A stretch of DNA of 64,000 nucleotides, taken from Pseudomonas asgharzadehiana. Lineage in GTDB: Bacteria; Pseudomonadota; Gammaproteobacteria; Pseudomonadales; Pseudomonadaceae. The translations under genes and the position numbers were made by a program. The stretch's first letter is position 1. Each line of letters begins with the position of its first letter. Shown piece after piece: positions 1-64,000 of this stretch. The notes under the pieces were generated by a model. That model saw nothing but the letters and a program-made list of their open reading frames with translations. It had not been told where the DNA came from and did no database searches. Where the stretch lies: the NCBI RefSeq assembly GCF_019139815.1, contig NZ_CP077079.1:2356001-2420000 (forward strand), read 5' to 3'.

Positions 1-554
1 GCAAGATTGTTCTCGACAGTCCCGTTTTATCGAAATTAAATTATGATGACTGCTTGTCTCACCCCGCCTGGTTGGAACCTGCAGAATGGCTAGGTAACGC
101 AGCCCCGTCACAACTGCATCTCATATCTAATCAACCTGCGGGTCGATTGCACAGTCAATTAGAAACTGGCAAAGCCAGTCTCGCGTTAAAGCGCAACGGG
201 CGAGAACAAGCACAAATCAACAAAGAAGATGCCCAGCGGCTTAATATCTTAGACGGCGATACAGTAAAAGTTTGGAATGCCCGGGGTGCTTGTTTGGCAT
301 GTGCAACGATTACTGACACGGTAAGTCTGGGAGTAGTCGTACTCCCGACCGGTGCCTGGTTAACAACAACAGCGCAAAACAGTTTGGATCTCGCGGGCAA
401 TCCAAATATTCTGACACTGGACATTGCTTCATCAAAATTTAGCCAGGGATGTGCCGCTCATACGTGCTTGGTCTATGTGTCGCCTTACAGCGATGAAGCG
501 CCAGCAGCGATGGAATATTATCAGGAACTAATCGACAACGTCTCGACGGTTTAG
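1..554 (+). CDS. Molybdopterin oxidoreductase, C-terminal part (BisC/TMAO-reductase type), cut by window edge
   Basis: The frame is open from base 3 to the stop at 552-554, so the start lies left of the window. What is visible is the end of the catalytic domain (HPAWLEPAEWLG) followed by the C-terminal molybdopterin-dinucleotide-binding barrel: HLISNQPAGRLHSQLETG, then GDTVKVWNARGACLA, and a terminal SSKFSQGCAAHTCLVYV stretch. From memory this follows E. coli BisC, including its RLHSQL and VRVWNARG blocks. Known members of this DMSO-reductase subfamily reduce S- or N-oxides such as biotin sulfoxide or TMAO, using a bis-MGD cofactor. The natural substrate here is unknown. A moaA paralogue 1.5 kb downstream fits a cofactor-dependent enzyme. 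The subfamily call is firm; the substrate is not. Confidence 0.85.
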   Translation, partial: KIVLDSPVLSKLNYDDCLSHPAWLEPAEWLGNAAPSQLHLISNQPAGRLHSQLETGKASLALKRNGREQAQINKEDAQRLNILDGDTVKVWNARGACLACATITDTVSLGVVVLPTGAWLTTTAQNSLDLAGNPNILTLDIASSKFSQGCAAHTCLVYVSPYSDEAPAAMEYYQELIDNVSTV

Positions 555-621
555 TTGTCTGGTTGTTGTAGTGATGGTGTTGTAAACATGTTTTGTTAAA
601 CAACAATATTGAGGAGAAATC

Positions 622-1074
622 ATGTCTGAACATGCTGCTGAGATAAGCTGGGAAAAAAATACCCATGCGGATGACGCTTCCACCTACTCGCGTAATCACG
701 TTGGTCGGTTCGAAGGTCAGCAGAAATTAAACATTTCAGCTGCGATTGAATACAAGGGCGATGCACTATGTGCGGATCCGGAACAACTGTTGGTCACCGC
801 TGCAGCTAGTTGTCATATGCTTTTTTTTCTGGCGATCGCTGAGCAACAGGGATTTCTCCCAGAGTCCTACAGCGACACGCCTGTCGGGTACCTTGAGAAA
901 GCTGACAGTGGCAATCTGGAAATTACCTTGATTGAGCTTTATCCAAAAATAGTATTCTCGGGGGAGAAACAGCCCGATGAAAAAGCCATCGCTCGTATGC
1001 ATGCAAGCGCACATAAAAGATGCTTTATAGGGAACTCCATTAAAGCTCAAATTACGGTAGGCAGTTACTCCTGA
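622..1074 (+). CDS. OsmC/Ohr-family protein
   Basis: A 150-residue protein with a clear Shine-Dalgarno (gaggag) 6 bases before the ATG. It has the two conserved Cys of the OsmC/Ohr fold: one in AAASCHMLFFLAIAEQQG (about residue 63) and one in HKRCFIGNSI (about residue 134). OsmC-like proteins are thiol peroxidases that reduce organic hydroperoxides in the cytoplasm, but many catabolic-cluster members have no tested role. It follows the molybdoenzyme by 67 bases in the same direction and may be co-transcribed with it. It could protect against reactive intermediates of the neighbouring pathway; this is inference. Confidence 0.85.
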   Translation: MSEHAAEISWEKNTHADDASTYSRNHVGRFEGQQKLNISAAIEYKGDALCADPEQLLVTAAASCHMLFFLAIAEQQGFLPESYSDTPVGYLEKADSGNLEITLIELYPKIVFSGEKQPDEKAIARMHASAHKRCFIGNSIKAQITVGSYS

Positions 1075-1135
1075 GTGAACAGAAGCATCCTGCGCAAGCT
1101 TTTTCGAGCATGCGCAGGTATAAAGGTGATAATCC

Positions 1136-1918
1136 ATGTTTAATGTAGATGATTTAGTCCTGCACGAGCGTCGAAACGACGTTGTGACGTTATGGCTTAA
1201 CAGGCCGCAACAGTTCAACGCGTTGTCGGAAGAAATGCTAAGTGCGCTGAAAGAACAGTTAGATTTAATCGCATCCGACTCCAGCATTCGCTGTGTCGTG
1301 TTGGCCGCGAAAGGAAATGCCTTTTGTGCAGGTCACGATTTGCGCGAGATGCAGCAAAACCAGAATACGGTTTTTTACCAGAACCTATTTCGTTTATGCA
1401 GCGATGTAATGCTAAGAATCCAGTCGTTACCTGTGCCCGTAGTCGCTCGTGTGCAAGGCGTTGCAACTGCGGCAGGCTGCCAGCTGGTCGCGAGCTGTGA
1501 CCTGGCAGTTGCCGCAATAGAGGCCCGCTTTGGGGTTTCAGGTATTAATTTGGGGCTTTTTTGCGCTACGCCCTCTGTTGCGCTGACCCGCAACGTGTCT
1601 GCCAAGCGAGCCTTCGAGATGTTGTTTACCGGGAGATTTATCGATGCAAAAACAGCGGTGGAGTGGGGGTTGGTCAACGAGTCAGTCGAACGTGATGATC
1701 TCGATATCGCTGTGGACGTTTTAACTTCTGCCATTTCCTCAAAGAGTGCGACAGCCGTTAGATATGGTAAGTCAATGATTTATCGTCAACAATTGATGCC
1801 CGTTGAGGATGCATATGCATACGCATCTGAAGTCATGGCGTGTAATGCCATGGAGTCTGACGCCATCGAAGGCATAGGCGCGTTTCTAGACAAGCGCCCA
1901 GCTAAAATCAAGAGGTGA
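1136..1918 (+). CDS. Crotonase-fold protein, ECHDC3-like, lacking both catalytic Glu
   Basis: A 260-residue enoyl-CoA hydratase/isomerase-family protein with an aaaggtgat Shine-Dalgarno. The fold markers are present: FNALSEEML at the N-terminus, the oxyanion-hole segment NAFCAGHDLREM, and the C-terminal GIGAFLDKRPAKIKR. The two positions that carry catalytic glutamates in true hydratases (GGCELAMMCD and QPE) read AAGCQLVASCD and GVSGINLGLF here, so both Glu are missing. This pattern is that of the ECHDC3-like subfamily, whose reaction is not settled. Classical hydration is therefore unlikely. It sits between an OsmC protein and moaA in the same orientation. Confidence 0.85.
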   Translation: MFNVDDLVLHERRNDVVTLWLNRPQQFNALSEEMLSALKEQLDLIASDSSIRCVVLAAKGNAFCAGHDLREMQQNQNTVFYQNLFRLCSDVMLRIQSLPVPVVARVQGVATAAGCQLVASCDLAVAAIEARFGVSGINLGLFCATPSVALTRNVSAKRAFEMLFTGRFIDAKTAVEWGLVNESVERDDLDIAVDVLTSAISSKSATAVRYGKSMIYRQQLMPVEDAYAYASEVMACNAMESDAIEGIGAFLDKRPAKIKR

Positions 1919-2014
1919 CCCAAATAGGGCGAATGTATGATGTTGTGTATATGTCACATGGGCGCCCGCAGATAATTTGTCAGGATGTTTTACCTAATGA
2001 ACTAAGAGAGGCAT

Positions 2015-3010
2015 ATGGCTGATGTTCAGTTAGTCGATCCATTTGGTCGACGAATAGATTATCTCAGACTGTCAGTGACCGACCGTTGTGATTTTCGCTG
2101 CATTTATTGCATGCCTGAAAACATGCGCTTCAGCGCTCGAGATGAATTGCTGAGTATTGAGGAACTGCATGAGGTGGCAAGTACGTTTATCGCCCTCGGA
2201 GTGCGCAAAATCCGTATTACGGGGGGCGAGCCTCTGGTAAGGAAGGATTTGAACCGGCTACTGAGCAAATTAGCTGGTCATACAGAGTTGACAGATTTGG
2301 CAATAACAACGAATGGCACGCAGTTAGTTGAGCAAGCAATCGAATTACATCACCTGGGAGTACAAAGACTCAACATAAGTCTTGATTCACTTTCGCGCGA
2401 ACGGTTTGCTCTACTGACACGAAGGGATAAGTTGGAAAAGGTTCTCGAGGGTATCGAGTCAGCGATAGGGGCAGGCTTCAAGCGGCTAAAAATTAACAGT
2501 GTCATTCAAAGAGGGGTAAATTTTGATGAGGTGTATGACCTGGCTATTTTTGCACTGAGTCGAGGTTTGGACATTAGTTTTATTGAGGAAATGCCATTGG
2601 GCGTAGTGAATAGTCATGATCGTAATAAAACGCTAGTTACTAGTGATGAAGTGCTTGAGCGTTTGAGTGATAATTTAGATCTGGCACCTATTGTAGAACG
2701 TACCGGAGGTCCTTCAAAATATTACAGCGTAAGAGGCTATGACGGCAGAATAGGCTTTATATCGCCCTATAGCCATAATTTTTGCGGTGCGTGTAATAGA
2801 GTTCGAGTGACGGCGGACGGAAAGCTTATTCTTTGCCTTGGAGAGGATAACGCAATTGATCTTAAGCGGATATTGCGTGATAGCAGTTATAGTCGCGACG
2901 CAATGAAATCAAAAATAATCGATGCAATGAAATTAAAGCCGGCTGCGCATGGTTTTGACCGCGCAGACGAAGTACAGGTGATTCGTTTCATGAGCGCTAC
3001 CGGGGGCTAA
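2015..3010 (+). CDS. moaA: GTP 3',8-cyclase MoaA (molybdenum cofactor biosynthesis)
   Basis: A 331-residue radical-SAM enzyme catalysing the first step of molybdopterin synthesis from GTP with MoaC. The N-terminal cluster motif is CDFRCIYC (CX3CX2C). The C-terminal second cluster is CGACN followed by Cys 13 residues later in KLILCLG (CX2CX13C). The protein ends in the conserved Gly-Gly tail. The Shine-Dalgarno agagagg lies just before the ATG. Its position beside a molybdoenzyme rather than in a moa/moe operon suggests a dedicated extra copy. Whether another moaA exists in this genome cannot be seen here. Confidence 0.95.
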   Translation: MADVQLVDPFGRRIDYLRLSVTDRCDFRCIYCMPENMRFSARDELLSIEELHEVASTFIALGVRKIRITGGEPLVRKDLNRLLSKLAGHTELTDLAITTNGTQLVEQAIELHHLGVQRLNISLDSLSRERFALLTRRDKLEKVLEGIESAIGAGFKRLKINSVIQRGVNFDEVYDLAIFALSRGLDISFIEEMPLGVVNSHDRNKTLVTSDEVLERLSDNLDLAPIVERTGGPSKYYSVRGYDGRIGFISPYSHNFCGACNRVRVTADGKLILCLGEDNAIDLKRILRDSSYSRDAMKSKIIDAMKLKPAAHGFDRADEVQVIRFMSATGG

Positions 3011-3017
3011 GTCCGGG

Positions 3018-3821
3018 TCAATAAGTTGCCGACGATGAATTTATTAGTTTTTTCAGTAAAGGTGGGCAGGCAAACCATTGTTTGCCATGATTACCCAACG
3101 TGTGTTGATAGTGATCTATTTTATCTAAAATAAACTCTGAGCCTAGTAGTGTTGCACTTTGCATCGGGGTTTTATGCTGTAATGGTAAATTAAACTCTTG
3201 AGAAAATACGAGATCAACGTCCTGAAAGGAGATGCCTGGAAGTTCTTGTGTCAATTTTGCACCTTCGATTATTAGAGTTATCAAGAGGCGCTCCATGATT
3301 TCCTGCTCGGCAATGTGAGGCCGATAGTTGATGTTTGTTTCGTGGGCAAGCATCGCTGCTATTAATGAGAGCTCTGGGTCTGGTTGTTTTGATGAGTTTT
3401 CGTACAGATAAAACCCTCTCCCAGATTTTTTTCCATACCTGCCTAAAATAAATAGTTCTTTTCCAAGTGCAAAGTAATTAGGATTATTCATTTGCAGCTT
3501 GCGATTTTTTATGCGCTCCCAAAAAAACACATCTATTCCGTAGTGATCATTCGATGCCAATATTCCCATATTGAATTTCGAAATCCCCACGAGATTATCA
3601 ACATCCGCAGGTCTTGCGCCCTCCAATACTAAACGATGGGCTTCTCGATTTAAAGATTCAAACAGGCCTTGCATGATATAGGTACGATGACGGATCGGGT
3701 TTGGAGTGGCTGAACCCGGTATTTCGATAAAATTGTCTTCAGACTGATCTGGCTTAGAGAGTCTGCTCGATGGCAGTTCGATATTTCTAAGCATAAAATC
3801 TACAGGTAGTAGGTCATTCAT
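3018..3821 (-). CDS. Orphan 3-hydroxyacyl-CoA dehydrogenase C-terminal domain protein
   Basis: A 267-residue protein that aligns by eye with only the C-terminal helical part of FadB-type 3-hydroxyacyl-CoA dehydrogenases. The first 3HCDH repeat is recognisable in AHRLVLEGARPADVDNLV, followed by a GIDVFFWERI segment and YGKKSGRGFYLYEN. The second repeat begins at EQEIMERLLITLIIEGAKL. There is no N-terminal hydratase domain and no GxGxxG NAD-binding domain, so the catalytic His-Glu dyad and cofactor site are absent. It is convergent with moaA (7-base gap) and divergent from the AraC regulator. It may be a truncated relic still read in frame, or a dimerisation or regulatory subunit. A start at the internal Met (3794) is possible. 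Confidence 0.7.
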   Translation of the reverse strand: MNDLLPVDFMLRNIELPSSRLSKPDQSEDNFIEIPGSATPNPIRHRTYIMQGLFESLNREAHRLVLEGARPADVDNLVGISKFNMGILASNDHYGIDVFFWERIKNRKLQMNNPNYFALGKELFILGRYGKKSGRGFYLYENSSKQPDPELSLIAAMLAHETNINYRPHIAEQEIMERLLITLIIEGAKLTQELPGISFQDVDLVFSQEFNLPLQHKTPMQSATLLGSEFILDKIDHYQHTLGNHGKQWFACPPLLKKLINSSSATY

Positions 3822-4069
3822 TATTGGCTGCTTAATGTATTGTGAGTTTTATATTGGCGTGCGAGTACTAGTTCTAATGATGTTAAGCGATGCCAGGACG
3901 AGCGCCAAGCTTCTATTGCTTGTTTGGCTCGTTCTGCACAACTGCTGGCCTACTGAGCAAATTTCTATCGCTTTATCACCCTAAGATTGAGCTTCCAATA
4001 AAAATTGAGATTTTCCTGGACGCAATCCAGGCAGGTCAATCAGTTAATCAATGCTTGAGTGAGGCATAT

Positions 4070-5092
4070 ATGACTTTACATCATTGCCATACCATATACG
4101 CCGAAAACTTTTTCACACAGCACGCCGAGTTATTTTCCCCCTATTTGACCGCCGTAGGACTCAGTAGAGAAATTTTGCATTCGCCTGGGTACGAGATCCC
4201 TTTATCTCAGTATGTCGCTTTATGGGAAATACTGGGGAAGGAAATCTCACCCAATATCGGGCTTCAAGTTGGCCTGCTTACCAACTGCCATGGGTGGGGG
4301 GTTTGGGGGCATGCGGTCCGGAGTGCGCCGACGATGCAACTGGTCCTGCATTGTTTAAGTCATTTCATAGGGGTGCTCACTCAAGGAGTTCGACTAGATA
4401 TCACCAAGTCCGACAAGTTTATTGGTATCGGTTACCAAGTTGTCGATCCTCTAATAATTCAACGCAGGCAGGATTCTGAGTTTTCGATCGCTTCTGGGCT
4501 CAGCCTGATACGTGAGGTTACTGGCTGTCCTGACCTGTTGCCGATTCGTGTAGAGTTTGAGCATAGCGCCTCCGGGGATTTGAACATCTACAGAGAAATA
4601 TTTAATTGCCCGGTACTTTTCAATCGTCCCGAGAATCGCTTGTTTTTTTCGACCAGCTTGCTGGAAATGCCGGTGCGAACTGCCGATATTCGCCTGTTCC
4701 AAGCGTTAGAAGTATTCCTGGAGCAACGGCGGGTAATGAGAACTGGCCCTAACGATTTACTTAATGGCCTCTTGCGCCACGTCGCTGATAGCCTGAGTAG
4801 CGGATGCCCAAGCATCGAACAAATCGCCGCCTCCATGAATATGGGGGTGCGGACCCTGCAACGACGTTTGGCTGATCATGATCTGGATTTTAGTCATCTT
4901 GTTGAAGCGGTCCGTCGGTCTCTAGCAGAAAATTATGTATCTTGCTCCACCCATAGCATAACCGAAATCGCACTTTTGCTCGGTTACACCGAGGCTAGCT
5001 CCTTCAGTCGCGCGTTCCGACGGTGGATGCAGCTAACACCTCAACAATACAGGCAGCAGGTACAGGTGAAGCCTTCACTGATTGGCGCATGA
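4070..5092 (+). CDS. AraC-family regulator with arabinose-binding-type N-terminal domain
   Basis: The start at 4070 is chosen because MTLHHCHTIYAENFFTQHAE has a good Shine-Dalgarno (gagtgagg) and begins as these regulators usually do; the frame extends up to 3890. The protein is 340 residues. The N-terminal PF12625-type ligand domain (SRLxISPNIGLQVG-like region) covers about residues 20-210. The C-terminal double helix-turn-helix includes IEQIAASMNMGVRTLQRRLA and ITEIALLLGYTEASSFSRAF. Family members activate adjacent catabolic genes on ligand binding. The likely targets are the aldehyde dehydrogenase 90 bases downstream and/or the divergent gene upstream. Confidence 0.9.
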   Translation: MTLHHCHTIYAENFFTQHAELFSPYLTAVGLSREILHSPGYEIPLSQYVALWEILGKEISPNIGLQVGLLTNCHGWGVWGHAVRSAPTMQLVLHCLSHFIGVLTQGVRLDITKSDKFIGIGYQVVDPLIIQRRQDSEFSIASGLSLIREVTGCPDLLPIRVEFEHSASGDLNIYREIFNCPVLFNRPENRLFFSTSLLEMPVRTADIRLFQALEVFLEQRRVMRTGPNDLLNGLLRHVADSLSSGCPSIEQIAASMNMGVRTLQRRLADHDLDFSHLVEAVRRSLAENYVSCSTHSITEIALLLGYTEASSFSRAFRRWMQLTPQQYRQQVQVKPSLIGA

Positions 5093-5181
5093 TGTCGTCA
5101 TTTTAGTCATGCGCGGACAAGCCTATCCGTCGTGGTTTCGGTAGCTTTTACCTGAGCTATGTACTACTTCGGAGAGTGAAG

Positions 5182-6624
5182 ATGTTTCTGCAAAGTAAAA
5201 ATCGTAATAGATTTTTTATCAGCGGTGCGTGGGTTAGTCCACAGGGCCAGCAGCAGTATCACAATGTTATCAACCCTGCCGATGGCCAGGTTTCTGGGTC
5301 GGTTTCATTTGGTTCAGCGGCTGATGTGGATTTAGCTATACAGGCAGCCTTTGACGCGTTCCCTGAGTACTCCACTACCACTGTGGAGTTTCGTATAGCG
5401 CTCCTGGAGCGAATCTGTGCAGTTTATGAGCGGCGTTCAGATGAGCTAGCCGAGGCGATTACCATTGAGATGGGGGCGCCTTTTCATCAATTGTCCCGCC
5501 CGCTCCAGGCCTCGGTTGGGCTCTGGCATTTTCAAGCGGCATTGGCAGCACTTAAAGATTTCAGTTTCGAAACTCAACGTGGGTCGACGCTCATCACCAA
5601 AGAACCTATAGGCGTGTGCTCTTTGATTACGCCTTGGAACTGGCCGATGAATCAGACTGTATGCAAAGTCGCACCAGCGCTGGCTGTGGGCTGCACTATG
5701 GTGCTGAAGCCAAGTCAGAATGCTCCCTATTCGGCTCTGATATTAGCCGAAATCATGGAGGAGGCGGGCGTTCCCGCCGGTGTGTTCAATTTGGTAAACG
5801 GTGAGGGACGAAAACTGGGACAACAATTAGCATCACATCCACTGGTCGATATGGTGTCATTAACAGGATCCACCCAAGCCGGAGCGAGTCTTACCATTGC
5901 CGGCGCAGATACCGTAAAAAGAATGTCACTAGAGTTGGGCGGTAAATCTGCAAACATTATTCTGCCTGACGCTGATTTAGAGCAAGCAGTTAGACACGGA
6001 GTTCTACACATGATGTCTAACTCCGGTCAGTCGTGTACAGCTCCGTCTCGAATGCTTGTCCCTCATGCTCTACTTGAGAAGGTCGAGGAAATTATCACGA
6101 CAGTGTGCTCGGAGATCAAAGTGGGTGATCCGATGGACCCTGAAACCACGATGGGTCCAATGGCGAACGAGCGCCAGTACAATTTAGTACGGGAGTTGAT
6201 CCAGGTGGGTATCGATGAGGGCGCAAAGCTCTTAGTCGGAGGGATCGAAAATCCAGTAAAGGACAATGCGGGCTTTTACATATCTCCAACCGTATTTACT
6301 CAGGTGGACAATACAATGCGAATTGCACGGGAGGAAATTTTTGGCCCTGTGTTAGTCGTCATTGGTTATGATAGCGAAGAGGAAGCTATTTCTATCGCTA
6401 ATGATTCGATATATGGTCTTTCTGGTTATGTTCATTCATCGAGTCCAGCGCGTGCTAAGGCTGTTGCGAAACGCATGCGCACGGGGATGGTTCATCTATG
6501 CGGCGCGCCGATTGATATTAATGCTCCTTTTGGTGGTTATAAACAATCGGGGAATGGGCGGGAGTGGGGCGCCTCGGGTTTAGATGAGTTTTTAGAAACA
6601 AAGTCGATAATGGGCGCACTATAG
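5182..6624 (+). CDS. NAD(P)-dependent aldehyde dehydrogenase
   Basis: A 480-residue ALDH-superfamily enzyme oxidising an aldehyde to its acid. Motifs in order: the NWPMNQ segment and cofactor Lys in VLKPSQNAPYSA, GSTQAG Rossmann turn, the general-base Glu in MSLELGGKSANII, the nucleophilic Cys in SNSGQSCTAPSRM, and EEIFGPVL. ATG 5182 is preferred over the in-frame GTG at 5176 because ggag at 5171-5174 is spaced correctly from the ATG. It follows the AraC regulator in the same direction and ends at a strong bidirectional terminator. The substrate cannot be set from sequence; an acyl or semialdehyde intermediate of the neighbouring CoA pathway is possible. Confidence 0.92.
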   Translation: MFLQSKNRNRFFISGAWVSPQGQQQYHNVINPADGQVSGSVSFGSAADVDLAIQAAFDAFPEYSTTTVEFRIALLERICAVYERRSDELAEAITIEMGAPFHQLSRPLQASVGLWHFQAALAALKDFSFETQRGSTLITKEPIGVCSLITPWNWPMNQTVCKVAPALAVGCTMVLKPSQNAPYSALILAEIMEEAGVPAGVFNLVNGEGRKLGQQLASHPLVDMVSLTGSTQAGASLTIAGADTVKRMSLELGGKSANIILPDADLEQAVRHGVLHMMSNSGQSCTAPSRMLVPHALLEKVEEIITTVCSEIKVGDPMDPETTMGPMANERQYNLVRELIQVGIDEGAKLLVGGIENPVKDNAGFYISPTVFTQVDNTMRIAREEIFGPVLVVIGYDSEEEAISIANDSIYGLSGYVHSSSPARAKAVAKRMRTGMVHLCGAPIDINAPFGGYKQSGNGREWGASGLDEFLETKSIMGAL

Positions 6625-6629
6625 TAAAT

Positions 6630-6662
6630 GGGGTGATTGCTTCTTATTTGAGCAATCACCCC
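6630..6662. terminator. Bidirectional intrinsic terminator
   Basis: Perfect 12-bp stem (ggggtgattgct / agcaatcacccc) with a 9-base loop, between the convergent aldehyde dehydrogenase and AraC genes. A weak T-rich tail (ttgttgt) follows on the plus strand. Confidence 0.75.
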
Positions 6663-6680
6663 TTGTTGTCTGAGGGGCAA

Positions 6681-7733
6681 TTAGATATTTCGATTTCGAT
6701 AAGCGCCAGGACTAACTTGCATCCAGCCTCGGAACGCACGACAAAAAGCAGCGGTGTTCTCAAAGCCTACAAGGGCGGAAACACCATCTATTGAAATTCT
6801 GGATTGTGTGAGTAATTGAACGGCGAGGTCGCGGCGTAAATTGTCTCGGACAATTCTGAATGTAGTTCCTTCAGCATGTAGTCTGCGAGTCAAAGTGCGA
6901 ACCGAAAGCCCTAATACATTGGAAACCTCTTCAACATCACCTGATGGAATTTCCGAAGTTGCCAGGTATTGCCTCACTTTAGTGCTCAACAAGCCCGTGT
7001 TGACAGTATTGAATGCCCAGTCTTCCGGCGCGCGTCGTAGGAACGCCCAAAGCTCAACGCGAGTCCGGCGAAAACTTCGCAGGCCGAGTGTTGAATCAAA
7101 CCAGATTGCACTGAATTCTGCGCCGAAATTTACAGGTCCTGGATACAAAAAAGCGTAGTCGCTGGAATGATCCGGCTTTGGAAAAGCAAACTGAATATTC
7201 TCAATGTCTATGCTTGTGTCTAGCAACCAGCTAATAATTCCGTGAAAAAGTTTTATCATTAGTTCGTGACCCAGGATATTGACTTCGCACGCTCCCGTTC
7301 GAGGTTTGAGAACGACGCCGATCCTGGTTTGGTCGCGGACAAGCATTAACTGATAGTCATCTAACAGTAAATTCCAAAAGCGTGTGAATCGGTTGAGCGC
7401 TATGGAGATATTGGCTGCATCCAACAAGTTCAACATCATGTATTTTAACGTTCCACTGCGGATCGGACGGGACCATAATCCGAGCATTTCGTCGTCCAAC
7501 AGAATGACATTCTCTTTGTACGCTGCTATGAATTGAGCGCGGCTGATTCTCAACTCTGGTTGATAGAGACAAGCATCAGGAATGTTAGATTTTCGAATAA
7601 TATTCAGCACTGCCGCATCGCCGTGAGTCGCTTTGGTTTTCCGTAGCATGGCTTCTAGAAAGTGTCCAGAAATCGTCAGTGCGGTTTCGGAGAGTGTGGA
7701 GCGGCTTAAAAAATGTGGATGCATTACTGACAT
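6681..7733 (-). CDS. AraC-family regulator (probable regulator of the malonyl-CoA decarboxylase operon)
   Basis: A 350-residue regulator with an arabinose-binding-type N-terminal domain and a C-terminal AraC DNA-binding domain. The first helix-turn-helix lies in VEEVSNVLGLSVRTLTRRLH and the second in DGVSALVGFENTAAFCRAF, followed by WMQVSPGAYR. It is transcribed divergently from malonyl-CoA decarboxylase across a 210-bp spacer. That arrangement commonly means control of the divergent operon, and autoregulation is possible. Regulation of the operon is inferred from layout only. Confidence 0.9.
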   Translation of the reverse strand: MSVMHPHFLSRSTLSETALTISGHFLEAMLRKTKATHGDAAVLNIIRKSNIPDACLYQPELRISRAQFIAAYKENVILLDDEMLGLWSRPIRSGTLKYMMLNLLDAANISIALNRFTRFWNLLLDDYQLMLVRDQTRIGVVLKPRTGACEVNILGHELMIKLFHGIISWLLDTSIDIENIQFAFPKPDHSSDYAFLYPGPVNFGAEFSAIWFDSTLGLRSFRRTRVELWAFLRRAPEDWAFNTVNTGLLSTKVRQYLATSEIPSGDVEEVSNVLGLSVRTLTRRLHAEGTTFRIVRDNLRRDLAVQLLTQSRISIDGVSALVGFENTAAFCRAFRGWMQVSPGAYRNRNI

Positions 7734-7943
7734 TCCTCTTGGCGGAAAATGAGGCGTATCAAAGACGCTCTAATCTTGGCGTATTCTGCATAATTTCTGG
7801 CCTGCAATGCAAAATAAATATGACTCATCACTTTAGACTCGACGTAAGCATGCAGCGCGGCATTTGCGAATGATGGTGAGCTTCGCTTCAGTCGGATTCG
7901 TCAATAGATCTGTGCGTTTTTCTTAAGAGTTGAGGGCTAGTTA
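7734..7943. promoter_or_regulatory. Divergent regulatory region between AraC gene and malonyl-CoA decarboxylase operon
   Basis: A 210-bp AT-rich non-coding spacer separating two divergent starts. The rightward gene has a gaggg Shine-Dalgarno about 9 bases before its ATG. I could not define -35/-10 boxes or an operator with confidence. Confidence 0.4.
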
Positions 7944-9386
7944 ATGAATTCTGCTATCAAACTTCCCAGTATGCACAGAAAAAGTCGTTCAATACTTCAG
8001 CTTTTCAAGCAGTTGGTTGGTAAACGCATCACCAATGCCTCGTGCGACCCGCTCGGGCCTCCTGATTGGGAGTTGCTTGGACTTTTACTGCACGAAACAG
8101 CCTCTGAAAATGGAAGTGAAGCCAAGTCCCGCGCCAACGTAGGGCGCATACTGGATTTCTATCGCCGTTGCTCGGTCGAAGATCGAAAGCGTTTTATGTC
8201 TTTATTGAACGAATCATTCGATGTGGATGAAAAGGGTGTTCGTAAATCGATAGACGCTTATTTGAATTCTTCTGACAGTCGCTCAAGGTCGGCTACCGTC
8301 GGTAGTTTGTTGAAAAGCCTGGAAAGCCCGCGCTGCCGTATCTTGCGCCAGTTCAACCTTCTTCCACAGGGCGTTCAAGAATTAGTGGACATGCGGGCTG
8401 AACTGCTCCGCGTGCAGGAAAACGGGGACCTGGCGGGCATGGATCAGGATATGTTACGCCTGTTCACGGGCTGGTTCGATTCCGGATTTCTAGAGCTTAA
8501 GAGCATCGGCTGGAATTCACCTGCCTCTTTGCTTGAGAAATTGATCCGATATGAGGCTGTCCACGAGATTACATCTTGGGGAGATTTGCGTAACCGGGTT
8601 GATTCCGATCGTAGATGTTATGCCTTTTTTCACGCTCGGATGCCTGACGAGCCATTGATCTTTGTAGAAGTTGCCCTGGTACGAGGTATCGCGGAAAACG
8701 TTCAAGCGTTACTTGACGAAAATTCGCCTACGTTGGATCCACATTTAGCCGACACCGCGATTTTTTATTCCATTTCCAATGCGCAGGATGGACTGCGCGG
8801 CGTGAGTATGGGTGAGTTTTTGATCAAACGTGTGGTAGAGCAATTACTGCATGAGTTTTCCAATTTAAAAACGTTTTCTACACTATCCCCAGTTCCTGGA
8901 TTCTCCCGTTGGTTAAATAGAGTACTGGAACTCCCGGATCAGCTGCCGAATAATTTGCGTGAGTTTTTTTTAAATAACAAAGCAGATATCCCAGCAGCAA
9001 TTCGCGATCAGCTTGGCTCGACAGCAAGCAATACCGCAGCGTTGACCAGTCAATTAAAAGATTGGCTTAAAAGTGAAGTTTCATATTTTCTCACAAAAGA
9101 AAAGAAAAATGGAGCGCCTGTCGATCCGGTGGCGAAATTTCATTTTTCCAATGGTGCGAGTTTAGGACAAATAAATTGGTTGGCAGATAATTCAAAAGCG
9201 GGTCTTCGGCAATCTTACGGATTGATGGTTAATTATTTTTATAAGCCTGATGAAATCGACTTGAATTGCCAGGTCTATGCCGAAAGCGGTGAACTGCCTG
9301 TGAGCTCTGAAGTGGGTAAGTTGGTGACGAGGGCGCAATCGCGGCGTGGTGGTTCCGGTGGCACGAAAAATAAAACGGAGAAATGA
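7944..9386 (+). CDS. Malonyl-CoA decarboxylase
   Basis: A 480-residue homologue of the single-chain malonyl-CoA decarboxylase (MLYCD family), converting malonyl-CoA to acetyl-CoA and CO2. The N-terminal helical domain is followed by the acetyltransferase-like catalytic domain. Family landmarks include YAFFHARMPDEPLIFVEVAL, the catalytic-Ser segment YSISNAQDGLRG, FSTLSPVPGFSRWL, and the catalytic-His segment AKFHFSNGAS near residue 395. Length is normal for bacterial members. Its stop overlaps the next start (ATGA at 9383-9386), indicating translational coupling. The enzyme removes malonyl-CoA, so the pathway served by this operon probably yields malonyl-CoA or malonate semialdehyde-derived units. 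Confidence 0.93.
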   Translation: MNSAIKLPSMHRKSRSILQLFKQLVGKRITNASCDPLGPPDWELLGLLLHETASENGSEAKSRANVGRILDFYRRCSVEDRKRFMSLLNESFDVDEKGVRKSIDAYLNSSDSRSRSATVGSLLKSLESPRCRILRQFNLLPQGVQELVDMRAELLRVQENGDLAGMDQDMLRLFTGWFDSGFLELKSIGWNSPASLLEKLIRYEAVHEITSWGDLRNRVDSDRRCYAFFHARMPDEPLIFVEVALVRGIAENVQALLDENSPTLDPHLADTAIFYSISNAQDGLRGVSMGEFLIKRVVEQLLHEFSNLKTFSTLSPVPGFSRWLNRVLELPDQLPNNLREFFLNNKADIPAAIRDQLGSTASNTAALTSQLKDWLKSEVSYFLTKEKKNGAPVDPVAKFHFSNGASLGQINWLADNSKAGLRQSYGLMVNYFYKPDEIDLNCQVYAESGELPVSSEVGKLVTRAQSRRGGSGGTKNKTEK

Positions 9387-9931
9387 CCTTGAAGATTGAT
9401 AGAGCTAAAGTGGCGCTGCTAGTTATAGATATGCAACCCAAGGTGTTGCGACTAGTACCGGATCACCAGAAAATCCTTCAGAACTGTCAGTGGTTGCTAG
9501 GGTTGTGTGAAGATCTTGAGATCGCCGTACGATTTTCCGCGCACTATTCCAACGGCTTGGGTCCTATTTCAGATGATCTGTTGGCGTGCTCGCAGAAACC
9601 TACGATTATAAATAAAAAGTACTTTTCTTGCGTTGAAGAAGGTGGGGACACCGCTAGAGAATTCGGTTTGCAAGAACAATGGATTCTGTGCGGGATTGAA
9701 ACACACGCATGCGTGATGCTGACTGCATTGGACCTCGTCGCTGCTGGAAAACAGGTTTTCGTGGTGATCGACGCTGTTGGTTCACGAGCGGAAATCGACA
9801 AGTCGGCGGCATTAAGTCGATTACTAACTGCGGGCGTAATTCTGGTTACAAGAGAGATGGTTCTATTTGAATTGCTGCGATGCGCTGGAACTGAAGAGTT
9901 CAAAGCATGCAGTAAAAAATATTTGAAGTAA
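9383..9931 (+). CDS. Isochorismatase-family hydrolase
   Basis: A 182-residue alpha/beta cysteine hydrolase. The presumed Asp-Lys-Cys triad is visible: Asp in LLVIDMQPK, Lys in INKKYFSC, and Cys in CGIETHACVMLTALDL. Members cleave C-N or C-O bonds (amides, ureido acids, isochorismate), so the substrate is open. It overlaps the malonyl-CoA decarboxylase stop by four bases, so the two are co-translated. In this operon it may release an amide or carbamoyl group before CoA chemistry; that is inference. Confidence 0.88.
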   Translation: MTLKIDRAKVALLVIDMQPKVLRLVPDHQKILQNCQWLLGLCEDLEIAVRFSAHYSNGLGPISDDLLACSQKPTIINKKYFSCVEEGGDTAREFGLQEQWILCGIETHACVMLTALDLVAAGKQVFVVIDAVGSRAEIDKSAALSRLLTAGVILVTREMVLFELLRCAGTEEFKACSKKYLK

Positions 9932-9964
9932 ATCTTTAACTTATTGTTGTCTTGAGGAGTTCAT

Positions 9965-10813
9965 ATGAATATGCAAAAAATCGGTGTTCTTGGCGCGGGT
10001 ACCATGGGCAGCGGGATCAGTCAGGTTTTCGCAATCAATGGATACAACGTCACACTCATTGACATCTCGGCTGCCGCGCTTGACCGAGCGATGGATGCCG
10101 TAGACAAAAGTCTGTCGCGCCTGCTCAGTAAGGAAAAAATTACCGGTCAACAGAAGTCGGATGCTTTGTCCAGGATTCGAACCGGTGTCAATCTCTCGGA
10201 CCTGGCTGATTGCGACGTGGTGATTGAGGCCGCGACGGAAAACCTTGAATTGAAGTTGCAACTGATGGCTCAGCTAGACGCCATTGTTCGGCCGGAAGCA
10301 ATCCTGGCATCTAATACATCATCGATCTCTATTACCCGATTGGCTGCAGCCACTACGCGACCTGAACGAGTGGTGGGATTGCACTTTTTTAATCCCGTTC
10401 CTGTCATGGCTCTTGTTGAAGTTATCCGCGGCCTTCAGACAAGCGAATCCGCGTTTGATTCGATGGAGGCATTAGCCAAGGCGGTAGGTAAGACGCCGGT
10501 CAAAGTAAAAAATAGCGCCGGCTTTGTTGTAAATCGCTTGCTTTGCCCAATGCTCAACGAAGCTGTGTTCGCCTTGAGCGAAAATCTTGCATCGGCGTCG
10601 GAAATTGATGAGGCCATGAAAATGGGTGCTAACCATCCTATTGGCCCGCTGGCACTGTGCGACATGATTGGTCTTGATGTTCAATTAGCCGTGATGCAAG
10701 TTCTATTCGAATCCTTCAAAGACTCCAAATATCGCCCAGCCCCACTTCTCGTGGAAATGGTAGAGGCGGGCTATCTCGGACGTAAGACAGGCCGTGGCTT
10801 TTACCAATATTAA
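9965..10813 (+). CDS. 3-hydroxybutyryl-CoA dehydrogenase-like enzyme
   Basis: A 282-residue short-form 3-hydroxyacyl-CoA dehydrogenase (HBD/PaaH type), oxidising 3-hydroxyacyl-CoA with NAD(P). The N-terminal Rossmann motif is GVLGAGTMGSGISQVFA. The catalytic His is in GLHFFNPVPVM, then NSAGFVVNRL, and the C-terminal domain has GANHPIGPLALCDMIGLD and RKTGRGFYQY. It is the third gene of the malonyl-CoA decarboxylase operon, 33 bases after the hydrolase, with a gagg Shine-Dalgarno. It contrasts with the orphan C-terminal-only homologue at 3018-3821. Confidence 0.93.
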   Translation: MNMQKIGVLGAGTMGSGISQVFAINGYNVTLIDISAAALDRAMDAVDKSLSRLLSKEKITGQQKSDALSRIRTGVNLSDLADCDVVIEAATENLELKLQLMAQLDAIVRPEAILASNTSSISITRLAAATTRPERVVGLHFFNPVPVMALVEVIRGLQTSESAFDSMEALAKAVGKTPVKVKNSAGFVVNRLLCPMLNEAVFALSENLASASEIDEAMKMGANHPIGPLALCDMIGLDVQLAVMQVLFESFKDSKYRPAPLLVEMVEAGYLGRKTGRGFYQY

Positions 10814-10972
10814 TTGATGTCCGCCTAACCATAAATTCAGCGCGAGCTTCTGGTCACGGTAAGCTGATTAGCCTATTAACGTGTTCACGGGTTTGTGTGA
10901 CGCGTGGTTGATCAGCAGTCCGTAGTCTCGCGCTGAATGATGACCCAACTGTACATTTCGGGGAATTAAAAA

Positions 10973-11752
10973 TTGAACAGTCATGGCACTGTCGTCGTTG
11001 AGGTTCATGGGCGTGTAGGATTGATTAAAATCAATCGGCCTGATGTTCATAATGCGTTGAATGATGAGGTTATGGACGGGATTTCTGATGCGATCGACTT
11101 GTTCGAGACCGATGAGGAAATAGGTTGCATCGTTCTCACAGGCAGCGATAAAGCCTTTGCGGCTGGCGCTGACGTCCAAGCGATGAAGTCATTCGATTAT
11201 ATGCGTGCCTATAAGACTGATTTTGTCTCCCGTAATTGGGAACGAGTGGGTAAGTCTCGAAAACCGGTAATAGGCGCAGTGGCGGGTTTTGCCCTCGGGG
11301 GCGGGTGTGAGCTTGCAATGATGTGCGACATCATCATTGCTGCCGAGAACGCAAAATTTGGTCAACCCGAAGTTCGGCTTGGAATTTTACCGGGGGCAGG
11401 GGGCACGCAACGGTTAACTCGTGCCCTTGGCAAAGCTAAAGCCATGGATTTGTGTCTCACGGCCCGGACGATGGATGCTTTTGAAGCGGAAAAATCCGGT
11501 CTTGTAGCACGTGTAGTGCCTGTTGAGCGTCTTCTGGATGAAGCATTAAGCGCGGCCCAGGCTATCGCTGGCTTCTCGCTCCCTGTCACGATGATGATTA
11601 AAGAGTCTGTTAATCGTGCATTCGAAAGCAGTCTTGCGGAAGGTCTGTTGTTCGAGCGGCGCCTTTTTCATTCTGCCTTCGCTTTAGAAGACCAAAAAGA
11701 AGGGATGGGCGCGTTTCTTGACAAGAGGAAAGCGATATTTAAGCACCGATAA
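10973..11752 (+). CDS. Enoyl-CoA hydratase (catalytic residues intact)
   Basis: A 259-residue crotonase. Both catalytic glutamates are present, in GGGCELAMMCDI and FGQPEVRLGILPGAGGTQRL, unlike the crotonase at 1136-1918. The oxyanion-hole segment is DKAFAAGADVQAM. The reading frame begins at TTG 10973, preceded by gggga at a proper distance; I see no in-frame ATG at a suitable place, so the TTG start is accepted. It hydrates trans-2-enoyl-CoA to 3-hydroxyacyl-CoA, which the upstream dehydrogenase would oxidise. It is the last gene of the operon and is followed by a terminator hairpin. Confidence 0.92.
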   Translation: MNSHGTVVVEVHGRVGLIKINRPDVHNALNDEVMDGISDAIDLFETDEEIGCIVLTGSDKAFAAGADVQAMKSFDYMRAYKTDFVSRNWERVGKSRKPVIGAVAGFALGGGCELAMMCDIIIAAENAKFGQPEVRLGILPGAGGTQRLTRALGKAKAMDLCLTARTMDAFEAEKSGLVARVVPVERLLDEALSAAQAIAGFSLPVTMMIKESVNRAFESSLAEGLLFERRLFHSAFALEDQKEGMGAFLDKRKAIFKHR

Positions 11753-11775
11753 TCACAAGTATCGGTTTGCTGAGG

Positions 11776-11801
11776 CGCCGCCGCTGGTTGTAGCGACGGC
11801 G
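11776..11801 (+). terminator. Intrinsic terminator after the enoyl-CoA hydratase
   Basis: Stem cgccgccgct / agcgacggcg (9 of 10 pairs) with loop ggttgt, followed by tttatgttt, 24 bases after the stop codon. Confidence 0.65.
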
Positions 11802-12229
11802 TTTATGTTTAAGAGGAAAACGTATCGACGCTGCCAAAGCTCTCACGTCTAATCTCCAATTCCCCAATCTGCGTCATTGCCGAAAATCTCGGTTCACTCC
11901 TACCGTATGAAATCGATTGTCACTTGATGTCAACGACTCTGTCATCGCGTGGCAAGCAGCTGCCTCCAATTGTGAATATTTTGCTTGCTAGGTGAGCAGT
12001 AACTTAAACGCATCTGTTGATTGAGTGATTTAAGGGCATACGAGCTACCTGATTCAACGCGATATGAAAAGTGTCGGTGTCGGTGTCGATGTCCCGGAAC
12101 GGATTTCTGTCGGTTTCTTCGTCAGAACAACGGTGTCGCTTCGTATTCGTGCATCCAGAGCTTGACCGGTTTCCCGTCAGTTCAAAGCCATGCTTCTGGC
12201 CAATTACAAAAAAAACTCAGGAGAGCTAC
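11802..12229. other. Non-coding stretch upstream of the catabolic island
   Basis: About 430 bases without a credible gene. It holds a threefold GTGTCG tandem (12071-12088) and a gagag Shine-Dalgarno before ATG 12230. It presumably carries the promoter of the 20-kb rightward cluster. I could not place sigma-factor boxes convincingly. Confidence 0.4.
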
Positions 12230-13591
12230 ATGAAAACCCTCACTTTCTCATTGCTGAGCGGTGCGTTCTGCGCTGCGCTTGGCGCCGTTAGTTTACAAGC
12301 GTCTGGGGCCGTTGATGTTGGCAAGCTCGGAGGCGACCTTACCCCGGTTGGTGCGCAGAGGGCAGGCAGTGCCGATGGCACTATTCCAGCGTGGGACGGG
12401 GGGCTTACCAAGGCGCCTGCGGGTTGGTCACCAGGTCATGGCGATCCATACGCTGCCGACAAGCCGCTCTATTCGATTGATGCTGGTAACGTGGCGCAGT
12501 ATCAATCGAAACTACCAGCCGGTCAGGTAGAGTTGATCAAGATGTACCCCGGCTATCGTCTAGATGTGTACCCCACCCGACGCAGTTGTGCTATCCCAGC
12601 TGAAGTCGCACAACGTACCAAGGAGTTTTCCGGGCAGGGCAAGATCGGTGCGGACGGTTGGCGCCTGGAGCAGGCAGTTGGCGCTACGGTGCCGTTTCCA
12701 GTGCCACAGAGTGGCATCGAGGTGATGTGGAATTACAAACTTCGCTACATGGCAAAAGGGCGTCGCGCTCAGATCTCTTACTTGGCACGGGATACTGCAG
12801 GTGCGTTGTCTGAGGTCAAACAATGGGCCTATGAGTATTACCCTTACAATGATCCTTCGGTCAAAGGCCCAGCTGACACCGGCGACATTGAAGCCAAACT
12901 ACTGTACGACATTCTGACTCCATCGTCTCGCGCGGGTGAGATGTATCTGGTCCATGGCTACCTCGATAAACCACAGGACGCCTGGATTTATTTTCCCGGT
13001 CAGCGTCGCGTGCGACGTGCGCCATCCTTCGCCTATGACAACCCGATCGCGGGTGGCGACGGTCTGTATTTTGTCGATCAGATCAACATGTTCACTGGAG
13101 CCCTTGATCGTTACGACTTTAAACTTATCGGCAAGAAAGAGATCGTCGTGCCTTACAACTCCTACAAGTTGGTGGATAAGGCCAACAAGTATCAGAATCT
13201 GATTGGGCAGGACTACCTTAAACGCGACGCGCAGCGCTACGAGATGCATCGCGTATGGGTAGTCGAAGCGACGGTGAAGGCAGACAAGCGACACTCCTTT
13301 TCCAAGCGGGTGTTCTTCATCGACGAGGACAGCTGGACATTGCTGCATGTCGATATGTATGACGCCAAGGGCAATCTCTGGCGTGTGCAGGAAGGCAGTA
13401 TTTGGGCGGACCCGGGCATTCAGGCCTGCACTAGTTTCGAGTACGTCAGTTACGACCTTGTCGCTCGTCGATATATCGCAGACGGTTTCACCCAGGAAGG
13501 CGAGGTACTTGACTTGACCGCCGGTATGGAAGGGCGCGTCACCGACAAGATGTTCAATTCAAACGAACTGCGCCGTCGCGGCGAGCGTTAA
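12230..13591 (+). CDS. DUF1329 exported protein
   Basis: A 453-residue protein starting at ATG 12230, where a gagag Shine-Dalgarno and a classical signal peptide (cleavage near SLQASGA) support the start; the frame runs further upstream without such signals. The mature N-terminus has the family block GGDLTPVGAQRAG followed by GTIPAWDGGL. The rest is the LolA/LolB-like DUF1329 region. DUF1329 proteins are regularly encoded beside DUF1302 outer-membrane proteins and RND transporters in gene sets for hydrophobic substrates, as here. They probably act in the periplasm as lipid or substrate carriers, but no activity is proven. Confidence 0.9.
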   Translation: MKTLTFSLLSGAFCAALGAVSLQASGAVDVGKLGGDLTPVGAQRAGSADGTIPAWDGGLTKAPAGWSPGHGDPYAADKPLYSIDAGNVAQYQSKLPAGQVELIKMYPGYRLDVYPTRRSCAIPAEVAQRTKEFSGQGKIGADGWRLEQAVGATVPFPVPQSGIEVMWNYKLRYMAKGRRAQISYLARDTAGALSEVKQWAYEYYPYNDPSVKGPADTGDIEAKLLYDILTPSSRAGEMYLVHGYLDKPQDAWIYFPGQRRVRRAPSFAYDNPIAGGDGLYFVDQINMFTGALDRYDFKLIGKKEIVVPYNSYKLVDKANKYQNLIGQDYLKRDAQRYEMHRVWVVEATVKADKRHSFSKRVFFIDEDSWTLLHVDMYDAKGNLWRVQEGSIWADPGIQACTSFEYVSYDLVARRYIADGFTQEGEVLDLTAGMEGRVTDKMFNSNELRRRGER

Positions 13592-13611
13592 TTCTCTCGG
13601 AGTTCACCCAA

Positions 13612-15465
13612 ATGTATAAAAATAAAAAAAGCGGTGCGATGGTGCCGCAGGGTTTTCCGTACGCCTGCAGCACACTGACTCTTGGGGTTTTGACGGTATC
13701 GACGCTGATGTGGGCGCAACCGAGCCACGCGTTCCGCTTCGGTTCTGAAGAGGGCATATCAGGTAGCTTCGACTCCACCCTGAGCTACGGATTTGCCACT
13801 CGCATGCAGTCACCGGACTGCAAACTCCTAGGAGGCGATAGTGGTGGTTGCAGTAACGGTACCAGCACCGGGCTCGGTAAGTACTACAACTTGACCAAGG
13901 GCAACGGGTACGCCAACGCCGATATCAACTACACCAATTCCGATGACGGTAATCTCAACTACAACAAGCATGATGTTTTTTCTGAGGTGCTGAAGGGAAC
14001 TCATGAGCTGAGTCTGCAATTTGGCGATGGCTGGAGTGCTCTGGGCCGAGTTGCGTGGGCCAAGGACTTCAAGATGGACAACACTCGGCGCACCCATCTG
14101 GACGATGAAGCTGAACGTGATGCCACTGAGCGTCTCGATCTTCTCGACCTGTGGGTGGCCAAGAGCTTCGATCTTGGCGATATGCCCTCCAAGGTCAAGG
14201 TGGGTAACCAGGTGATCAGTTGGGGGGAGGAAATCTTTATAACCGGTGGCATCAACCAGATTAACGCCCTCAGCTTGCCCAAATACCACACACCCGGAAC
14301 GCAATTGAAGGAAGTATTCATCCCGGCTCCGATGGCATCCTTCAACGTGGGGCTTACAGATACCTTGAATCTGGAGGCCTACTATCAGTTCAAATGGAAC
14401 GCCTATGGTCTGGATCCGGTAGGAACCTATTATTCTGGTGCCGACGTGGTGGGTGAAGGTCGACGACCTATTTACTATTCCACTGACTACGTCGACAGCT
14501 TTTCAGGCGCTGGTACCTGTAGTGCGAGCACGCCAACCGGTCGATGTGGTGAGCCGTTGATCAGCGGCCTGAATAACGCAGCGTTGGTCGCCAACGGGCT
14601 CGCTGTCCCTTACGGCGGCGAACGCAAGCCTGATAATGGCGGCCAATATGGTGTGGCACTGCGCTGGACGGCGGAGGAGATCGGGACGGAATTCGGCTTC
14701 TACTACGAGCGCTATCACGACAAGCTCCCGTTCATTGGCTACACCGCTGTAGCTAACCCTGATGCCTTGCGTACGGATAACTTCTTCGTCAACTATGGAG
14801 AAGATAAAGACTTGTTTGGCCTGTCCATGTCCACCATGGTTGGCCCGGTGGCTGTCGCAGGAGAAGTGTCATTCCGACCCAACGACAGTGTCGGCATCGA
14901 CCCGACGGTTCCATTCGGTCGGGCTTTCACCGGCTCATTTAACAAGTACAGCGTATACGACACCGGTGTACATAATGGTTACGTCGAAGAGAAGAAGTGG
15001 CAGGTTGATGTTAACGCCATCTACACCTTCGCCGCTAACGATCCGCTCGGTTTCATTCCCAGCAGTCTTGGTGCATCTGACGGATTTATCCTGGCTGAGG
15101 CAGCAGTTACCTACTACCCGGATCTCGACACCTCTGGCGAAACTCCCTACTTTCTGCCGGACTACTCACTTCCAGACAAAACTTCCTGGGGCTATATCGC
15201 GGAGATCGGCATCAATTATCCCAATCTCTTTGGGAGCGGCATAACTGTCACGCCACAGCTTGACTTCAGTCATGACGTTAACGGGACTACGCCGAACGCA
15301 TTGCCCTTTATAGAAGGTCGTAAGTCGCTGACCAGTTCTTTACTGTTCAACTACCGCGATCGCTGGAAGGGGGGCCTCCAATGGGTGCAGTACTGGGGCG
15401 GTGGCGGCAACAATCTGATGGCTGATCGCGACTTCCTCAGCGGCAACGTTTCCTACTCGTTCTGA
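13612..15465 (+). CDS. DUF1302 outer-membrane beta-barrel protein
   Basis: A 617-residue protein with an N-terminal signal (WAQPSHAFRFGSEEGISG), alternating hydrophobic/polar strands throughout, many aromatic residues, and a C-terminal strand ending in aromatic Phe (NVSYSF), the usual outer-membrane insertion signal. These fit the DUF1302 family, found with DUF1329 genes. It starts 21 bases after the DUF1329 stop with its own ggag site, so the two are one transcription unit. The likely role is entry of a hydrophobic substrate across the outer membrane; this is inferred from family context. Confidence 0.9.
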   Translation: MYKNKKSGAMVPQGFPYACSTLTLGVLTVSTLMWAQPSHAFRFGSEEGISGSFDSTLSYGFATRMQSPDCKLLGGDSGGCSNGTSTGLGKYYNLTKGNGYANADINYTNSDDGNLNYNKHDVFSEVLKGTHELSLQFGDGWSALGRVAWAKDFKMDNTRRTHLDDEAERDATERLDLLDLWVAKSFDLGDMPSKVKVGNQVISWGEEIFITGGINQINALSLPKYHTPGTQLKEVFIPAPMASFNVGLTDTLNLEAYYQFKWNAYGLDPVGTYYSGADVVGEGRRPIYYSTDYVDSFSGAGTCSASTPTGRCGEPLISGLNNAALVANGLAVPYGGERKPDNGGQYGVALRWTAEEIGTEFGFYYERYHDKLPFIGYTAVANPDALRTDNFFVNYGEDKDLFGLSMSTMVGPVAVAGEVSFRPNDSVGIDPTVPFGRAFTGSFNKYSVYDTGVHNGYVEEKKWQVDVNAIYTFAANDPLGFIPSSLGASDGFILAEAAVTYYPDLDTSGETPYFLPDYSLPDKTSWGYIAEIGINYPNLFGSGITVTPQLDFSHDVNGTTPNALPFIEGRKSLTSSLLFNYRDRWKGGLQWVQYWGGGGNNLMADRDFLSGNVSYSF

Positions 15466-15471
15466 GCCCAT

Positions 15472-15492
15472 GCCCCCTTCATTGGAGGGGGC
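15472..15492 (+). other. Intercistronic hairpin between DUF1302 and RND genes
   Basis: Stem gcccccttc / ggagggggc (8 of 9 pairs) with a 3-base loop, 7 bases after the DUF1302 stop. No T-run follows, so it is more likely an mRNA-stabilising or attenuating hairpin than a full terminator. Confidence 0.5.
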
Positions 15493-15516
15493 TACTAACT
15501 CCTTCAGGTACTCTCC

Positions 15517-17877
15517 ATGTTGGCTTCTCTGGTGCTCGGACTCGAGCGTTTCTTCTTTCGCCATCGATTGGCGACCCTTGCCGTGTTGGCGGTGATTACG
15601 CTTGTCATGGGCCTGTTCGCGTCGCGTCTGGAAATGTCGGCGGGTTTCGACAAGCAACTTCCACAGCAGCATACGTTTATCAAGACGTTCAACCAGTACA
15701 GGGATGTGCTCTTCGGTGCCAACCGCATTATTGTGGTACTGCATGCCAAGCACGGCGACATCTGGAACAAGCAAGCGCTGACCCGATTGTATGACCTGAC
15801 TCAGGCAGTGTTCTTCATGCCGGGTGTTGATCGCCGCAGTGTTACTTCGCTTTGGACACCCAACACGCGAGCTGTTCAGATTACCGAGGAGGGTATGAAA
15901 GCCGAAGACGTGGTGGGTGGTGACGTCACCGTCGGTACCCTCGACGACAAGGCCATTTCAGGTATTCGCGAACGAACGCTTATCGGCGGCTTTGTGGGTA
16001 GTCTGGTAGCGAACGATCATTCGGGTGCCATGATCGTCGCTGAACTTGCAGATCCAGACCCGCAGACAGGCAAGCGTTTGAACTACCTGGAGTTCAGTCA
16101 GCGTCTTGAGAACGATCTGCGCAGTAAATATGCCGACGCCGACTATGATGTGCAAATCATTGGTTTCGCCAAGCAAATGGGCGATATCGGGGCAGGCGCC
16201 AAGAGTGTCATAGGTTTCTTTGCACTGGCGTTCGTTCTCACCGCGCTCGCCGTTTATTGGTACACACGTTCGTGGGCACTGACGTTCTTACCGCTGTTTT
16301 GCTCTTTGGTTTCGGTAGTCTGGCAGTTTGGCACGATTACCTTACTTGGCTTCGGCCTTGATCCGCTTGCGATTCTGGTACCGTTCCTCGTGTTCGCTAT
16401 TGGCGTATCTCACGGGGTGCAGCAGGTTAACTTTATCTCCAGGGAGGTTTGTGCCGGTGCTGATGGTATGACAGCCGCGCGCCGAAGTTTTGGGGGGCTT
16501 CTAATTCCCGGCACCTTGGCATTGATTACCGCCTTCGTTGGTTTTGCCACTCTGGTATTGGTGCCGATCCCAATGATCCGCGAGTTGGCGATTACCGCGT
16601 CGGTAGGCGTAGCCTATAAGATCATTACCAATCTGATCATGCTGCCAGTATTGGCTAGCTATTTCCGCTTCGACGCTGCCTACGTGGCCAGGGTGGAGCG
16701 CCTGCGCCAGCGGCGTGACAATGTGATGGTTGGGCTGGGTCGAATCGCTGAGCCACGTAATGCCGCAATTGGCGGCGTCATATGCCTTGCATTAATGGTG
16801 CTCGCGGTGTGGCAGAGTCACGGACGTCATGTGGGTCACGTTTTGCCTGGAGCACCCGAGCTCCATTCGGATTCGCGCTATAACCAGGATGTCGAGAGCG
16901 TAGTGCGTCACTTCTCACTGGGGCTGGACTTGTTCACCGTCGCAGTGGAAACACCCGAAGGTGGATGCTACCGACACGATGTGATGAGTTACGTGGATCG
17001 TTTGACCTGGCACTTGGGTAATGTGCAGGGGGTGCTTTCCGCCCAATCCTTGCCGGCGTTGACAAAGCTGTCAGCTTCTGGCGTGAACGAAGGCAATCCG
17101 AAGTGGGCGGCTCTGCCGGTGGACGAACTGTCTCTGGCTGAGGCGGTGCGCCAGGTGCCTGAATCTCTGCGACTGTATAACGCCGATTGTACCTTGTTGC
17201 CGATCAACCTTTACCTTGCCGATCACAAGGCCAGTACCTTGAAGCAGGTGGTGCAGGCTGTCGAACTCTACCGCCTGGAGCATACCCTCGAGGGCGTATC
17301 GGTTCGGTTGGCCAGTGGCAACGCCGGCGTGCAGGCAGCGACTAATGAGGTGGTGGAAACCTCTGAACTGCCAATGATGCTCTACGTCTATCTGACCATC
17401 TTGCTTCTGGTGTTGCTGGTCTATAGGGACTGGCGAGCGATGGTTGCCTGCTGCCTTCCGCTAACTCTCGCGACCTTCCTCGGCTATTGGTTCATGAAGG
17501 AACTGGATATCGGACTTACTGTCGCGACTTTACCGGTAATGGTACTTGCCGTGGGTATCGGTGTGGACTACGCGTTCTACATCTATAACCGCCTCCAGAT
17601 GCATCTTGTCGAGGGCCTGAACATCGTTGAAGCCTTTCAACTTGCTCTGCGTGAGGTTGGAGTGGCCACTGTGTTTACTGCGATCACCTTATCCGTAGGT
17701 GTTGCCACGTGGTCGTTCTCTGCACTGAAATTTCAAGCCGACATGGGGCTACTGCTGACGTTTATGTTCATGATCAACATGATCATGGCCATTACCCTTT
17801 TGCCAGCAATCGCCGTAATGCTGGATGTCCTCATTCCTCGACGGGGTCCCGTTCGTGCTCCCCTGGTTGCACATTGA
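15517..17877 (+). CDS. MMPL/RND-superfamily transporter
   Basis: A 786-residue membrane protein with the two-fold RND layout. There is a first TM near residues 20-38, a large extracytoplasmic domain, a TM2-6 block near 230-400, a TM7 near 420, a second loop domain, and a TM8-12 block near 620-775. The MMPL TM motif GIGVDYAFYIYNRL is clear. Length is shorter than HAE-type pumps and matches the YdfJ/MMPL-like exporters usually found beside DUF1302/DUF1329. With the periplasmic DUF1329 and outer-membrane DUF1302 proteins it may form a trans-envelope path for hydrophobic substrates. The direction of transport cannot be read from sequence. Confidence 0.9.
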   Translation: MLASLVLGLERFFFRHRLATLAVLAVITLVMGLFASRLEMSAGFDKQLPQQHTFIKTFNQYRDVLFGANRIIVVLHAKHGDIWNKQALTRLYDLTQAVFFMPGVDRRSVTSLWTPNTRAVQITEEGMKAEDVVGGDVTVGTLDDKAISGIRERTLIGGFVGSLVANDHSGAMIVAELADPDPQTGKRLNYLEFSQRLENDLRSKYADADYDVQIIGFAKQMGDIGAGAKSVIGFFALAFVLTALAVYWYTRSWALTFLPLFCSLVSVVWQFGTITLLGFGLDPLAILVPFLVFAIGVSHGVQQVNFISREVCAGADGMTAARRSFGGLLIPGTLALITAFVGFATLVLVPIPMIRELAITASVGVAYKIITNLIMLPVLASYFRFDAAYVARVERLRQRRDNVMVGLGRIAEPRNAAIGGVICLALMVLAVWQSHGRHVGHVLPGAPELHSDSRYNQDVESVVRHFSLGLDLFTVAVETPEGGCYRHDVMSYVDRLTWHLGNVQGVLSAQSLPALTKLSASGVNEGNPKWAALPVDELSLAEAVRQVPESLRLYNADCTLLPINLYLADHKASTLKQVVQAVELYRLEHTLEGVSVRLASGNAGVQAATNEVVETSELPMMLYVYLTILLLVLLVYRDWRAMVACCLPLTLATFLGYWFMKELDIGLTVATLPVMVLAVGIGVDYAFYIYNRLQMHLVEGLNIVEAFQLALREVGVATVFTAITLSVGVATWSFSALKFQADMGLLLTFMFMINMIMAITLLPAIAVMLDVLIPRRGPVRAPLVAH

Positions 17878-17891
17878 TAGGAGTACATCTG

Positions 17892-18821
17892 ATGTCCGTG
17901 ATTCGTTCTCTGCGTCCGATGTTGTTGTCGCTAATTCTGCTGGGAGCCGCCGCTGAAGGCGGGGGTGTAGCCATGCCGCTGGCCCACGCACAAAACGCTC
18001 CGTTGCTCGCTGTAACTCAGGCCGGTCAGCGCATGATTGCGCTTGGCGATCACGGTGTGGTGATCCTGTCTGACGATGGTCACACCTGGCGTCAGGCCAA
18101 GAGCGTGCCGGTAGATGGACTGCTCACCGCTCTGAGCTTCGTGGATGCCCAGCAAGGCTGGGCAGTCGGCCACGGTGGCGTGCTGCTGAAGACCGATGAT
18201 GGCGGCGAAACCTGGACCCTGCTGCAACGTATGGAGGGGCAGCCAGTGCTGCTTTCGGTCTGGTTCGAAAATACCCGTCACGGCATCGTTGTTGGCGCTT
18301 ACGGTTATGCTGCCCAGACCGAGGACGGAGGCCAGAGCTGGACACGTCTGAGTGTCGGCGAAGAGGGGGACGACTATCATCTCAATCATATTTTCCCGGG
18401 GCCCGACAACAGCCTTTTCGTTGCTGCAGAGATGGGGAATGCCTACCGCTCTATGGATCGCGGCACTACATGGCAGAAGCTCGATACTGGAGTCAGGGGG
18501 TCGCTGTGGGGTGGTCTCGGTCTGAGATCCGGCAGATTGCTTCTTGTTGGAATGAGTGGCCGAGTGTTGGTCAGCGACAACCTGGGTGACAGCTGGCGCG
18601 AACTGAGCAGTGGCAGCCAGGAGGCAATCACGGCTGTCGCCCAGCGGTCTGATGGTCGCGTGACACTGGTGGGTAACGGTGGGCTGGTCGCCGAATCGGA
18701 CGCCAACCTGGAGCGCTTTAACGCCTCGCGCAGGGAGGATCGTCTTAACCTGTCTGCGCTGGCACCCTTAGATGATGGGCGTCTGCTGCTGTTCGGTTCT
18801 GTAGGAGTGGTGCAGCAATAA
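17892..18821 (+). CDS. Ycf48-like BNR/Asp-box repeat protein, exported
   Basis: A 309-residue beta-propeller protein starting at ATG 17892 with a signal peptide ending near LAHAQNAP. Asp-box (BNR) repeats recur: TDDGGETW, TEDGGQSWTRL, SMDRGTTWQKL and SDNLGDSWREL. Photosystem assembly factor Ycf48 gives the fold its name, but in proteobacteria this relative is found with RND transporters and DUF1302/DUF1329 proteins. It starts 14 bases after the RND stop, so it is probably an accessory subunit of that system in the periplasm. The reading frame also extends upstream within the RND gene; that part is out-of-frame overlap and is rejected. Confidence 0.88.
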   Translation: MSVIRSLRPMLLSLILLGAAAEGGGVAMPLAHAQNAPLLAVTQAGQRMIALGDHGVVILSDDGHTWRQAKSVPVDGLLTALSFVDAQQGWAVGHGGVLLKTDDGGETWTLLQRMEGQPVLLSVWFENTRHGIVVGAYGYAAQTEDGGQSWTRLSVGEEGDDYHLNHIFPGPDNSLFVAAEMGNAYRSMDRGTTWQKLDTGVRGSLWGGLGLRSGRLLLVGMSGRVLVSDNLGDSWRELSSGSQEAITAVAQRSDGRVTLVGNGGLVAESDANLERFNASRREDRLNLSALAPLDDGRLLLFGSVGVVQQ

Positions 18822-19016
18822 CCTGGAGAGAGGCGATTGTCGCATGCACCTTTATACATCTGGGCGTAGTGGCGAAAGTCGACTTCTATTTAATCCACGT
18901 TCCTGCGCAGATCCGAGTCACATCGACGCCGTGTTCGCTCTTGACGCATGCCTTTGATAACGAGATGCGCAGGACCCAGATGCATCACATCGGGTTTCAT
19001 CACAAGGAGTGCCTGC

Positions 19017-21146
19017 ATGCAGATATGGTTCGGTAAGTTGTCGTTGCGACTCAAGCTAATATTACTCAATGCTTTGTTGCTGTCCCTTATTACCATTGTT
19101 CTCGTGTCTTTTGGGATGCGCTCGGCGTTAAGGGGGCAGGATGAAGTAACCCAGCGCATCGAACCGTTCGTACTGGGGACCGTGCAAGGACGATTGAGCC
19201 AGGCGCTTGCTGTCGAGATCTCGTCCATCAGCAATGCCTTCCAGTCTTCAAAGGCTCAGGGAGAGTTGCTGGCTCGTCAGATGAGCAGTCATATCGAGAA
19301 GGCGCGCAGGGACGGGCGGGCTGCCGAAGCGCGAGTTGCACTTGATCGCGACGTGAAAAACGCGTTGCAGGCTAACCACTATAGCTATGCAGCGTATGCG
19401 GTGCTCGAACCGGACGTTTTCGATGGTAATGACAGCGCTTTTGCCGGGCGTACTGAAGATGGCGCCAATGACAGCGGCCGCGTTGCGACGTTCTGGTCGC
19501 GCAATGTTCATAGCGACGTTAGCCACGCGGTCATTGATGAGGCGCTGCTGGCAGACAAGCAAACCAATCATTGGTATCGATGTGCGATAGACAGTAACAA
19601 GCTTTGTGTACTGCAACCCTATAACTATGATTTTACGGAAGGGCCTGCGGTTGTAAGCACCATTGCTCTACCGGTGTCAGTCGATGGCATGACCAAAGGA
19701 ATGGTGGGATTCGATCTGCGTCTCGACTTTGTTCAGGCGCTTCTAGCGCGAGTCAACTCCGAGCTTTTCGACGGTCAAGGTTCGCTTTATCTAGTCTCGC
19801 CGGGCGGAATCATTGCCGGGTACAGTGGAGCGCCGCAGCGTGTTGGGACTTCTTTAAACAGCACCGATTGGTTTGGGCTGGATAGGCTGCGCGAGTTGCC
19901 CGGCAACGGGCAGGCGAAGCTCGAGTCGCTGCCCGACGGTTACTTTCATCTAATACTGCCAATACCGCTGGTTGACGGGACGGCCCCCTGGATCGCCGTC
20001 TACCGTATTAAACAGGATGTTGCTAGTGCGGATGCAGAGGCGCTACGTGCCGATCTAGCCAGCAGTGCGCGGCGCACTGGTTTGCAGCAAACCGGCATCT
20101 CGATCCTGATGGCTTCGTTGGGGTTGCTACTTATGGCTTGGTTATGTGGTCACGCCCTTCGACCGTTAAAGCATATGCGTCATTTGATGGAGAGCCTGGC
20201 CAAGGGTAGTGGTGATTTAACGTTAAGTCTGCCAGTCAGGGGGGGGGATGAAGTTGGAGCGCTGGCGCTCAGCGTAAACGGCTTCTTGGCGGGCCTTCGT
20301 GGACTTCTGTCGGAGGTACGCAATTCTCAGGAGTTGGTGGAGGAGCGTACTCGCACCAGTTTCGAACTCGGGCGTGCCTCCACTTTGCAAATCGAGCGAC
20401 AGCACAGCGAGATCGGCGAAGTGGTGACAGCTATCAATCAGATGGCCTCTTCGGTGGAACAGATCGCGTGTAACGCTGCAACTGCAGCGGTCGCGGCTCA
20501 GCGTTCGCACGGTGCAGCCCAAGAGAGCGGAGCAATTATGCGCCAAGGATCCAGCGAAGTTCGGCGGTTGCTGGAGGAAGTCGGAGTGGTGCAAGCAATC
20601 GTCAGCGAACTGGATGCGGACTCAGTTCGCATTGCCCTGATTATGCAGCTCATTCGTGGCGTGGCCGAGCAAACAAATCTTCTCGCTTTAAACGCTGCTA
20701 TAGAGGCCGCTCGTGCCGGAGAACATGGGCGAGGTTTTGCCGTGGTAGCCGACGAGGTGCGGGCATTGGCAGCGCGCACTCAAAAATCGAGTGGCGAGAT
20801 CGAAACCATCGTTAACGGTATCCGGGAGGGCACCCACCGCGCGGTGGTGGCAATCGAGCGTAGCTTGATGCATTTGCATGGCAGTGTCGCGCATGCCGAT
20901 TCAGCGGAGGGTGCACTGCAAGGGATTATCGGCGCAGCGGGAGAGATTTCCGATCTGGCTTCCCAGATTGCTATTTCGGTTGAACAGCAGAGTGCCGTCA
21001 CTGAGGAGGTGAGCCGCAACATTGCCGCCGTAGGTCAGATGGCTGAGGAGATCAATCAACTAGCTATTTCAGCAGAGCAGGAACAGGCCGAAGTGGCGAA
21101 ACAGATGAAGGACCTTGGGCAGCATATTGGGCGTTTCAAGCTTTGA
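19017..21146 (+). CDS. Methyl-accepting chemotaxis protein with dCache-type periplasmic domain
   Basis: A 709-residue chemoreceptor. ATG 19017 is preceded by aaggag and starts just before the first TM ([19 protein letters not shown]). The periplasmic sensor spans about residues 40-355 and holds a HWYRC...C motif with two Cys separated by seven residues near 185-195. TM2 lies near residues 360-380 ([15 protein letters not shown]), followed by HAMP and a signalling domain whose tip reads [19 protein letters not shown]. It sits between the transport genes and the amine dehydrogenase, so taxis toward the same substrate is a reasonable inference. It resembles the receptor at 55639-57780 in domain plan and the Cys motif. 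Confidence 0.93.
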
Positions 21147-21264
21147 TAATTGTTTGTGACACCTGCTGCCAAACGTTTTGTCATGTCGGGTCAAGCCGAT
21201 CGACGTCAACGAACTTAAGCTGCAAGTACATGAATAATTACCGCAAGTCACTGGATCACACCCT

Positions 21265-22512
21265 ATGCTCAATCGTTCACTCCGATATCTGATGTGCGGT
21301 CTGTCATTGATCAACGTGGCGTCGCCAGTAGTAGCGTCTCCGGCACCAATGACATCCGCGACGCAATTCGAGCCGGAGGAAGTTCGAGTCGAAGTACTTG
21401 GCGATCACCGTGACCAAAACTGGTTTTGGGCTTGGGGGAGTAATGCTCCAAGCATGGCAAGTGGTCGCGTCTTGCTGTTTGATGACAGTGGTCGCAATCT
21501 CGGGCAGCTGAGCACCGGGATGTGGTTCAACAGCCTGGTGCCCTCGCGAAAGCGCGACGAACTCTACGCTGTGGAAACCTACTTCAGTCGAGGTGTTCGC
21601 GGTGAGCGCACAGATGTGGTCACCGTCTACGACTCCAAGACGTTGAGCCCCAAACGCGAGATCGCTATTCCAGCCAAGCGCATGACCGCCCTGATTTCCA
21701 CGGGGCTGAGTGCACTGTCGGACGATGATCGTTTCCTCTTGGTGTTCAACTTCACTCCGGCGCAATCGGTCAGCATCGTTGACCTCGAAAACAATCGGTT
21801 TGTGAAAGAGGTCGCCACGCCTGGCTGCGCTGCTATGTATTCTGCCGGCCCACGGGATTTTTACTCCATCTGCGGCAACGGTGCCTTCTTGCACCTCAAG
21901 CTTGACGATCAAGGTGAGGTGATCAAGCAAGAGCGCAGTGCTCCACTCTTCGATCCACTGCAGGATCTTTTGCTGACCACCGGTACTCGCAAGGGCAATA
22001 CCTGGTACTTCGTGTCTCAGAAAAACTTTGCCTATGGGCTCCAGATGAGCGCCAGTGGCATAGCTCAGTCGCAGCGGTGGTCATTAGTCAGCGACCAGGA
22101 GCGGGCGGACGGGTGGGGAGTGGCTGGTAATCACGGTACTGCGCTGCACGAAAAGAGCGGTCGCCTGTACGTTCTGATGCATCAAGACAAGCCGGAAAAC
22201 TACCAGAAGCCCGGTACCGAAGTTTGGGTCTATGACACTAAAACCCAGCAACGAGTGTCTCGCATAAAGCTTAACGAATTAAGCGTTGCCATTGCCGTCA
22301 GTAAGGGCGAACAACCACGCCTCTACAGTCTGGACTGGATGGTACCCATGCCTGCGGAGTTCATAACCGCAATCTATACGTCCAAAGGCGAGGCTGGGCT
22401 CATGCCGCTCATGCGCCAGAGTATCAATTTGTATGATGCCGACAGTGGAAAGCACTTGCGTAGTATCGATGAGATACCGGTAGGGGCTATGAACGAGGTG
22501 ATGTCGTGGTGA
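21265..22512 (+). CDS. aauB: TTQ amine dehydrogenase heavy (beta-propeller) subunit, aralkylamine/methylamine dehydrogenase type
   Basis: A 415-residue exported protein (signal peptide ending near NVASPVVAS). It matches the seven-bladed heavy chain of aromatic amine (AauB) and methylamine (MauB) dehydrogenases: FYVxD-like DRDQNWFWAW start, DVVTVYDSKTLSPKREI, FNFTPAQSVSIVDL, the Cys-bearing GCAAMYSAGPRDFYSICGNG, and C-terminal NLYDADSGKHL. It holds the light chain and takes part in transfer to the electron acceptor, in the periplasm. Gene order B-E-D-A with the next three genes is that of the aau/mau core. The GTG of the next gene overlaps its stop. No good Shine-Dalgarno is visible at 21265; the next in-frame ATG at 21292 is an alternative. 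Confidence 0.9.
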   Translation: MLNRSLRYLMCGLSLINVASPVVASPAPMTSATQFEPEEVRVEVLGDHRDQNWFWAWGSNAPSMASGRVLLFDDSGRNLGQLSTGMWFNSLVPSRKRDELYAVETYFSRGVRGERTDVVTVYDSKTLSPKREIAIPAKRMTALISTGLSALSDDDRFLLVFNFTPAQSVSIVDLENNRFVKEVATPGCAAMYSAGPRDFYSICGNGAFLHLKLDDQGEVIKQERSAPLFDPLQDLLLTTGTRKGNTWYFVSQKNFAYGLQMSASGIAQSQRWSLVSDQERADGWGVAGNHGTALHEKSGRLYVLMHQDKPENYQKPGTEVWVYDTKTQQRVSRIKLNELSVAIAVSKGEQPRLYSLDWMVPMPAEFITAIYTSKGEAGLMPLMRQSINLYDADSGKHLRSIDEIPVGAMNEVMSW

Positions 22513-23066
22513 CTGCAACTTATCTCCAGGATCCAGTTGTACATCTCTCCAGCGCGCTCGGCCTCGGTTTGTTACTGGGGGCGGCAGCACTGCACAAGTT
22601 GCAGGATGGGCAAAGTTTTGCTCGGGTGTTGGACGACTACCGCACTGCGTTGGGATTGGTGCTGCCTCGTTGGTTGCGTTCGGTACTGGCGCGTCTGCTC
22701 CCTTGGCTGGAAATGATAGCCGCCACTGGACTCCTGGTGAGCTTATGGATGCCTTGGGCTGCGCTGGGTGCGGCGATCCTCATTGGGCTCTATGCCGTGG
22801 TGCTGGCAATAAGTGTCGCGCGTGGGGCGGTCATTGAAGACTGTGGCTGCAATTTTGGCGGCAATCATCAAGCGCTGAGTGGGGCGCTGGTATGGCGCAA
22901 TGTGTTGTTGCTTTTGCCAGTGTTGAACCTGATGGCGCCGATGCAGGATCGACCACTGGTGTGGTTCGACGCCGTCACGCTGGGCTTCCTGCTGCCAAGC
23001 GTTGCAGCCCTTTACATCCTGACGAATCTGCTGATCTCCAACCGTGTTTCCCTGCGAGCGCTGTGA
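22509..23066 (+). CDS. mauE: MauE-like membrane protein for amine dehydrogenase maturation
   Basis: A protein of about 185 residues with four or five predicted TM helices (for example LGLGLLLGAAALHKL and LGAAILIGLYAVVLAIS) and the conserved Cys-Gly-Cys segment EDCGCNFGGNHQ. MauE belongs to the DoxX-like family, works with MauD, and is needed for stable light chain, probably in disulfide transfer. GTG 22509 overlaps the heavy-chain stop as GTGA; GTG 22506 is the alternative, and neither has a clear Shine-Dalgarno. Coupled translation with the heavy chain is likely. Confidence 0.88.
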   Translation: MTATYLQDPVVHLSSALGLGLLLGAAALHKLQDGQSFARVLDDYRTALGLVLPRWLRSVLARLLPWLEMIAATGLLVSLWMPWAALGAAILIGLYAVVLAISVARGAVIEDCGCNFGGNHQALSGALVWRNVLLLLPVLNLMAPMQDRPLVWFDAVTLGFLLPSVAALYILTNLLISNRVSLRAL

Positions 23067-23071
23067 ACATC

Positions 23072-23701
23072 ATGATGAATGCACTGATTATCTCGAGTAT
23101 TTTTTCCTGGCTCATGACATTGGGGCTGGCCCTGGCCGTATGGGCTCTGGCGCGCCAGATCGGCCTTCTTCACGAGCGAATCAAGCCCGTGGGCGCGTTA
23201 TCACTTGGCAAGACCATCAAGGCCGGTGAAATCGCGCCGAGCTTTACGTTGCCCAGCTTGAACGGTGGCTCGGTCAGCATCGGCGGGGGCAATGCCCAGG
23301 GACAATTGACCCTGCTGTTTTTCCTGTCCGATACATGCCCGGTGTGCAAGACCTTGTTGCCCGTGATCAAGTCGATTATCGAGCACGAACGTGGACGTCT
23401 TCGAGTCGTTCTCGCCAGTGACGGTGACATCGCCTCTCACCAGACATTTATTCAGGCGCAACGTTTGGAGGGTTTCCCTTATCTGCTTTCTCGGGAGGTG
23501 GGTTTGGCCTACCAAATCAGCAAGTTGCCCTACGGCGTGCTGATCGATGCTACGGGCACCGTGGCCACTCACGGGCTGATCAACACCCGCGAGCATCTTG
23601 AAAGCCTCTTCGAAGCTCAGGCGCTGGGCTTTGCATCGATGCAGGCATTTCAAGCTGCCCAGACTGGGACTGAACACTCCCTTTACAAGCAGGTGCATTG
23701 A
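23072..23701 (+). CDS. mauD: MauD-like thioredoxin-fold protein for amine dehydrogenase maturation
   Basis: A 209-residue protein with an N-terminal membrane anchor (SIFSWLMTLGLALAVWAL) and a thioredoxin-like domain containing CPVC at residues 89-92 in FFLSDTCPVCKTLLPV, plus the cis-Pro region SKLPYGVLID. MauD is required for forming the six or more disulfides in the light chain. Start candidates are GTG 23063 (overlapping the mauE stop) and ATGs at 23072 and 23075. It ends 2 bases before the light-chain ATG, so the genes form one tightly packed operon. Confidence 0.92.
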   Translation: MMNALIISSIFSWLMTLGLALAVWALARQIGLLHERIKPVGALSLGKTIKAGEIAPSFTLPSLNGGSVSIGGGNAQGQLTLLFFLSDTCPVCKTLLPVIKSIIEHERGRLRVVLASDGDIASHQTFIQAQRLEGFPYLLSREVGLAYQISKLPYGVLIDATGTVATHGLINTREHLESLFEAQALGFASMQAFQAAQTGTEHSLYKQVH

Positions 23702-23703
23702 GA

Positions 23704-24228
23704 ATGGCGATCAAATGGTTTGACGAGGCCACCGAAATTTTTGCCCGCACCACGGCTCGCAGTACTTCGCGGCGCGGCTTTCTGGGTGGGTTGGGCACAG
23801 TACTGATCGGCGCGGGAGCGGCGACGCTCCTGCCGGTCTACCGCGGTAGTGCTTTTGCTCAGTCGGCTTCCACCTTGGTAGAGGAGGGCGACCCTAACAG
23901 TTGTGAATACTGGCGATATTGCGCGATCGATGGATTTCTTTGCGGTTGCTGCGGTGGGTCGGCGACCAGTTGCCCGCCAGGCACCGTACGTTCGGATATT
24001 ACGTGGATCGGTACATGCCATAACCCGGCCGATGGGAAGGACTATGTGATTTCCTATAACGATTGCTGTGGTAAGGAAAACTGTGGCCGTTGCATATGCC
24101 AGCGCGACCAGGGCGATTCACCCATGTACCGTCCGCAGAGCTCCAATGACATCAACTGGTGCGCCGGCAGTCATGCAGATATGCCTTATCACTGCTCGCT
24201 GTCCGTGGTAATCGGCGTGAAGGGGTAA
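23704..24228 (+). CDS. aauA: TTQ amine dehydrogenase light (catalytic) subunit
   Basis: A 174-residue precursor with a twin-arginine signal (SRRGFLGGLG, Arg 23-24) that exports it folded. The mature part has 14 Cys. The two Trp that form the tryptophan tryptophylquinone cofactor should be Trp101 (DITWIGTC) and Trp152 (NDINWCAG). Asp120 in YNDCCGK matches the catalytic base. It oxidises primary amines to aldehyde plus ammonia in the periplasm. The core (TCHNPADGKDY, DCCGKENCGRC) resembles aralkylamine dehydrogenase, while the tail (MYRPQSSNDINWC, YHCSLS) is closer to methylamine dehydrogenase, so substrate class is uncertain. No mauG, amicyanin or azurin gene is nearby. Confidence 0.93.
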   Translation: MAIKWFDEATEIFARTTARSTSRRGFLGGLGTVLIGAGAATLLPVYRGSAFAQSASTLVEEGDPNSCEYWRYCAIDGFLCGCCGGSATSCPPGTVRSDITWIGTCHNPADGKDYVISYNDCCGKENCGRCICQRDQGDSPMYRPQSSNDINWCAGSHADMPYHCSLSVVIGVKG

Positions 24229-24232
24229 GTTG

Positions 24233-24682
24233 ATGTCGGCTCGCACTCTTCCCGCCGCCGCTTTTGCCTGTCTCATGATGATCGGTTCTTCTTCGCTGTT
24301 GGCCACGGAACAGCGTCAGTTCGATTACATGCTCAATTGCCAGGGTTGTCATTTGCCGGATGGCAGCGGCAACCCACAGCGGCAGGTGCCGGCATTTCCC
24401 GGCCAGTTGGGTAAATTCCTCAGCGTGCCGGGCGGCCGCGCCTTTTTGGTCCAGGTGCCTGGCTCGGCCCTCTCGGGGCTTTCGGATGACGCGCTGGCAG
24501 GTGTCCTTAACTGGATGCTGGAGACCTTTAGTGCCGCCGAACTGCCTTCCGGGTTTAAACCCTACACCGGCGCGGAGTTGCACGAATGGCGTCAGGTTGC
24601 TGTACCTGACATTGAGGGGGTTCGTAACGAGTTGCTTCAGCGTATCGCCCACCAAGAAGAACAACAACGCAAGGGAACCTGA
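24233..24682 (+). CDS. Monohaem c-type cytochrome, probable electron acceptor
   Basis: A 149-residue exported protein starting at ATG 24233 (aagggg upstream), with a signal peptide ending near SSSLLATEQ. The haem-binding motif is CQGCH near residue 36 in YMLNCQGCHLPDGSGNP. It lies 4 bases after the light-chain stop. In Alcaligenes aau clusters a cytochrome gene also follows aauA, so this is the likely acceptor or relay for TTQ electrons; this is inferred from position. A candidate axial Met is not obvious in the C-terminal half, although Met lies in VLNWMLETF. Confidence 0.88.
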   Translation: MSARTLPAAAFACLMMIGSSSLLATEQRQFDYMLNCQGCHLPDGSGNPQRQVPAFPGQLGKFLSVPGGRAFLVQVPGSALSGLSDDALAGVLNWMLETFSAAELPSGFKPYTGAELHEWRQVAVPDIEGVRNELLQRIAHQEEQQRKGT

Positions 24683-24686
24683 ACCC

Positions 24687-25328
24687 ATGAAAGCAAACAT
24701 CAGTTTCGGCCTGCTCCTGCTTGTCGCGACGTTGAAAGTCTGGGCTGCCGAGGCGCCCAACGCGACGACGCTCGGGACCTGTGTCGCATGTCATGGTGCG
24801 CAGGGGCAGGGCAATGCCGCGCTAGGTGTGCCGAACCTGGCGGGTCAGCATCCCGTTTACCTGGCACAGCAGATGCGCGGTTTCAAAACCGGTTCGCGCG
24901 GCTACGACCCCAAGGACACCTACGGCGCACAGATGCGCGCCATAGTGGCCAATATCGACGAGGCTGAAATCGAACGCCTGGCGACTCATTACGCGAGTCT
25001 GGAGCCGCCGCGGTCGCAGGTCGTAGTTGGCGAGCAGGCAGCACGGGGCCGGAATATTTACCAGGGTACTTGCGCCAGCTGCCATGGGCCAGAAGGCGAG
25101 GGCTTTGCCTACCTTAAGGCACCCAACCTGCGCATTCTCGACGCCAGCTATCTCGATCGTCAGCTCGTTAACTACGTGCAGGGGGTGCGCGGCAGTGGCG
25201 GTCACGCCGATCAGCTTGGGCTCTGGATGCGCGGTATTTCTTTGCAGATCAGTGGAGATGCTGATCGCAAGGCGATCATCGATTACATCGTAAGTCTGTC
25301 TGCGAACGGCAGCGCCAGCAAAAACTGA
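24687..25328 (+). CDS. Dihaem cytochrome c (c4-like)
   Basis: A 213-residue exported protein with a signal peptide (LLLVATLKVWA) and two CXXCH motifs, CVACH near residue 32 and CASCH near residue 127, each in a similar domain (LGVPNLAGQHPVYLAQQM; LKAPNLRILDASYLDRQL). This tandem layout is that of cytochrome c4. Candidate Met ligands lie in QMRAIV and WMRGIS. It follows the monohaem cytochrome by 4 bases. The pair could pass electrons from the amine dehydrogenase to a terminal oxidase in the inner membrane. Confidence 0.9.
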   Translation: MKANISFGLLLLVATLKVWAAEAPNATTLGTCVACHGAQGQGNAALGVPNLAGQHPVYLAQQMRGFKTGSRGYDPKDTYGAQMRAIVANIDEAEIERLATHYASLEPPRSQVVVGEQAARGRNIYQGTCASCHGPEGEGFAYLKAPNLRILDASYLDRQLVNYVQGVRGSGGHADQLGLWMRGISLQISGDADRKAIIDYIVSLSANGSASKN

Positions 25329-25416
25329 GTGAGAGAGTAACTAACTCGACGAGACTTGATTTTCAAGCTGGCCGAAGAGCATGTGCAACTTAATAAAAAA
25401 ACTGAGTGGGGTTTCC

Positions 25417-26601
25417 ATGTCTACACCTGAAGTGTTTATCGTCAGCGCCACACGAACTGCAATTGGCACCTTCGGTGGCACGCTAAAGGATATACCGCCA
25501 TCGCAATTGGCGACGACGGCCGTGCAGGCTGCCCTGCAACGCAGCGGTTGCGCACCGGACCGTGTCGGCAATGTTGTGATGGGCACTGTAATCCCAACCG
25601 ATACGCGTGACGCCTATCTTTCTCGGGTTGCCGCCATCCAGGCTGGCATACCTAAGGAGACTCCAGCGTTCAACGTCAACCGCCTGTGCGGGTCCGGCCT
25701 GCAGGCGATTATTTCAGCGGCACAGGGCCTGTTGTTGGGGGAAAACGAGGTTGCAATTGCCGGCGGTGCCGAGAGTATGAGCCGTGGGCCGTACATGCTT
25801 CCTGGCGCACGATGGGGTGGGCGTCTGGGCGACATGCAGGCGATTGACTACATGCTGGGTATTTTGCATGACCCCTTTCACCGCATTCACATGGGCATTA
25901 CCGCCGAGAACATCGCCGAGCGTTATGGTGTCAGCCGCGCCGATCAGGATGCGCTCGCGCTGGAAAGCCAGAAACGCGCGGCTCGCGCCATCTCTGAGGG
26001 TCGCTTTGTCGGGCAAATCGTACCGGTTGAAGTGAAAACGCGTAAAGGCATGCAACTGTTCGAGGTTGATGAGCACGTGCGCGGTGATGTCACGCTGGAA
26101 CAGTTGGCAGCTATGAAAGCGGCGTTCAAACCGGACGGAACAGTTACCGCCGGCAACGCTTCGGGCTTGAACGACGGCGCCGCAGCGCTGCTGTTGGCAA
26201 CTGATGCGGCGGTCAGGAGCGATAACTTGCGTCCGCTGGCGCGTCTGGTCAGCTACGCGTGTTCCGGCGTTGAGCCGGAGCTGATGGGGCTGGGACCAAT
26301 TCCTGCTACTCGTCTTGCTCTGAAACGCGCCGGCTTGACGGTCGCAGACCTTGACGTGATCGAGTCCAACGAAGCCTTCGCTTCCCAGGCCTTTGTTGTG
26401 GCACGCGAGCTTGAATTTGATCCTGCCAGAGTCAACCCGAATGGGTCAGGCATTTCCATCGGCCATCCAGTGGGTGCTACCGGAGCGATGATCGTGACCA
26501 AAGCTGTCCACGAACTCCATCGCATCCAGGGACGCTATGCATTGGCGACCATGTGTATCGGTGGTGGTCAGGGCATCGCAGCGATCTTTGAGCGAGTCTA
26601 G
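25417..26601 (+). CDS. Acetyl-CoA acetyltransferase / 3-ketoacyl-CoA thiolase
   Basis: A 394-residue thiolase that cleaves 3-ketoacyl-CoA with CoA (or condenses acetyl-CoA). It shows the nucleophilic Cys in NRLCGSGLQAI (near 88), the His of GHPVGATGA (near 350) and the second Cys of MCIGGGQG (near 380). ATG 25417 is chosen over 25381 because MSTPEVFIVSATRT is the normal family N-terminus. It is about 90 bases after the cytochrome c4 gene. It would complete beta-oxidation with the acyl-CoA dehydrogenase below. A hydratase/dehydrogenase pair is not in this island but is present at 9.9-11.7 kb. Confidence 0.95.
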   Translation: MSTPEVFIVSATRTAIGTFGGTLKDIPPSQLATTAVQAALQRSGCAPDRVGNVVMGTVIPTDTRDAYLSRVAAIQAGIPKETPAFNVNRLCGSGLQAIISAAQGLLLGENEVAIAGGAESMSRGPYMLPGARWGGRLGDMQAIDYMLGILHDPFHRIHMGITAENIAERYGVSRADQDALALESQKRAARAISEGRFVGQIVPVEVKTRKGMQLFEVDEHVRGDVTLEQLAAMKAAFKPDGTVTAGNASGLNDGAAALLLATDAAVRSDNLRPLARLVSYACSGVEPELMGLGPIPATRLALKRAGLTVADLDVIESNEAFASQAFVVARELEFDPARVNPNGSGISIGHPVGATGAMIVTKAVHELHRIQGRYALATMCIGGGQGIAAIFERV

Positions 26602-26615
26602 AGGTACGTCGGTGA

Positions 26616-27272
26616 ATGAATCAATTGGGTGATAAAGGCACTGAGGAGTCTATCTCTTCGCGATTGGAACCACTGCGCAAAACCGCCTTGCAGCTTTTCG
26701 CCCAGCGAGGTTTTGCTCGGGTGAGCTTGCGTGAACTGGCGCAGCAACTGGGGATGGGCCCCGGCTCCTTCTACTGCCATTTTGAGAGCAAAGAACAGCT
26801 GCTGTTCGAGTTGATCGAGGAGCTCTTCACCGACTTGATTGCGTTAGCGCGATGCCGCGATAAGGATTGCTCTCTTGCGTGCTTGAAGGCGTTCGTGCAT
26901 GCGCATATTGGCTTGCACGAGCGACGCGCCATGCACTTTCTAATCGCTGAGCGTGAGTTCCACTGCCTTTCGCTGGAGCATCAGCAACACATTTGCAAGA
27001 TGCGACAAGAGTACGAACATCGTTTTCTGGTGCTGTTGCGCGAGGCTGGGGCGAACGCACCCTCGCCGGTGCTTGCGGCGACCGTGCACGCGGTAATGGC
27101 CTGGTTGAACAACCTGCCAAGCTGGCTTGAACAGTCTGAACTGACAGCGTCGCAGAGGCCCGCAGTATTGAGTGCAATTGTGCTTGGATCGCTTTCCAGC
27201 GTTCTGCCGTTGCCGGTGCACTCCGTTCTTTGGAATGTTCCCGCGACCCGCAAGCGTATAGCTCGCAAGTGA
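26616..27272 (+). CDS. TetR-family regulator
   Basis: A 218-residue regulator. The N-terminal helix-turn-helix (about residues 22-65) reads ALQLFAQRGFARVSLRELAQ followed by LGMGPGSFYCHFESKEQL. The C-terminal ligand domain is not diagnostic. It is embedded between thiolase (14-base gap) and acyl-CoA dehydrogenase, all in one direction. By analogy with FadR/PsrA-type TetR proteins it may repress this cluster until an acyl-CoA is present; the ligand is unknown. Confidence 0.9.
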   Translation: MNQLGDKGTEESISSRLEPLRKTALQLFAQRGFARVSLRELAQQLGMGPGSFYCHFESKEQLLFELIEELFTDLIALARCRDKDCSLACLKAFVHAHIGLHERRAMHFLIAEREFHCLSLEHQQHICKMRQEYEHRFLVLLREAGANAPSPVLAATVHAVMAWLNNLPSWLEQSELTASQRPAVLSAIVLGSLSSVLPLPVHSVLWNVPATRKRIARK

Positions 27273-27329
27273 AGCTGGCCCTACATCAACCACTACATAC
27301 CCATGCAAACAATATTAAGAGACTCTGTT

Positions 27330-29108
27330 ATGGCTGATTACAAAGCTCCGTTGCGCGATATGCGCTTTGTCCTCAATGAAGTGCTCGAAGTCTCTAAATT
27401 GTGGGCTCAAATGCCTGCCTTGGCCGAGGTGGCAGATGAAGAGACCGCTATGGCCATCTTGGAGGAGGCCGGCAAAATTACTGGTGAAGTGATCGCTCCG
27501 CTCAATCGAAGCGGCGACGAAGAGGGATGCTCATGGCGCGACGGCGCGGTGAAGACTCCTGAAGGTTTCCCCCAGGCCTACCGAACCTATGCAGAAGGTG
27601 GCTGGGTGGGTGTCGGCGGTGCGCCGGAATTTGGCGGGATGGGCATGCCTAAATTGATCGGCGCCCATGTCGAAGAAATGGTCAACTCGGCAAACATGTC
27701 GTTTGCCCTATACCCGATGTTAACTGCCGGGGCCTGCCTGTCGATTTTGAACCACGCCAGTGAAGAGCTTAAGAGCCAATACCTGCCCAATATGTACGAG
27801 GGCCGGTGGACTGGATCAATGTGCCTGACTGAACCGCATGCGGGTACCGATCTTGGGATTATCCGTACCAAGGCCGAACCGCAGGCCGATGGCAGCTACA
27901 CGGTCACCGGCACCAAAATATTCATTACCGGTGGCGAGCAGGACCTGACCGAAAACATCATACATCTGGTACTGGCCAAGCTTCCGGACGCCCCTGCTGG
28001 CCCCAAAGGTATTTCGCTTTTTATCGTGCCTAAGTTCCTGGTCAACGCCGATGGCTCGTTGGGTGAACGCAATGCAGCCCACTGCGGTTCGATCGAACAC
28101 AAGATGGGCATCAAGGGCGCGGCCACTTGTGTAATGAACTTCGACGGCGCCACCGGCTGGATTGTCGATGCACCAAACAAGGGACTGGCGGCGATGTTCA
28201 CCATGATGAACTACGAGCGCCTGGGCGTCGGTATTCAAGGTCTTGCGTTAGGCGAGCGGTCATACCAGAACGCGGTCGAATACGCCCGGGACCGTATCCA
28301 GAGTCGCGCACCGACGGGACCCCAAGCCAAAGACAAGGTTGCTGATCCGATCATCGTGCACCCGGACGTTCGCCGAATGTTGCTGACGATGAAAGCTCTG
28401 AACGAAGGGGGGCGTGCTTTCTACAGCTACGTGGCGATGCAACTGGACACTGCCAAGTACAGCGAAGATGCCACCACGCGAGAGCGTGCCGAAGAAATGG
28501 TGGCCTTGTTGACCCCCGTCGCAAAGGCGTTCCTCACTGATATGGGGTTAGAGACCACGGTGCATGGCCAACAGATCTTTGGTGGTCATGGTTTCATTCG
28601 CGAGTGGGGCCAGGAGCAGTTGATTCGGGACTGCCGTATCACCCAGATATACGAAGGTACCAATGGCATCCAGGCGCTCGACTTGATGGGACGCAAGGTG
28701 GTCGGCTGCGGTGGTAGTTACTACAAACATTTCAGTAACGAAGTGAAGGATTTCATCAGCGCTGCCGATGCGAGACTGAGCGAATTCACCGTACCGTTGC
28801 AAGCCGCCATCGACATCCTTGATGCGCTCACCGCCTGGGTCATCGTGCAGGCCAGGGCTAATCCAAATGAGATCGGCGCCGCCTCGGTGGAGTACCTCCA
28901 GGTATTCGGTTACACCGCATACGCCTACATGTGGGCGCTGATGGCGCGCGCAGCTTTGGACAAGCAGGAACAAGAAGATTTTTATGTGAGCAAACTCGGC
29001 ACTGCGCGCTTCTACTTCGCTCGTCTATTACCACGCATTCAATCATTGAGCGCGGCAGTAAAGGCCGGCAGTGAGTCGCTTTACGAACTCGACGCCGCGC
29101 AGTTCTGA
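27330..29108 (+). CDS. Acyl-CoA dehydrogenase (about 600-residue class)
   Basis: A 592-residue flavoenzyme of the long acyl-CoA dehydrogenase class with an extra C-terminal domain. ATG 27330 (MADYKAPLRDMRFVLNEVLE) is the typical start; the frame reaches back to 27303. Motifs: MCLTEPHAGTDLG and TGTKIFITGGEQDLTENI in the FAD/substrate region, GHGFIREWGQEQLIRDCRI, and the catalytic Glu of IYEGTNGIQALDLMGRK. It introduces the trans-2 double bond into an acyl-CoA in the cytoplasm. With the thiolase and the ligase it forms the beta-oxidation part of the island. Chain length preference cannot be read from sequence. Confidence 0.95.
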   Translation: MADYKAPLRDMRFVLNEVLEVSKLWAQMPALAEVADEETAMAILEEAGKITGEVIAPLNRSGDEEGCSWRDGAVKTPEGFPQAYRTYAEGGWVGVGGAPEFGGMGMPKLIGAHVEEMVNSANMSFALYPMLTAGACLSILNHASEELKSQYLPNMYEGRWTGSMCLTEPHAGTDLGIIRTKAEPQADGSYTVTGTKIFITGGEQDLTENIIHLVLAKLPDAPAGPKGISLFIVPKFLVNADGSLGERNAAHCGSIEHKMGIKGAATCVMNFDGATGWIVDAPNKGLAAMFTMMNYERLGVGIQGLALGERSYQNAVEYARDRIQSRAPTGPQAKDKVADPIIVHPDVRRMLLTMKALNEGGRAFYSYVAMQLDTAKYSEDATTRERAEEMVALLTPVAKAFLTDMGLETTVHGQQIFGGHGFIREWGQEQLIRDCRITQIYEGTNGIQALDLMGRKVVGCGGSYYKHFSNEVKDFISAADARLSEFTVPLQAAIDILDALTAWVIVQARANPNEIGAASVEYLQVFGYTAYAYMWALMARAALDKQEQEDFYVSKLGTARFYFARLLPRIQSLSAAVKAGSESLYELDAAQF

Positions 29109-29204
29109 CCCCTCGGAGCGCTGGCCCACATCAGTTCAAGCGATGGTGCCAGCGCCAACAAGACCTTATTGAAATTCGATGAAATCCCTCTGGGAGATGT
29201 CCTC

Positions 29205-30857
29205 ATGGTTAAAACAAAAATAATTTTCCCTTCGCCAGGCGCGTACGAATACCCATTGCTGATCAAGAGTCTGCTGCTTTCAGGGCAGCGCTATGAAACA
29301 GAACAGGAGATTGTCTACGCTGACAAGCTGCGTTACAGCTACCGCACGCTCAATGAGCGTATCCGGCAACTGGCCAACGTGCTGACCGCTGCAGGCGTCA
29401 AGGCTGGGGACACCGTGGCGATGCTGGATTGGGACAGTCATCGCTATCTGGAGTGCTTTTTCGCGGTGCCGATGATCGGCGCCGTGCTGCATACGGTAAA
29501 TATTCGCCTGTCTGCCGAGCAGGTGCTTTATACGATGAACCATGCGCAGGATGATTTAGTCCTTGCCCATGATGATTTTCTGCCGCTGCTGGAACAAATT
29601 CATGGCGGACTGACAACTGTCAAAGGTTACATCCAACTGAGCGACGAGACGGCCAAGGCAACGACTTTGCCCGTAGTGGGCGAGTACGAGCAGTTGCTGT
29701 CGCAATCCCCTGCGACTTATGACTTCCCCGATTTTGACGAGAACTCGGTTGCCACCGTGTTCTACACAACAGGCACGACCGGTAACCCGAAGGGGGTGTT
29801 CTTCAGCCATCGTCAGCTGGTGCTGCACACCCTGTCCATGGTGGGCACTTTTAGTGCCTATCAAGGGTTGCCGCTGCTTCGCTCTGACGATGTCTATATG
29901 CCAATCACCCCAATGTTCCATGTACACGCCTGGGGAGTGCCCTATGTGGCGACGTTGATGGGGGTGAAACAGGTTTATCCGGGACGCTACGAACCCAATA
30001 CGCTGGTTCGCCTCTACAGGCAAGAGAAGGTTACGTTCAGCCACTGCGTGCCAACCATACTGCAGATGATTATGGGGTGCCCTGAGGCAGCCGGGACGGA
30101 CTTCAGTCGCTGGAAAATGCTCTTGGGCGGGAGTGCCCTGGCACTTGGCACCGCAAGTCAGGCAGCAGCGACTGGCATGCAGGTGTTCAGCGGTTACGGT
30201 ATGTCCGAAACCTGCCCGGTTCTATGTGCAACTTATCTGCGCGCTTCTGAGCTTGAACAGTCAATGGAGGAGCAGCTACCGCTCAGGATCAAAACCGGAG
30301 TACCAGCTGCGATGGTCGACCTGAAGATCGTCGACGCCTGTGGCAAGGACGTTTTGCACGACGGGGAGTCGATGGGGGAGGTGGTGGTACGTGCGCCCTG
30401 GTTGACCCAGGGCTACCTGCATGACCCGGAAAAAGGTGCCGAACTCTGGGATGGAGGCTGGCTGCACACCGGCGATATAGGTTCTATCAATGCGCGCGGT
30501 GTATTGGAAATCAAGGACCGTATCAAAGATGTCATCAAGACTGGCGGCGAGTGGATCAGCTCTTTGGAATTGGAGAGTCTGATCAGTAAGCATCCTGCCG
30601 TCATGTCCGTTGCGGTGGTGGGTATTCCTGATCTTCAGTGGGGCGAACGGCCAATGGCGATGGTTGTATGCACACCATCATTGCAGATTAATCAGGCGAA
30701 TCTGGAAGATTACCTGATGCAGTTCGTCGACAATGGCAGCATTAATAAGTGGGCCATCCCTAAAAAATTTCTGTTTGTCGATGATATCCCCAAGACAAGC
30801 GTTGGCAAAGTTGACAAGAAATTAATACGAAAGACCGAGCTCGCGGCGCGAGGATAA
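29205..30857 (+). CDS. Fatty acyl-CoA ligase, AlkK-like
   Basis: A 550-residue adenylate-forming enzyme that activates a carboxylic acid with ATP and CoA. Motifs: the P-loop TTGTTGNPKG (A3), YGMSETCPV (A5), TGDIG (A7), and IKDVIKTGGEWISSLELE (A8), with the catalytic Lys near GKVDKK at the C-terminus. N-terminal features resemble the medium-chain ligase AlkK. ATG 29205 is preceded by gggaga; the frame extends to 29169. It lies about 95 bases after the acyl-CoA dehydrogenase. It would activate the acid produced from the amine-derived aldehyde, but the aldehyde dehydrogenase for that step is not in this island. Confidence 0.93.
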   Translation: MVKTKIIFPSPGAYEYPLLIKSLLLSGQRYETEQEIVYADKLRYSYRTLNERIRQLANVLTAAGVKAGDTVAMLDWDSHRYLECFFAVPMIGAVLHTVNIRLSAEQVLYTMNHAQDDLVLAHDDFLPLLEQIHGGLTTVKGYIQLSDETAKATTLPVVGEYEQLLSQSPATYDFPDFDENSVATVFYTTGTTGNPKGVFFSHRQLVLHTLSMVGTFSAYQGLPLLRSDDVYMPITPMFHVHAWGVPYVATLMGVKQVYPGRYEPNTLVRLYRQEKVTFSHCVPTILQMIMGCPEAAGTDFSRWKMLLGGSALALGTASQAAATGMQVFSGYGMSETCPVLCATYLRASELEQSMEEQLPLRIKTGVPAAMVDLKIVDACGKDVLHDGESMGEVVVRAPWLTQGYLHDPEKGAELWDGGWLHTGDIGSINARGVLEIKDRIKDVIKTGGEWISSLELESLISKHPAVMSVAVVGIPDLQWGERPMAMVVCTPSLQINQANLEDYLMQFVDNGSINKWAIPKKFLFVDDIPKTSVGKVDKKLIRKTELAARG

Positions 30858-31036
30858 TTATTTTGCTTTCAGGAGTTTGAGATCGTTGGTGAGTGATCAT
30901 CCAGCTTGCATCTGGTCGAGAGCCGCTTACACGAACGTACGTGGTGTACGGAAACAAGTAGTCATCACGACCAGATCAAGCAGGCAAGAAAACTCTGCCT
31001 TGCGGTTTGTCAGCTAATGTTTTCAAGGAAGTTGCC

Positions 31037-32368
31037 ATGCCCAATAACAATAATATTTATCCCTCCAAAGCCCGTGCCTGGGGTACGGTCACCATATTGA
31101 TGATGGCCTACGTGTTGTCATTTGTTGACCGGCAAATCCTCAATCTGCTGGTGGGCCCAATACGTCGCGACCTGATGATCAGCGACACCCAGATGAGTCT
31201 GTTGATGGGACTGTCGTTTGCGCTTTTCTACACTGTATGCGGCATTCCTCTCGGGCGCCTGGCCGACACCAGGAGCAGGCGCGGCTTGATCGCCTTTGGC
31301 ATATTGTTCTGGAGCGCGGCCACCGCAGCCTGTGGTTTGGCCAGGCTTTACTGGCAATTCCTGATCTGCCGGATCGGCGTCGGCGTCGGCGAGGCAGCCT
31401 TATCACCCGCGGCCTATTCACTGATAGCGGACAGCTTTCCCGCCGAGCGCCGTGCTACGGCAATCAGTGTTTATTCGATGGGGGTATACCTCGGCTCGGG
31501 TTTTGCGTTTCTGTTTGGTGGTTTGGTCATCAAGCTGGTCTCTGCCCAAGGTGATGTACTGCTGCCTGTGCTCGGTGAAGTGCGTCCGTGGCAGCTGATT
31601 TTTCTCGCCCTTGGCGCCGCGGGGGTACTTTTCAACCTGCTTCTGTTAGCGATCAGGGAGCCTGCAAGACACGGCGCCGGGGCCGGTATCGCAGTGCCGT
31701 TATTGGAGGTCGGCCGGTATCTGCGTGCCAACAAACGGACCGTGCTTTGCCATAATTTCGGCTTTGCCGGCTTGGCCTTCGCCGGTTACGGCAGTGCAGC
31801 CTGGGTTCCGACATTCTTCATTCGCACCTATGGCTGGGACGCCGGTCAGGTCGGGATCGTATACGGCGGTATAATGGCAATATTTGGTTGCTTGGGAGTC
31901 GTATTCGGCGGGAGGCTCGCCGACTGGATTGCGAGGCGGGGCAGCAGCGACGCCAATATGCGTGTGGGTCTATATGCTGCCTTGGGTGCTTTACCTTTTG
32001 TACTGGCCTTTCCTGTGATGGAGAGCGCGCAATGGGCGGCGATTCTGGTCGCGCCCGCCGTGTTCTTTCTGAGCATGCCGTTTGGTGTGGCGCCGGCAGC
32101 CATTCAGGAGATCATGCCCAACTCGATGCGCGGCCAGGCATCGGCGATTTACCTGTTTGTGATAACGCTGATCGGCTTGGGCATTGGGCCAACGGCGGTA
32201 GCGGTAATGACCGACTACGTCTTTGGCGATGATATGTCACTTCGCTACTCACTGATGATTGTTACCAGCATCGCGGTGTTGTTCTCAGTTCTGTTGCTGA
32301 GCTTGAGTCTGAAACCCTATCGCGACAGCGTGGTGCACCTGCAACAGTGGGCGATCAGGGCGACCTGA
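31037..32368 (+). CDS. MFS transporter (Spinster-like)
   Basis: A 443-residue, 12-TM permease with the loop motif GRLADTRSRRGLIAFG between TM2 and TM3 and the VDRQILNLLVGPIRRDL start typical of the Spinster-like MFS group. ATG 31037 has aagga 7 bases upstream. It is the last gene of the long rightward cluster, 180 bases after the ligase. It could import the acid or another intermediate across the inner membrane; the substrate is not predictable. Confidence 0.9.
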   Translation: MPNNNNIYPSKARAWGTVTILMMAYVLSFVDRQILNLLVGPIRRDLMISDTQMSLLMGLSFALFYTVCGIPLGRLADTRSRRGLIAFGILFWSAATAACGLARLYWQFLICRIGVGVGEAALSPAAYSLIADSFPAERRATAISVYSMGVYLGSGFAFLFGGLVIKLVSAQGDVLLPVLGEVRPWQLIFLALGAAGVLFNLLLLAIREPARHGAGAGIAVPLLEVGRYLRANKRTVLCHNFGFAGLAFAGYGSAAWVPTFFIRTYGWDAGQVGIVYGGIMAIFGCLGVVFGGRLADWIARRGSSDANMRVGLYAALGALPFVLAFPVMESAQWAAILVAPAVFFLSMPFGVAPAAIQEIMPNSMRGQASAIYLFVITLIGLGIGPTAVAVMTDYVFGDDMSLRYSLMIVTSIAVLFSVLLLSLSLKPYRDSVVHLQQWAIRAT

Positions 32369-32734
32369 ACATCCATTGCAGCGTAAACGAGACAATGTGC
32401 TCCATTGGTGCGGAGAACTATTGCAGATCCGCGGTGATTTGAGACGGTGCACCTTTTGGTGCATCTGCCCCTCACGTTTACTGGCGGGGCTTTGGTGCAT
32501 AAGTTCAGTGCATGGCGCAGAAGTTGCTTTATTCGTTCACTTCGCTTACCGATTCCGGTTTGCGGTACGGGCAATTGGCAAGCTTGCTACCGATTTGGCC
32601 AAAAAAATTGGCAATTCGCTTGTGGGGCACATATGCATCATTTACGAGTACCCAGCGCTTCCCCTGTTATAAGCTTCAAGGGACAGTGTGTCGTCGCTCA
32701 ACATGCGCTGTTCGATCAGGCGAACGAAACGCGT
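32369..32734. promoter_or_regulatory. Non-coding region before AraC gene with TTTGGTGCAT direct repeats
   Basis: About 366 bases with no credible gene. TTTGGTGCAT occurs at 32455-32464 and again at 32491-32500 (36 bases apart, same face of the helix roughly), with a looser copy attggtgcgg near 32404. These look like half-sites for an AraC-type activator. A weak sigma-54-like element (TGGCA at 32609, TTGT ending 32623) is present but does not match the consensus fully. Confidence 0.35.
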
Positions 32735-33766
32735 ATGTTTCTTCGGTCCGTACATCCTGGTCAGATACCCGTAACGGCACACGCCATAGCGTTGGTCGTC
32801 GATTTCGCCCGGCAACGTGGCCTCAGCGTAGATGCCGTTCTGCGCGACTGCCATTTACAGGCGGATCGCTTGCATTCGCCCTCCACCAGCCTGACCCGAG
32901 AGCAAGAGCTGAAAGTGTTCGAGAATCTTCTGATGCTCAGCGGCGATGCGACGGTAGGGCTTGAGATTGGAAGGCGTCTACACGTGTCCTGCTTCGGCCT
33001 GCCTGGCTATACGATGTTGGTCAGCGCAACGGTCAAGGATGCCATCCAGTGCTTGAGCAACTTCCCGTTGCTGATGGGCCTGTACTTTAACGTCACCATG
33101 CGAGAGGAGGGTGACTGGACAGCGATCGTTGTTGATGATTACTTCTACGCAAAACAGCTCGAACCCATGTGCACAGACATGATGCTCGCCGCGATCATGG
33201 CGATAATCGCGGACCTCGCCGGGTGTCCGATACAACCGCTCGACGTTACCCTTCAACACACTCGCCCTTCGTATCATGCCTACTGCACTGATCTGTTTGG
33301 TTGCGAAGTCCGTTACGGGGCGGCCGAGAATGCGATTTATTTCCCCACTGTTCTGTTGAATCAGCCTGCTGCGTTGGCCAATGCCGTCAGCGGCGAGGCA
33401 CTCTATCTGCAATGCCTCGACATGGAACGCGATGGTGCGGCTAAGGTCACCAGTGACCTTATCTCGCAGATTCGCGGTTTGCTCAATCGGGACCTGAATG
33501 AATTCAGCTCATTGGGGCGCGTGGCGGAGCATTTTTTCCTTACGGAACGGACGCTGCGGCGTCGTCTGAAGTCGATCGACATTTCCTTCCAGCAATTGCT
33601 CGACGAGGCACGTCAGAAGCGGGCTGAGGAATTGCTGCTGGAGGGAGTAAAAATTGCAGTAATTGCGGAATTCCTCGGCTATAGCGACATCGCCAGTTTT
33701 CGTCATGCCTTTCGCCGATGGACCGGATTTTCCCCCAGCGAGTATCGCCACCAGACCATTGGCTGA
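32735..33766 (+). CDS. AraC-family regulator with arabinose-binding-type domain
   Basis: A 343-residue regulator starting at ATG 32735 (MFLRSVHPGQIPVTAHAIAL); the longer frame from 32447 has no family likeness. The ligand domain covers about residues 15-210. The AraC double helix-turn-helix includes LGRVAEHFFLTERTLRRRLK and KIAVIAEFLGYSDIASFRHA, ending FSPSEYRHQ. It stands between the amine/beta-oxidation island and the permease/aminotransferase pair, so it may control either. No strong Shine-Dalgarno is seen. Confidence 0.9.
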   Translation: MFLRSVHPGQIPVTAHAIALVVDFARQRGLSVDAVLRDCHLQADRLHSPSTSLTREQELKVFENLLMLSGDATVGLEIGRRLHVSCFGLPGYTMLVSATVKDAIQCLSNFPLLMGLYFNVTMREEGDWTAIVVDDYFYAKQLEPMCTDMMLAAIMAIIADLAGCPIQPLDVTLQHTRPSYHAYCTDLFGCEVRYGAAENAIYFPTVLLNQPAALANAVSGEALYLQCLDMERDGAAKVTSDLISQIRGLLNRDLNEFSSLGRVAEHFFLTERTLRRRLKSIDISFQQLLDEARQKRAEELLLEGVKIAVIAEFLGYSDIASFRHAFRRWTGFSPSEYRHQTIG

Positions 33767-34058
33767 TCACGTTCGCGCCGAAATCACCTCCCTTTCCCGG
33801 TCGCTACTTACCTATCGAATGGCGACTTCCAAGTGAGCTTTGTTGCTTGCCTGCGTTGTCCTGCCCGCATCGTTCATTAGCAATCAGAGTGCTTGCCGGC
33901 GCATTTCGCAAGCCATACCTGTTGTCCGATTTTATCCCCTGTTTTGTCCTTTTCGGCTCTGACTTAGCGAACGCGGTCGCCCAGAGAATAAGCGTGCAAA
34001 TGGCGACCCTAGAAGCCGCCCGTTCGTTGGATGTCAACCACGTACAGGACTAAAACGC
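33767..34058. other. Non-coding spacer before the permease gene
   Basis: 292 bases between the AraC stop and the permease start. An open frame crosses it but has no family likeness or ribosome site. It presumably holds the permease-aminotransferase promoter. Confidence 0.35.
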
Positions 34059-35489
34059 ATGAATCAAATAGCCGCAGAGGGCACAGCGCTCCCCAGCTCG
34101 CGTACATCCAGTTCCAATACCACGCCGCCGAGACGCATGGCGCGTGTTCTTGGCTTGCCTTCACTGGTTCTGTTTGGTCTGGCCTATATGGTGCCGCTGA
34201 CCGTCTTCACCACTTACGGGCTCGTCACCCAGACTACGGGTGGGCATCTGCCCGCCGCATACGTTGTTACCCTGATAACCATGGTGTTTACCGCATACAG
34301 TTATGGACGGATGGCCGCCTCATTGCCATATGCCGGCTCGGCCTATGCCTATGCCAGTTCAGCATTCGGTGGAAAAGTCGGCTTCATGGTCGGTTGGGCA
34401 TTGTTGCTCGATTACCTTTTCGTCCCAATGATTTGCTACCTAGTCATCGGTATTTACATGGCCCAGTACTTCCCTGACGTGCCGATGTGGATGTGGATCT
34501 GTGGCAGCATCTTTGCCGCATTGGTGCTGAACGTTCTAGGTATCAAAGTCTTGGCCAAGGTTAACTTCGCTCTGATTGGTGTCCAGTTCCTGTTCATTGT
34601 TGTATTCATTGCAGTCTCGGTCGTCTCACTATCCAGCTCCCCTCCAGTTTCTTTCTCTGCACCTTTTTATAGCCCTGATATGAACTATCAAGGTTTACTG
34701 AGCGGTGCCGCCACGTTGTGCCTGTCCTTTTTGGGCTTTGACGCGGTTTCGACGCTGTCTGAAGAAACCCGCAACCCAACGCGCAACCTGCCGCGCGCCA
34801 TCATGTTGTGCACTTTGTTCAGCGGCTTTCTGTTCATCACCGTTGCCTATGTCAGCCACTTGGCGTTTCCGGATTGGCGTACATTTGAAAATGTCGACTC
34901 GGCAAGTTTTCAAGTGATACAGCACGTAGGCGGACAACTGCTGTCCGCGTTTTTCACGGCTATTTATGTCGCTGGGAGTTTCGCCTGCGCGATCACTTCA
35001 CAAGCCAGCGTCGCGCGCATTCTCTTTGCCATGGGCCGTAATGGCGTACTGCCCAAGCGTATCTTCGGCCTGACCAGTAAGCGTTTTGGTACCCCTATTT
35101 CAACCACTGTACTAGTGAGCCTGTTGTCTCTGATCGCACTGGTCATCAGTCTTGACCTGGCCTCGACAATGATCAGCTTTGGCGCGTTGACTGCGTTCTC
35201 TTTCGTCAATCTTGCCGTCATCAAGCACTTCCTCTGGGACAAAGGACTGCGAGGGCCCCAGGCCTCTGTGCGATACGGCGTGGTTCCGTTGGTCGGCCTG
35301 TTCCTGACGCTATGGCTTTGGACCAACCTTTCGCACGCCACTTTCGAGGTGGGCATGGTCTGGCTTGGAGGGGGGCTGCTTTACCTGTTCTGTTTGACCA
35401 AAGGCTTTCGTAAGCCGACGCCGCAATTGCACCAGCACGATGATGAAAACACCATCAATGACGACACCCTTACCGGGGCGGTTAATTAA
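34059..35489 (+). CDS. APC-family amine/amino-acid permease, PuuP-like
   Basis: A 476-residue, 12-TM transporter of the APC superfamily. The opening VLGLPSLVLFGLAYMVPLTVF, then SLPYAGSAYAYASSAFGGKVG and SFLGFDAVSTLSEETRNPTR, are typical of putrescine importer PuuP and relatives. It lies 20 bases before a class-III aminotransferase with which it clearly forms an operon, so an amine or omega-amino acid is the likely cargo. The exact substrate is inferred from the neighbour, not from residues. Confidence 0.9.
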   Translation: MNQIAAEGTALPSSRTSSSNTTPPRRMARVLGLPSLVLFGLAYMVPLTVFTTYGLVTQTTGGHLPAAYVVTLITMVFTAYSYGRMAASLPYAGSAYAYASSAFGGKVGFMVGWALLLDYLFVPMICYLVIGIYMAQYFPDVPMWMWICGSIFAALVLNVLGIKVLAKVNFALIGVQFLFIVVFIAVSVVSLSSSPPVSFSAPFYSPDMNYQGLLSGAATLCLSFLGFDAVSTLSEETRNPTRNLPRAIMLCTLFSGFLFITVAYVSHLAFPDWRTFENVDSASFQVIQHVGGQLLSAFFTAIYVAGSFACAITSQASVARILFAMGRNGVLPKRIFGLTSKRFGTPISTTVLVSLLSLIALVISLDLASTMISFGALTAFSFVNLAVIKHFLWDKGLRGPQASVRYGVVPLVGLFLTLWLWTNLSHATFEVGMVWLGGGLLYLFCLTKGFRKPTPQLHQHDDENTINDDTLTGAVN

Positions 35490-35509
35490 TCTGCGTAGAG
35501 ATTTTTACC

Positions 35510-36922
35510 ATGACGATCCTTGAAAATGTGACTGCTCCTTCCAGCAAAAGTGAGGAGCTTCAGGCCTTGGCGAAGAAGCATTTGCTTATGCACTTCACTC
35601 ACGCCGCCTATTACGACAGTACCCCACTTACAATCATGAGTCGTGGCGAAGGGTGCTGGGTGTGGGATGAGTCCGGCAATCGCTATCTCGACGGTTTGGC
35701 CGGTCTGTACTGCGTGAATATTGGCTACAGCCACGGCGCAGAAATTGGTGAAGCGGTAAAACGTCAAATGAGTCAACTGCCTTACTTCACCAACTGGGGT
35801 TTTGCGCACGAGCCGTCCATTCGCCTGGCAGCGAAATTGGCCTCACTGGCACCGCCGAAGATGAACCGTGTTTTTTTCACATCAAGCGGCTCAGAGTCCA
35901 ACGAGTCTGCTATGAAGGTGATTCGGCAGTATCATCTGGCGCGGGGTGACCATGCCAAAACCAAATTTATTGCTCGGCGAGTGTCCTACCACGGCACCAG
36001 TTATGGAGCGCTTTCACTCAACGGCATGACCAACATCCGAAACATCTTCGAGCCTTTGCTACCGGGTGTCCGACATGTTTCTAATACCAAGCGCTACAAG
36101 CGTCCGGAAGGGGAAAGCGAAGCGCAGTTTACGGCGTTTCTGCTCGATGAAATCGAATCCCTGATAATTCAGGAAGGGCCTGATACCGTTGCGGGGATTT
36201 TCATTGAGCCCCTGCAGAATGCTGGCGGTAGTCTGACACCGCCCGCCGGTTATGCTGAGGGTTTACGCGCGCTGTGCGACAAGTACGCCGTGCTCATGGT
36301 CGCGGATGAGGTGATCTGCGGCTTTGGCCGCCTTGGTGAGTGGTTCGGCTCGAAACGCTACGGAATCAAGCCGGACATCATCACGTTCGCTAAAGGTATC
36401 GCCTCGGGCTATTTTCCCTTGGGGGGAATGATCACTAGCGATGCTGTTATGGACCCCATTCTCAACGGTCCGCACCAGATGTTTCTGCATGGCCTGACGT
36501 ATGGCGGTCATCCGGCTGCATGCGCTGCTGCACTTGCAAATATCGAAATCATGGAGCGCGAGGACGTACTCGGAAATGTACGGCGCAATCAGGACTACTT
36601 CCGTGCCAAGCTCGAAGGACTCAAGGTACATTCTATTGTGGGGGACGTGCGCGGCGATGGTTATCACTACTCACTCGAGCTGGTCACCGATAAGGCCAGC
36701 CGCAGTTGGACATCCGCTGTGCCTTCCCAGGAGTTTGTCAGCACTCGCCTCGGGCCTGCCTTGTTCAAGTCCGGGTTGCTGTGTCGCGCCGCTGTTGATC
36801 ATGAGGGTACCCCGCTTATCCAGGTGTCCCCACCTTTGATCCTTTCGCGCGAAGAAATAGATTGGTTGGTCGCGCAACTGGATACCGTGCTAGGCAAACA
36901 GATCGACATCGGTTTCGATTGA
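35510..36922 (+). CDS. Class-III omega-aminotransferase (SpuC / omega-amino acid-pyruvate type)
   Basis: A 470-residue PLP enzyme that moves a terminal amino group to pyruvate or another keto acid. Landmarks: YLDGLAGLYCVNIGYSHGAE, FFTSSGSESNESAMK, SYHGTSYGALSLNGM, MVADEVICGFGRLG (Asp binding PLP nitrogen), and the Schiff-base Lys in ITFAKGIASGYFPLGG. It is co-transcribed with the PuuP-like permease, so this pair gives a cytoplasmic route for a primary amine, complementary to the periplasmic TTQ dehydrogenase upstream. Putrescine, beta-alanine and aryl-alkylamines are all possible donors. Confidence 0.92.
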   Translation: MTILENVTAPSSKSEELQALAKKHLLMHFTHAAYYDSTPLTIMSRGEGCWVWDESGNRYLDGLAGLYCVNIGYSHGAEIGEAVKRQMSQLPYFTNWGFAHEPSIRLAAKLASLAPPKMNRVFFTSSGSESNESAMKVIRQYHLARGDHAKTKFIARRVSYHGTSYGALSLNGMTNIRNIFEPLLPGVRHVSNTKRYKRPEGESEAQFTAFLLDEIESLIIQEGPDTVAGIFIEPLQNAGGSLTPPAGYAEGLRALCDKYAVLMVADEVICGFGRLGEWFGSKRYGIKPDIITFAKGIASGYFPLGGMITSDAVMDPILNGPHQMFLHGLTYGGHPAACAAALANIEIMEREDVLGNVRRNQDYFRAKLEGLKVHSIVGDVRGDGYHYSLELVTDKASRSWTSAVPSQEFVSTRLGPALFKSGLLCRAAVDHEGTPLIQVSPPLILSREEIDWLVAQLDTVLGKQIDIGFD

Positions 36923-36980
36923 AACCCGTTGCAGTGCAGCCCTGCCTTAATTGGTAACCTTCTTCGGTATTGCTCGATCG

Positions 36981-37094
36981 TGCGCCTGGCCAATACACCT
37001 TTCTGACCACAATACCAAAGGTGATGGTGTCCATTTTCAGGTGGACACCATCGCCTTTGGCGCCGGGGTCAGGAAGGTGTGTTGGCCGGACGCA
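36981..37094 (+). repeat. Long imperfect inverted repeat between convergent genes
   Basis: Two 53-base arms (36981-37033 and 37042-37094) around an 8-base spacer ttttcagg. Counting by hand, 43 of 53 positions are Watson-Crick pairs and five more are G-U pairs when the plus strand is transcribed. The inner 19 bp are nearly perfect (ccaaaggtgatggtgtcca). It lies just after the aminotransferase stop and before the 3' end of the leftward hpaX, so it may end or protect transcripts from both sides. Confidence 0.8.
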
Positions 37095-37200
37095 TACGGT
37101 CCAGAGAAAACTGACGCACCTTCTCGCCTGAACGCTCTGCGCGGTCGAGGCGTGCGGCGGCTTGCTGTATAAGCTGTTGATCGAGTATGACAAGGGTCTC

Positions 37201-38505
37201 TTAGTGAGGGTTGACGATGGCTGCCTGGGTGCGCAGCACCAGCAGGCCTCCGAGTGCAATGAGCAGCGCCAGGACGTAGAGGGCCACGCTGGCGCTGTGG
37301 GTAGTGTCGCGCATCCAGCCGATCAGGTAGGGCGCGAAGAACGAAGCAATGCTGCCGAAGGAGCTGATCAAGGCAATGCCGGCAGCTTGGGTGTGGTTGG
37401 ACAGGAACGCCGGCGGCAGTTGCCAGAACATCGGCAGCGCCGCGCTGGCGCCCATGCCGGCGATGATCAGGCCGCCCAGCACCAGGGTTGGATTGGCAGG
37501 GGCGAGCCCGGCAATGGCAATGCCGCCCGCCGACATCAGCAACGGCACGCACAGGTGCCAGCGGCGTTCACGATGCCGATCGGACGAGCGCCCGCAGCCG
37601 ATCATGAAAAAGCACCCGGCCAGGTACGGCACTGCACTGAGCAGACCGACCTTGCCGTCGCTGCCGACCCCGGCGCCGTGGATCAGCGTCGGCATCCAGA
37701 ATGCCAGGGTGTTGACCGCCAGCATCACCGCGAAATACACCGCCACCAGCAACCACACCTGGCGGTTGTGCAGAATTGCGGAAAACGAGGTGATGGATTT
37801 TCGCTGTTCTTCGCTGTGCAGTTGCTCTCGCAGGTGTTGTTTTTGCGCAGGTGTCAGCCAGGTGACGCTCTCGAAATTGTCCGGCAGGCATTTGAGCACC
37901 ACCAGCCCGAGCAGAATCACCGGCGCGCCCTCAATCACGAACATCCACTGCCAGCCGCGCAGGCCGCCCAGGTCATGAAAATGCTCAAGGATGCCGCCCG
38001 AGAGCGGCCCGCCGATCACCCCGGCCATTGGCACCGCTATCGCAAACAAGGCAGTGATTTGTGCGCGCCGACCGGCCGGGTACCAGCGGTTCAGGAACAC
38101 TAGGATGCCCGGAAAGAAACCCGCCTCGGCGACCCCGAGCAAAAAGCGCAGCACATAGAAGCCCGTCGCGCTTTCGACCAGGAACATGCAGGTCGACAGT
38201 GCGCCCCACACCACCATCAGCGTGGCGATCCATCGCCGTGGGCCGACGCGGTCCAGGGCCATGTTGCTTGGCACGCCGAACAGCGCGTAGGCGATGAAGA
38301 ACAGGCCGGCGCCGAACCCGTAGACGGTGTCGCTGAAGTTGAGGTCGGCGCTCATCTGCATCTTGGCGAAGCCGATGTTGATGCGGTCGAGGTGGGCGAA
38401 CAGGTAGCAGATCAGCAACAGCGGCATCAGCCGCCAGGTGATGGTGCTGTGGGTGCGGTCGCGGGCGACGGTTGCAAGGGTGTCGGCGGTATTGGCTGTG
38501 CTCAT
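37201..38505 (-). CDS. hpaX: MFS transporter, HpaX-like (4-hydroxyphenylacetate permease family)
   Basis: A 434-residue, 12-TM carrier of the anion:cation symporter (ACS) group of MFS. Family signs: DRINIGFAKMQMSADLNFSD in TM1 and the following loop, VPSNMALDRVGPRRWIA, and GVAEAGFFPGILVFLNRWYP. Position immediately downstream of hpaD-hpaF, in the same direction, supports HpaX, the carrier for 4-hydroxyphenylacetate. The DNA is distinctly GC-rich compared with both flanks. hpaH and hpaI, which normally lie between hpaF and hpaX, are absent. Confidence 0.8.
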   Translation of the reverse strand: MSTANTADTLATVARDRTHSTITWRLMPLLLICYLFAHLDRINIGFAKMQMSADLNFSDTVYGFGAGLFFIAYALFGVPSNMALDRVGPRRWIATLMVVWGALSTCMFLVESATGFYVLRFLLGVAEAGFFPGILVFLNRWYPAGRRAQITALFAIAVPMAGVIGGPLSGGILEHFHDLGGLRGWQWMFVIEGAPVILLGLVVLKCLPDNFESVTWLTPAQKQHLREQLHSEEQRKSITSFSAILHNRQVWLLVAVYFAVMLAVNTLAFWMPTLIHGAGVGSDGKVGLLSAVPYLAGCFFMIGCGRSSDRHRERRWHLCVPLLMSAGGIAIAGLAPANPTLVLGGLIIAGMGASAALPMFWQLPPAFLSNHTQAAGIALISSFGSIASFFAPYLIGWMRDTTHSASVALYVLALLIALGGLLVLRTQAAIVNPH

Positions 38506-38557
38506 GGTTTTATACTTTTTGTCTGAGAGGCCGATGGGACGAACGGGCTGGGGCGGG

Positions 38558-38950
38558 TTAACTCACCTGTGCCTTGAGGAAGGCGTGCACATTGTTCTGC
38601 TTGAAATTGAGCTGCTCGCGCAATTCGGCCATTTCAAACGATAAGGCCAGCAGGCGTTGGGCTTGCAGCTCGGCGAAGTGCGCGATGATCACGTCGAAGA
38701 GTTTTTCGGCGACGGCCTGCCGTGTCGCCAGGTCGCGGCCATGGCTGACCTTGAGGGTCATGTGCACGAAGGCGTAGTCGTGCCTGCCGTCGGCCATGCG
38801 CCAGGTGTCCAGGCGCACGCCGCGGCTGCGGATGCCGCCCTGCGGGAATACGCCGCTGTCGCCCAGGGTGGCGTGGACTGTTTCGAACAGGCCGGGCAGG
38901 TCCGCCTGCTGTTCGATGTTGTCGGTGTACTCAGCGATGAAGTGGGGCAT
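38558..38950 (-). CDS. hpaF: 5-carboxymethyl-2-hydroxymuconate delta-isomerase
   Basis: A 130-residue enzyme of the tautomerase superfamily, isomerising the ring-cleavage product in homoprotocatechuate degradation. It begins PHFIAEYTDNIEQQ after the Met, giving the N-terminal Pro that acts as catalytic base, and contains RSRGVRLDTWRMADGRHDYA and HMTLKVSHGRD as in HpaF/CHMI. aaggag precedes the ATG. It follows hpaD by 45 bases in one operon. The upstream dehydrogenase (hpaE) and the downstream hydratase and aldolase (hpaH, hpaI) are not in the window. Confidence 0.93.
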   Translation of the reverse strand: MPHFIAEYTDNIEQQADLPGLFETVHATLGDSGVFPQGGIRSRGVRLDTWRMADGRHDYAFVHMTLKVSHGRDLATRQAVAEKLFDVIIAHFAELQAQRLLALSFEMAELREQLNFKQNNVHAFLKAQVS

Positions 38951-38995
38951 GGTGGGCTCCTTCAGGTCGCGCGGGGATGCCGGGCGGCCATGCGG

Positions 38996-39853
38996 TCAAA
39001 CAGGGAAAATGGCGTTGATCTGCCCGGTGCCCGAGCTGCCGAAGGGTTCGGTGATGATCTCGGCGGGCTGGGTGTAATCCGGCCCTCCGAGCAACCCCAA
39101 AAGCATGGCGGTGTCGTGCATCTTGCCTTCGCCAAAGCAGTGCTCGGCGTAGTCGGGGAGCATGGCGCAGAATTCTTTCCAGCGGCCCTGGCGCCACAGT
39201 TCCACCACATGCAGGTCGACCTGTTTGTCGAACTCGCGCGTCCAGCTGTGGATATTGGCTTCGGCATTGCGGTCGTCCGAGAAGCGGTGCGACAGCGACC
39301 CCGAGGCCAGCACCACGACTTTGCGGTCGCTCTTTTCGATGGCGCGGCGTACGGCGGCGCCGAAGGTGAAGCTGTCTTGCAGGCGATGCCAGGCGCACCA
39401 GGCGGCAATCGACACCACGTTGAGTGTTTGATCCTCCGGTACGCCCATGTGCATGTAGCGCATCGGCACCAGGGTGCCGTATTCCAGCTCCAGGCTCGGA
39501 ATGTTGTGGGCCAGAGTGCGCACGTCGGCGGCGTTGGCCTCAAGCGCGATCAGCTCGCCCAGTTCCGGGCAGCCGGGGTACTCGTACTCCATGTTCTTGA
39601 TGAAGTGCGGCAGCTCGTTGCTGGTGTAGATGCCTTTGAAGTGGTCGCCGCTGTTGACGTGGTAGGCGCTGTTGACCAGCCAATGCACGTCGAACACCAC
39701 GGCGGTGTCGGCGCCCAGTTCACGGGCACGCCGGCCGATTTCCTTGTGGCCGGCAATCGCTGCCTCGCGGCAGCCATGGTGTTTGCCGGGCAGCTCCGAC
39801 AAATACATCGAGGGGACGTGGCAGATTTTCGCGGCCAGGACGACTTCGCCCAT
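38996..39853 (-). CDS. hpaD: 3,4-dihydroxyphenylacetate 2,3-dioxygenase
   Basis: A 285-residue extradiol dioxygenase of the LigB (type III) class that opens the homoprotocatechuate ring. Metal-site regions are visible: AAKICHVPSMYLSE (His near 12), VVFDVHWLVNSAYH (His near 56) and a Glu-bearing C-terminal half. caggag precedes the ATG. It is the first gene of the remaining hpaD-hpaF-hpaX unit, and the sequence upstream is decayed regulator DNA rather than hpaE/hpaG. The enzyme appears intact, but without the rest of the pathway nearby its product would need enzymes from elsewhere. Confidence 0.95.
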   Translation of the reverse strand: MGEVVLAAKICHVPSMYLSELPGKHHGCREAAIAGHKEIGRRARELGADTAVVFDVHWLVNSAYHVNSGDHFKGIYTSNELPHFIKNMEYEYPGCPELGELIALEANAADVRTLAHNIPSLELEYGTLVPMRYMHMGVPEDQTLNVVSIAAWCAWHRLQDSFTFGAAVRRAIEKSDRKVVVLASGSLSHRFSDDRNAEANIHSWTREFDKQVDLHVVELWRQGRWKEFCAMLPDYAEHCFGEGKMHDTAMLLGLLGGPDYTQPAEIITEPFGSSGTGQINAIFPV

Positions 39854-39919
39854 GATGATTCTCCTGAAATTGTTGTTGTCTTAGGGGATTCCGGTGTTGC
39901 TCAACCCCCCAGCGTGGAA

Positions 39920-40454
39920 TGTGATGACTGCCCATCGAGATGCACACGTTTTTGATCTAGGCGAACACCTCGAAGCTGTACTGGCTGCCTCCATGACTGG
40001 TGTCGGAACCTTGATTATCTGTTCGAGGAGTTGAGCGCAGAGATGGTGAGTTATCGTCCCGGGCGTAGCGCGGCGCTGGATAGTTTGACGCGACTGACCA
40101 TGGTGAGCTTGTTGTGCCTGTTTTCCAACTCGTTGGAAGCAAGGCCGGCTTTTCCACCGGTTCAATTAATCGATTGAAGCTCATTCCCTGCAACATTGAC
40201 CCTTTTCGCGTTACGCTGACGGTATCGGGGTGGCGGAAGCATGGTTCAATGACGTGTGTCGGAGTATCGCCGACCTGCCGCCCAAACGGTCTATGATGGA
40301 ACGTCTGATGCAGGAAGCTAAACGTCTGCTGCTGTTCACAGGCAGTTCCGTCAATGAAATCTGCTATCAGCTTGGGTTCGAGGATCCGGCTTACTTCTGT
40401 CGGTTCTTCCAGCGCTACGCGCAGATCATTCCGAGGGAGTATCACCAGCGGTAG
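39920..40454 (+). pseudogene. hpaA: hpaA remnant (AraC regulator of 4-hydroxyphenylacetate genes), truncated and frameshifted
   Basis: Three pieces in different frames reconstruct the middle and end of HpaA. First piece: HRDAHVFDLGEHLEAVLAAS near 39930-39992. After a one-base loss near 39990 the frame shifts to DWCRNLDYLFEELSAEMV and RPGRSAALDSLTRL, ending at a stop near 40156. The last piece, in yet another frame, runs from YADGIGVAEAWFNDVCR through MERLMQEAKRLLLFTGSSVN to QLGFEDPAYFCRFFQRYAQ at 40454. That is the second helix-turn-helix of the AraC domain. The N-terminal third is missing. It is divergent from hpaD, as a regulator would be. Confidence 0.82.
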
Positions 40455-40714
40455 CCGGGGTTGCGTTGAGCAGAGCATAGGTGAATTGGCTGTTGTCTTA
40501 TTAATTTTGTGCTGATGATCATGGCCGCCGATTGGGTACGTAAAAATGGCTTTTACGGTGAATTAATTGCACTTTTCAGAGTGCTTTGGCAGGAATGCAT
40601 TGATCTTGACCGAGGGAGGGATGGGCAAGCGGGGCGTTGGGCCGGTAGGCTGGCGACACTAAGCTGCCGAATCGCCTATTCCAGTATTTCTATATGGCTC
40701 CCCCTAGACTTCCC

Positions 40715-41045
40715 CTGATGCTGGCGTTATTGCAAGCCCGCGAAGCCGCAATGGCATTTTTTCGACCGGCACTTAACAAGCACAATCAGACGGAACAGCA
40801 ATGGCGGATCATTCGGATATTGCGTCAGCAGGGGAAGCCTGAGAGCCATCAGCTTGCTCACCATGCTTGCATTCTCGTGCCAAGCATGACCGGGGTTCTC
40901 AGTCGGCTGGAGCGCGATGGCCTCGTGCGTCGCCAGAAATCCAGTCATGGTGTGCATTGCAGCCGCAAATCATTGTGCTGTTTCTGCGCAAGCCTTTGCG
41001 AAAAACTAACCGAGTTTAAGTTGACGCGCGCGGTTAGTGACGGGC
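40715..41045 (+). pseudogene. hpaR: hpaR remnant (MarR-family regulator), C-terminus lost
   Basis: The translation LMLALLQAREAAMAFFRPAL, then NQTEQQWRIIRILRQQGKPE, ACILVPSMTGVLSRLERDGL closely follows HpaR, the MarR-type repressor of hpa genes: the start, dimer helix, and winged helix recognition segment are all present. After VRRQK near 40935 the likeness ends and the frame runs on into unrelated sequence that is antisense to the aldehyde dehydrogenase relic. The wing and C-terminal dimerisation helix are lost, so the product should be inactive. Confidence 0.78.
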
Positions 41046-41049
41046 TGAA

Positions 41050-41450
41050 TCAGTGCTTTCATCCAGGGGGGGAGCTGATGTTCAGTTTGCCCATGCATTG
41101 CGGCAGTTCGTCCATGATTGGATTGAGCTGGAAGCGATGGACAGAGAAACGCTTGCTCGTAGCGCAGATTTTTCTAGGATTCAGGAATTCGGCTTCGATA
41201 ATGCCGCTTACAGCCCTGGCCAGTTCGACATCACGCAGGAAGCGTGCGGAGTTTTCGTCCAGTTCAAGCGTGGTCTGGGTCAGTCTGGCCCCCATGGCAC
41301 TCTCGCCGATAGCGATACCGGTCGGTATCGAGCCGGTGAACGAAACCTTGTCTGTGCCCGGGGGTTCGACCAAACCTCTGCCTACTAGAGCCGCCACCGA
41401 TCAAAATGTTCAGCGCACCTGCGGGAATATTGGCTTCAATTGCCAATTCG
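41050..41450 (-). pseudogene. Aldehyde dehydrogenase remnant
   Basis: On the minus strand, LAIEANIPAGALNILIGGGS (to about 41390) is followed, in another frame, by VGRGLVEPPGTDKVSFTGS, the general-base region TTLELDENSARFLRDVEL (normally ELGGNSA) and a segment with the nucleophile-like Cys in NPRKICATSKRF. Then likeness stops near 41060. It is a central third of an ALDH of the phenylacetaldehyde/benzaldehyde dehydrogenase kind, with a frameshift near 41390 and both ends missing. Given its place beside hpaR and hpaA, it may be the old aldehyde dehydrogenase that fed 4-hydroxyphenylacetate. Confidence 0.78.
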
Positions 41451-41953
41451 GGGTTCTGCGGAATGGCAAGATTTCCTTAAGCAAGGCCTGGGGCCAGCTG
41501 CTCCATGTGCTGATGGACCAGCTTCGCAGGGACGGTCTGGACAGCCAAGACTCCATTGACGAGGGCAAGGCTGTGCAGTAGGCCTTTGTCTGGTTGTTGG
41601 CGTTAGTGTTCGACGTCAGTGGCTCAGCGGGAGATGGTCAGGCATCTATTGATCATGGCTATGTTGCGTCGTCGTTAAGTGAAGTCGCAGCGCCAAGAAC
41701 GTTACTTATCGAAGCTACATATCGTTTGGCGAGAATATTCGACTCACCTAAAAAGGGAGAAAACTGTGTCAATCAGCAGTGCTATAGGAACCATTTCCTA
41801 ACCGGCTGAAAATCGCAGCGAGATAAGTGCAAGAGCCCTACGCTAGTGAAGTCACGACCGATACCACGATTTTTTGAGACTCTTCGCATTACCAGCCGAC
41901 TCAATCAGGCCCAGAAATTGCTCGGACGCCCGGGTTAATTACAGAGGCATGCC
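41451..41953. other. No recognisable gene
   Basis: About 500 bases between the ALDH relic and the LuxR gene. Short open frames occur but none shows family likeness or a ribosome site. It is probably further decayed DNA plus the promoter of the LuxR gene. Confidence 0.4.
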
Positions 41954-42673
41954 ATGCAAATCAACCAAATGACTATGACGAGTTATGAGCTTGACTTGTT
42001 CGCTCAAGTCGTCTGGCGACTCCGCACAGGTGGCGCGGGTGACGACGTGCGTCAGCAGGTGCTTGGTGATGTTACGCTGTTACTGCGGTCGGACTTTGGA
42101 GCTTCGTACCTTTGGGATAGCGGACTGAGTCGATCAACCCGTTGCGCGGCGGTCAATATTGATGCGCAAATGCTTAGGGAGTATGACAAGCGAATTCACG
42201 TGAACGATATCTTAACACCGGCATTGAGATCCAAGCGCCAAGCTATCTGTGTCGACGACGTGATCAGTCGGCGAAGCTTAGAGCAAAGTGAGCTCTACGC
42301 CGAATTCCTCAAGCCGTGCTGGATGCACCATGGAGTGAACATTTTCTTCTTCAACCAAGGTCGGGATGTGGGTGATTTGCGCATATGGCGTAGCGTCGAT
42401 CAACCTGCGTTTGGAATTAGAGAGCTTTCACTGCTTAACGCGCTCACACCCTATTTTCAGAAAGCACTTGCAGCTGAAATGCCTCCTAAGGGTGCTTTGA
42501 GTCCACGAGAACGGGCTGTTGTAGAGCACGTTGCGGCAGGTAGAAGCGATAAAGAGATCGCCCGTATAATGTCCATAGGTTTCACCACGGTTCGAACTCA
42601 TTTGAAGAACGCGATGATCAAGACAAACTCTGGTAATCGAACCGAGCTTGCCATGCGTATGGGCGCGCACTGA
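41954..42673 (+). CDS. LuxR-family transcriptional regulator
   Basis: A 239-residue regulator with a C-terminal LuxR/FixJ helix-turn-helix near residues 180-235 (LSPRERAVVEHVAAGRSDKE, then FTTVRTHLKNAMIKTN). The N-terminal 170 residues do not show the acyl-homoserine-lactone domain motifs I would expect, and resemble the GAF-like or unassigned sensor part of other LuxR solos in amidase clusters. agagg precedes the ATG. It lies 100 bases upstream of the amidase, with a perfect palindrome in between, and probably controls it. Confidence 0.88.
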   Translation: MQINQMTMTSYELDLFAQVVWRLRTGGAGDDVRQQVLGDVTLLLRSDFGASYLWDSGLSRSTRCAAVNIDAQMLREYDKRIHVNDILTPALRSKRQAICVDDVISRRSLEQSELYAEFLKPCWMHHGVNIFFFNQGRDVGDLRIWRSVDQPAFGIRELSLLNALTPYFQKALAAEMPPKGALSPRERAVVEHVAAGRSDKEIARIMSIGFTTVRTHLKNAMIKTNSGNRTELAMRMGAH

Positions 42674-42677
42674 CACC

Positions 42678-42693
42678 TCCTCATTAATGAGGA
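42678..42693. promoter_or_regulatory. Perfect 16-bp palindrome, probable LuxR operator
   Basis: tcctcattaatgagga is self-complementary over all 16 bases and begins 5 bases after the LuxR stop, about 80 bases before the amidase start. Dyad length and place suit a LuxR-type dimer site; it is too short and loop-free for a terminator. Confidence 0.5.
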
Positions 42694-42772
42694 TGTTTGA
42701 CGGATATTTCCATGTGCGTAAATGAATAATCGAGACCTGCAGTGGGGATCGAATGATTCGCAAGGAATATCC

Positions 42773-44284
42773 GTGAAGACCAGACTCTCTTGCTTAGCGA
42801 TCGGCCTTATGGCAGCAAGCGCTGGCGTATCGGCGTCGGACATACCGAAAGACTTCTACTTGATGAGCGCTGAGCAGACGGCACAAGCCATCTGCGCGAA
42901 GAAGGTTTCCAGTCAATCGGTTGTCAGCTACTGGCTGGGCCGCATTGACGCGCATCCCGAGCTCAACGCTTTCATTTCTTTAAACCCAAAGAGAGCCTTG
43001 AGCGAGGCCCGTGCTGCTGATGCGCGACTCGCTAAGGGTGAGCAGTGCCTTCCCTTGGGTGGCGTCCCTATAGCGATAAAGGACAACATTCAGGTCATTG
43101 GTTTTGCGAACACAGCCGGTACTCCAGCTCTCGTTAATTTCTTTCCGAAGGTAAATGCGCCGATTATCGATAAGCTTCAGGCCGCAGGCGCCATTGTGAT
43201 CGGCAAGACCAATATGCATGAGCTCTCGTTTGGCGCTACCGGTTACAACACTGCCTTTCATCTTCCACGGCTGATCGGTGTACGCAATGCGTTTGATAAC
43301 TCTCGCATTGCCGGTGGTTCGTCATCGGGGAGTGCCGCCGCCCTGGGGGCTCGGTTGATTCCGATCGCAATGGGAACGGACACAGGTGGCTCAAGCCGTG
43401 CGCCCTGCGCGTTGAATGGTTGTGTTGGATTTCGCCCAACGGTTGGGCGATACAGCAGTGTAGGCATCACACCTATTTCGACCAGTCGCGATACGGCAGG
43501 CCCAATGGCCAACAGCGTCGGAGATATCATACTGCTGGATTCGATTCTCAGCGGTGCCTCTCTTCTGAAGCCAATACCTGCCCATCATATTCGACTGGGC
43601 ATTCCAGATTTCTTCTGGGCTGATCTAGAACCGGAAGTCTCGGCACAAGCTAACGCCGCTGTAGAGAAGCTCCGCAGTTCGGGAGTTGAGATCGTCTCAG
43701 TCAGCATGCCGGGTATGGGGCAATTGGCATCAGCTGTGGCAACGCCAGTTGCGATAATGGAAGCGCGTAAGGCCCTGACTGACTACCTGAAATCACAATC
43801 CACCGGAGTGTCATTCGAAACCCTGGCCACCAAAATTTCGAGTCCCGACGTCCAAGGTATTTTCTCGGCTATGGTGGTGCCTGGTAATGTCGTTGGGTCT
43901 GATGGAAAGATGATTCCTGGCGGCCCGGCTTATGCGCAAGCGATCAAGACGGGTATCCCAGCCTTGCTAGCTCTCTATAAAAAGACATTCGAGGAGAACA
44001 AGCTCGATGCTCTTCTGTTCCCCACGGTTCCAGAGGTGGCAATCAAGGCCGGCCCTGCCGCCGGAACGCCTCAAAAATTTGGTCGGATTATTCGAAATAC
44101 CGACCCGAGCAGCAACGTGAAGATGCCTGGTCTTAGTATTCCGGTAGGTGTTGGGAAAGAGTCCGGACTTCCTGTAGGAATGGAGATTGACGGATTGCCT
44201 GGAACGGATGCCCAACTTCTGGCAATCGGTCGCACGCTTGAGTCGATCTGGGGGCCTGGTCCACTTTCGCCCATCGCACACTGA
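42773..44284 (+). CDS. Exported amidase (amidase-signature family)
   Basis: A 503-residue Ser-cisSer-Lys hydrolase that splits an amide to acid and ammonia or amine. Lys is in VPIAIKDNIQVIG, the cis-Ser region is GGSSSGSAAALGARL, and the nucleophilic Ser is in GTDTGGSSRAPCALNGCVG. GTG 42773 is chosen: aagga lies 7 bases upstream and it opens a clean signal peptide (LSCLAIGLMAASAGVSASD). The frame begins earlier at 42722, but that start would bury the signal. A periplasmic amidase with an adjacent porin suggests hydrolysis of the amide before uptake. The substrate is unknown. Confidence 0.9.
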   Translation: MKTRLSCLAIGLMAASAGVSASDIPKDFYLMSAEQTAQAICAKKVSSQSVVSYWLGRIDAHPELNAFISLNPKRALSEARAADARLAKGEQCLPLGGVPIAIKDNIQVIGFANTAGTPALVNFFPKVNAPIIDKLQAAGAIVIGKTNMHELSFGATGYNTAFHLPRLIGVRNAFDNSRIAGGSSSGSAAALGARLIPIAMGTDTGGSSRAPCALNGCVGFRPTVGRYSSVGITPISTSRDTAGPMANSVGDIILLDSILSGASLLKPIPAHHIRLGIPDFFWADLEPEVSAQANAAVEKLRSSGVEIVSVSMPGMGQLASAVATPVAIMEARKALTDYLKSQSTGVSFETLATKISSPDVQGIFSAMVVPGNVVGSDGKMIPGGPAYAQAIKTGIPALLALYKKTFEENKLDALLFPTVPEVAIKAGPAAGTPQKFGRIIRNTDPSSNVKMPGLSIPVGVGKESGLPVGMEIDGLPGTDAQLLAIGRTLESIWGPGPLSPIAH

Positions 44285-44352
44285 TCGACTGGTCTTACCT
44301 TAAGCGCAACTGCACTGGCTGCGCGACCAAAAACCTTTCTCGGATTAAATGA

Positions 44353-45654
44353 ATGAACGCGATCTCACTCGTCGCAGGTACTTCTGCGCGCCGATTTTGT
44401 GTAACCGCTGGTTTGGCTTTGGGTAGTATGGCGAACTCGGCATGGGCCGATTCGTCGACCACAGACAGTAGTCCAGTCAAGGCACACCTGATCGTTATCG
44501 ATCTGATGCTGGAGAACCTTAACACTGGACCTCGCCCCCATACATTCGCCAACGCTGGTGCAGTTTTCGCTGGCGCCGATTTTGACATGTCAAAAATCAT
44601 GGGGTTAACAGGCGGCACGTTCCAGTTTGAATACACATTCTTTCCGTGGATGCGCAATGAAGGTCAGCCGACTGCTAACGCTTGGCAAGGAGCCACAGGT
44701 AGTGCACTAGGTGGCGCAGCTATGCGTAACGACATCGACAAGGGATATCTGTCGAAGTTTGAATACCAACAAATGCTGTTGGATAACCATCTTGAGATCG
44801 ACGTTGGTCGTAGCAATCCTAAGCGGCATTTTTACATCATAAATTGCGAAAACTGGGTTACTTGTAATGACCCAATCATTGAAAACACCACCGGAATATT
44901 ACCTTACCCATACGGTAGCTGGGGCGGTTACTCGCGTTACTCATTCGACAATGGTCAGTACATACATGCTGGCGCTTTCGAGTCCAACCCTACTCATTAC
45001 ATCAAACGCACCAAGGGGTGGAACTGGGACCCGGGCGACGCGAGTGGTATCACTTGGTTGGCAGGCATCGGTGCTCAAAAAAACTTCGCGCAGACTCCCT
45101 TGGCCTATCACTACGAGCTTAATAGTTTTTACAATACCTCCGAACAGACCGACATATTGGATGGCTCGACCCGTCGTGGAAGCAGCGGCTTAATTTACCG
45201 CTTTATGCAAACGCTATCTCGCGAAGGCGGTTCTTCTGCCGGAAACCCAGACAAAGCGTGGCAAGTATTCGGCGCATGGACTTGGAGTGCTGACGATCTG
45301 CAGCCTTTCGAACACTTCGTGGAGGCAGGTATAACCCGTGTTGGCCCATTCGGGCGCCCTCAAGATTCAGTCAGCTTGAAAGCGAGCTATCTACGTTTGG
45401 GAGACAAGCAAGTTCAATATCAGCATGACCAGCGACTTCTGGCCACCGGTGTTGACCAAGGAGTGTCGAAAGGAGAGTCGCGAGTAGAGCTCAACATGGT
45501 GTGGCAGGCGACACCTTATCTAGCACTCCAGCCAAGCGTGCAGTACGTGTTCAACCCCAGCAACTTCTACAATCCACAGGCCGAGGTTAGCAGCAATGGA
45601 GCCGTCGTCGGATTGCAGATAGTTTATAATTTGGGATCTCAAATTGGCCTTTAA
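44353..45654 (+). CDS. OprB-family carbohydrate-selective-type porin
   Basis: A 433-residue outer-membrane barrel with signal peptide (cleavage near NSAWADSS). OprB features: DIGRSNP-like VDVGRSNPKRHFYI, an exposed loop with CENWVTCNDPI (two Cys, probably a disulfide), YRFMQTLSREGG, and a C-terminal block YLALQPSVQYVFNPSNFYNP found across the family. It follows the amidase by 68 bases. OprB porins pass sugars and some aromatic acids, so this one may admit the amidase substrate. Confidence 0.88.
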   Translation: MNAISLVAGTSARRFCVTAGLALGSMANSAWADSSTTDSSPVKAHLIVIDLMLENLNTGPRPHTFANAGAVFAGADFDMSKIMGLTGGTFQFEYTFFPWMRNEGQPTANAWQGATGSALGGAAMRNDIDKGYLSKFEYQQMLLDNHLEIDVGRSNPKRHFYIINCENWVTCNDPIIENTTGILPYPYGSWGGYSRYSFDNGQYIHAGAFESNPTHYIKRTKGWNWDPGDASGITWLAGIGAQKNFAQTPLAYHYELNSFYNTSEQTDILDGSTRRGSSGLIYRFMQTLSREGGSSAGNPDKAWQVFGAWTWSADDLQPFEHFVEAGITRVGPFGRPQDSVSLKASYLRLGDKQVQYQHDQRLLATGVDQGVSKGESRVELNMVWQATPYLALQPSVQYVFNPSNFYNPQAEVSSNGAVVGLQIVYNLGSQIGL

Positions 45655-45663
45655 ATCCCAGTT

Positions 45664-45685
45664 CTGATCACTGATCACTGATCAG
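45664..45685. repeat. Threefold TGATCAC tandem
   Basis: ctgatcactgatcactgatcag, a seven-base unit repeated three times, ten bases after the porin stop. It could arise by slippage; no function is evident. Confidence 0.5.
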
Positions 45686-45739
45686 GCCTCAGCCGCTCTG
45701 CGTAGAATATCAACATAATCTTTCTCCTGGTTTGTGTTA

Positions 45740-45930
45740 GGTGGCAGGGATGCCGAAAAGATTACCGGGGCCGCAAGAAAATTATGCCCCAGGCAGTAAA
45801 GTTCGTGTACATGATGGTGACATCGCCAGAACAGTTACGGGTATAGCGTAGGTTGACATGGCGGACAACTAATTTGGTGGTGTGGATGCTTTCATCAATA
45901 ACGCAGGTATCTTCAATTCCAAGTTTTCGT
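45740..45930 (+). pseudogene. Short-chain dehydrogenase (SDR) relic
   Basis: A fragment reading GVDAFINNAGIFNSK at about 45878-45922 contains the SDR NNAG motif and its flanks, with VHDGDIAR and VDMADN fragments ahead of it in nearby frames, interrupted by stops. The Rossmann start and catalytic YxxxK are missing. It is a decayed piece, not a gene. The surrounding 590 bases hold nothing else I recognise. Confidence 0.55.
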
Positions 45931-46200
45931 GCTGCTGGTTTTTCCGTAACTCTTTGTCTCAAAATAAAATTTTCTTATTTCCAGGCTTCGAGAAATAAAT
46001 CGCAGTAGTCGCACCTTGTCCACGCCCAGCAGGCTAACGGAATAATTGAGAGAGGAGAGTTTGGCAATAACGGTGTTAGTCTTCTGGTCAGCGAGCAGAT
46101 ATTGACCATCCGGAGCGGGCTTACAGTTCATCAGCGAGCAAATGCTATTAAGGACATTTGTAGAGTGATAGTCAGAAATTTGCTTTTTGAATGCTGATAA

Positions 46201-46240
46201 CAAAGGCTTGCGTATCCGATACGGATACGCAAGCCTTTGA
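46201..46240 (-). terminator. Perfect 18-bp hairpin, terminator of the HemL-like gene
   Basis: Arms caaaggcttgcgtatccg and cggatacgcaagcctttg around ata, complementary at all 18 positions, ending 4 bases from the stop of the leftward aminotransferase. On the minus strand a weak T-rich tail follows. Confidence 0.75.
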
Positions 46241-46243
46241 TGG

Positions 46244-47584
46244 CTAGGAGTAAATTAGACGGATAATGTCCTTTGTGGTCTCGATGTAGCCGTCGACGTC
46301 CTCGTCAGTCATCGGAAGTGTGAGTCCTACCTGGCCACGGTGGACAGGATAGTAGCCGCGAGTCGCCATTTCCAATGCGTAGATGCCCATGCTGTTTTCG
46401 TCGATTTTATGCCAGTAGTCACGATGCGTGTTGATGGTCTGACCTAGCTCTCTAGTGAATGCATAGGCGAATACCGAAAAGGAGCCGAAAACGGTAAACG
46501 GATATTTGGATTCTTTCGCCCAAGTATTCAGCTCGAATTTGATCTTAGCCGCCATTTCGTTGAGTCGTGCATAAGCCTTCTCATCCATGGCCTTAAGGCA
46601 GGCAATGCCCGCTGCGCATGCCAATGGGTGGCCATGGTGGGTGCCCGAGATCATGACCTGGTTTTCCTCGATGACTCGAAAAACCTCTTTGCTACCGCCC
46701 ACCGCCCCGATAGGTAGGCCCCCACCGATCATTTTGCCGAGGACTGTCAAATCTGGCTTGATTTGATACTCGCTTTGCAGACCCTTTATATTCGCTCGAA
46801 GTGTGATGGTCTCATCAGCGATTAAGAGGATTCCCAGTTCCTTTGTAAGAGTTCGAAGCTTTTGCACGAAATCTTTATCGAGCTCTACGATACCTCCCGC
46901 GCAGGTCTGTAACTCCATGATCAGACACGCGATTTCTTCCGCATTGCCCCGGAGAATTTTTTCGCAAGACTCGAAGTCGTTTTGAGTTAAAACGATGACG
47001 TTGTCGCTTTTATACGCAGGGATCCCATCGGAATCTGGAAGTGCCTTAGGATTAGTATCCGGGCCGGGGAAATTGTTCGGGTTAGGGTGAGCCGAGATCG
47101 CTAGGTCGTCGGAAAAACCGTGGTAACCACCTTCAAATTTCGCAATTTTTTTACGTGCAGTATAGCCTCGTGCGATCCGCACGGCACTCAAGCATGCCTC
47201 ACTGGCAGAGCAAAAGAATTTAACCTGCTCAACGGAGTCAATGCGCTCGCAAATCAGTTTGGCAAGATCGAGCTCGTGATTCGTAGGGTTCCCAAATGAG
47301 AATCCATTTGGCAGCGTTTCGTGAATTGCCGTTATGATCGCTGGATGATTGTGGCCCAATACATTAGTGGCGAAATTATTATTGAGGTCGAGTAGCTTTT
47401 TTCCTTCGATAGTATGAAGATATTGAGCCTCGCCCTTATCGATGAAAATCGCATGTGGGCCATAGCCAAATGTTCGTCTGCTAAAACCTCCTGGAATGTA
47501 TTCCTTTCCTTTCGAGGTTTCTTTCTTTGAAAGGTGAAAGGCTTCAGAGAAATTATTTAGCGACTGCTGGTAATTAAGCTTCAT
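46244..47584 (-). CDS. HemL-like class-III aminotransferase / aminomutase
   Basis: A 446-residue PLP enzyme resembling glutamate-1-semialdehyde aminomutase and its secondary-metabolism relatives. Landmarks: YIPGGFSRRTFGYGP, FFCSASEACLSAVRIARG, KFEGGYHGFSDD, LLIADETITLR (Asp-Glu holding PLP), the Lys in TVLGKMIGGGLPIGAVGG, and SGTHHGHPLACAAG. ATG 47584 is preferred over the upstream TTG 47596, which the longest frame includes. It is notably AT-rich and stands alone between a relic region and a 740-base spacer, which suggests acquisition by transfer. True HemL would be encoded in the core genome, so another substrate is probable. Confidence 0.88.
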   Translation of the reverse strand: MKLNYQQSLNNFSEAFHLSKKETSKGKEYIPGGFSRRTFGYGPHAIFIDKGEAQYLHTIEGKKLLDLNNNFATNVLGHNHPAIITAIHETLPNGFSFGNPTNHELDLAKLICERIDSVEQVKFFCSASEACLSAVRIARGYTARKKIAKFEGGYHGFSDDLAISAHPNPNNFPGPDTNPKALPDSDGIPAYKSDNVIVLTQNDFESCEKILRGNAEEIACLIMELQTCAGGIVELDKDFVQKLRTLTKELGILLIADETITLRANIKGLQSEYQIKPDLTVLGKMIGGGLPIGAVGGSKEVFRVIEENQVMISGTHHGHPLACAAGIACLKAMDEKAYARLNEMAAKIKFELNTWAKESKYPFTVFGSFSVFAYAFTRELGQTINTHRDYWHKIDENSMGIYALEMATRGYYPVHRGQVGLTLPMTDEDVDGYIETTKDIIRLIYS

Positions 47585-47596
47585 GGCTATTTCCAA

Positions 47597-48327
47597 AGTT
47601 ACTTAAATTATGGTTGTTTTGAAAGTCTCAGACTTGCCAATGGTTTATGCATATTTCTATCTTGGGATTCGACACCGAAATTAAAATTCATGAGGTGCCG
47701 GACTGTTCCGGATTATAATCACTAGTACAGCTTCTGTTCCTGTGCACTTGACTAAAGCTTAGGCCATAGTATTTTTCCTGTTAGTATCAGAGCAATGGTC
47801 ATTTGTAGATCGTTTGATCAGGTTTCGTGATCGCTGGTATTTTCAAGAAGCCTCCATAGACTGAAAGCTATATCGCTGAAAATAATGCGTAGCCTCTTCA
47901 ATTTCCTGAATCGAAAGGACTCAAACTGAAGGGCTTGAATTGGGAAGTAATGCTGCTTCGGCGCAGCCGAGGCTGGGGCGCCGGTGTGTTACCGTGGGAA
48001 AAGGCTTTGTTACCGACTGCTTCCTACCTGCCCATGATGCGTACTGGCTAGTAACGTTTCTGAGGGGGCGCGAAGGTACCACGGGTTCTTGATCGGCATT
48101 TTGAACCTAGTGCTCATTGCGCAAGAGTGTCAAACGTCATAGATATGCTACGCGAGTGCTTTTTTTTTGCGATTTGCTCGATTGGGGAGCGGTGTCAGCC
48201 TAGGTAAAGGCCCCCGGCTAACCCACAGATCGATAGCCATCGCTATTCACCAGTGAAGTCAAAAATTAGCATGAATCTTGCTAGATGTTAGGTTCATACA
48301 CGCTCCGTGAGTAGAGGGTACCCCTCA
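47597..48327. other. Long non-coding stretch upstream of LysR gene
   Basis: About 730 bases with no credible gene on either strand. A run of nine T (near 48160) and a GC-rich patch near 47960-48060 stand out. Both the leftward aminotransferase and the rightward LysR gene should have promoters here. It may also be decayed DNA; I recognise no fragment. Confidence 0.4.
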
Positions 48328-49251
48328 ATGGACACTAGACAGCTTCTTTTGGCAACCAGGCTTGCTGAGACCCTTCATTTCGGCAAGGCAGCCGAAATCG
48401 AGAACATTGCTCAATCTGGCCTGAGCGCTCAAATTGCCAAACTTGAAAGCGAGCTAGGCTTCAAATTGTTTGAACGCACCAGTCATCGTGTTTCTTTGAC
48501 GGAGGCAGGCCAGCGATTCGTAGAGCAAGCTCGAACGCTTTTGGGAAACATGAACAATACGATCCTGGAATGCCGTGCCCTTGCTGAAAACAGCCGGGGT
48601 GTATTGAAGTTAGGCTTCTTTGGCGATGCAGCGGGCGAACTTACTCACCTTATTTTTACGTTATTCCAGCAGAGTAATCCTGACATTCGGCTAGTGTTTA
48701 CTGAGCTGTCCATGACAAACCAAGTGCAGGCGCTGATCTCGGGCAAAGTGGATGCCGCCCTCGTTAGGCTACCGATCAGCGACCCGCGTCTTGAACTCGA
48801 TGTGATGTTTGACGAGCCGCGAGTGGCTGCCGTACCGGCCAGCCACGAAATGGCGCAGGCCTCGATCCTTACAATCTCAGATCTGATCGAGCAACCGTTT
48901 GCAGTAGCGGGAGAGGGAGCCCCGACTGAATGGGCCGCTTACTGGAGTTTGGGCTCAGAGCGGCAGGAGGCTAGCCGGATTGGCGCGTATGTCCAATCGA
49001 TTCCAGAGAGTTTGGCTGCGGTCGCCTATGGTGGCGCGTTTGATACCTTCCCACTTACCGCCACACGCTTGTTCAGTCACCCGGGCGTGCGGTATGTGCC
49101 ATTGGCTGACGCGCCAAGGAGCTCGTTGGCTTTGGCCACACTTGCTGGCAACAGGTCTCCAGCTGTTAGATCGCTGCGACGCTGTGTGACAGAAACCCTT
49201 GAAAACTCTCTTTCATGTATTCCTGAGGCTCGTCGCTTCGAAGTTGCTTAG
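48328..49251 (+). CDS. LysR-family regulator
   Basis: A 307-residue LysR protein starting at ATG 48328 (agaggg upstream). The winged helix-turn-helix at residues 1-60 has TLHFGKAAEIENIAQSGLSA and QIAKLESELGFKLFERT. A substrate-binding domain covers about 90-300. It is convergent with the aldehyde dehydrogenase. It is the only regulator near the ALDH-permease-porin-pobA group on this side and may control it; no pobR-type regulator adjoins pobA. Confidence 0.9.
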   Translation: MDTRQLLLATRLAETLHFGKAAEIENIAQSGLSAQIAKLESELGFKLFERTSHRVSLTEAGQRFVEQARTLLGNMNNTILECRALAENSRGVLKLGFFGDAAGELTHLIFTLFQQSNPDIRLVFTELSMTNQVQALISGKVDAALVRLPISDPRLELDVMFDEPRVAAVPASHEMAQASILTISDLIEQPFAVAGEGAPTEWAAYWSLGSERQEASRIGAYVQSIPESLAAVAYGGAFDTFPLTATRLFSHPGVRYVPLADAPRSSLALATLAGNRSPAVRSLRRCVTETLENSLSCIPEARRFEVA

Positions 49252-49313
49252 CCGCTCGCGCCCCCCAGGAGTGTGTTGTTCTGGCCCTCCAGTCAATCAA
49301 CTGGAGGGGATTC

Positions 49314-50786
49314 TCAGAAGGGGTAATGGCGTGGTTTCCGCTGGACAGACACCCATTGAGTGGTGGTGAACTCATCGATTGCCCAGTCGCCATTGAATCT
49401 TCCGAGGCCTGAGTTCTTTTCCCCACCAAATGGGACGTTAGGGGCATCTGCCACAGGCATGTCGTTCACATGGGCCATGCCAGAATGGATTTGCCTCGCG
49501 AAATGGACGCCGCGGTCAATGTCACCTGAGAAGACCGCAGCGGAAAGTCCAAAACGAGTAGCGTTAGCCAGTTCTAATGCGTGATCGGCATCCCTCGCGC
49601 GCATTATTCCTGCAATAGGCCCGAAAATTTCTTCGTAGGCCAGCTCCATATCGGATGTCACCTCAGTGAAAACGTGCGGCGCAAATACCAGTCCTGCAGA
49701 TTCGCCAGCGTAAGCCAACGTTGCGCCTTCTGACTTCGCTTGTTCGATCTTGCGTACCAATCCGTCAAACTGTTTCCGGTTGATGACGGGCCCAACCGAG
49801 GTTGCCGAATTTTTAGGATCACCGATTATCAAATGGCTCACGCGCTGGATAAACAGGGAAACGAATGAGTCGTAAATCGGCTCCTCCACGATAATCCTAT
49901 TGATGGCCATGCAGATTTGACCCTGGTGCAGAAATTTGCCAACAACAGCCGCATGAACTGCTTGCTGGAGATCCGCATCAGCGAGCACCACAAAGGGGTT
50001 GTTACCGCCTAGTTCCAGCGCGACATGTTTCAAGTAGTCGCCGCTGCCTGCCTGGCGGGCTATATTCTGGCCAATCGGCGTGGACCCGGTGAAGGATATA
50101 AAGCTCGGTATTGGATGTAGCACGAAGTCGTCTCCAATCTCCGAGCCTGCCCCTACCACTACACTGAGCACACCCTCTGGCAACCCGGCCTCTTCAAAGA
50201 TGCGTGCAAGCAGCAAGCCTCCGGTTACTGGAGTATCGCTGGCAGGTTTCACAACTACGGCGTTACCGAGTGCCAATGCCGGGGCGAGCGATCGCTGGGT
50301 GAGATGGAATGGAAAGTTCCATGGGCTAATCACGCCAACTACGCCGAGCGGGCGTCGATATACTCGGCTTTCCTTGTTCGGCACATCGGACTCCACGATG
50401 CGACCATGAATCCGGCTTGGAAAGGAAGCAGCTTCCAAAGTGATAGCTTTCGCTGACGCCCATTCAATCTCGGCTTTTATGCGCGTACTTCCTGATTCCG
50501 AAATGATCCAATCGACCAATTCGTCGTGGCGCTTATCAAAAATCTGAGCTGCTCTTAGCAGCACTCCGGCTCGCGCGGACGGCCCCATGGCCGCCCAAGC
50601 AGGCTGGGCTGTTTTAGCTCTTGCATAAGCTTCGTTCAAGTCTTCCTTATTGGCCAAAGGGATTTCGAGCAGAGTCTGCTGGGTGAAAGGATCGCTAACA
50701 GTCATAGATCGTCCTGTCCGACCTTCCCGCCAAACTCCTCCTATCAGCTGCAGATTGAGGTCGCTATAAGGTTGATGATTGTTCAC
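49314..50786 (-). CDS. Aldehyde dehydrogenase, benzaldehyde/vanillin-type
   Basis: A 490-residue ALDH. Motifs: [20 protein letters not shown], cofactor Lys in [14 protein letters not shown], base Glu in [12 protein letters not shown], Cys in [12 protein letters not shown], and EEIFGPIAG. The overall sequence resembles aromatic-aldehyde dehydrogenases acting on hydroxybenzaldehyde or vanillin. A GTG at 50786 is the start, with ggag eight bases upstream. It is followed leftward by the LysR stop and preceded by a permease in the same direction. With pobA nearby, oxidation of 4-hydroxybenzaldehyde to 4-hydroxybenzoate is a plausible job. Confidence 0.9.
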
Positions 50787-50910
50787 GTTATTCTCCGAAT
50801 TTATTGGCGACGTGGAATTAATTTTGCGTCGCAGCCTTCACGAGATGACTCCGCGAGTAAGGAGTCATCTGTAACTGTTGTTCAATTTAAATAGTTGGAA
50901 GGTTGCCGTT

Positions 50911-52320
50911 CTACGAAACTACTGGTGTGACAGGAAATTTCTCTTTGGCCCTAAGTCCGTTAATAACTCCTGCCAATGCCGCTATCACAACGAGCCAAGG
51001 CAGCAGAGTTGCGATACCTTCCTTCGCGCCAGTCAGCTCGTCAAAATTCGCCACGGCGAGAAAAACAGCAGTTGCCAATCCGCATCCACCTAGCGTTGGG
51101 GCGATTATCCCTTGCCACCTGCTGCACTTTTGAGTCTTGAGAGTGAATCCGACGACTGCGGCAGCACCTAGGGTTTGTAGGGCGAGAACGGCGAGGGTGC
51201 CAAGCCCAACCATCCACAGATAGAGATGCTGGATTGGGTCTGCATTGGTGACCATGAATAATCCCACTGCAACAAGGGTTGTGATTGAAAGCACAACGCT
51301 AGCGACGTGCGGACTTGCGTGTTTGGGATGTACTCGGCTGAGCTGTCGAGGTACGAAATGGTTGCGAGCCAGTGCGAAAAGGTAGCGACTGAGAGCGTTG
51401 TGGAAGGAGAGCAAGACCGCAAACACGCTCGTGACTACCAGAATTTTCATGATTTCTGTGGAAAGGGGGCCTACGTACTGTGTGTTGGCATTAAACACAA
51501 AATTGATCATGTCTGCGCCGGCAACACTTTGGACGTCACTATTTGCATAAGCCAGGCCGAGGCACCAAGTTGTAAGCGTGTAAAAGATACCGATAATGGC
51601 AATGGCTACATACGTAGCAAGGGGAACGGTGCGACTTGGGTTCTTAGCTTCTTCTCCGTAAATGGTTGTGGACTCGAACCCAACAAAGCAACAAAACGCG
51701 AACATCAATGCCACCCCGAGACCAGGAGTGAATATCTGAGAGGGCATGAAGCCATTCCAAGTGAAGCTCTCTGCATTCGTTTGGGCTATGACCGCGACGT
51801 CAAAGACAAGCAAGATCAGGATCTCGAAGATCATCAGCACGCCTAACACCTTGGCTGACACCTTAACGTCCATGTAGCCGAAGATTCCTACCAGTCCGAT
51901 GATAAGGAGAGCTACGACGCGCCAGTCCACCTGCAATCCCGCAATCGACATAGCAAGGTCTGCCCCAAAGGCAGCGAATTGTCCGTAAATGCCAGTCAAC
52001 ATGGCGATATACGCAAGCAGCGCAATTCCACCAGCTGCGTTGCCAGCTGCTCGCCCTAATCCGTGAGTCACTAGCTCGGCGAAGCCACCTGCACTGATCA
52101 CATGGCGACTCATCGCTGCAAATCCAATTGCAAACAGCAGCAATACGAGCGAGGCGATCAGATAGATACCGGGAGCGCCTGTACCTCCCATGGCGAAAAC
52201 CACAGGGCCAGCACCAAGCGTAGCGCCGAGCGGCGCCGCAGCTGCAATTACAAAAAAGACGATGTCGGAGACACCTAAAGACTTGGGCTTGAGCCCAGGC
52301 TGTGTTGGCTCACTTTGCAT
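50911..52320 (-). CDS. APC-family amino acid/amine permease
   Basis: A 469-residue, 12-TM transporter. The start at 52320 (MQSEPTQPGLKPKSLGVSD) has ggggagg five bases ahead; the open frame extends to 52422 without such a signal. APC signs: FVIAAAAPLGATLGAGPVVF, FGYMDVKVSAKVLGVLMI, and the TM6 consensus FCCFVGFESTTIYGEEAKNP. Expression is divergent from the porin gene and collinear with the aldehyde dehydrogenase. The cargo may be an amine or amino acid giving an aromatic aldehyde after deamination. Confidence 0.9.
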   Translation of the reverse strand: MQSEPTQPGLKPKSLGVSDIVFFVIAAAAPLGATLGAGPVVFAMGGTGAPGIYLIASLVLLLFAIGFAAMSRHVISAGGFAELVTHGLGRAAGNAAGGIALLAYIAMLTGIYGQFAAFGADLAMSIAGLQVDWRVVALLIIGLVGIFGYMDVKVSAKVLGVLMIFEILILLVFDVAVIAQTNAESFTWNGFMPSQIFTPGLGVALMFAFCCFVGFESTTIYGEEAKNPSRTVPLATYVAIAIIGIFYTLTTWCLGLAYANSDVQSVAGADMINFVFNANTQYVGPLSTEIMKILVVTSVFAVLLSFHNALSRYLFALARNHFVPRQLSRVHPKHASPHVASVVLSITTLVAVGLFMVTNADPIQHLYLWMVGLGTLAVLALQTLGAAAVVGFTLKTQKCSRWQGIIAPTLGGCGLATAVFLAVANFDELTGAKEGIATLLPWLVVIAALAGVINGLRAKEKFPVTPVVS

Positions 52321-52734
52321 ACAGGCCTCCCCTGAAGACGGGATTTGAATTGTTATTGGTAACCCCGATTTTTCTCCCAGCGGTTCAGGCTGGCAATCCT
52401 CAAACGCTGATCGTTCGATCATAGCCGGTGATTGAACCGACGTTTGCTCGATGGCACGTAGTCACGCGCGAATAGGCACAGCTCATGAGATACGTATGCT
52501 TGATCTGCATCTGCGCGTGCGCGCGACTTAATCTTAATTGGCGATCATTCGATCAGCAAAACGCCATTGCCAAGAAGACCGCTACGCCCAAAAAATCAGT
52601 CTGCCTGAAGGTGAATTTATGGCTGACTGTGTCGAAAAAAGTATCGAGGCGTACTGTGGGAATATTTGTTTGTGAATGTTGCAGTAATTCTCTAGCGTAA
52701 AATCCAATAATAAATATAAGATAAGGGGTTCGTT
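52321..52734. promoter_or_regulatory. Divergent regulatory region, permease / porin
   Basis: 414 bases between divergent starts. It includes a GC-alternating tract (gcgcgtgcgcgcg near 52513-52525), and the rightward start has an aagggg site. I could not define promoter boxes. Confidence 0.4.
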
Positions 52735-55391
<2,657 letters not shown>

Positions 55392-55398
55392 GTAACGC

Positions 55399-55431
55399 AG
55401 GCCTTGAGGGTTTTCAAGCCACTCAGGGCCT
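55399..55431 (+). terminator. Terminator-like hairpin after pobA
   Basis: Arms aggccttgag and ctcagggcct (9 of 10 pairs) with a 13-base loop, 8 bases after the pobA stop. There is no T-run, so strength is uncertain. Confidence 0.5.
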
Positions 55432-55638
55432 ATCCATGTAGCTTTCTAATGTGCTTGACTGAATAAAGTTTAGGAAGATTTAGAGCGTTGAGGACTTCAT
55501 GATTCGTTGGGAGCAAACTCTTGCTCTCTTGGCTATGAGGTCTTTTCGTATTGCTCACTGAAAAATAATGGAAGCGATCAGCACGGATCGACTTTGCATC
55601 TCTTGATGTGGTCTCCGTACTAATTTCGAGGATGTGCG

Positions 55639-57780
55639 ATGATCTTGCTCAGGGATTCAATTAAGTTTCGCATGCTTGTAATGGTGGGTGCGTGTCTCGG
55701 CTTGATAGTGCTTTTATTAGTCTCTATATCTATATACAGAACCAATAAAAATACAGATTTGGCCAGTGCTGAGGCTCAGGAACTTCTCAAAGGTTCTGCT
55801 AACAAATTGCTCCTGGCCGAAGGCGTGCTGCAAAGTAGCTTAGTGCAAAAATACTTTCAAGCAGGCTACCAGAGTGGGGTTGATCTAGCAGGAAGTGCAG
55901 TTCAATTTCGAAGAATGGTACTTGGCGGCGATTTAGAGGCTGTAACAGCTAGGCGAGAGCTTACAAAGTTGGTGGCAGATAGTCTCGCTCTACATTCTGA
56001 GTTGCTGAGCCTCTATATCGTGTTTGAGCCTAATTCTCTTGATGGGCGCGATAATGATTTTATCGGTCTTAAAGAGCTAGGTAGTAATGAGGCTGGTCGC
56101 TTTTCTATTTACGCTGCACAGCAGGATGGGCGTCTTGTATTGCAACCAACGCCTGAGGCTCTGATAGCTGATACAACGATTATGCTTGATGGTACCCATT
56201 TTAATAAATGGTACACCTGTCCGAAGTCCACTGGTAAACCTTGTTTGCTTTCTCCTTATTTTGATGAGTCATCTGGCAGGAAGACACTAATCACGACCTT
56301 ATCCTTTCCTCTCATAGAGGATGGAAGGGTACTGGGAGTGGTCGGCATGGATGTTAGTTTGGAGTCTGTGCAACAATTAGTAGAGGAAAGTAGCAAAAAA
56401 CTGTTTGATGGTGAAGGACAGGTCAGCATTTTCAGCCCTACCGGTCTCTTAGCGGGTCATAGCGGAGATGCAAAAAAACTAGGTTTGCAATTAGTTAGAG
56501 CAGGTGTTGGTGACGCACTTAAGCTAGAGAGTTCAATTAAAAGTGGTCTGACGTCTCTCGGGGTCATAAACAACAGTCAAAGGGTCACTGTTGCCGTACA
56601 ACCAATTCCAGGCTCCTCTTATTGGGGCATCGTTCTAGATATTCCTAGCGATGTTGTGATGCAGCCAGCCAATGCTCTTAAAGTAAAATTGGATGGGCGC
56701 AATTTTGTTGATGCTGCATGGTCGTCAGTATCTGGATTAGCGGCTTTGGTATTTGGGCTGATTATGGTTAGTTTAATCGCTCGCAGGATAACAGTTCCGA
56801 TTCACCACATTTCTGAAATGCTTAGGGAGGTCGCGGGTGTTGGCGGTGATCTTACGAAGCGATTGCAGTATCCTCGCAATGATGAGTTGGGAGTGTTGGT
56901 GATGTGGTTTAACGCTTTTCTCGATAAGTTACAACCTATGATGTCTGAGCTTAAGCGGTTAGTCTTAGAAGCGCACAGTAATGCTGATCGATCTGCAATC
57001 ATCTCTAGTAAGATCAACATGGAAATGCAGCAACAGTACCGAGAAATCGACCAAGCGGCGACAGCCTCAAATGAGATGAGCTCCTCAGCTCAGGAAGTGT
57101 CATGTAGCGCAACTAGGGCGGCTGACGCTACGGGAGTAGCTAGTATTGCCACTCAGGATGGCTTGCGAGTTATTAGGTCTACTTCCGAGACGATCGAAAG
57201 TTTGGCTAAGGATCTTTCTTTGGCAATGTCCAAGATCGAAGGGCTAGCCGGCAGTAGCGAGCGCATCGGCAATGTCCTTGAGGTGATTCAGGCGGTTGCT
57301 GAGCAAACCAATCTTCTCGCGCTCAATGCTGCAATCGAGGCTGCAAGGGCGGGAGAGGCGGGGCGGGGTTTTGCAGTAGTGGCTGACGAAGTTCGCAATC
57401 TTGCCAGCAACACCAGTGATTCCATCGAGGAAATTCGTGACGTTATCCAGCAACTGCAGAGAAATACCCTTGAGACTGTTAGCGCAATGAAAAAAGGTTC
57501 AACTCAGGCCAGTGTCGCTGTTAGGCACGTCTGCCAAGCTTCAGGGGCATTTGACCGAATCAAAGAGTCTGTGGGAATCATTAGCGAAATGAATTTCCAA
57601 ATCGCCGCTGCGGTCGAGGAGCAGAGCAGGGTCGCGGAGGAGGTTAGCCAAAACGTGGTCACAATTCGGGATGTCACCGAATCGCTTTCAGCGCAGGCGC
57701 AAGAGTCTCAGGAAATCAGCAGATCTATTAATTCGTTGGCCATCAAGCAGCAGGCGCTCGCCAACCAGTTTGTGACCTAG
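55639..57780 (+). CDS. Methyl-accepting chemotaxis protein with dCache-type periplasmic domain
   Basis: A 713-residue receptor with TM1 near residues 12-35 ([20 protein letters not shown]), a periplasmic sensor to about 355, TM2 near 360-382 ([17 protein letters not shown]), HAMP and a signalling domain whose tip is [19 protein letters not shown]. The sensor carries KWYTC...C with Cys spaced by seven residues, the same layout as the receptor at 19017. It follows pobA by 248 bases and may mediate taxis to the aromatic substrate. It is more AT-rich than its paralogue. Confidence 0.93.
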
Positions 57781-57838
57781 GGGTAGCTGTTTTCCCTGGT
57801 TTGTGATGGAAGGACGCATTGATTCTTCCCGTCCATGA

Positions 57839-57864
57839 GAGCCTGGCTTAGTAAAGCCGGGCTC
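57839..57864 (+). terminator. Intrinsic terminator after the chemoreceptor
   Basis: Arms gagcctggctt and aagccgggctc (10 of 11 pairs) with loop agta, about 60 bases after the stop codon, followed by ccttgg rather than a clean T-run. Confidence 0.6.
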
Positions 57865-57977
57865 CCTTGGCGTACCTGATACCCTATTCGTCTTGCTTGC
57901 GTTGTCCCCAAACGCACTGGAATTGGAGCTGTCCTAGAGTGGGGCAATTAGCGCTTCCTCAACCGAAAAATAAGCGT

Positions 57978-58520
57978 TTAAGCCCTCAGATATTCGTCTA
58001 CCGATATGACGCTTGCATAGCCGAATTCAAATGCGGCCATCATGGTTGCATGCGCTTGGGCGGCAGGAACGGTCACGCCGTGGAATGTCAGATCCAAGGT
58101 GGCGCAGGCATCATGCAGTACGGTCACGGGATATCCCATGTCTGCTGCAGCGCGTACTACGGCGTCGATGCACATGTGGCTCATCGCGCCTATGACTACG
58201 ATTTCCTTCACATCAGCGGCTTCCAGTTGCTGCCTCAGATCAGTTTCCCTGAAGGCGTTAATGTGTTTTTTTACGATTACAGGCTCGTTACCTTGCGGAG
58301 CTACGTCTGGTTGAGTTTCCGCACCAGTCGATCCTTTTGCAAAGATCGGAGCGTCTTTAGCAGACTCATGCCGTATGTGAAAAACAGGAAAACCCGTATC
58401 GCGCGCGTGGCTGATTACCCGGATAGCATTCTCTACAGCAGCGTCAATGCCGGTCAAAGGCAAATTGCCGGTAGGTAGGTATTCGTTTTGCAGATCAACT
58501 ACTACAAGACCTCGTTTCAT
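57978..58520 (-). CDS. Isochorismatase-family hydrolase
   Basis: A 180-residue cysteine hydrolase. The triad candidates are Asp in LVVVDLQNEYLP, Lys in VIVKKHINAF, and Cys in GAMSHMCIDAVVRAA. It is not close to the one at 9383 beyond the family motifs. It is leftward, downstream of an exported metallo-beta-lactamase-fold gene in the same direction, with a hairpin in between. Substrate unknown. Confidence 0.9.
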   Translation of the reverse strand: MKRGLVVVDLQNEYLPTGNLPLTGIDAAVENAIRVISHARDTGFPVFHIRHESAKDAPIFAKGSTGAETQPDVAPQGNEPVIVKKHINAFRETDLRQQLEAADVKEIVVIGAMSHMCIDAVVRAAADMGYPVTVLHDACATLDLTFHGVTVPAAQAHATMMAAFEFGYASVISVDEYLRA

Positions 58521-58567
58521 GAACGATCTCCGGTCAATTTATCTAAATATGGTGGTTAAGGCCGAGA

Positions 58568-58598
58568 TCGGGGCGTAAAGAATTTGTCTTTACCCCGA
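58568..58598 (-). terminator. Intrinsic terminator after metallo-beta-lactamase-fold gene
   Basis: Arms tcggggcgtaaaga and tctttaccccga pair with a 2-base bulge, just beyond the stop of the leftward gene that ends at 58615. Confidence 0.65.
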
Positions 58599-58614
58599 CC
58601 TAGAGAGGTTTAAT

Positions 58615-59505
58615 TCAGAACTCCAGCGAAGCGCCGTCTTCCGGAATATCTACGCGACTCTCGATACCTTGCTTCTTGACGTAAATGCGCAGCGCTTCAC
58701 GTGTTAGCGAGGTGTGGTTAATAGCATTCATATGCACGGCGACTATCTTCGCGTTTTTTGCCGCTTGGGATGCGTGTAGGACGTCGTCCTCACCCATGAT
58801 GATTGCGCTATCGAACCCATTCACCTTCGCCTTCCCGGTATTAAGTACGATAACTTCGGGCTGATATTTTTGAATAGTCTGATCTACTTCTTTTCGCCAG
58901 ATGGTGTCGCCGGCAAGGTAAAGAGTTTTGTAGCCTGGGGCTTGAAACACAACGCCCATTGCCTCGCCCAGAAGTTTCGCGAGGGGAGGCACGGCATACA
59001 TCTCATCGGTGCCGTGCTGACCACCTGCCTTAGTGATTTTGACTCCGCCAAACTCAGCTTCGCCAGTCAGTACGTGCACATTTTTAAAGCCTTGGGAACG
59101 AACCAGTTTCGCATCGTCCTCATCTTGAGTGAATAGAGGGATTTCCTTAGGCAGCGCTTTCTGCGCGGCATCGTCCCAATGGTCAAGATGCGTGTGTGTG
59201 AGGATGACAGCATCCACGCCAGTGATTACTTCGGTAGGTGATTCGGTGAGATCGACCATTGGGTTGCGGAGATCGCTTCGGTACGTATTTTCAAATCCAG
59301 GATAGGTTCCTTTTTTCGCGAGCATCGGATCGATCAGGAACGTTGTGTCGCCGTAGGTGATTTTCACTGTTGCGTTACGAATTTGCTGAAAATCCACTTT
59401 TTGGGTCGTGATCGGTGCGGGCGAGACATCTGTATTGGCGAATGCCCATGTGCTGGCAGTAGCGCAAGCGAAGCTGAGTGCCAGAGGCAGTTTTCTGAAA
59501 ATCAT
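58615..59505 (-). CDS. Exported metallo-beta-lactamase-fold hydrolase
   Basis: A 296-residue protein with signal peptide (cleavage near STWAFANTD). The metal-binding motif HxHxDH reads LTHTHLDHWDDA near residue 105. Further ligands include Asp in LAGDTIWRKE and His in VAVHMNAINHTS. This is the UlaG-like/L-ascorbate-lactonase-like group of beta-lactamase-fold enzymes, but with periplasmic export. Substrate unknown. It is divergent from the GlxA-type regulator, which is thus a candidate controller. Confidence 0.9.
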   Translation of the reverse strand: MIFRKLPLALSFACATASTWAFANTDVSPAPITTQKVDFQQIRNATVKITYGDTTFLIDPMLAKKGTYPGFENTYRSDLRNPMVDLTESPTEVITGVDAVILTHTHLDHWDDAAQKALPKEIPLFTQDEDDAKLVRSQGFKNVHVLTGEAEFGGVKITKAGGQHGTDEMYAVPPLAKLLGEAMGVVFQAPGYKTLYLAGDTIWRKEVDQTIQKYQPEVIVLNTGKAKVNGFDSAIIMGEDDVLHASQAAKNAKIVAVHMNAINHTSLTREALRIYVKKQGIESRVDIPEDGASLEF

Positions 59506-59698
59506 TGGATTTGATCCTATTAGTCTGTAGAGAACCGCATTCTTGCCGACTGCGTCGCATCACAATAGTGGCCTGAAGGACATATTTCGATATAATCGGG
59601 CCAGTCGATCGGCGAAACTGTCAGACAGCACGAGAGAAGCATTCAATCACCGAAAGCGCTCTTGTTTAAGCGGTCGACTGTCAACGCGAGGCTATTTG

Positions 59699-60655
59699 AT
59701 GCGATCCATACGTGTTGCTGTTTTGGCTTTTGAAGGTGTCAGCCTGTTCCATCTTTCTGTGCCTGGAATGGTGCTAGGCACTGCTCAATCCGCACCTGGT
59801 GAACCTCAGTATGAGGTCAATTATTGCGCAGAAAAGATAGGGATGGTCGCTAGCGACCAATACCTCGACTTAACGGTCGCTCATGGTCTCGAACTGATGG
59901 AGGAATCTGATGTAATCGTCATCCCAGCATGGGGCGATCAATTAGTAGGTGCATCTGCCCAGTTGGTGAAAGCGCTCCAACTGGCCAATGCTCAAGGTAA
60001 GCTTATAGTTGGGTTATGTTTAGGCTCATTCGTCCTGGGAGATGCTGGATTACTGGATGGCAAGGAAGCAACCACTCACTGGGCCGCCCGAGAAGAGTTT
60101 GCGCGACGTTTCCCAGAAGTTCGCTTCAGGCCTGAAGTGCTCTACGTCAGCGATGGCAATATCGTGACTTCTGCGGGAACTGTGGCGGCAATTGACTGTT
60201 GCCTTCATCTGATTCGCCAGCGCCTCGGTGCTGATGTCGCGAATCGCACCGCGAAGATGCTGGTGACGCCGCCGCACAGACAGGGAGGCCAAGCTCAGTA
60301 CGTTGAACACCCTGTGCCGCACCTGTCCAGCGAGACTCATCTGTCTGAAGTTATGGCGTGGGCCCGAGCGAACCTTTCTAACGATCTGTCGCTCGACGTA
60401 TTGGCCGACATGGCGAAGATGAGTAGGCGCACATTTACTCGGCGATTCAGAGAGGCGACTGGCAGTACCGTCTCAAAGTGGTTGAATGCTCAGCGGGTTG
60501 CCAGAGCACAGGAGCTTTTGGAGACCACTGACCTGCCTATCGAATGTGTTGCGGGTGAAGCAGGATTTGGAACGCCTTTATCGTTTAGGCAACAATTCAG
60601 CGTTCACCTCGGCACATCGCCTTCTGAATATCGGCGTACGTTTTCTGCGAAATGA
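59699..60655 (+). CDS. GlxA-family regulator (DJ-1/PfpI domain plus AraC domain)
   Basis: A 318-residue regulator. The N-terminal DJ-1/PfpI-like domain (about 1-180) has the nucleophile-elbow Cys in IVGLCLGSFVLGDAG. The C-terminal AraC DNA-binding domain has LDVLADMAKMSRRTFTRRFR and CVAGEAGFGTPLSFRQQF, ending TSPSEYRRTF. ATG 59699 follows gcgagg; the longer frame to 59543 overlaps the divergent promoter and is rejected. It is divergent from the metallo-beta-lactamase-fold gene. Confidence 0.9.
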   Translation: MRSIRVAVLAFEGVSLFHLSVPGMVLGTAQSAPGEPQYEVNYCAEKIGMVASDQYLDLTVAHGLELMEESDVIVIPAWGDQLVGASAQLVKALQLANAQGKLIVGLCLGSFVLGDAGLLDGKEATTHWAAREEFARRFPEVRFRPEVLYVSDGNIVTSAGTVAAIDCCLHLIRQRLGADVANRTAKMLVTPPHRQGGQAQYVEHPVPHLSSETHLSEVMAWARANLSNDLSLDVLADMAKMSRRTFTRRFREATGSTVSKWLNAQRVARAQELLETTDLPIECVAGEAGFGTPLSFRQQFSVHLGTSPSEYRRTFSAK

Positions 60656-60732
60656 GGGCTAAAGCGCATTGCAGTGAGCCTGTAGCCGAGCCTTTGACTC
60701 AGTCTTCTGCAGTGGTAATGCTGTTTCGGCGC

Positions 60733-63700
60733 TTAGGCTGTCGTTTTCCTGACAACAGAGAGCAAGGCTTGTAGTGGATGTAAAACGGTTACTCCGTCCT
60801 GTCGTTTTACTTGGCTACGGCAAGAATATCCATCGGCCAATAACCGGCCAGAAGCATTGAATTTTGTCACGAGCGGCGCCCAAGACTGCTTGTAGATCAC
60901 CTCTGAAGTGTCGACGTTCTTTGCCTCATGTCCATAGGTACCAGACATGCCGCAGCACCCGCTTGGTTGAATCTGTAAATTCAGTCCCATGCGCTCATAG
61001 ATTTGCTGCCAAAGACCGATACTGCTCGGCTCATTAGTTTTTTCAGTGCAGTGTGGGAGGAAGTAATAGGGCGCGGCATCTTTGGCACTCGGAATTTGTT
61101 GAACCGTGCTGGACAGCCACTCCTGAGGCAGTAGAACTGTGGGGGCTTTGCTGCTGCCCAATGTCTTCGCATACTCCTGGCGATACACCAGAGTCATCGC
61201 GGGATCGAGCCCTACGAGCGCTATTTCGTAGCCCTGAAGCTGACTCAGAGCGTCACTGTTGAAATGGGCAGCTTTTTCAAAAGTGCTGATGAAACCTTGC
61301 ACCTGAAGCGGTTTGCCATTGGGCGCAAACGGGGCGAGGTAGATCTGATAGCCAAGCCTTGCAATCAGTTCGATCCAGTCCGAGAGCACGGGGGTTTCGA
61401 AGTAGCGGGTAAAGGCATCCTGGACGATGATTACGCTGCGAGCGCGCTGCTGTTTACCCAATGTCGACAGGAGTTCAGGCGTTGCGATCTGAACGTTCCA
61501 ACGAAGGCATACAGCGTCGAAGTCCGTGATGCTGAGCAATGGGCTATCGACCATCCCGGCGACATGCTCCAGAACGAAGCGTACCGGGCGGGAGCCCATG
61601 ACAAAGTTATACAGGCGCGGAAAGCGAGCGATGTAGGGAATCGTGTATTCCAGCGAGCCGATCAAGTAATCCTTTAAAGGACGCAGATAACGGCTGTGAT
61701 ACAGCTCTAGGAAACGCGAGCGGAACTCAGGCACGTTTACTTTGACCGGGCATTGTCCAGCGCAGGATTTACACGCGAGGCACCCAGCCATTGCTTCATA
61801 AACTTCGTGGGAAAAGTCTTGCTGCCCCATTTTCTGTGCGACCGTGTTGACTGCTCGTTTTGCGAGGCTGGCGACGTTGCTGATTGACCGAATGTGATCA
61901 CTTGTCGCCAACACATCTATGTCTTGCTGACCCTGCAGTCTCAACCATTCGCGAATAAGGGAAGCACGTCCTTTGGGTGAATGAACGCGGTCACGGGTGC
62001 CTTTCCATGAGGGGCACATGGCGTCGTCTGGGTCAAAGTTGTAGCAGGCGCCATTCCCGTTGCAGTGGACAGCGGTGTCGAAGCTTCGCCATACGCGTTC
62101 GTCGATTGTGCGGTCTAAGTCGCCTCGTAACTCAATGCCATCTACCTGAGTAAGCCGAGCTTCAGGTACCGTTTTGGGGGTTGCGATTTTTCCAGGATTA
62201 AGTTGGTTGTACGGATCGAAAGCAGCCTTTAAATCTTGTAACGCAGGGTAAAGGTCACCGAAGTAATCTGGGACATATTGGGATCTCAATCCCTTCCCAT
62301 GTTCGCCCCACAATAAGCCGCCATGCTTTTGAGTCAAGGCAGCGACGGCGTCGGAAATGGGGCGGATCAATGCAGCCTGGACCGGGTCTTTCATGTCCAG
62401 AATCGGGCGCACATGCAGTACGCCGGCGTCAACATGACCAAACATTCCGTATTGCAATTCATAGCCGTCCAGCAGCGCCCGAAACTCTTGGATGAAGTCA
62501 GCAAGGTTCTCTGGAGGCACAGCGGTGTCTTCTACAAAAGGCTGCGGCCTAGCTTCACCCGTGACGTTGCCCAGCAGTCCAACCGCCCGTTTACGCATCG
62601 CATAGACACGCTTGACTGCATCGGCGCCTATTGCGAATGTGTGGCCCAAGCGCACCACAGACGTGTCGCTCTGTAGATGCAAGACGAAGTCATGAACGCT
62701 TTGCTGGACAGCAGCTTCATCGTCGCCGCTGAACTCGATGAGGTTGATGCCCGAGGTAGGTTTGTCCGGGTCTGCAGGAAAGTATTCGGCAACGCCATGC
62801 CAGACGATGTCCTTCATCGCCAGCATCAGGACTTTAGAGTCGACAGTCTCAATCGACAAAGGTTTGAGCAGCATTAATGCCTTCGCATCGCGCAACGCAT
62901 TCATGAAGCTGGCATAACGTACGTTAACCAGGATGGAATACTTAGGGATCGGCAAGACGTTGAGTTTGGCCTCAATAATGAAACCCAGGGAGCCTTCGGA
63001 GCCGCACAGCACACTGTTAAGATTGAACAGATCACCCCGTTCGCGAAGGTGCGCAAGGTCATAGCCCGTGAGGCAGCGGTTGAGTTTAGGAAAGGTATGC
63101 TCAATCAGATCTGCCTGATTATCCGCGATGTCGACCGCACACCGGTAAACCTCACCGATCCGATCCGGGCGCGCAGTTTCTTGCTCCAGAGCACCTTGCT
63201 CTAGTACCCCGCTGCGGAGTAACTCACCTCCAAGCAATACCGTGGAAAGCTCTAGAACGTGGTCGCGGGTTTTGCCATAAGTACAGCTGCCCTGGCCGCT
63301 GGCATCGGTGTTAATCATGCCGCCAATCGTTGCTCGGTTGGACGTGGATAACTCCGGCGCGAAGAAAAGTCCGTAAGGTTTAAGCGCAGCATTCAGTTGA
63401 TCTTTCACCACACCACTTTGAACGCGCACCCACCGCTCTTCAGCGTTAATTTCAAGAATGGTGTTCATATGGCGTGACAGGTCGACGACGATACCATCAG
63501 TCAACGACTGACCATTGGTGCCGGTGCCGCCACCTCGTGGTGTCAGCACGACCGACCTATGCTTAGGATCGGCGGCCAGAGTCGCCAGGATCGCTACGTC
63601 CTGAGCGTCAACGGGGAATACGGCTGCTTGAGGCATTCGCTGATAAATAGAGTTATCCGTCGCAAGCGCCATCCGCTGCCCGTAGCTGTGAACAATGTCC

Positions 63701-63786
63701 CCTCGGAAGCCTGTTTTAGCGAGCTGCTTCAGAAAGTCGTTGTAGCTCACGCTTTGATTTTTGGGCGGTGGCAACCGTGCGATCAT
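60733..63786 (-). CDS. FAD-linked oxidase / Fe-S dehydrogenase, YdiJ-like
   Basis: A 1017-residue fusion. The N-terminal FAD-binding PCMH-type part has TPRGGGTGTNGQSLTDGIVV and a C-terminal cap of the FAD-oxidase C type with FGHVDAGVLHVRP. The Fe-S part has CLACKSCAGQCPVK near residue 670, and a CCG segment PSGCCGMSGTYG near 960. This is the YdiJ group (D-2-hydroxyglutarate/D-lactate-type dehydrogenases). It oxidises a D-2-hydroxy acid and feeds electrons to the respiratory chain at the inner membrane. ctggag precedes the ATG at 63786. It is the largest gene of the window and appears intact. Confidence 0.92.
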   Translation of the reverse strand: MIARLPPPKNQSVSYNDFLKQLAKTGFRGDIVHSYGQRMALATDNSIYQRMPQAAVFPVDAQDVAILATLAADPKHRSVVLTPRGGGTGTNGQSLTDGIVVDLSRHMNTILEINAEERWVRVQSGVVKDQLNAALKPYGLFFAPELSTSNRATIGGMINTDASGQGSCTYGKTRDHVLELSTVLLGGELLRSGVLEQGALEQETARPDRIGEVYRCAVDIADNQADLIEHTFPKLNRCLTGYDLAHLRERGDLFNLNSVLCGSEGSLGFIIEAKLNVLPIPKYSILVNVRYASFMNALRDAKALMLLKPLSIETVDSKVLMLAMKDIVWHGVAEYFPADPDKPTSGINLIEFSGDDEAAVQQSVHDFVLHLQSDTSVVRLGHTFAIGADAVKRVYAMRKRAVGLLGNVTGEARPQPFVEDTAVPPENLADFIQEFRALLDGYELQYGMFGHVDAGVLHVRPILDMKDPVQAALIRPISDAVAALTQKHGGLLWGEHGKGLRSQYVPDYFGDLYPALQDLKAAFDPYNQLNPGKIATPKTVPEARLTQVDGIELRGDLDRTIDERVWRSFDTAVHCNGNGACYNFDPDDAMCPSWKGTRDRVHSPKGRASLIREWLRLQGQQDIDVLATSDHIRSISNVASLAKRAVNTVAQKMGQQDFSHEVYEAMAGCLACKSCAGQCPVKVNVPEFRSRFLELYHSRYLRPLKDYLIGSLEYTIPYIARFPRLYNFVMGSRPVRFVLEHVAGMVDSPLLSITDFDAVCLRWNVQIATPELLSTLGKQQRARSVIIVQDAFTRYFETPVLSDWIELIARLGYQIYLAPFAPNGKPLQVQGFISTFEKAAHFNSDALSQLQGYEIALVGLDPAMTLVYRQEYAKTLGSSKAPTVLLPQEWLSSTVQQIPSAKDAAPYYFLPHCTEKTNEPSSIGLWQQIYERMGLNLQIQPSGCCGMSGTYGHEAKNVDTSEVIYKQSWAPLVTKFNASGRLLADGYSCRSQVKRQDGVTVLHPLQALLSVVRKTTA

Positions 63787-63792
63787 GATAGA

Positions 63793-63815
63793 ACTCCAGC
63801 CGCTTTGCGGCTTTT
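63793..63815 (+). terminator. Plus-strand terminator-like hairpin at the right edge
   Basis: agccgctttgcggctttttt: a 5-6 bp GC stem followed by six T. No rightward gene ends here in the window, so it may act only as a leader feature upstream of the leftward YdiJ-like gene. Confidence 0.45.
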
Positions 63816-63875
63816 TTGGCTAACTAACTTTGGGCCGTCGGAAAGACGGCGATGCCCTTAGGGATGTTTGAGAGA

Positions 63876-64000
63876 TTAGGTATCGAAGTCGTATAGCTTC
63901 ACCGCATTATCCCGAAGGATGAAGCGCCGATCACATTTTCCGGTGCCAGATCGAGGACTTGGGCACCGATGGGTTATTCGGATTTCATCGTCGGGTGAGA
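63876..64000 (-). pseudogene. Amidohydrolase 3' end, frameshifted, cut by window edge
   Basis: On the minus strand the final residues DRRFILRDNAVKLYDFDT, ending at the TAA (63876-63878), match the C-terminus of LigI/ACMSD-like amidohydrolases. Just upstream, in another frame, GAQVLDLAPENV and HPTM fit the same family, but a stop codon and at least one frameshift separate them. The gene starts right of the window. It may be a pseudogene, or the errors may be in the sequence. Confidence 0.45.

Follow-up and report, generated by a model that had tools for sequence, protein, structure and literature searches.

A candidate composite locus for hydrophobic amine catabolism in Pseudomonas: a TTQ amine dehydrogenase with an AmeABCD-type transport module and beta-oxidation genes

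Azurin is the electron acceptor of the aau AADH (PDB 2agl/2hxc family), and its gene lies in the aau cluster. QHNDH (qhpABCDEFGR) is a quinone amine dehydrogenase located in the periplasm, and its regulation is n-butylamine-inducible (PMC7876137). The flavoproteins NicA2 and Pnao have a Tat signal and are predicted to be periplasmic and to use cytochrome c as acceptor (PMC9396064, PMC12224317). AmeABCD of Castellaniella defragrans consists of a DUF1302 protein (A), a DUF1329 protein (B), a COG4447 protein (C) and an HAE3-type RND transporter (D). Deletion of ameABCD lowered monoterpene tolerance and raised Nile Red accumulation, indicating efflux, and HAE3 pumps are said to carry their substrates into the periplasm (PMC6394551). 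In P. putida, PP_0765/PP_0766 (DUF1302/DUF1329) and PP_2018/PP_2019 are required for growth on Tween20; the set linked by this phenotype is the DUF1302/DUF1329 pair plus a periplasmic protein and a transporter, the latter called a multidrug efflux transporter (PMC10866462).

The window analyzed here is a 64,000-nt stretch of a 6.1 Mb Pseudomonas genome, and we consider it fairly likely (probability about 0.6) that it carries a composite locus serving to catabolize a hydrophobic primary amine. An initial annotation had delimited an island at 12230-32368; the gene identities, coordinates and + strand that it gave agree with the ORFs and with Pfam/NCBIfam scans. Its limits are too narrow: genes for malonyl-CoA decarboxylase, an isochorismatase-like hydrolase (Isoch), 3-hydroxyacyl-CoA dehydrogenase (HCDH) and enoyl-CoA hydratase (ECH) lie on the same strand directly upstream of 12230 (7944-11752), with the aldehyde dehydrogenase ALDH1 (5176-6624) and a QhpR-like AraC regulator (3890-5092) farther upstream. 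All genes given below with start and end coordinates are on the + strand except AraC2.

Gene content of the locus

The genes for the TTQ heavy chain (21265..22512; PF06433, 124 bits) and light chain (23704..24228; PF02975, 185 bits; Tat-like SRRGFL) enclose mauE (22506..23066; PF07291, 74 bits) and mauD (23063..23701; TIGR02661, 195 bits against a cut-off of 189). MauD is thioredoxin-like with a CPVC motif, and its start is uncertain, the ORF opening at 22892. The order heavy chain-MauE-MauD-light chain is that of aau, B-E-D-A. The light chain aligns with 2agl_D, and its W103, D122 and W154 (176-aa form) were invariant in 23 of 23 aligned sequences; we take the two tryptophans (residues 101 and 152 in the 174-aa form), which are shared with the aau AADH, to be those of the TTQ cofactor, and D122 to be the neighbouring Asp. 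Against PDB structures, the heavy chain scored 165 bits with 2hxc (AADH), a partial match over residues 59-338, and 107 bits with 2bbk (MADH), and by these scores it is nearer AADH than MADH. The light chain scored 156 bits with AADH chains, 162 bits with MADH 3c75_L (a long chain) and 119-138 bits with other MADH chains. Methylamine dehydrogenase (MADH) proper was rejected as an identity, as both NCBIfam equivalog scores were under cut-off (TIGR02658, heavy chain, 137 versus 454 bits; TIGR02659, light chain, 177 versus 197 bits).

Downstream of the light chain are genes for two cytochromes c. The mono-haem protein (cytA, 24230..24682; one CXXCH, no Pfam match) is the likely electron acceptor, and the di-haem protein (cytB, 24687..25328; PF00034 twice, two CXXCH) starts at ATG 24687, internal to an ORF at 24360. 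Of 80 named TTQ loci, 79 have a cytA relative no more than 4 kb from the light chain, while cytB is present in 9/9 Pseudomonas and 14/71 other loci. Azurin is absent among the genes after the light chain in this cluster, which are the two cytochromes c and then the thiolase.

Upstream of these genes lie those for a DUF1329/LolA-like protein of AmeB type (12230..13591; PF07044, 435 bits; PF17131, 59.5 bits), a DUF1302 outer-membrane barrel of AmeA type (13612..15465; PF06980, 510 bits), an RND/MMPL transporter of AmeD (HAE3) type, here called lineage RND-A (15517..17877; PF03176, 78 bits; PF00873), and a Ycf48/BNR-like protein of AmeC type (17892..18821; PF14870, 64 bits; most likely start ATG 17892). 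DUF1302, DUF1329, Ycf48/COG4447 and RND in a single cassette match the AmeABCD component set as given in PMC6394551. In both systems the DUF1302/DUF1329 pair comes first, but the order within the pairs is reversed, and the window module adjoins amine dehydrogenases whereas AmeABCD goes with monoterpene genes. The P. putida set differs from this cassette in being split over two places (judging by locus tags) and in being linked to Tween20 use instead of to an amine dehydrogenase. In Foldseek, porin/AlgE barrels matched the DUF1302 model (pLDDT 77), with a best E of 2.2e-10; the direction of transport is not readable from it. The next gene encodes a chemoreceptor (18948..21146; PF00015, HAMP) whose sensor domain is weakly dCache-like, with a dCache match below its cut-off; relatives lie beside TTQ locus L004 (60%) and flavin amine dehydrogenase locus L138 (63%).

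Intergenic gaps from 12230 to 30857 are all at most 126 bp, that between the last cytochrome and the thiolase being 52 bp. In 9300-27300, neither promoter-like matches (4 versus 10.2) nor terminator-like matches (19 versus 17.1) exceeded shuffled expectation. Because the gaps are short and such sites are not in excess, one continuous transcript across the island is plausible. The MFS carrier gene (31007..32368; PF07690) has no match in the G280 stretches discussed below and is a doubtful island member. Beyond it lie genes for the regulator AraC3 (32447..33766; QhpR model 150 bits, cut-off 250), an amino acid/amine permease (APC, 34059..35489) and a class III aminotransferase (AT3, 35510..36922; NF005102, 694 bits against 574). 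Genes for HpaD (450 bits against 316), HpaF-like and HpaR-like proteins follow 5-9 kb past the island end (37-41 kb). Of HpaE, only the C-terminal part remains there and contains a stop; the complete gene is found about 0.19 Mb from this place.

Recurrence of the transporter beside amine dehydrogenases

The sample comprised 298 genomes of the genus, with at most three RND candidates scored per genome. TTQ light chain relatives (at least 79% identity) occurred in 12 of these genomes, and RND-A relatives (at least 83% identity) at 14 places in 13 of them; the next best RND reached 55-58%, which marks the window transporter as a lineage of its own within the sample. Both were found together in 11 genomes (hypergeometric 2.7e-17, relatedness ignored). 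Relative order varies, the transporter being upstream in most TTQ loci, downstream in L011 and divergent in G274 and G296. The distances of the light chain, heavy chain, MauD, RND, DUF1302 and DUF1329 proteins are correlated over 14 loci (13 for DUF1329), with rho 0.49-0.88; in none of the 15 comparisons did any of 999 permutations attain the observed value, kinship ignored.

Thirteen of the 14 RND-A places directly adjoin an amine dehydrogenase, and the 14th lies by contig ends. Within the 13-20 kb read at each of 16 chosen control loci with other RND lineages, no TTQ, flavin or QHNDH match was found. Three RND-A places without TTQ genes (two in G129, one in G227) adjoin flavin amine oxidoreductases; PF01593 was found in both loci scanned (L137 and L138), and L139 is 96% like L138. 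These oxidoreductases have Tat-type N-termini (SRRKFL/SRRGFL), a CXXCH gene adjoins each, and the one compared with PDB best matched Pnao (7u6l). RND-A is thus also found beside relatives of NicA2 and Pnao, which are non-homologous to the window TTQ enzyme; scans of window genes brought no protein of this type to notice.

In G610, from another family, the TTQ genes are directly followed by the transport module, while in G488 the module is at a contig end and the light chain on a different contig; over the 20 kb read, no linkage between them was found. G292 (L003) has TTQ genes and no RND-A; therefore, the transporter is not indispensable. Outside Pseudomonas, none of the 71 named TTQ loci, 40 of which had complete flanks, carried the module. 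Together, these comparisons suggest a recurrent unit made up of the transporter, the TTQ amine dehydrogenase and its two cytochromes c. No report pairing DUF1302/DUF1329 with an amine dehydrogenase was found in the literature searched, most subscription literature lying outside it. We tentatively propose, at somewhat less than even odds, that RND-A works specifically with amine dehydrogenases of the periplasm, whether TTQ or flavin/cytochrome c: a membrane-dissolving amine would be lifted out of the inner membrane into the periplasm and oxidized there, QhpR-like regulators and this chemoreceptor type would recur, and any suitable acid-degrading operon could be attached downstream.

Beta-oxidation genes and their relative in G280

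The genes upstream of the transport module encode malonyl-CoA decarboxylase (7944..9386; PF05292, 336 bits), Isoch (9383..9931; PF00857; 77% in G280), HCDH (9965..10813; PF02737/PF00725; 86% in G280) and the hydratase ECH_b (10973..11752; PF00378; 88% in G280); HCDH and ECH supply beta-oxidation steps missed initially. Downstream of the cytochromes are a thiolase of the BktB subfamily (25381..26601; NF006552, 669 bits against 565), which scores 636 bits with the BktB equivalog NF042999, under its cut-off of 725, and a TetR regulator that we used as an operon marker (26616..27272; PF00440). The acyl-CoA dehydrogenase (ACAD, 27303..29108; best PDB match 8png) is FadE2-like and of medium-chain type: numbered by alignment to its PDB structure, Met139, Glu305 and Gln312 correspond to the FadE2 plug Met130, Glu296 and Gln303, with E451 as catalytic Glu (PMC11890623). 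At the plug sites, six paralogues in L152-L154 that resemble FadE1 or PA0507 carry G/A/Q. The acyl-CoA/acyl-ACP ligase (29169..30857; NF004837, 658 bits against 476; best PDB match the acyl-ACP synthetase 8hsy) belongs to a subfamily named long-chain, which counts against a medium-chain reading. Comparison between genomes suggests that thiolase, TetR, ACAD and ligase are a separate medium-chain beta-oxidation operon joined to the transport/TTQ unit.

Thiolase, TetR and ligase genes lie near TTQ genes in 0/9 named Pseudomonas loci, and ACAD matches, of only 24-25% identity, in 2/9. Another acyl-CoA-type gene (ECH-like, 26-31%, or ACAD-like, 25-34%) lies near 9 of 14 TTQ loci compared, which adds weakly to the case for coupling. 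More distantly related HCDH-TetR-ACAD groups (TetR 56-59%), with thiolase (THL) and ligase (ACS) where the sequence examined includes them, occur without a TTQ match in G082, G223 and G287, and the two of these groups tested (L171, L173) had no flavin or QHNDH match. Control loci L179 and L181, without an amine dehydrogenase, carry THL and ACAD at 72-74%; therefore, beta-oxidation genes can accompany an Ame-type module on their own as well.

A TetR relative above 80% was found in G280 only (298 and 398 genus genomes). G280 keeps OsmC, ECH_a, AraC1 (78%), ALDH1 (81%), APC (about 80%), AT3 (89%), AraC2 (6681..7733, - strand; PF12625/PF12833; 77%), Isoch, HCDH, ECH, THL, TetR, ACAD and ACS, at 74-91%. 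It has no malonyl-CoA decarboxylase counterpart between AraC2 and Isoch (no blastn match for window 7818-9366) and no TTQ block, ECH and thiolase being about 300 bp apart; relative to G280, the transport/TTQ block of the window lies within the operon, between ECH_b and thiolase. The G+C content steps from 48% to 58% at this junction in G280 too, and the junction therefore looks like an old seam. The G280 operon is followed by a QHNDH set: alpha domains and gamma subunit (PF09098, PF09099, PF09100, PF14930, PF08992), radical SAM maturase, S8 protease, ABC and FAD proteins, and a beta-subunit-like 372-aa protein without a Pfam match. QHNDH has the cofactor CTQ, whereas the window enzyme is of TTQ type; PF09098 is unmatched in the window's genome, and this model matched 1/14 control genomes. 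AraC1 (3890..5092) scored 236.5 bits with the QhpR model NF049968, just under the cut-off of 250, as did its G280 relative (237.4), while L138 (254.5) and L139 (251.7) pass. The coupling of beta-oxidation to an amine dehydrogenase rests on two genomes. The synteny proposed initially is thus conserved for the TTQ enzyme with a hydrophobe transporter and not for the whole island; the proposed route from acid to beta-oxidation is favoured by the adjoining operon and by its G280 relative beside an unrelated periplasmic-type amine dehydrogenase.

Proposed pathway and its alternatives

A route from amine through aldehyde and acid to acyl-CoA is well supported for the window locus, with a substrate that is probably a medium-chain or aryl-alkyl amine (C4-C10 alkyl or aryl-alkyl). 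The AmeABCD-type system (DUF1302 barrel, DUF1329, Ycf48-like and HAE3-type RND proteins) would move the amine across the envelope, and the AADH-kind TTQ enzyme would oxidize it in the periplasm to aldehyde and ammonia, with electrons leaving via the adjoining mono- and di-haem cytochromes c. In the cytoplasm the aldehyde would be converted to the acid, most likely by ALDH1 (PF00171, 508 bits); the annotation had expected an aldehyde dehydrogenase at 5182 or 49314 to serve, and synteny with the G280 locus favours the one at 5182, although ALDH1 is one of 35 ALDH-model matches in the genome (fragments included), which counts against a firm assignment. The ligase would activate the acid for medium-chain degradation by ACAD, ECH, HCDH and the BktB-like thiolase. 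AraC1 is probably the amine sensor, and the chemoreceptor may lead cells to the amine. Of the substrates first suggested, long-chain amines are made less likely by the ACAD plug residues, the ligase subfamily name notwithstanding. What can be read from sequence is the gene content, the TTQ and haem sites, the medium-chain residues, the recurrent linkage of the module to amine dehydrogenases of non-homologous kinds, and the G280 operon beside a different one; from these we infer flux through all steps, compartments, substrate, transport direction and regulation.

The two parts could instead be independent operons adjoining by chance, with the transport/TTQ cassette inside a fatty-acid operon and no shared pathway. 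At the other Pseudomonas TTQ loci examined, the cassette is present and these beta-oxidation genes are not, it sits at the shared G+C step, and no amine dehydrogenase was detected at related operons elsewhere. We nonetheless regard chance as unlikely: the sole other genome with the operon above 80% has QHNDH beside it, the conserved locus includes ALDH1 and the QhpR-like regulator, and the gap before the thiolase is 52 bp, in a region with no excess of terminator-like matches. Export, as opposed to the uptake through the outer membrane first proposed, is a much closer call, only slightly short of even; the Ame-type system would then remove membrane-dissolved amine, or aldehyde, out of the inner membrane to the periplasm or the exterior and so protect the cell during the action of the TTQ enzyme. 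This agrees with the ameABCD deletion phenotypes and with delivery by HAE3 pumps to the periplasm, where the TTQ dehydrogenase would act (PMC6394551), but the need for PP_0765/PP_0766 with PP_2018/PP_2019 on Tween20 suggests uptake (PMC10866462).

Two other substrates would alter the proposed pathway, and both seem improbable. Tyramine or dopamine could feed the hpa genes, making beta-oxidation irrelevant, and the resemblance of the heavy chain to AADH and the nearby HpaD, HpaF-like and HpaR-like genes fit this; however, HpaD as a query had no match in the G280 stretches, HpaE is truncated, and the products would presumably need neither ACAD nor thiolase. If the substrate were instead bifunctional, such as a diamine or omega-amino acid, each nitrogen would be removed by the TTQ enzyme or the aminotransferase and a dicarboxylate would be beta-oxidized to malonyl-CoA, which would explain the decarboxylase at 7944; AT3 and the APC permease are also kept with the operon. 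Against this, G280 lacks the decarboxylase at the corresponding place, and polar diamines would fit a hydrophobe transporter poorly.

Few substrates are known for DUF1302/DUF1329/HAE3 modules, and the two cases studied so far disagree on the direction of transport, with export suggested for AmeABCD and Tween20 use for the P. putida genes. The presence of RND-A beside two unrelated amine-oxidizing enzymes offers a defined chemical class with which such modules can be tested. For this Pseudomonas, a composite locus for a hydrophobic amine would give a role to the otherwise unplaced ALDH, HCDH and ECH nearby, and it sets out a route, open to genetic testing, by which hydrophobic amines could be converted to acetyl-CoA with deamination taking place outside the cytoplasm.

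The TTQ enzyme and its cytochromes

The window genome is a single contig of 6.1 Mb, and the genes named in the initial annotation were found in the window using open reading frames (ORFs) and Pfam and NCBIfam scans. The TTQ genes encode a heavy chain, MauE, MauD and a light chain (21265-24228). In the light chain, both tryptophans of the TTQ cofactor are present, together with a Tat-like SRRGFL motif and a mature part rich in Cys. Against PDB chains, the heavy chain scores higher with aromatic amine dehydrogenase (165 bits) than with methylamine dehydrogenase (107 bits). A methylamine dehydrogenase proper was ruled out; neither MADH equivalog model was reached.

The light chain gene is followed by genes for two cytochromes c, one mono-haem and one di-haem. 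The named loci used for comparison are the best 80 of 578 confirmed candidates, fetched by light-chain alignment (9 from Pseudomonas, 71 from other organisms). Among these, 79 of 80 (9/9 Pseudomonas, 70/71 others) have a relative of the mono-haem cytochrome no more than 4 kb from the light chain, while the di-haem cytochrome has a relative in 9/9 Pseudomonas loci and 14/71 others. The mono-haem cytochrome is the best candidate for the electron acceptor of the TTQ enzyme. An aldehyde dehydrogenase gene is found within 5 kb of the light chain in 22 of the 71 non-Pseudomonas named loci.

Other genes were observed near TTQ loci. Following the TTQ cytochromes or the transporter module in Pseudomonas loci L002, L004, L006, L007, L010 and L011 are a flavodoxin-2-type protein (c9; five of six) and a protein of ~176 aa with no Pfam match (c11; four of six); no flavodoxin-like c9 gene was found in the window's genome in a search run without a positive control. 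A DAO-family FAD oxidoreductase is encoded near the TTQ genes in L003, L007, L010 and L011 (69-71% like that of L003) and adjoins a QhpR-like AraC gene in L003, L149 (the L007 locus) and L011. The window also encodes an indoleacetamide-hydrolase-like amidase (42722-44284; NF005688, 557.6 > 532), with a LuxR-type regulator on one side and an OprB porin on the other, and a 4-hydroxybenzoate 3-monooxygenase (54096-55391; TIGR02360, 687 > 539).

Association of the transporter with amine dehydrogenases

Upstream of the TTQ genes is an AmeABCD-type module (DUF1329-DUF1302-RND-Ycf48, 12230-18821). The synteny of TTQ genes with DUF1302, DUF1329 and MMPL genes that the initial annotation had asked about is conserved in most of the named Pseudomonas loci: in 8/9 the light chain has RND, DUF1302 and Ycf48 genes no further than 10.5 kb away, the exception being P. 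piscis (L003). DUF1329 is within this distance in 7/9, the stretch retrieved at L004 ending too early. Strains that carry the unit include Pseudomonas marincola JCM 14761 (L005) and P. japonica DSM 22348 (L008). No RND gene was found at any of the 71 non-Pseudomonas named TTQ loci, 40 of which have full flanks.

A second set, a sample of 298 genus genomes, includes named Pseudomonas species and overlaps with the first, several loci having identical contig coordinates (for example, G102 and L010, G054 and L004). A light chain of at least 79% identity is present in 12 genomes, the RND lineage of the window (at least 83% identity) in 13 genomes at 14 places, and both in 11 (hypergeometric probability 2.7e-17, kinship ignored). 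Among the matches listed, the next RND proteins are at 58% or below. The arrangement does vary, however: the transporter may precede the TTQ genes on the same strand, follow them (L011) or be transcribed divergently (G274, G296). In G250, the transporter and TTQ parts are on two contigs, whose ends lie next to each other in the homologous region of G296. For the more distant clade II light chains (~55%, 38 places), no module was found in the flanks of the two that were read (L155, L156).

At the three RND-lineage places with no TTQ enzyme, of which G129 has two and G227 one, flavin amine oxidoreductase genes lie alongside; no TTQ light chain was found in either genome. PF01593 is present in both flavin enzymes scanned (L137, L138). 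The L139 enzyme is 96% like that of L138, while the L137 enzyme is only 26% identical to it. The L138 enzyme, the only one of the three compared with the PDB, has as its best match 7u6l, which is described as Pnao (PMC9396064). All three have a Tat-like start motif and an adjacent gene with a CXXCH motif. Published work describes NicA2, Pnao and relatives whose genes adjoin one for a cytochrome c as cytochrome-c-using dehydrogenases with predicted periplasmic export (PMC9396064, PMC12224317). Relatives of a PF00884 sulfatase (cluster c13; one scanned) were also observed near RND-lineage modules of both TTQ and flavin types (L137, L138, L139, L005).

For comparison, 16 control loci with other RND lineages (eight at 54-57%, eight at 39-41%) were read over 13-20 kb each; these were hand-picked, not random, from among the matches listed. 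Eleven of them gave matches to all four module genes, L180 ending with its contig and L182, L183, L188 and L189 being short of one or two matches. No match to the TTQ enzyme, these flavin enzymes or quinohemoprotein amine dehydrogenase (QHNDH) was found at any of the 16. An amine dehydrogenase is beside the window's RND lineage at 13/14 places versus 0/16 hand-picked controls (Fisher, 1.2e-7) or 0/11 controls with a full module (2.7e-6). Weak matches to the DAO-family protein (28-33%; 4/16) and to QhpR (24-28%; 2/16) did occur at control loci, and L179 and L181 carry a thiolase and an acyl-CoA dehydrogenase at 72-74%. Because neighbouring genes come from a basic ORF-calling script, with names assigned from BLAST matches to window proteins and a few Pfam scans, the lists of neighbours are incomplete.

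Among 360 class genomes, an RND match at E ≤ 1e-240 was found only in the window genome, G488 and G610. In G610, which belongs to another family, the TTQ genes (light chain 53%) are followed directly by DUF1329-DUF1302-RND-Ycf48. In G488, which shares a family with G610, the module is at a contig end and the TTQ part is on a different contig, with the counterpart absent from the 20 kb read around each. Judging from these two genomes, the pairing also occurs outside Pseudomonas, but linkage is not universal.

Transport direction, substrate and sensing

The predicted DUF1302 structure is an outer-membrane barrel (pLDDT 77) with Foldseek matches to porins and AlgE. AmeABCD, which has the same components as the window module, is reported to protect against monoterpenes and to lower Nile Red accumulation (PMC6394551), suggesting export by analogy. 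PP_0765/PP_0766, together with PP_2018/PP_2019, are reported to be needed on Tween20 (PMC10866462), which would suggest import.

In the acyl-CoA dehydrogenase (27303), Met139, Glu305 and Gln312 correspond to Met130, Glu296 and Gln303 of FadE2, residues described as limiting that enzyme to acyl chains of ~8-10 carbons (PMC11890623). At these positions, the paralogues in L152-L154 that resemble FadE1 and PA0507 carry Gly, Ala and Gln. The thiolase (25381) is of the BktB subfamily. Together, these features make a medium chain likely, not C16, although the ligase (29169) belongs to a subfamily named long-chain. Degradation of tyramine or dopamine through homoprotocatechuate (hpa) genes near the island was downgraded as an explanation. 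The hpa set (37201-41581) is fragmentary: HpaD (38996-39853, minus strand) is over its cut-off, HpaF-like (38558-38950, minus strand), HpaX-like MFS and HpaR-like MarR proteins are under theirs, and HpaE is reduced to a C-terminal remnant containing a stop (near 39906-40043); the genome encodes a full HpaE elsewhere.

The qhp operon is reported to be controlled by an n-butylamine-inducible regulator (PMC7876137). On the QhpR model (cut-off 250 bits), AraC1 (3890) scores 236.5 and its G280 relative 237.4, while regulators adjoining two of the flavin enzymes score 254.5 and 251.7. Chemoreceptors 60-63% identical to that of the window are encoded next to the TTQ genes at L004 and next to the flavin enzyme at L138.

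The beta-oxidation operon and the composition of the island

A relative of TetR (26616) at >80% was found outside the window only in G280, both in 298 and again in 398 genus genomes. G280 keeps, at 74-91% identity, OsmC, ECH_a, AraC1, ALDH, APC, aminotransferase, AraC2 and isochorismatase-like genes, as well as HCDH, ECH_b, thiolase, TetR, acyl-CoA dehydrogenase and ligase. Between ECH_a and AraC1, ORFs of G280 read as transposase-like fragments (L160:4773-6264); in the window, moaA and a 3HCDH-like gene occupy this place.

ECH_b (10973 in the window) and thiolase are ~300 bp apart in G280, whereas in the window a 13.6 kb transport/TTQ block intervenes. This block may have been inserted in the window or lost from G280; with two genomes, neither order is claimed as original. 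No exact direct repeats of 9-14 bases were found between the block edges (11701-12100 versus 25201-25400), and so no insertion mechanism is claimed. G+C content is ~47% in window positions 1-11752 and rises to 54-57% from 12071 onwards, across the transport and TTQ genes, thiolase to ligase and the genes after them up to 36.9 kb. Since G280 itself steps from 48% (ECH_b) to 58% (thiolase), the two operon halves differ in composition anyway, and the ECH_b/thiolase junction resembles an older boundary where two gene sets were joined.

In G280, the ligase is adjoined by a QHNDH set: an alpha subunit with PF09098, PF09099, PF09100 and PF14930, a gamma subunit with PF08992, and radical SAM, subtilase, ABC and FAD proteins. 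Size, family and position suggest that genes of this set are QhpB, QhpE, QhpF and QhpG. With QHNDH in G280 and the TTQ enzyme in the window, one beta-oxidation operon is thus found, in this sample of two genomes, with two unrelated amine dehydrogenases of predicted periplasmic type.

More distant HCDH-TetR-acyl-CoA dehydrogenase groups (TetR 56-59%) occur in G082, G223 and G287, with a thiolase in L171 and L173 and a ligase in L171. No TTQ match was found at these three groups, nor a flavin or QHNDH match at the two tested (L171, L173). A different Ame-like module is present in G287, and an RND match lies close by in G082. Near TTQ genes, 9/14 loci have other acyl-CoA-type genes (ECH-like, 26-31%, or acyl-CoA-dehydrogenase-like, 25-34%), a weak observation lacking a background rate. 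In each of G274, G296 and G250 (L141:622-2427, L142:12232-14037, L148:5892-7817), a few kb separate the TTQ light chain from a gene for an acyl-CoA-dehydrogenase-like protein of 601-641 aa, 34% identical to that of the window.

On the comparison of loci and genus genomes, the full 12230-32368 island was rejected as a conserved unit. The pathway proposed in the initial annotation, from transport of a hydrophobic amine through deamination to beta-oxidation, appears largely right at the window locus itself. As judged from gene neighbourhoods, that locus joins two modules, of which only the one pairing transporter and amine dehydrogenase recurs as a unit.
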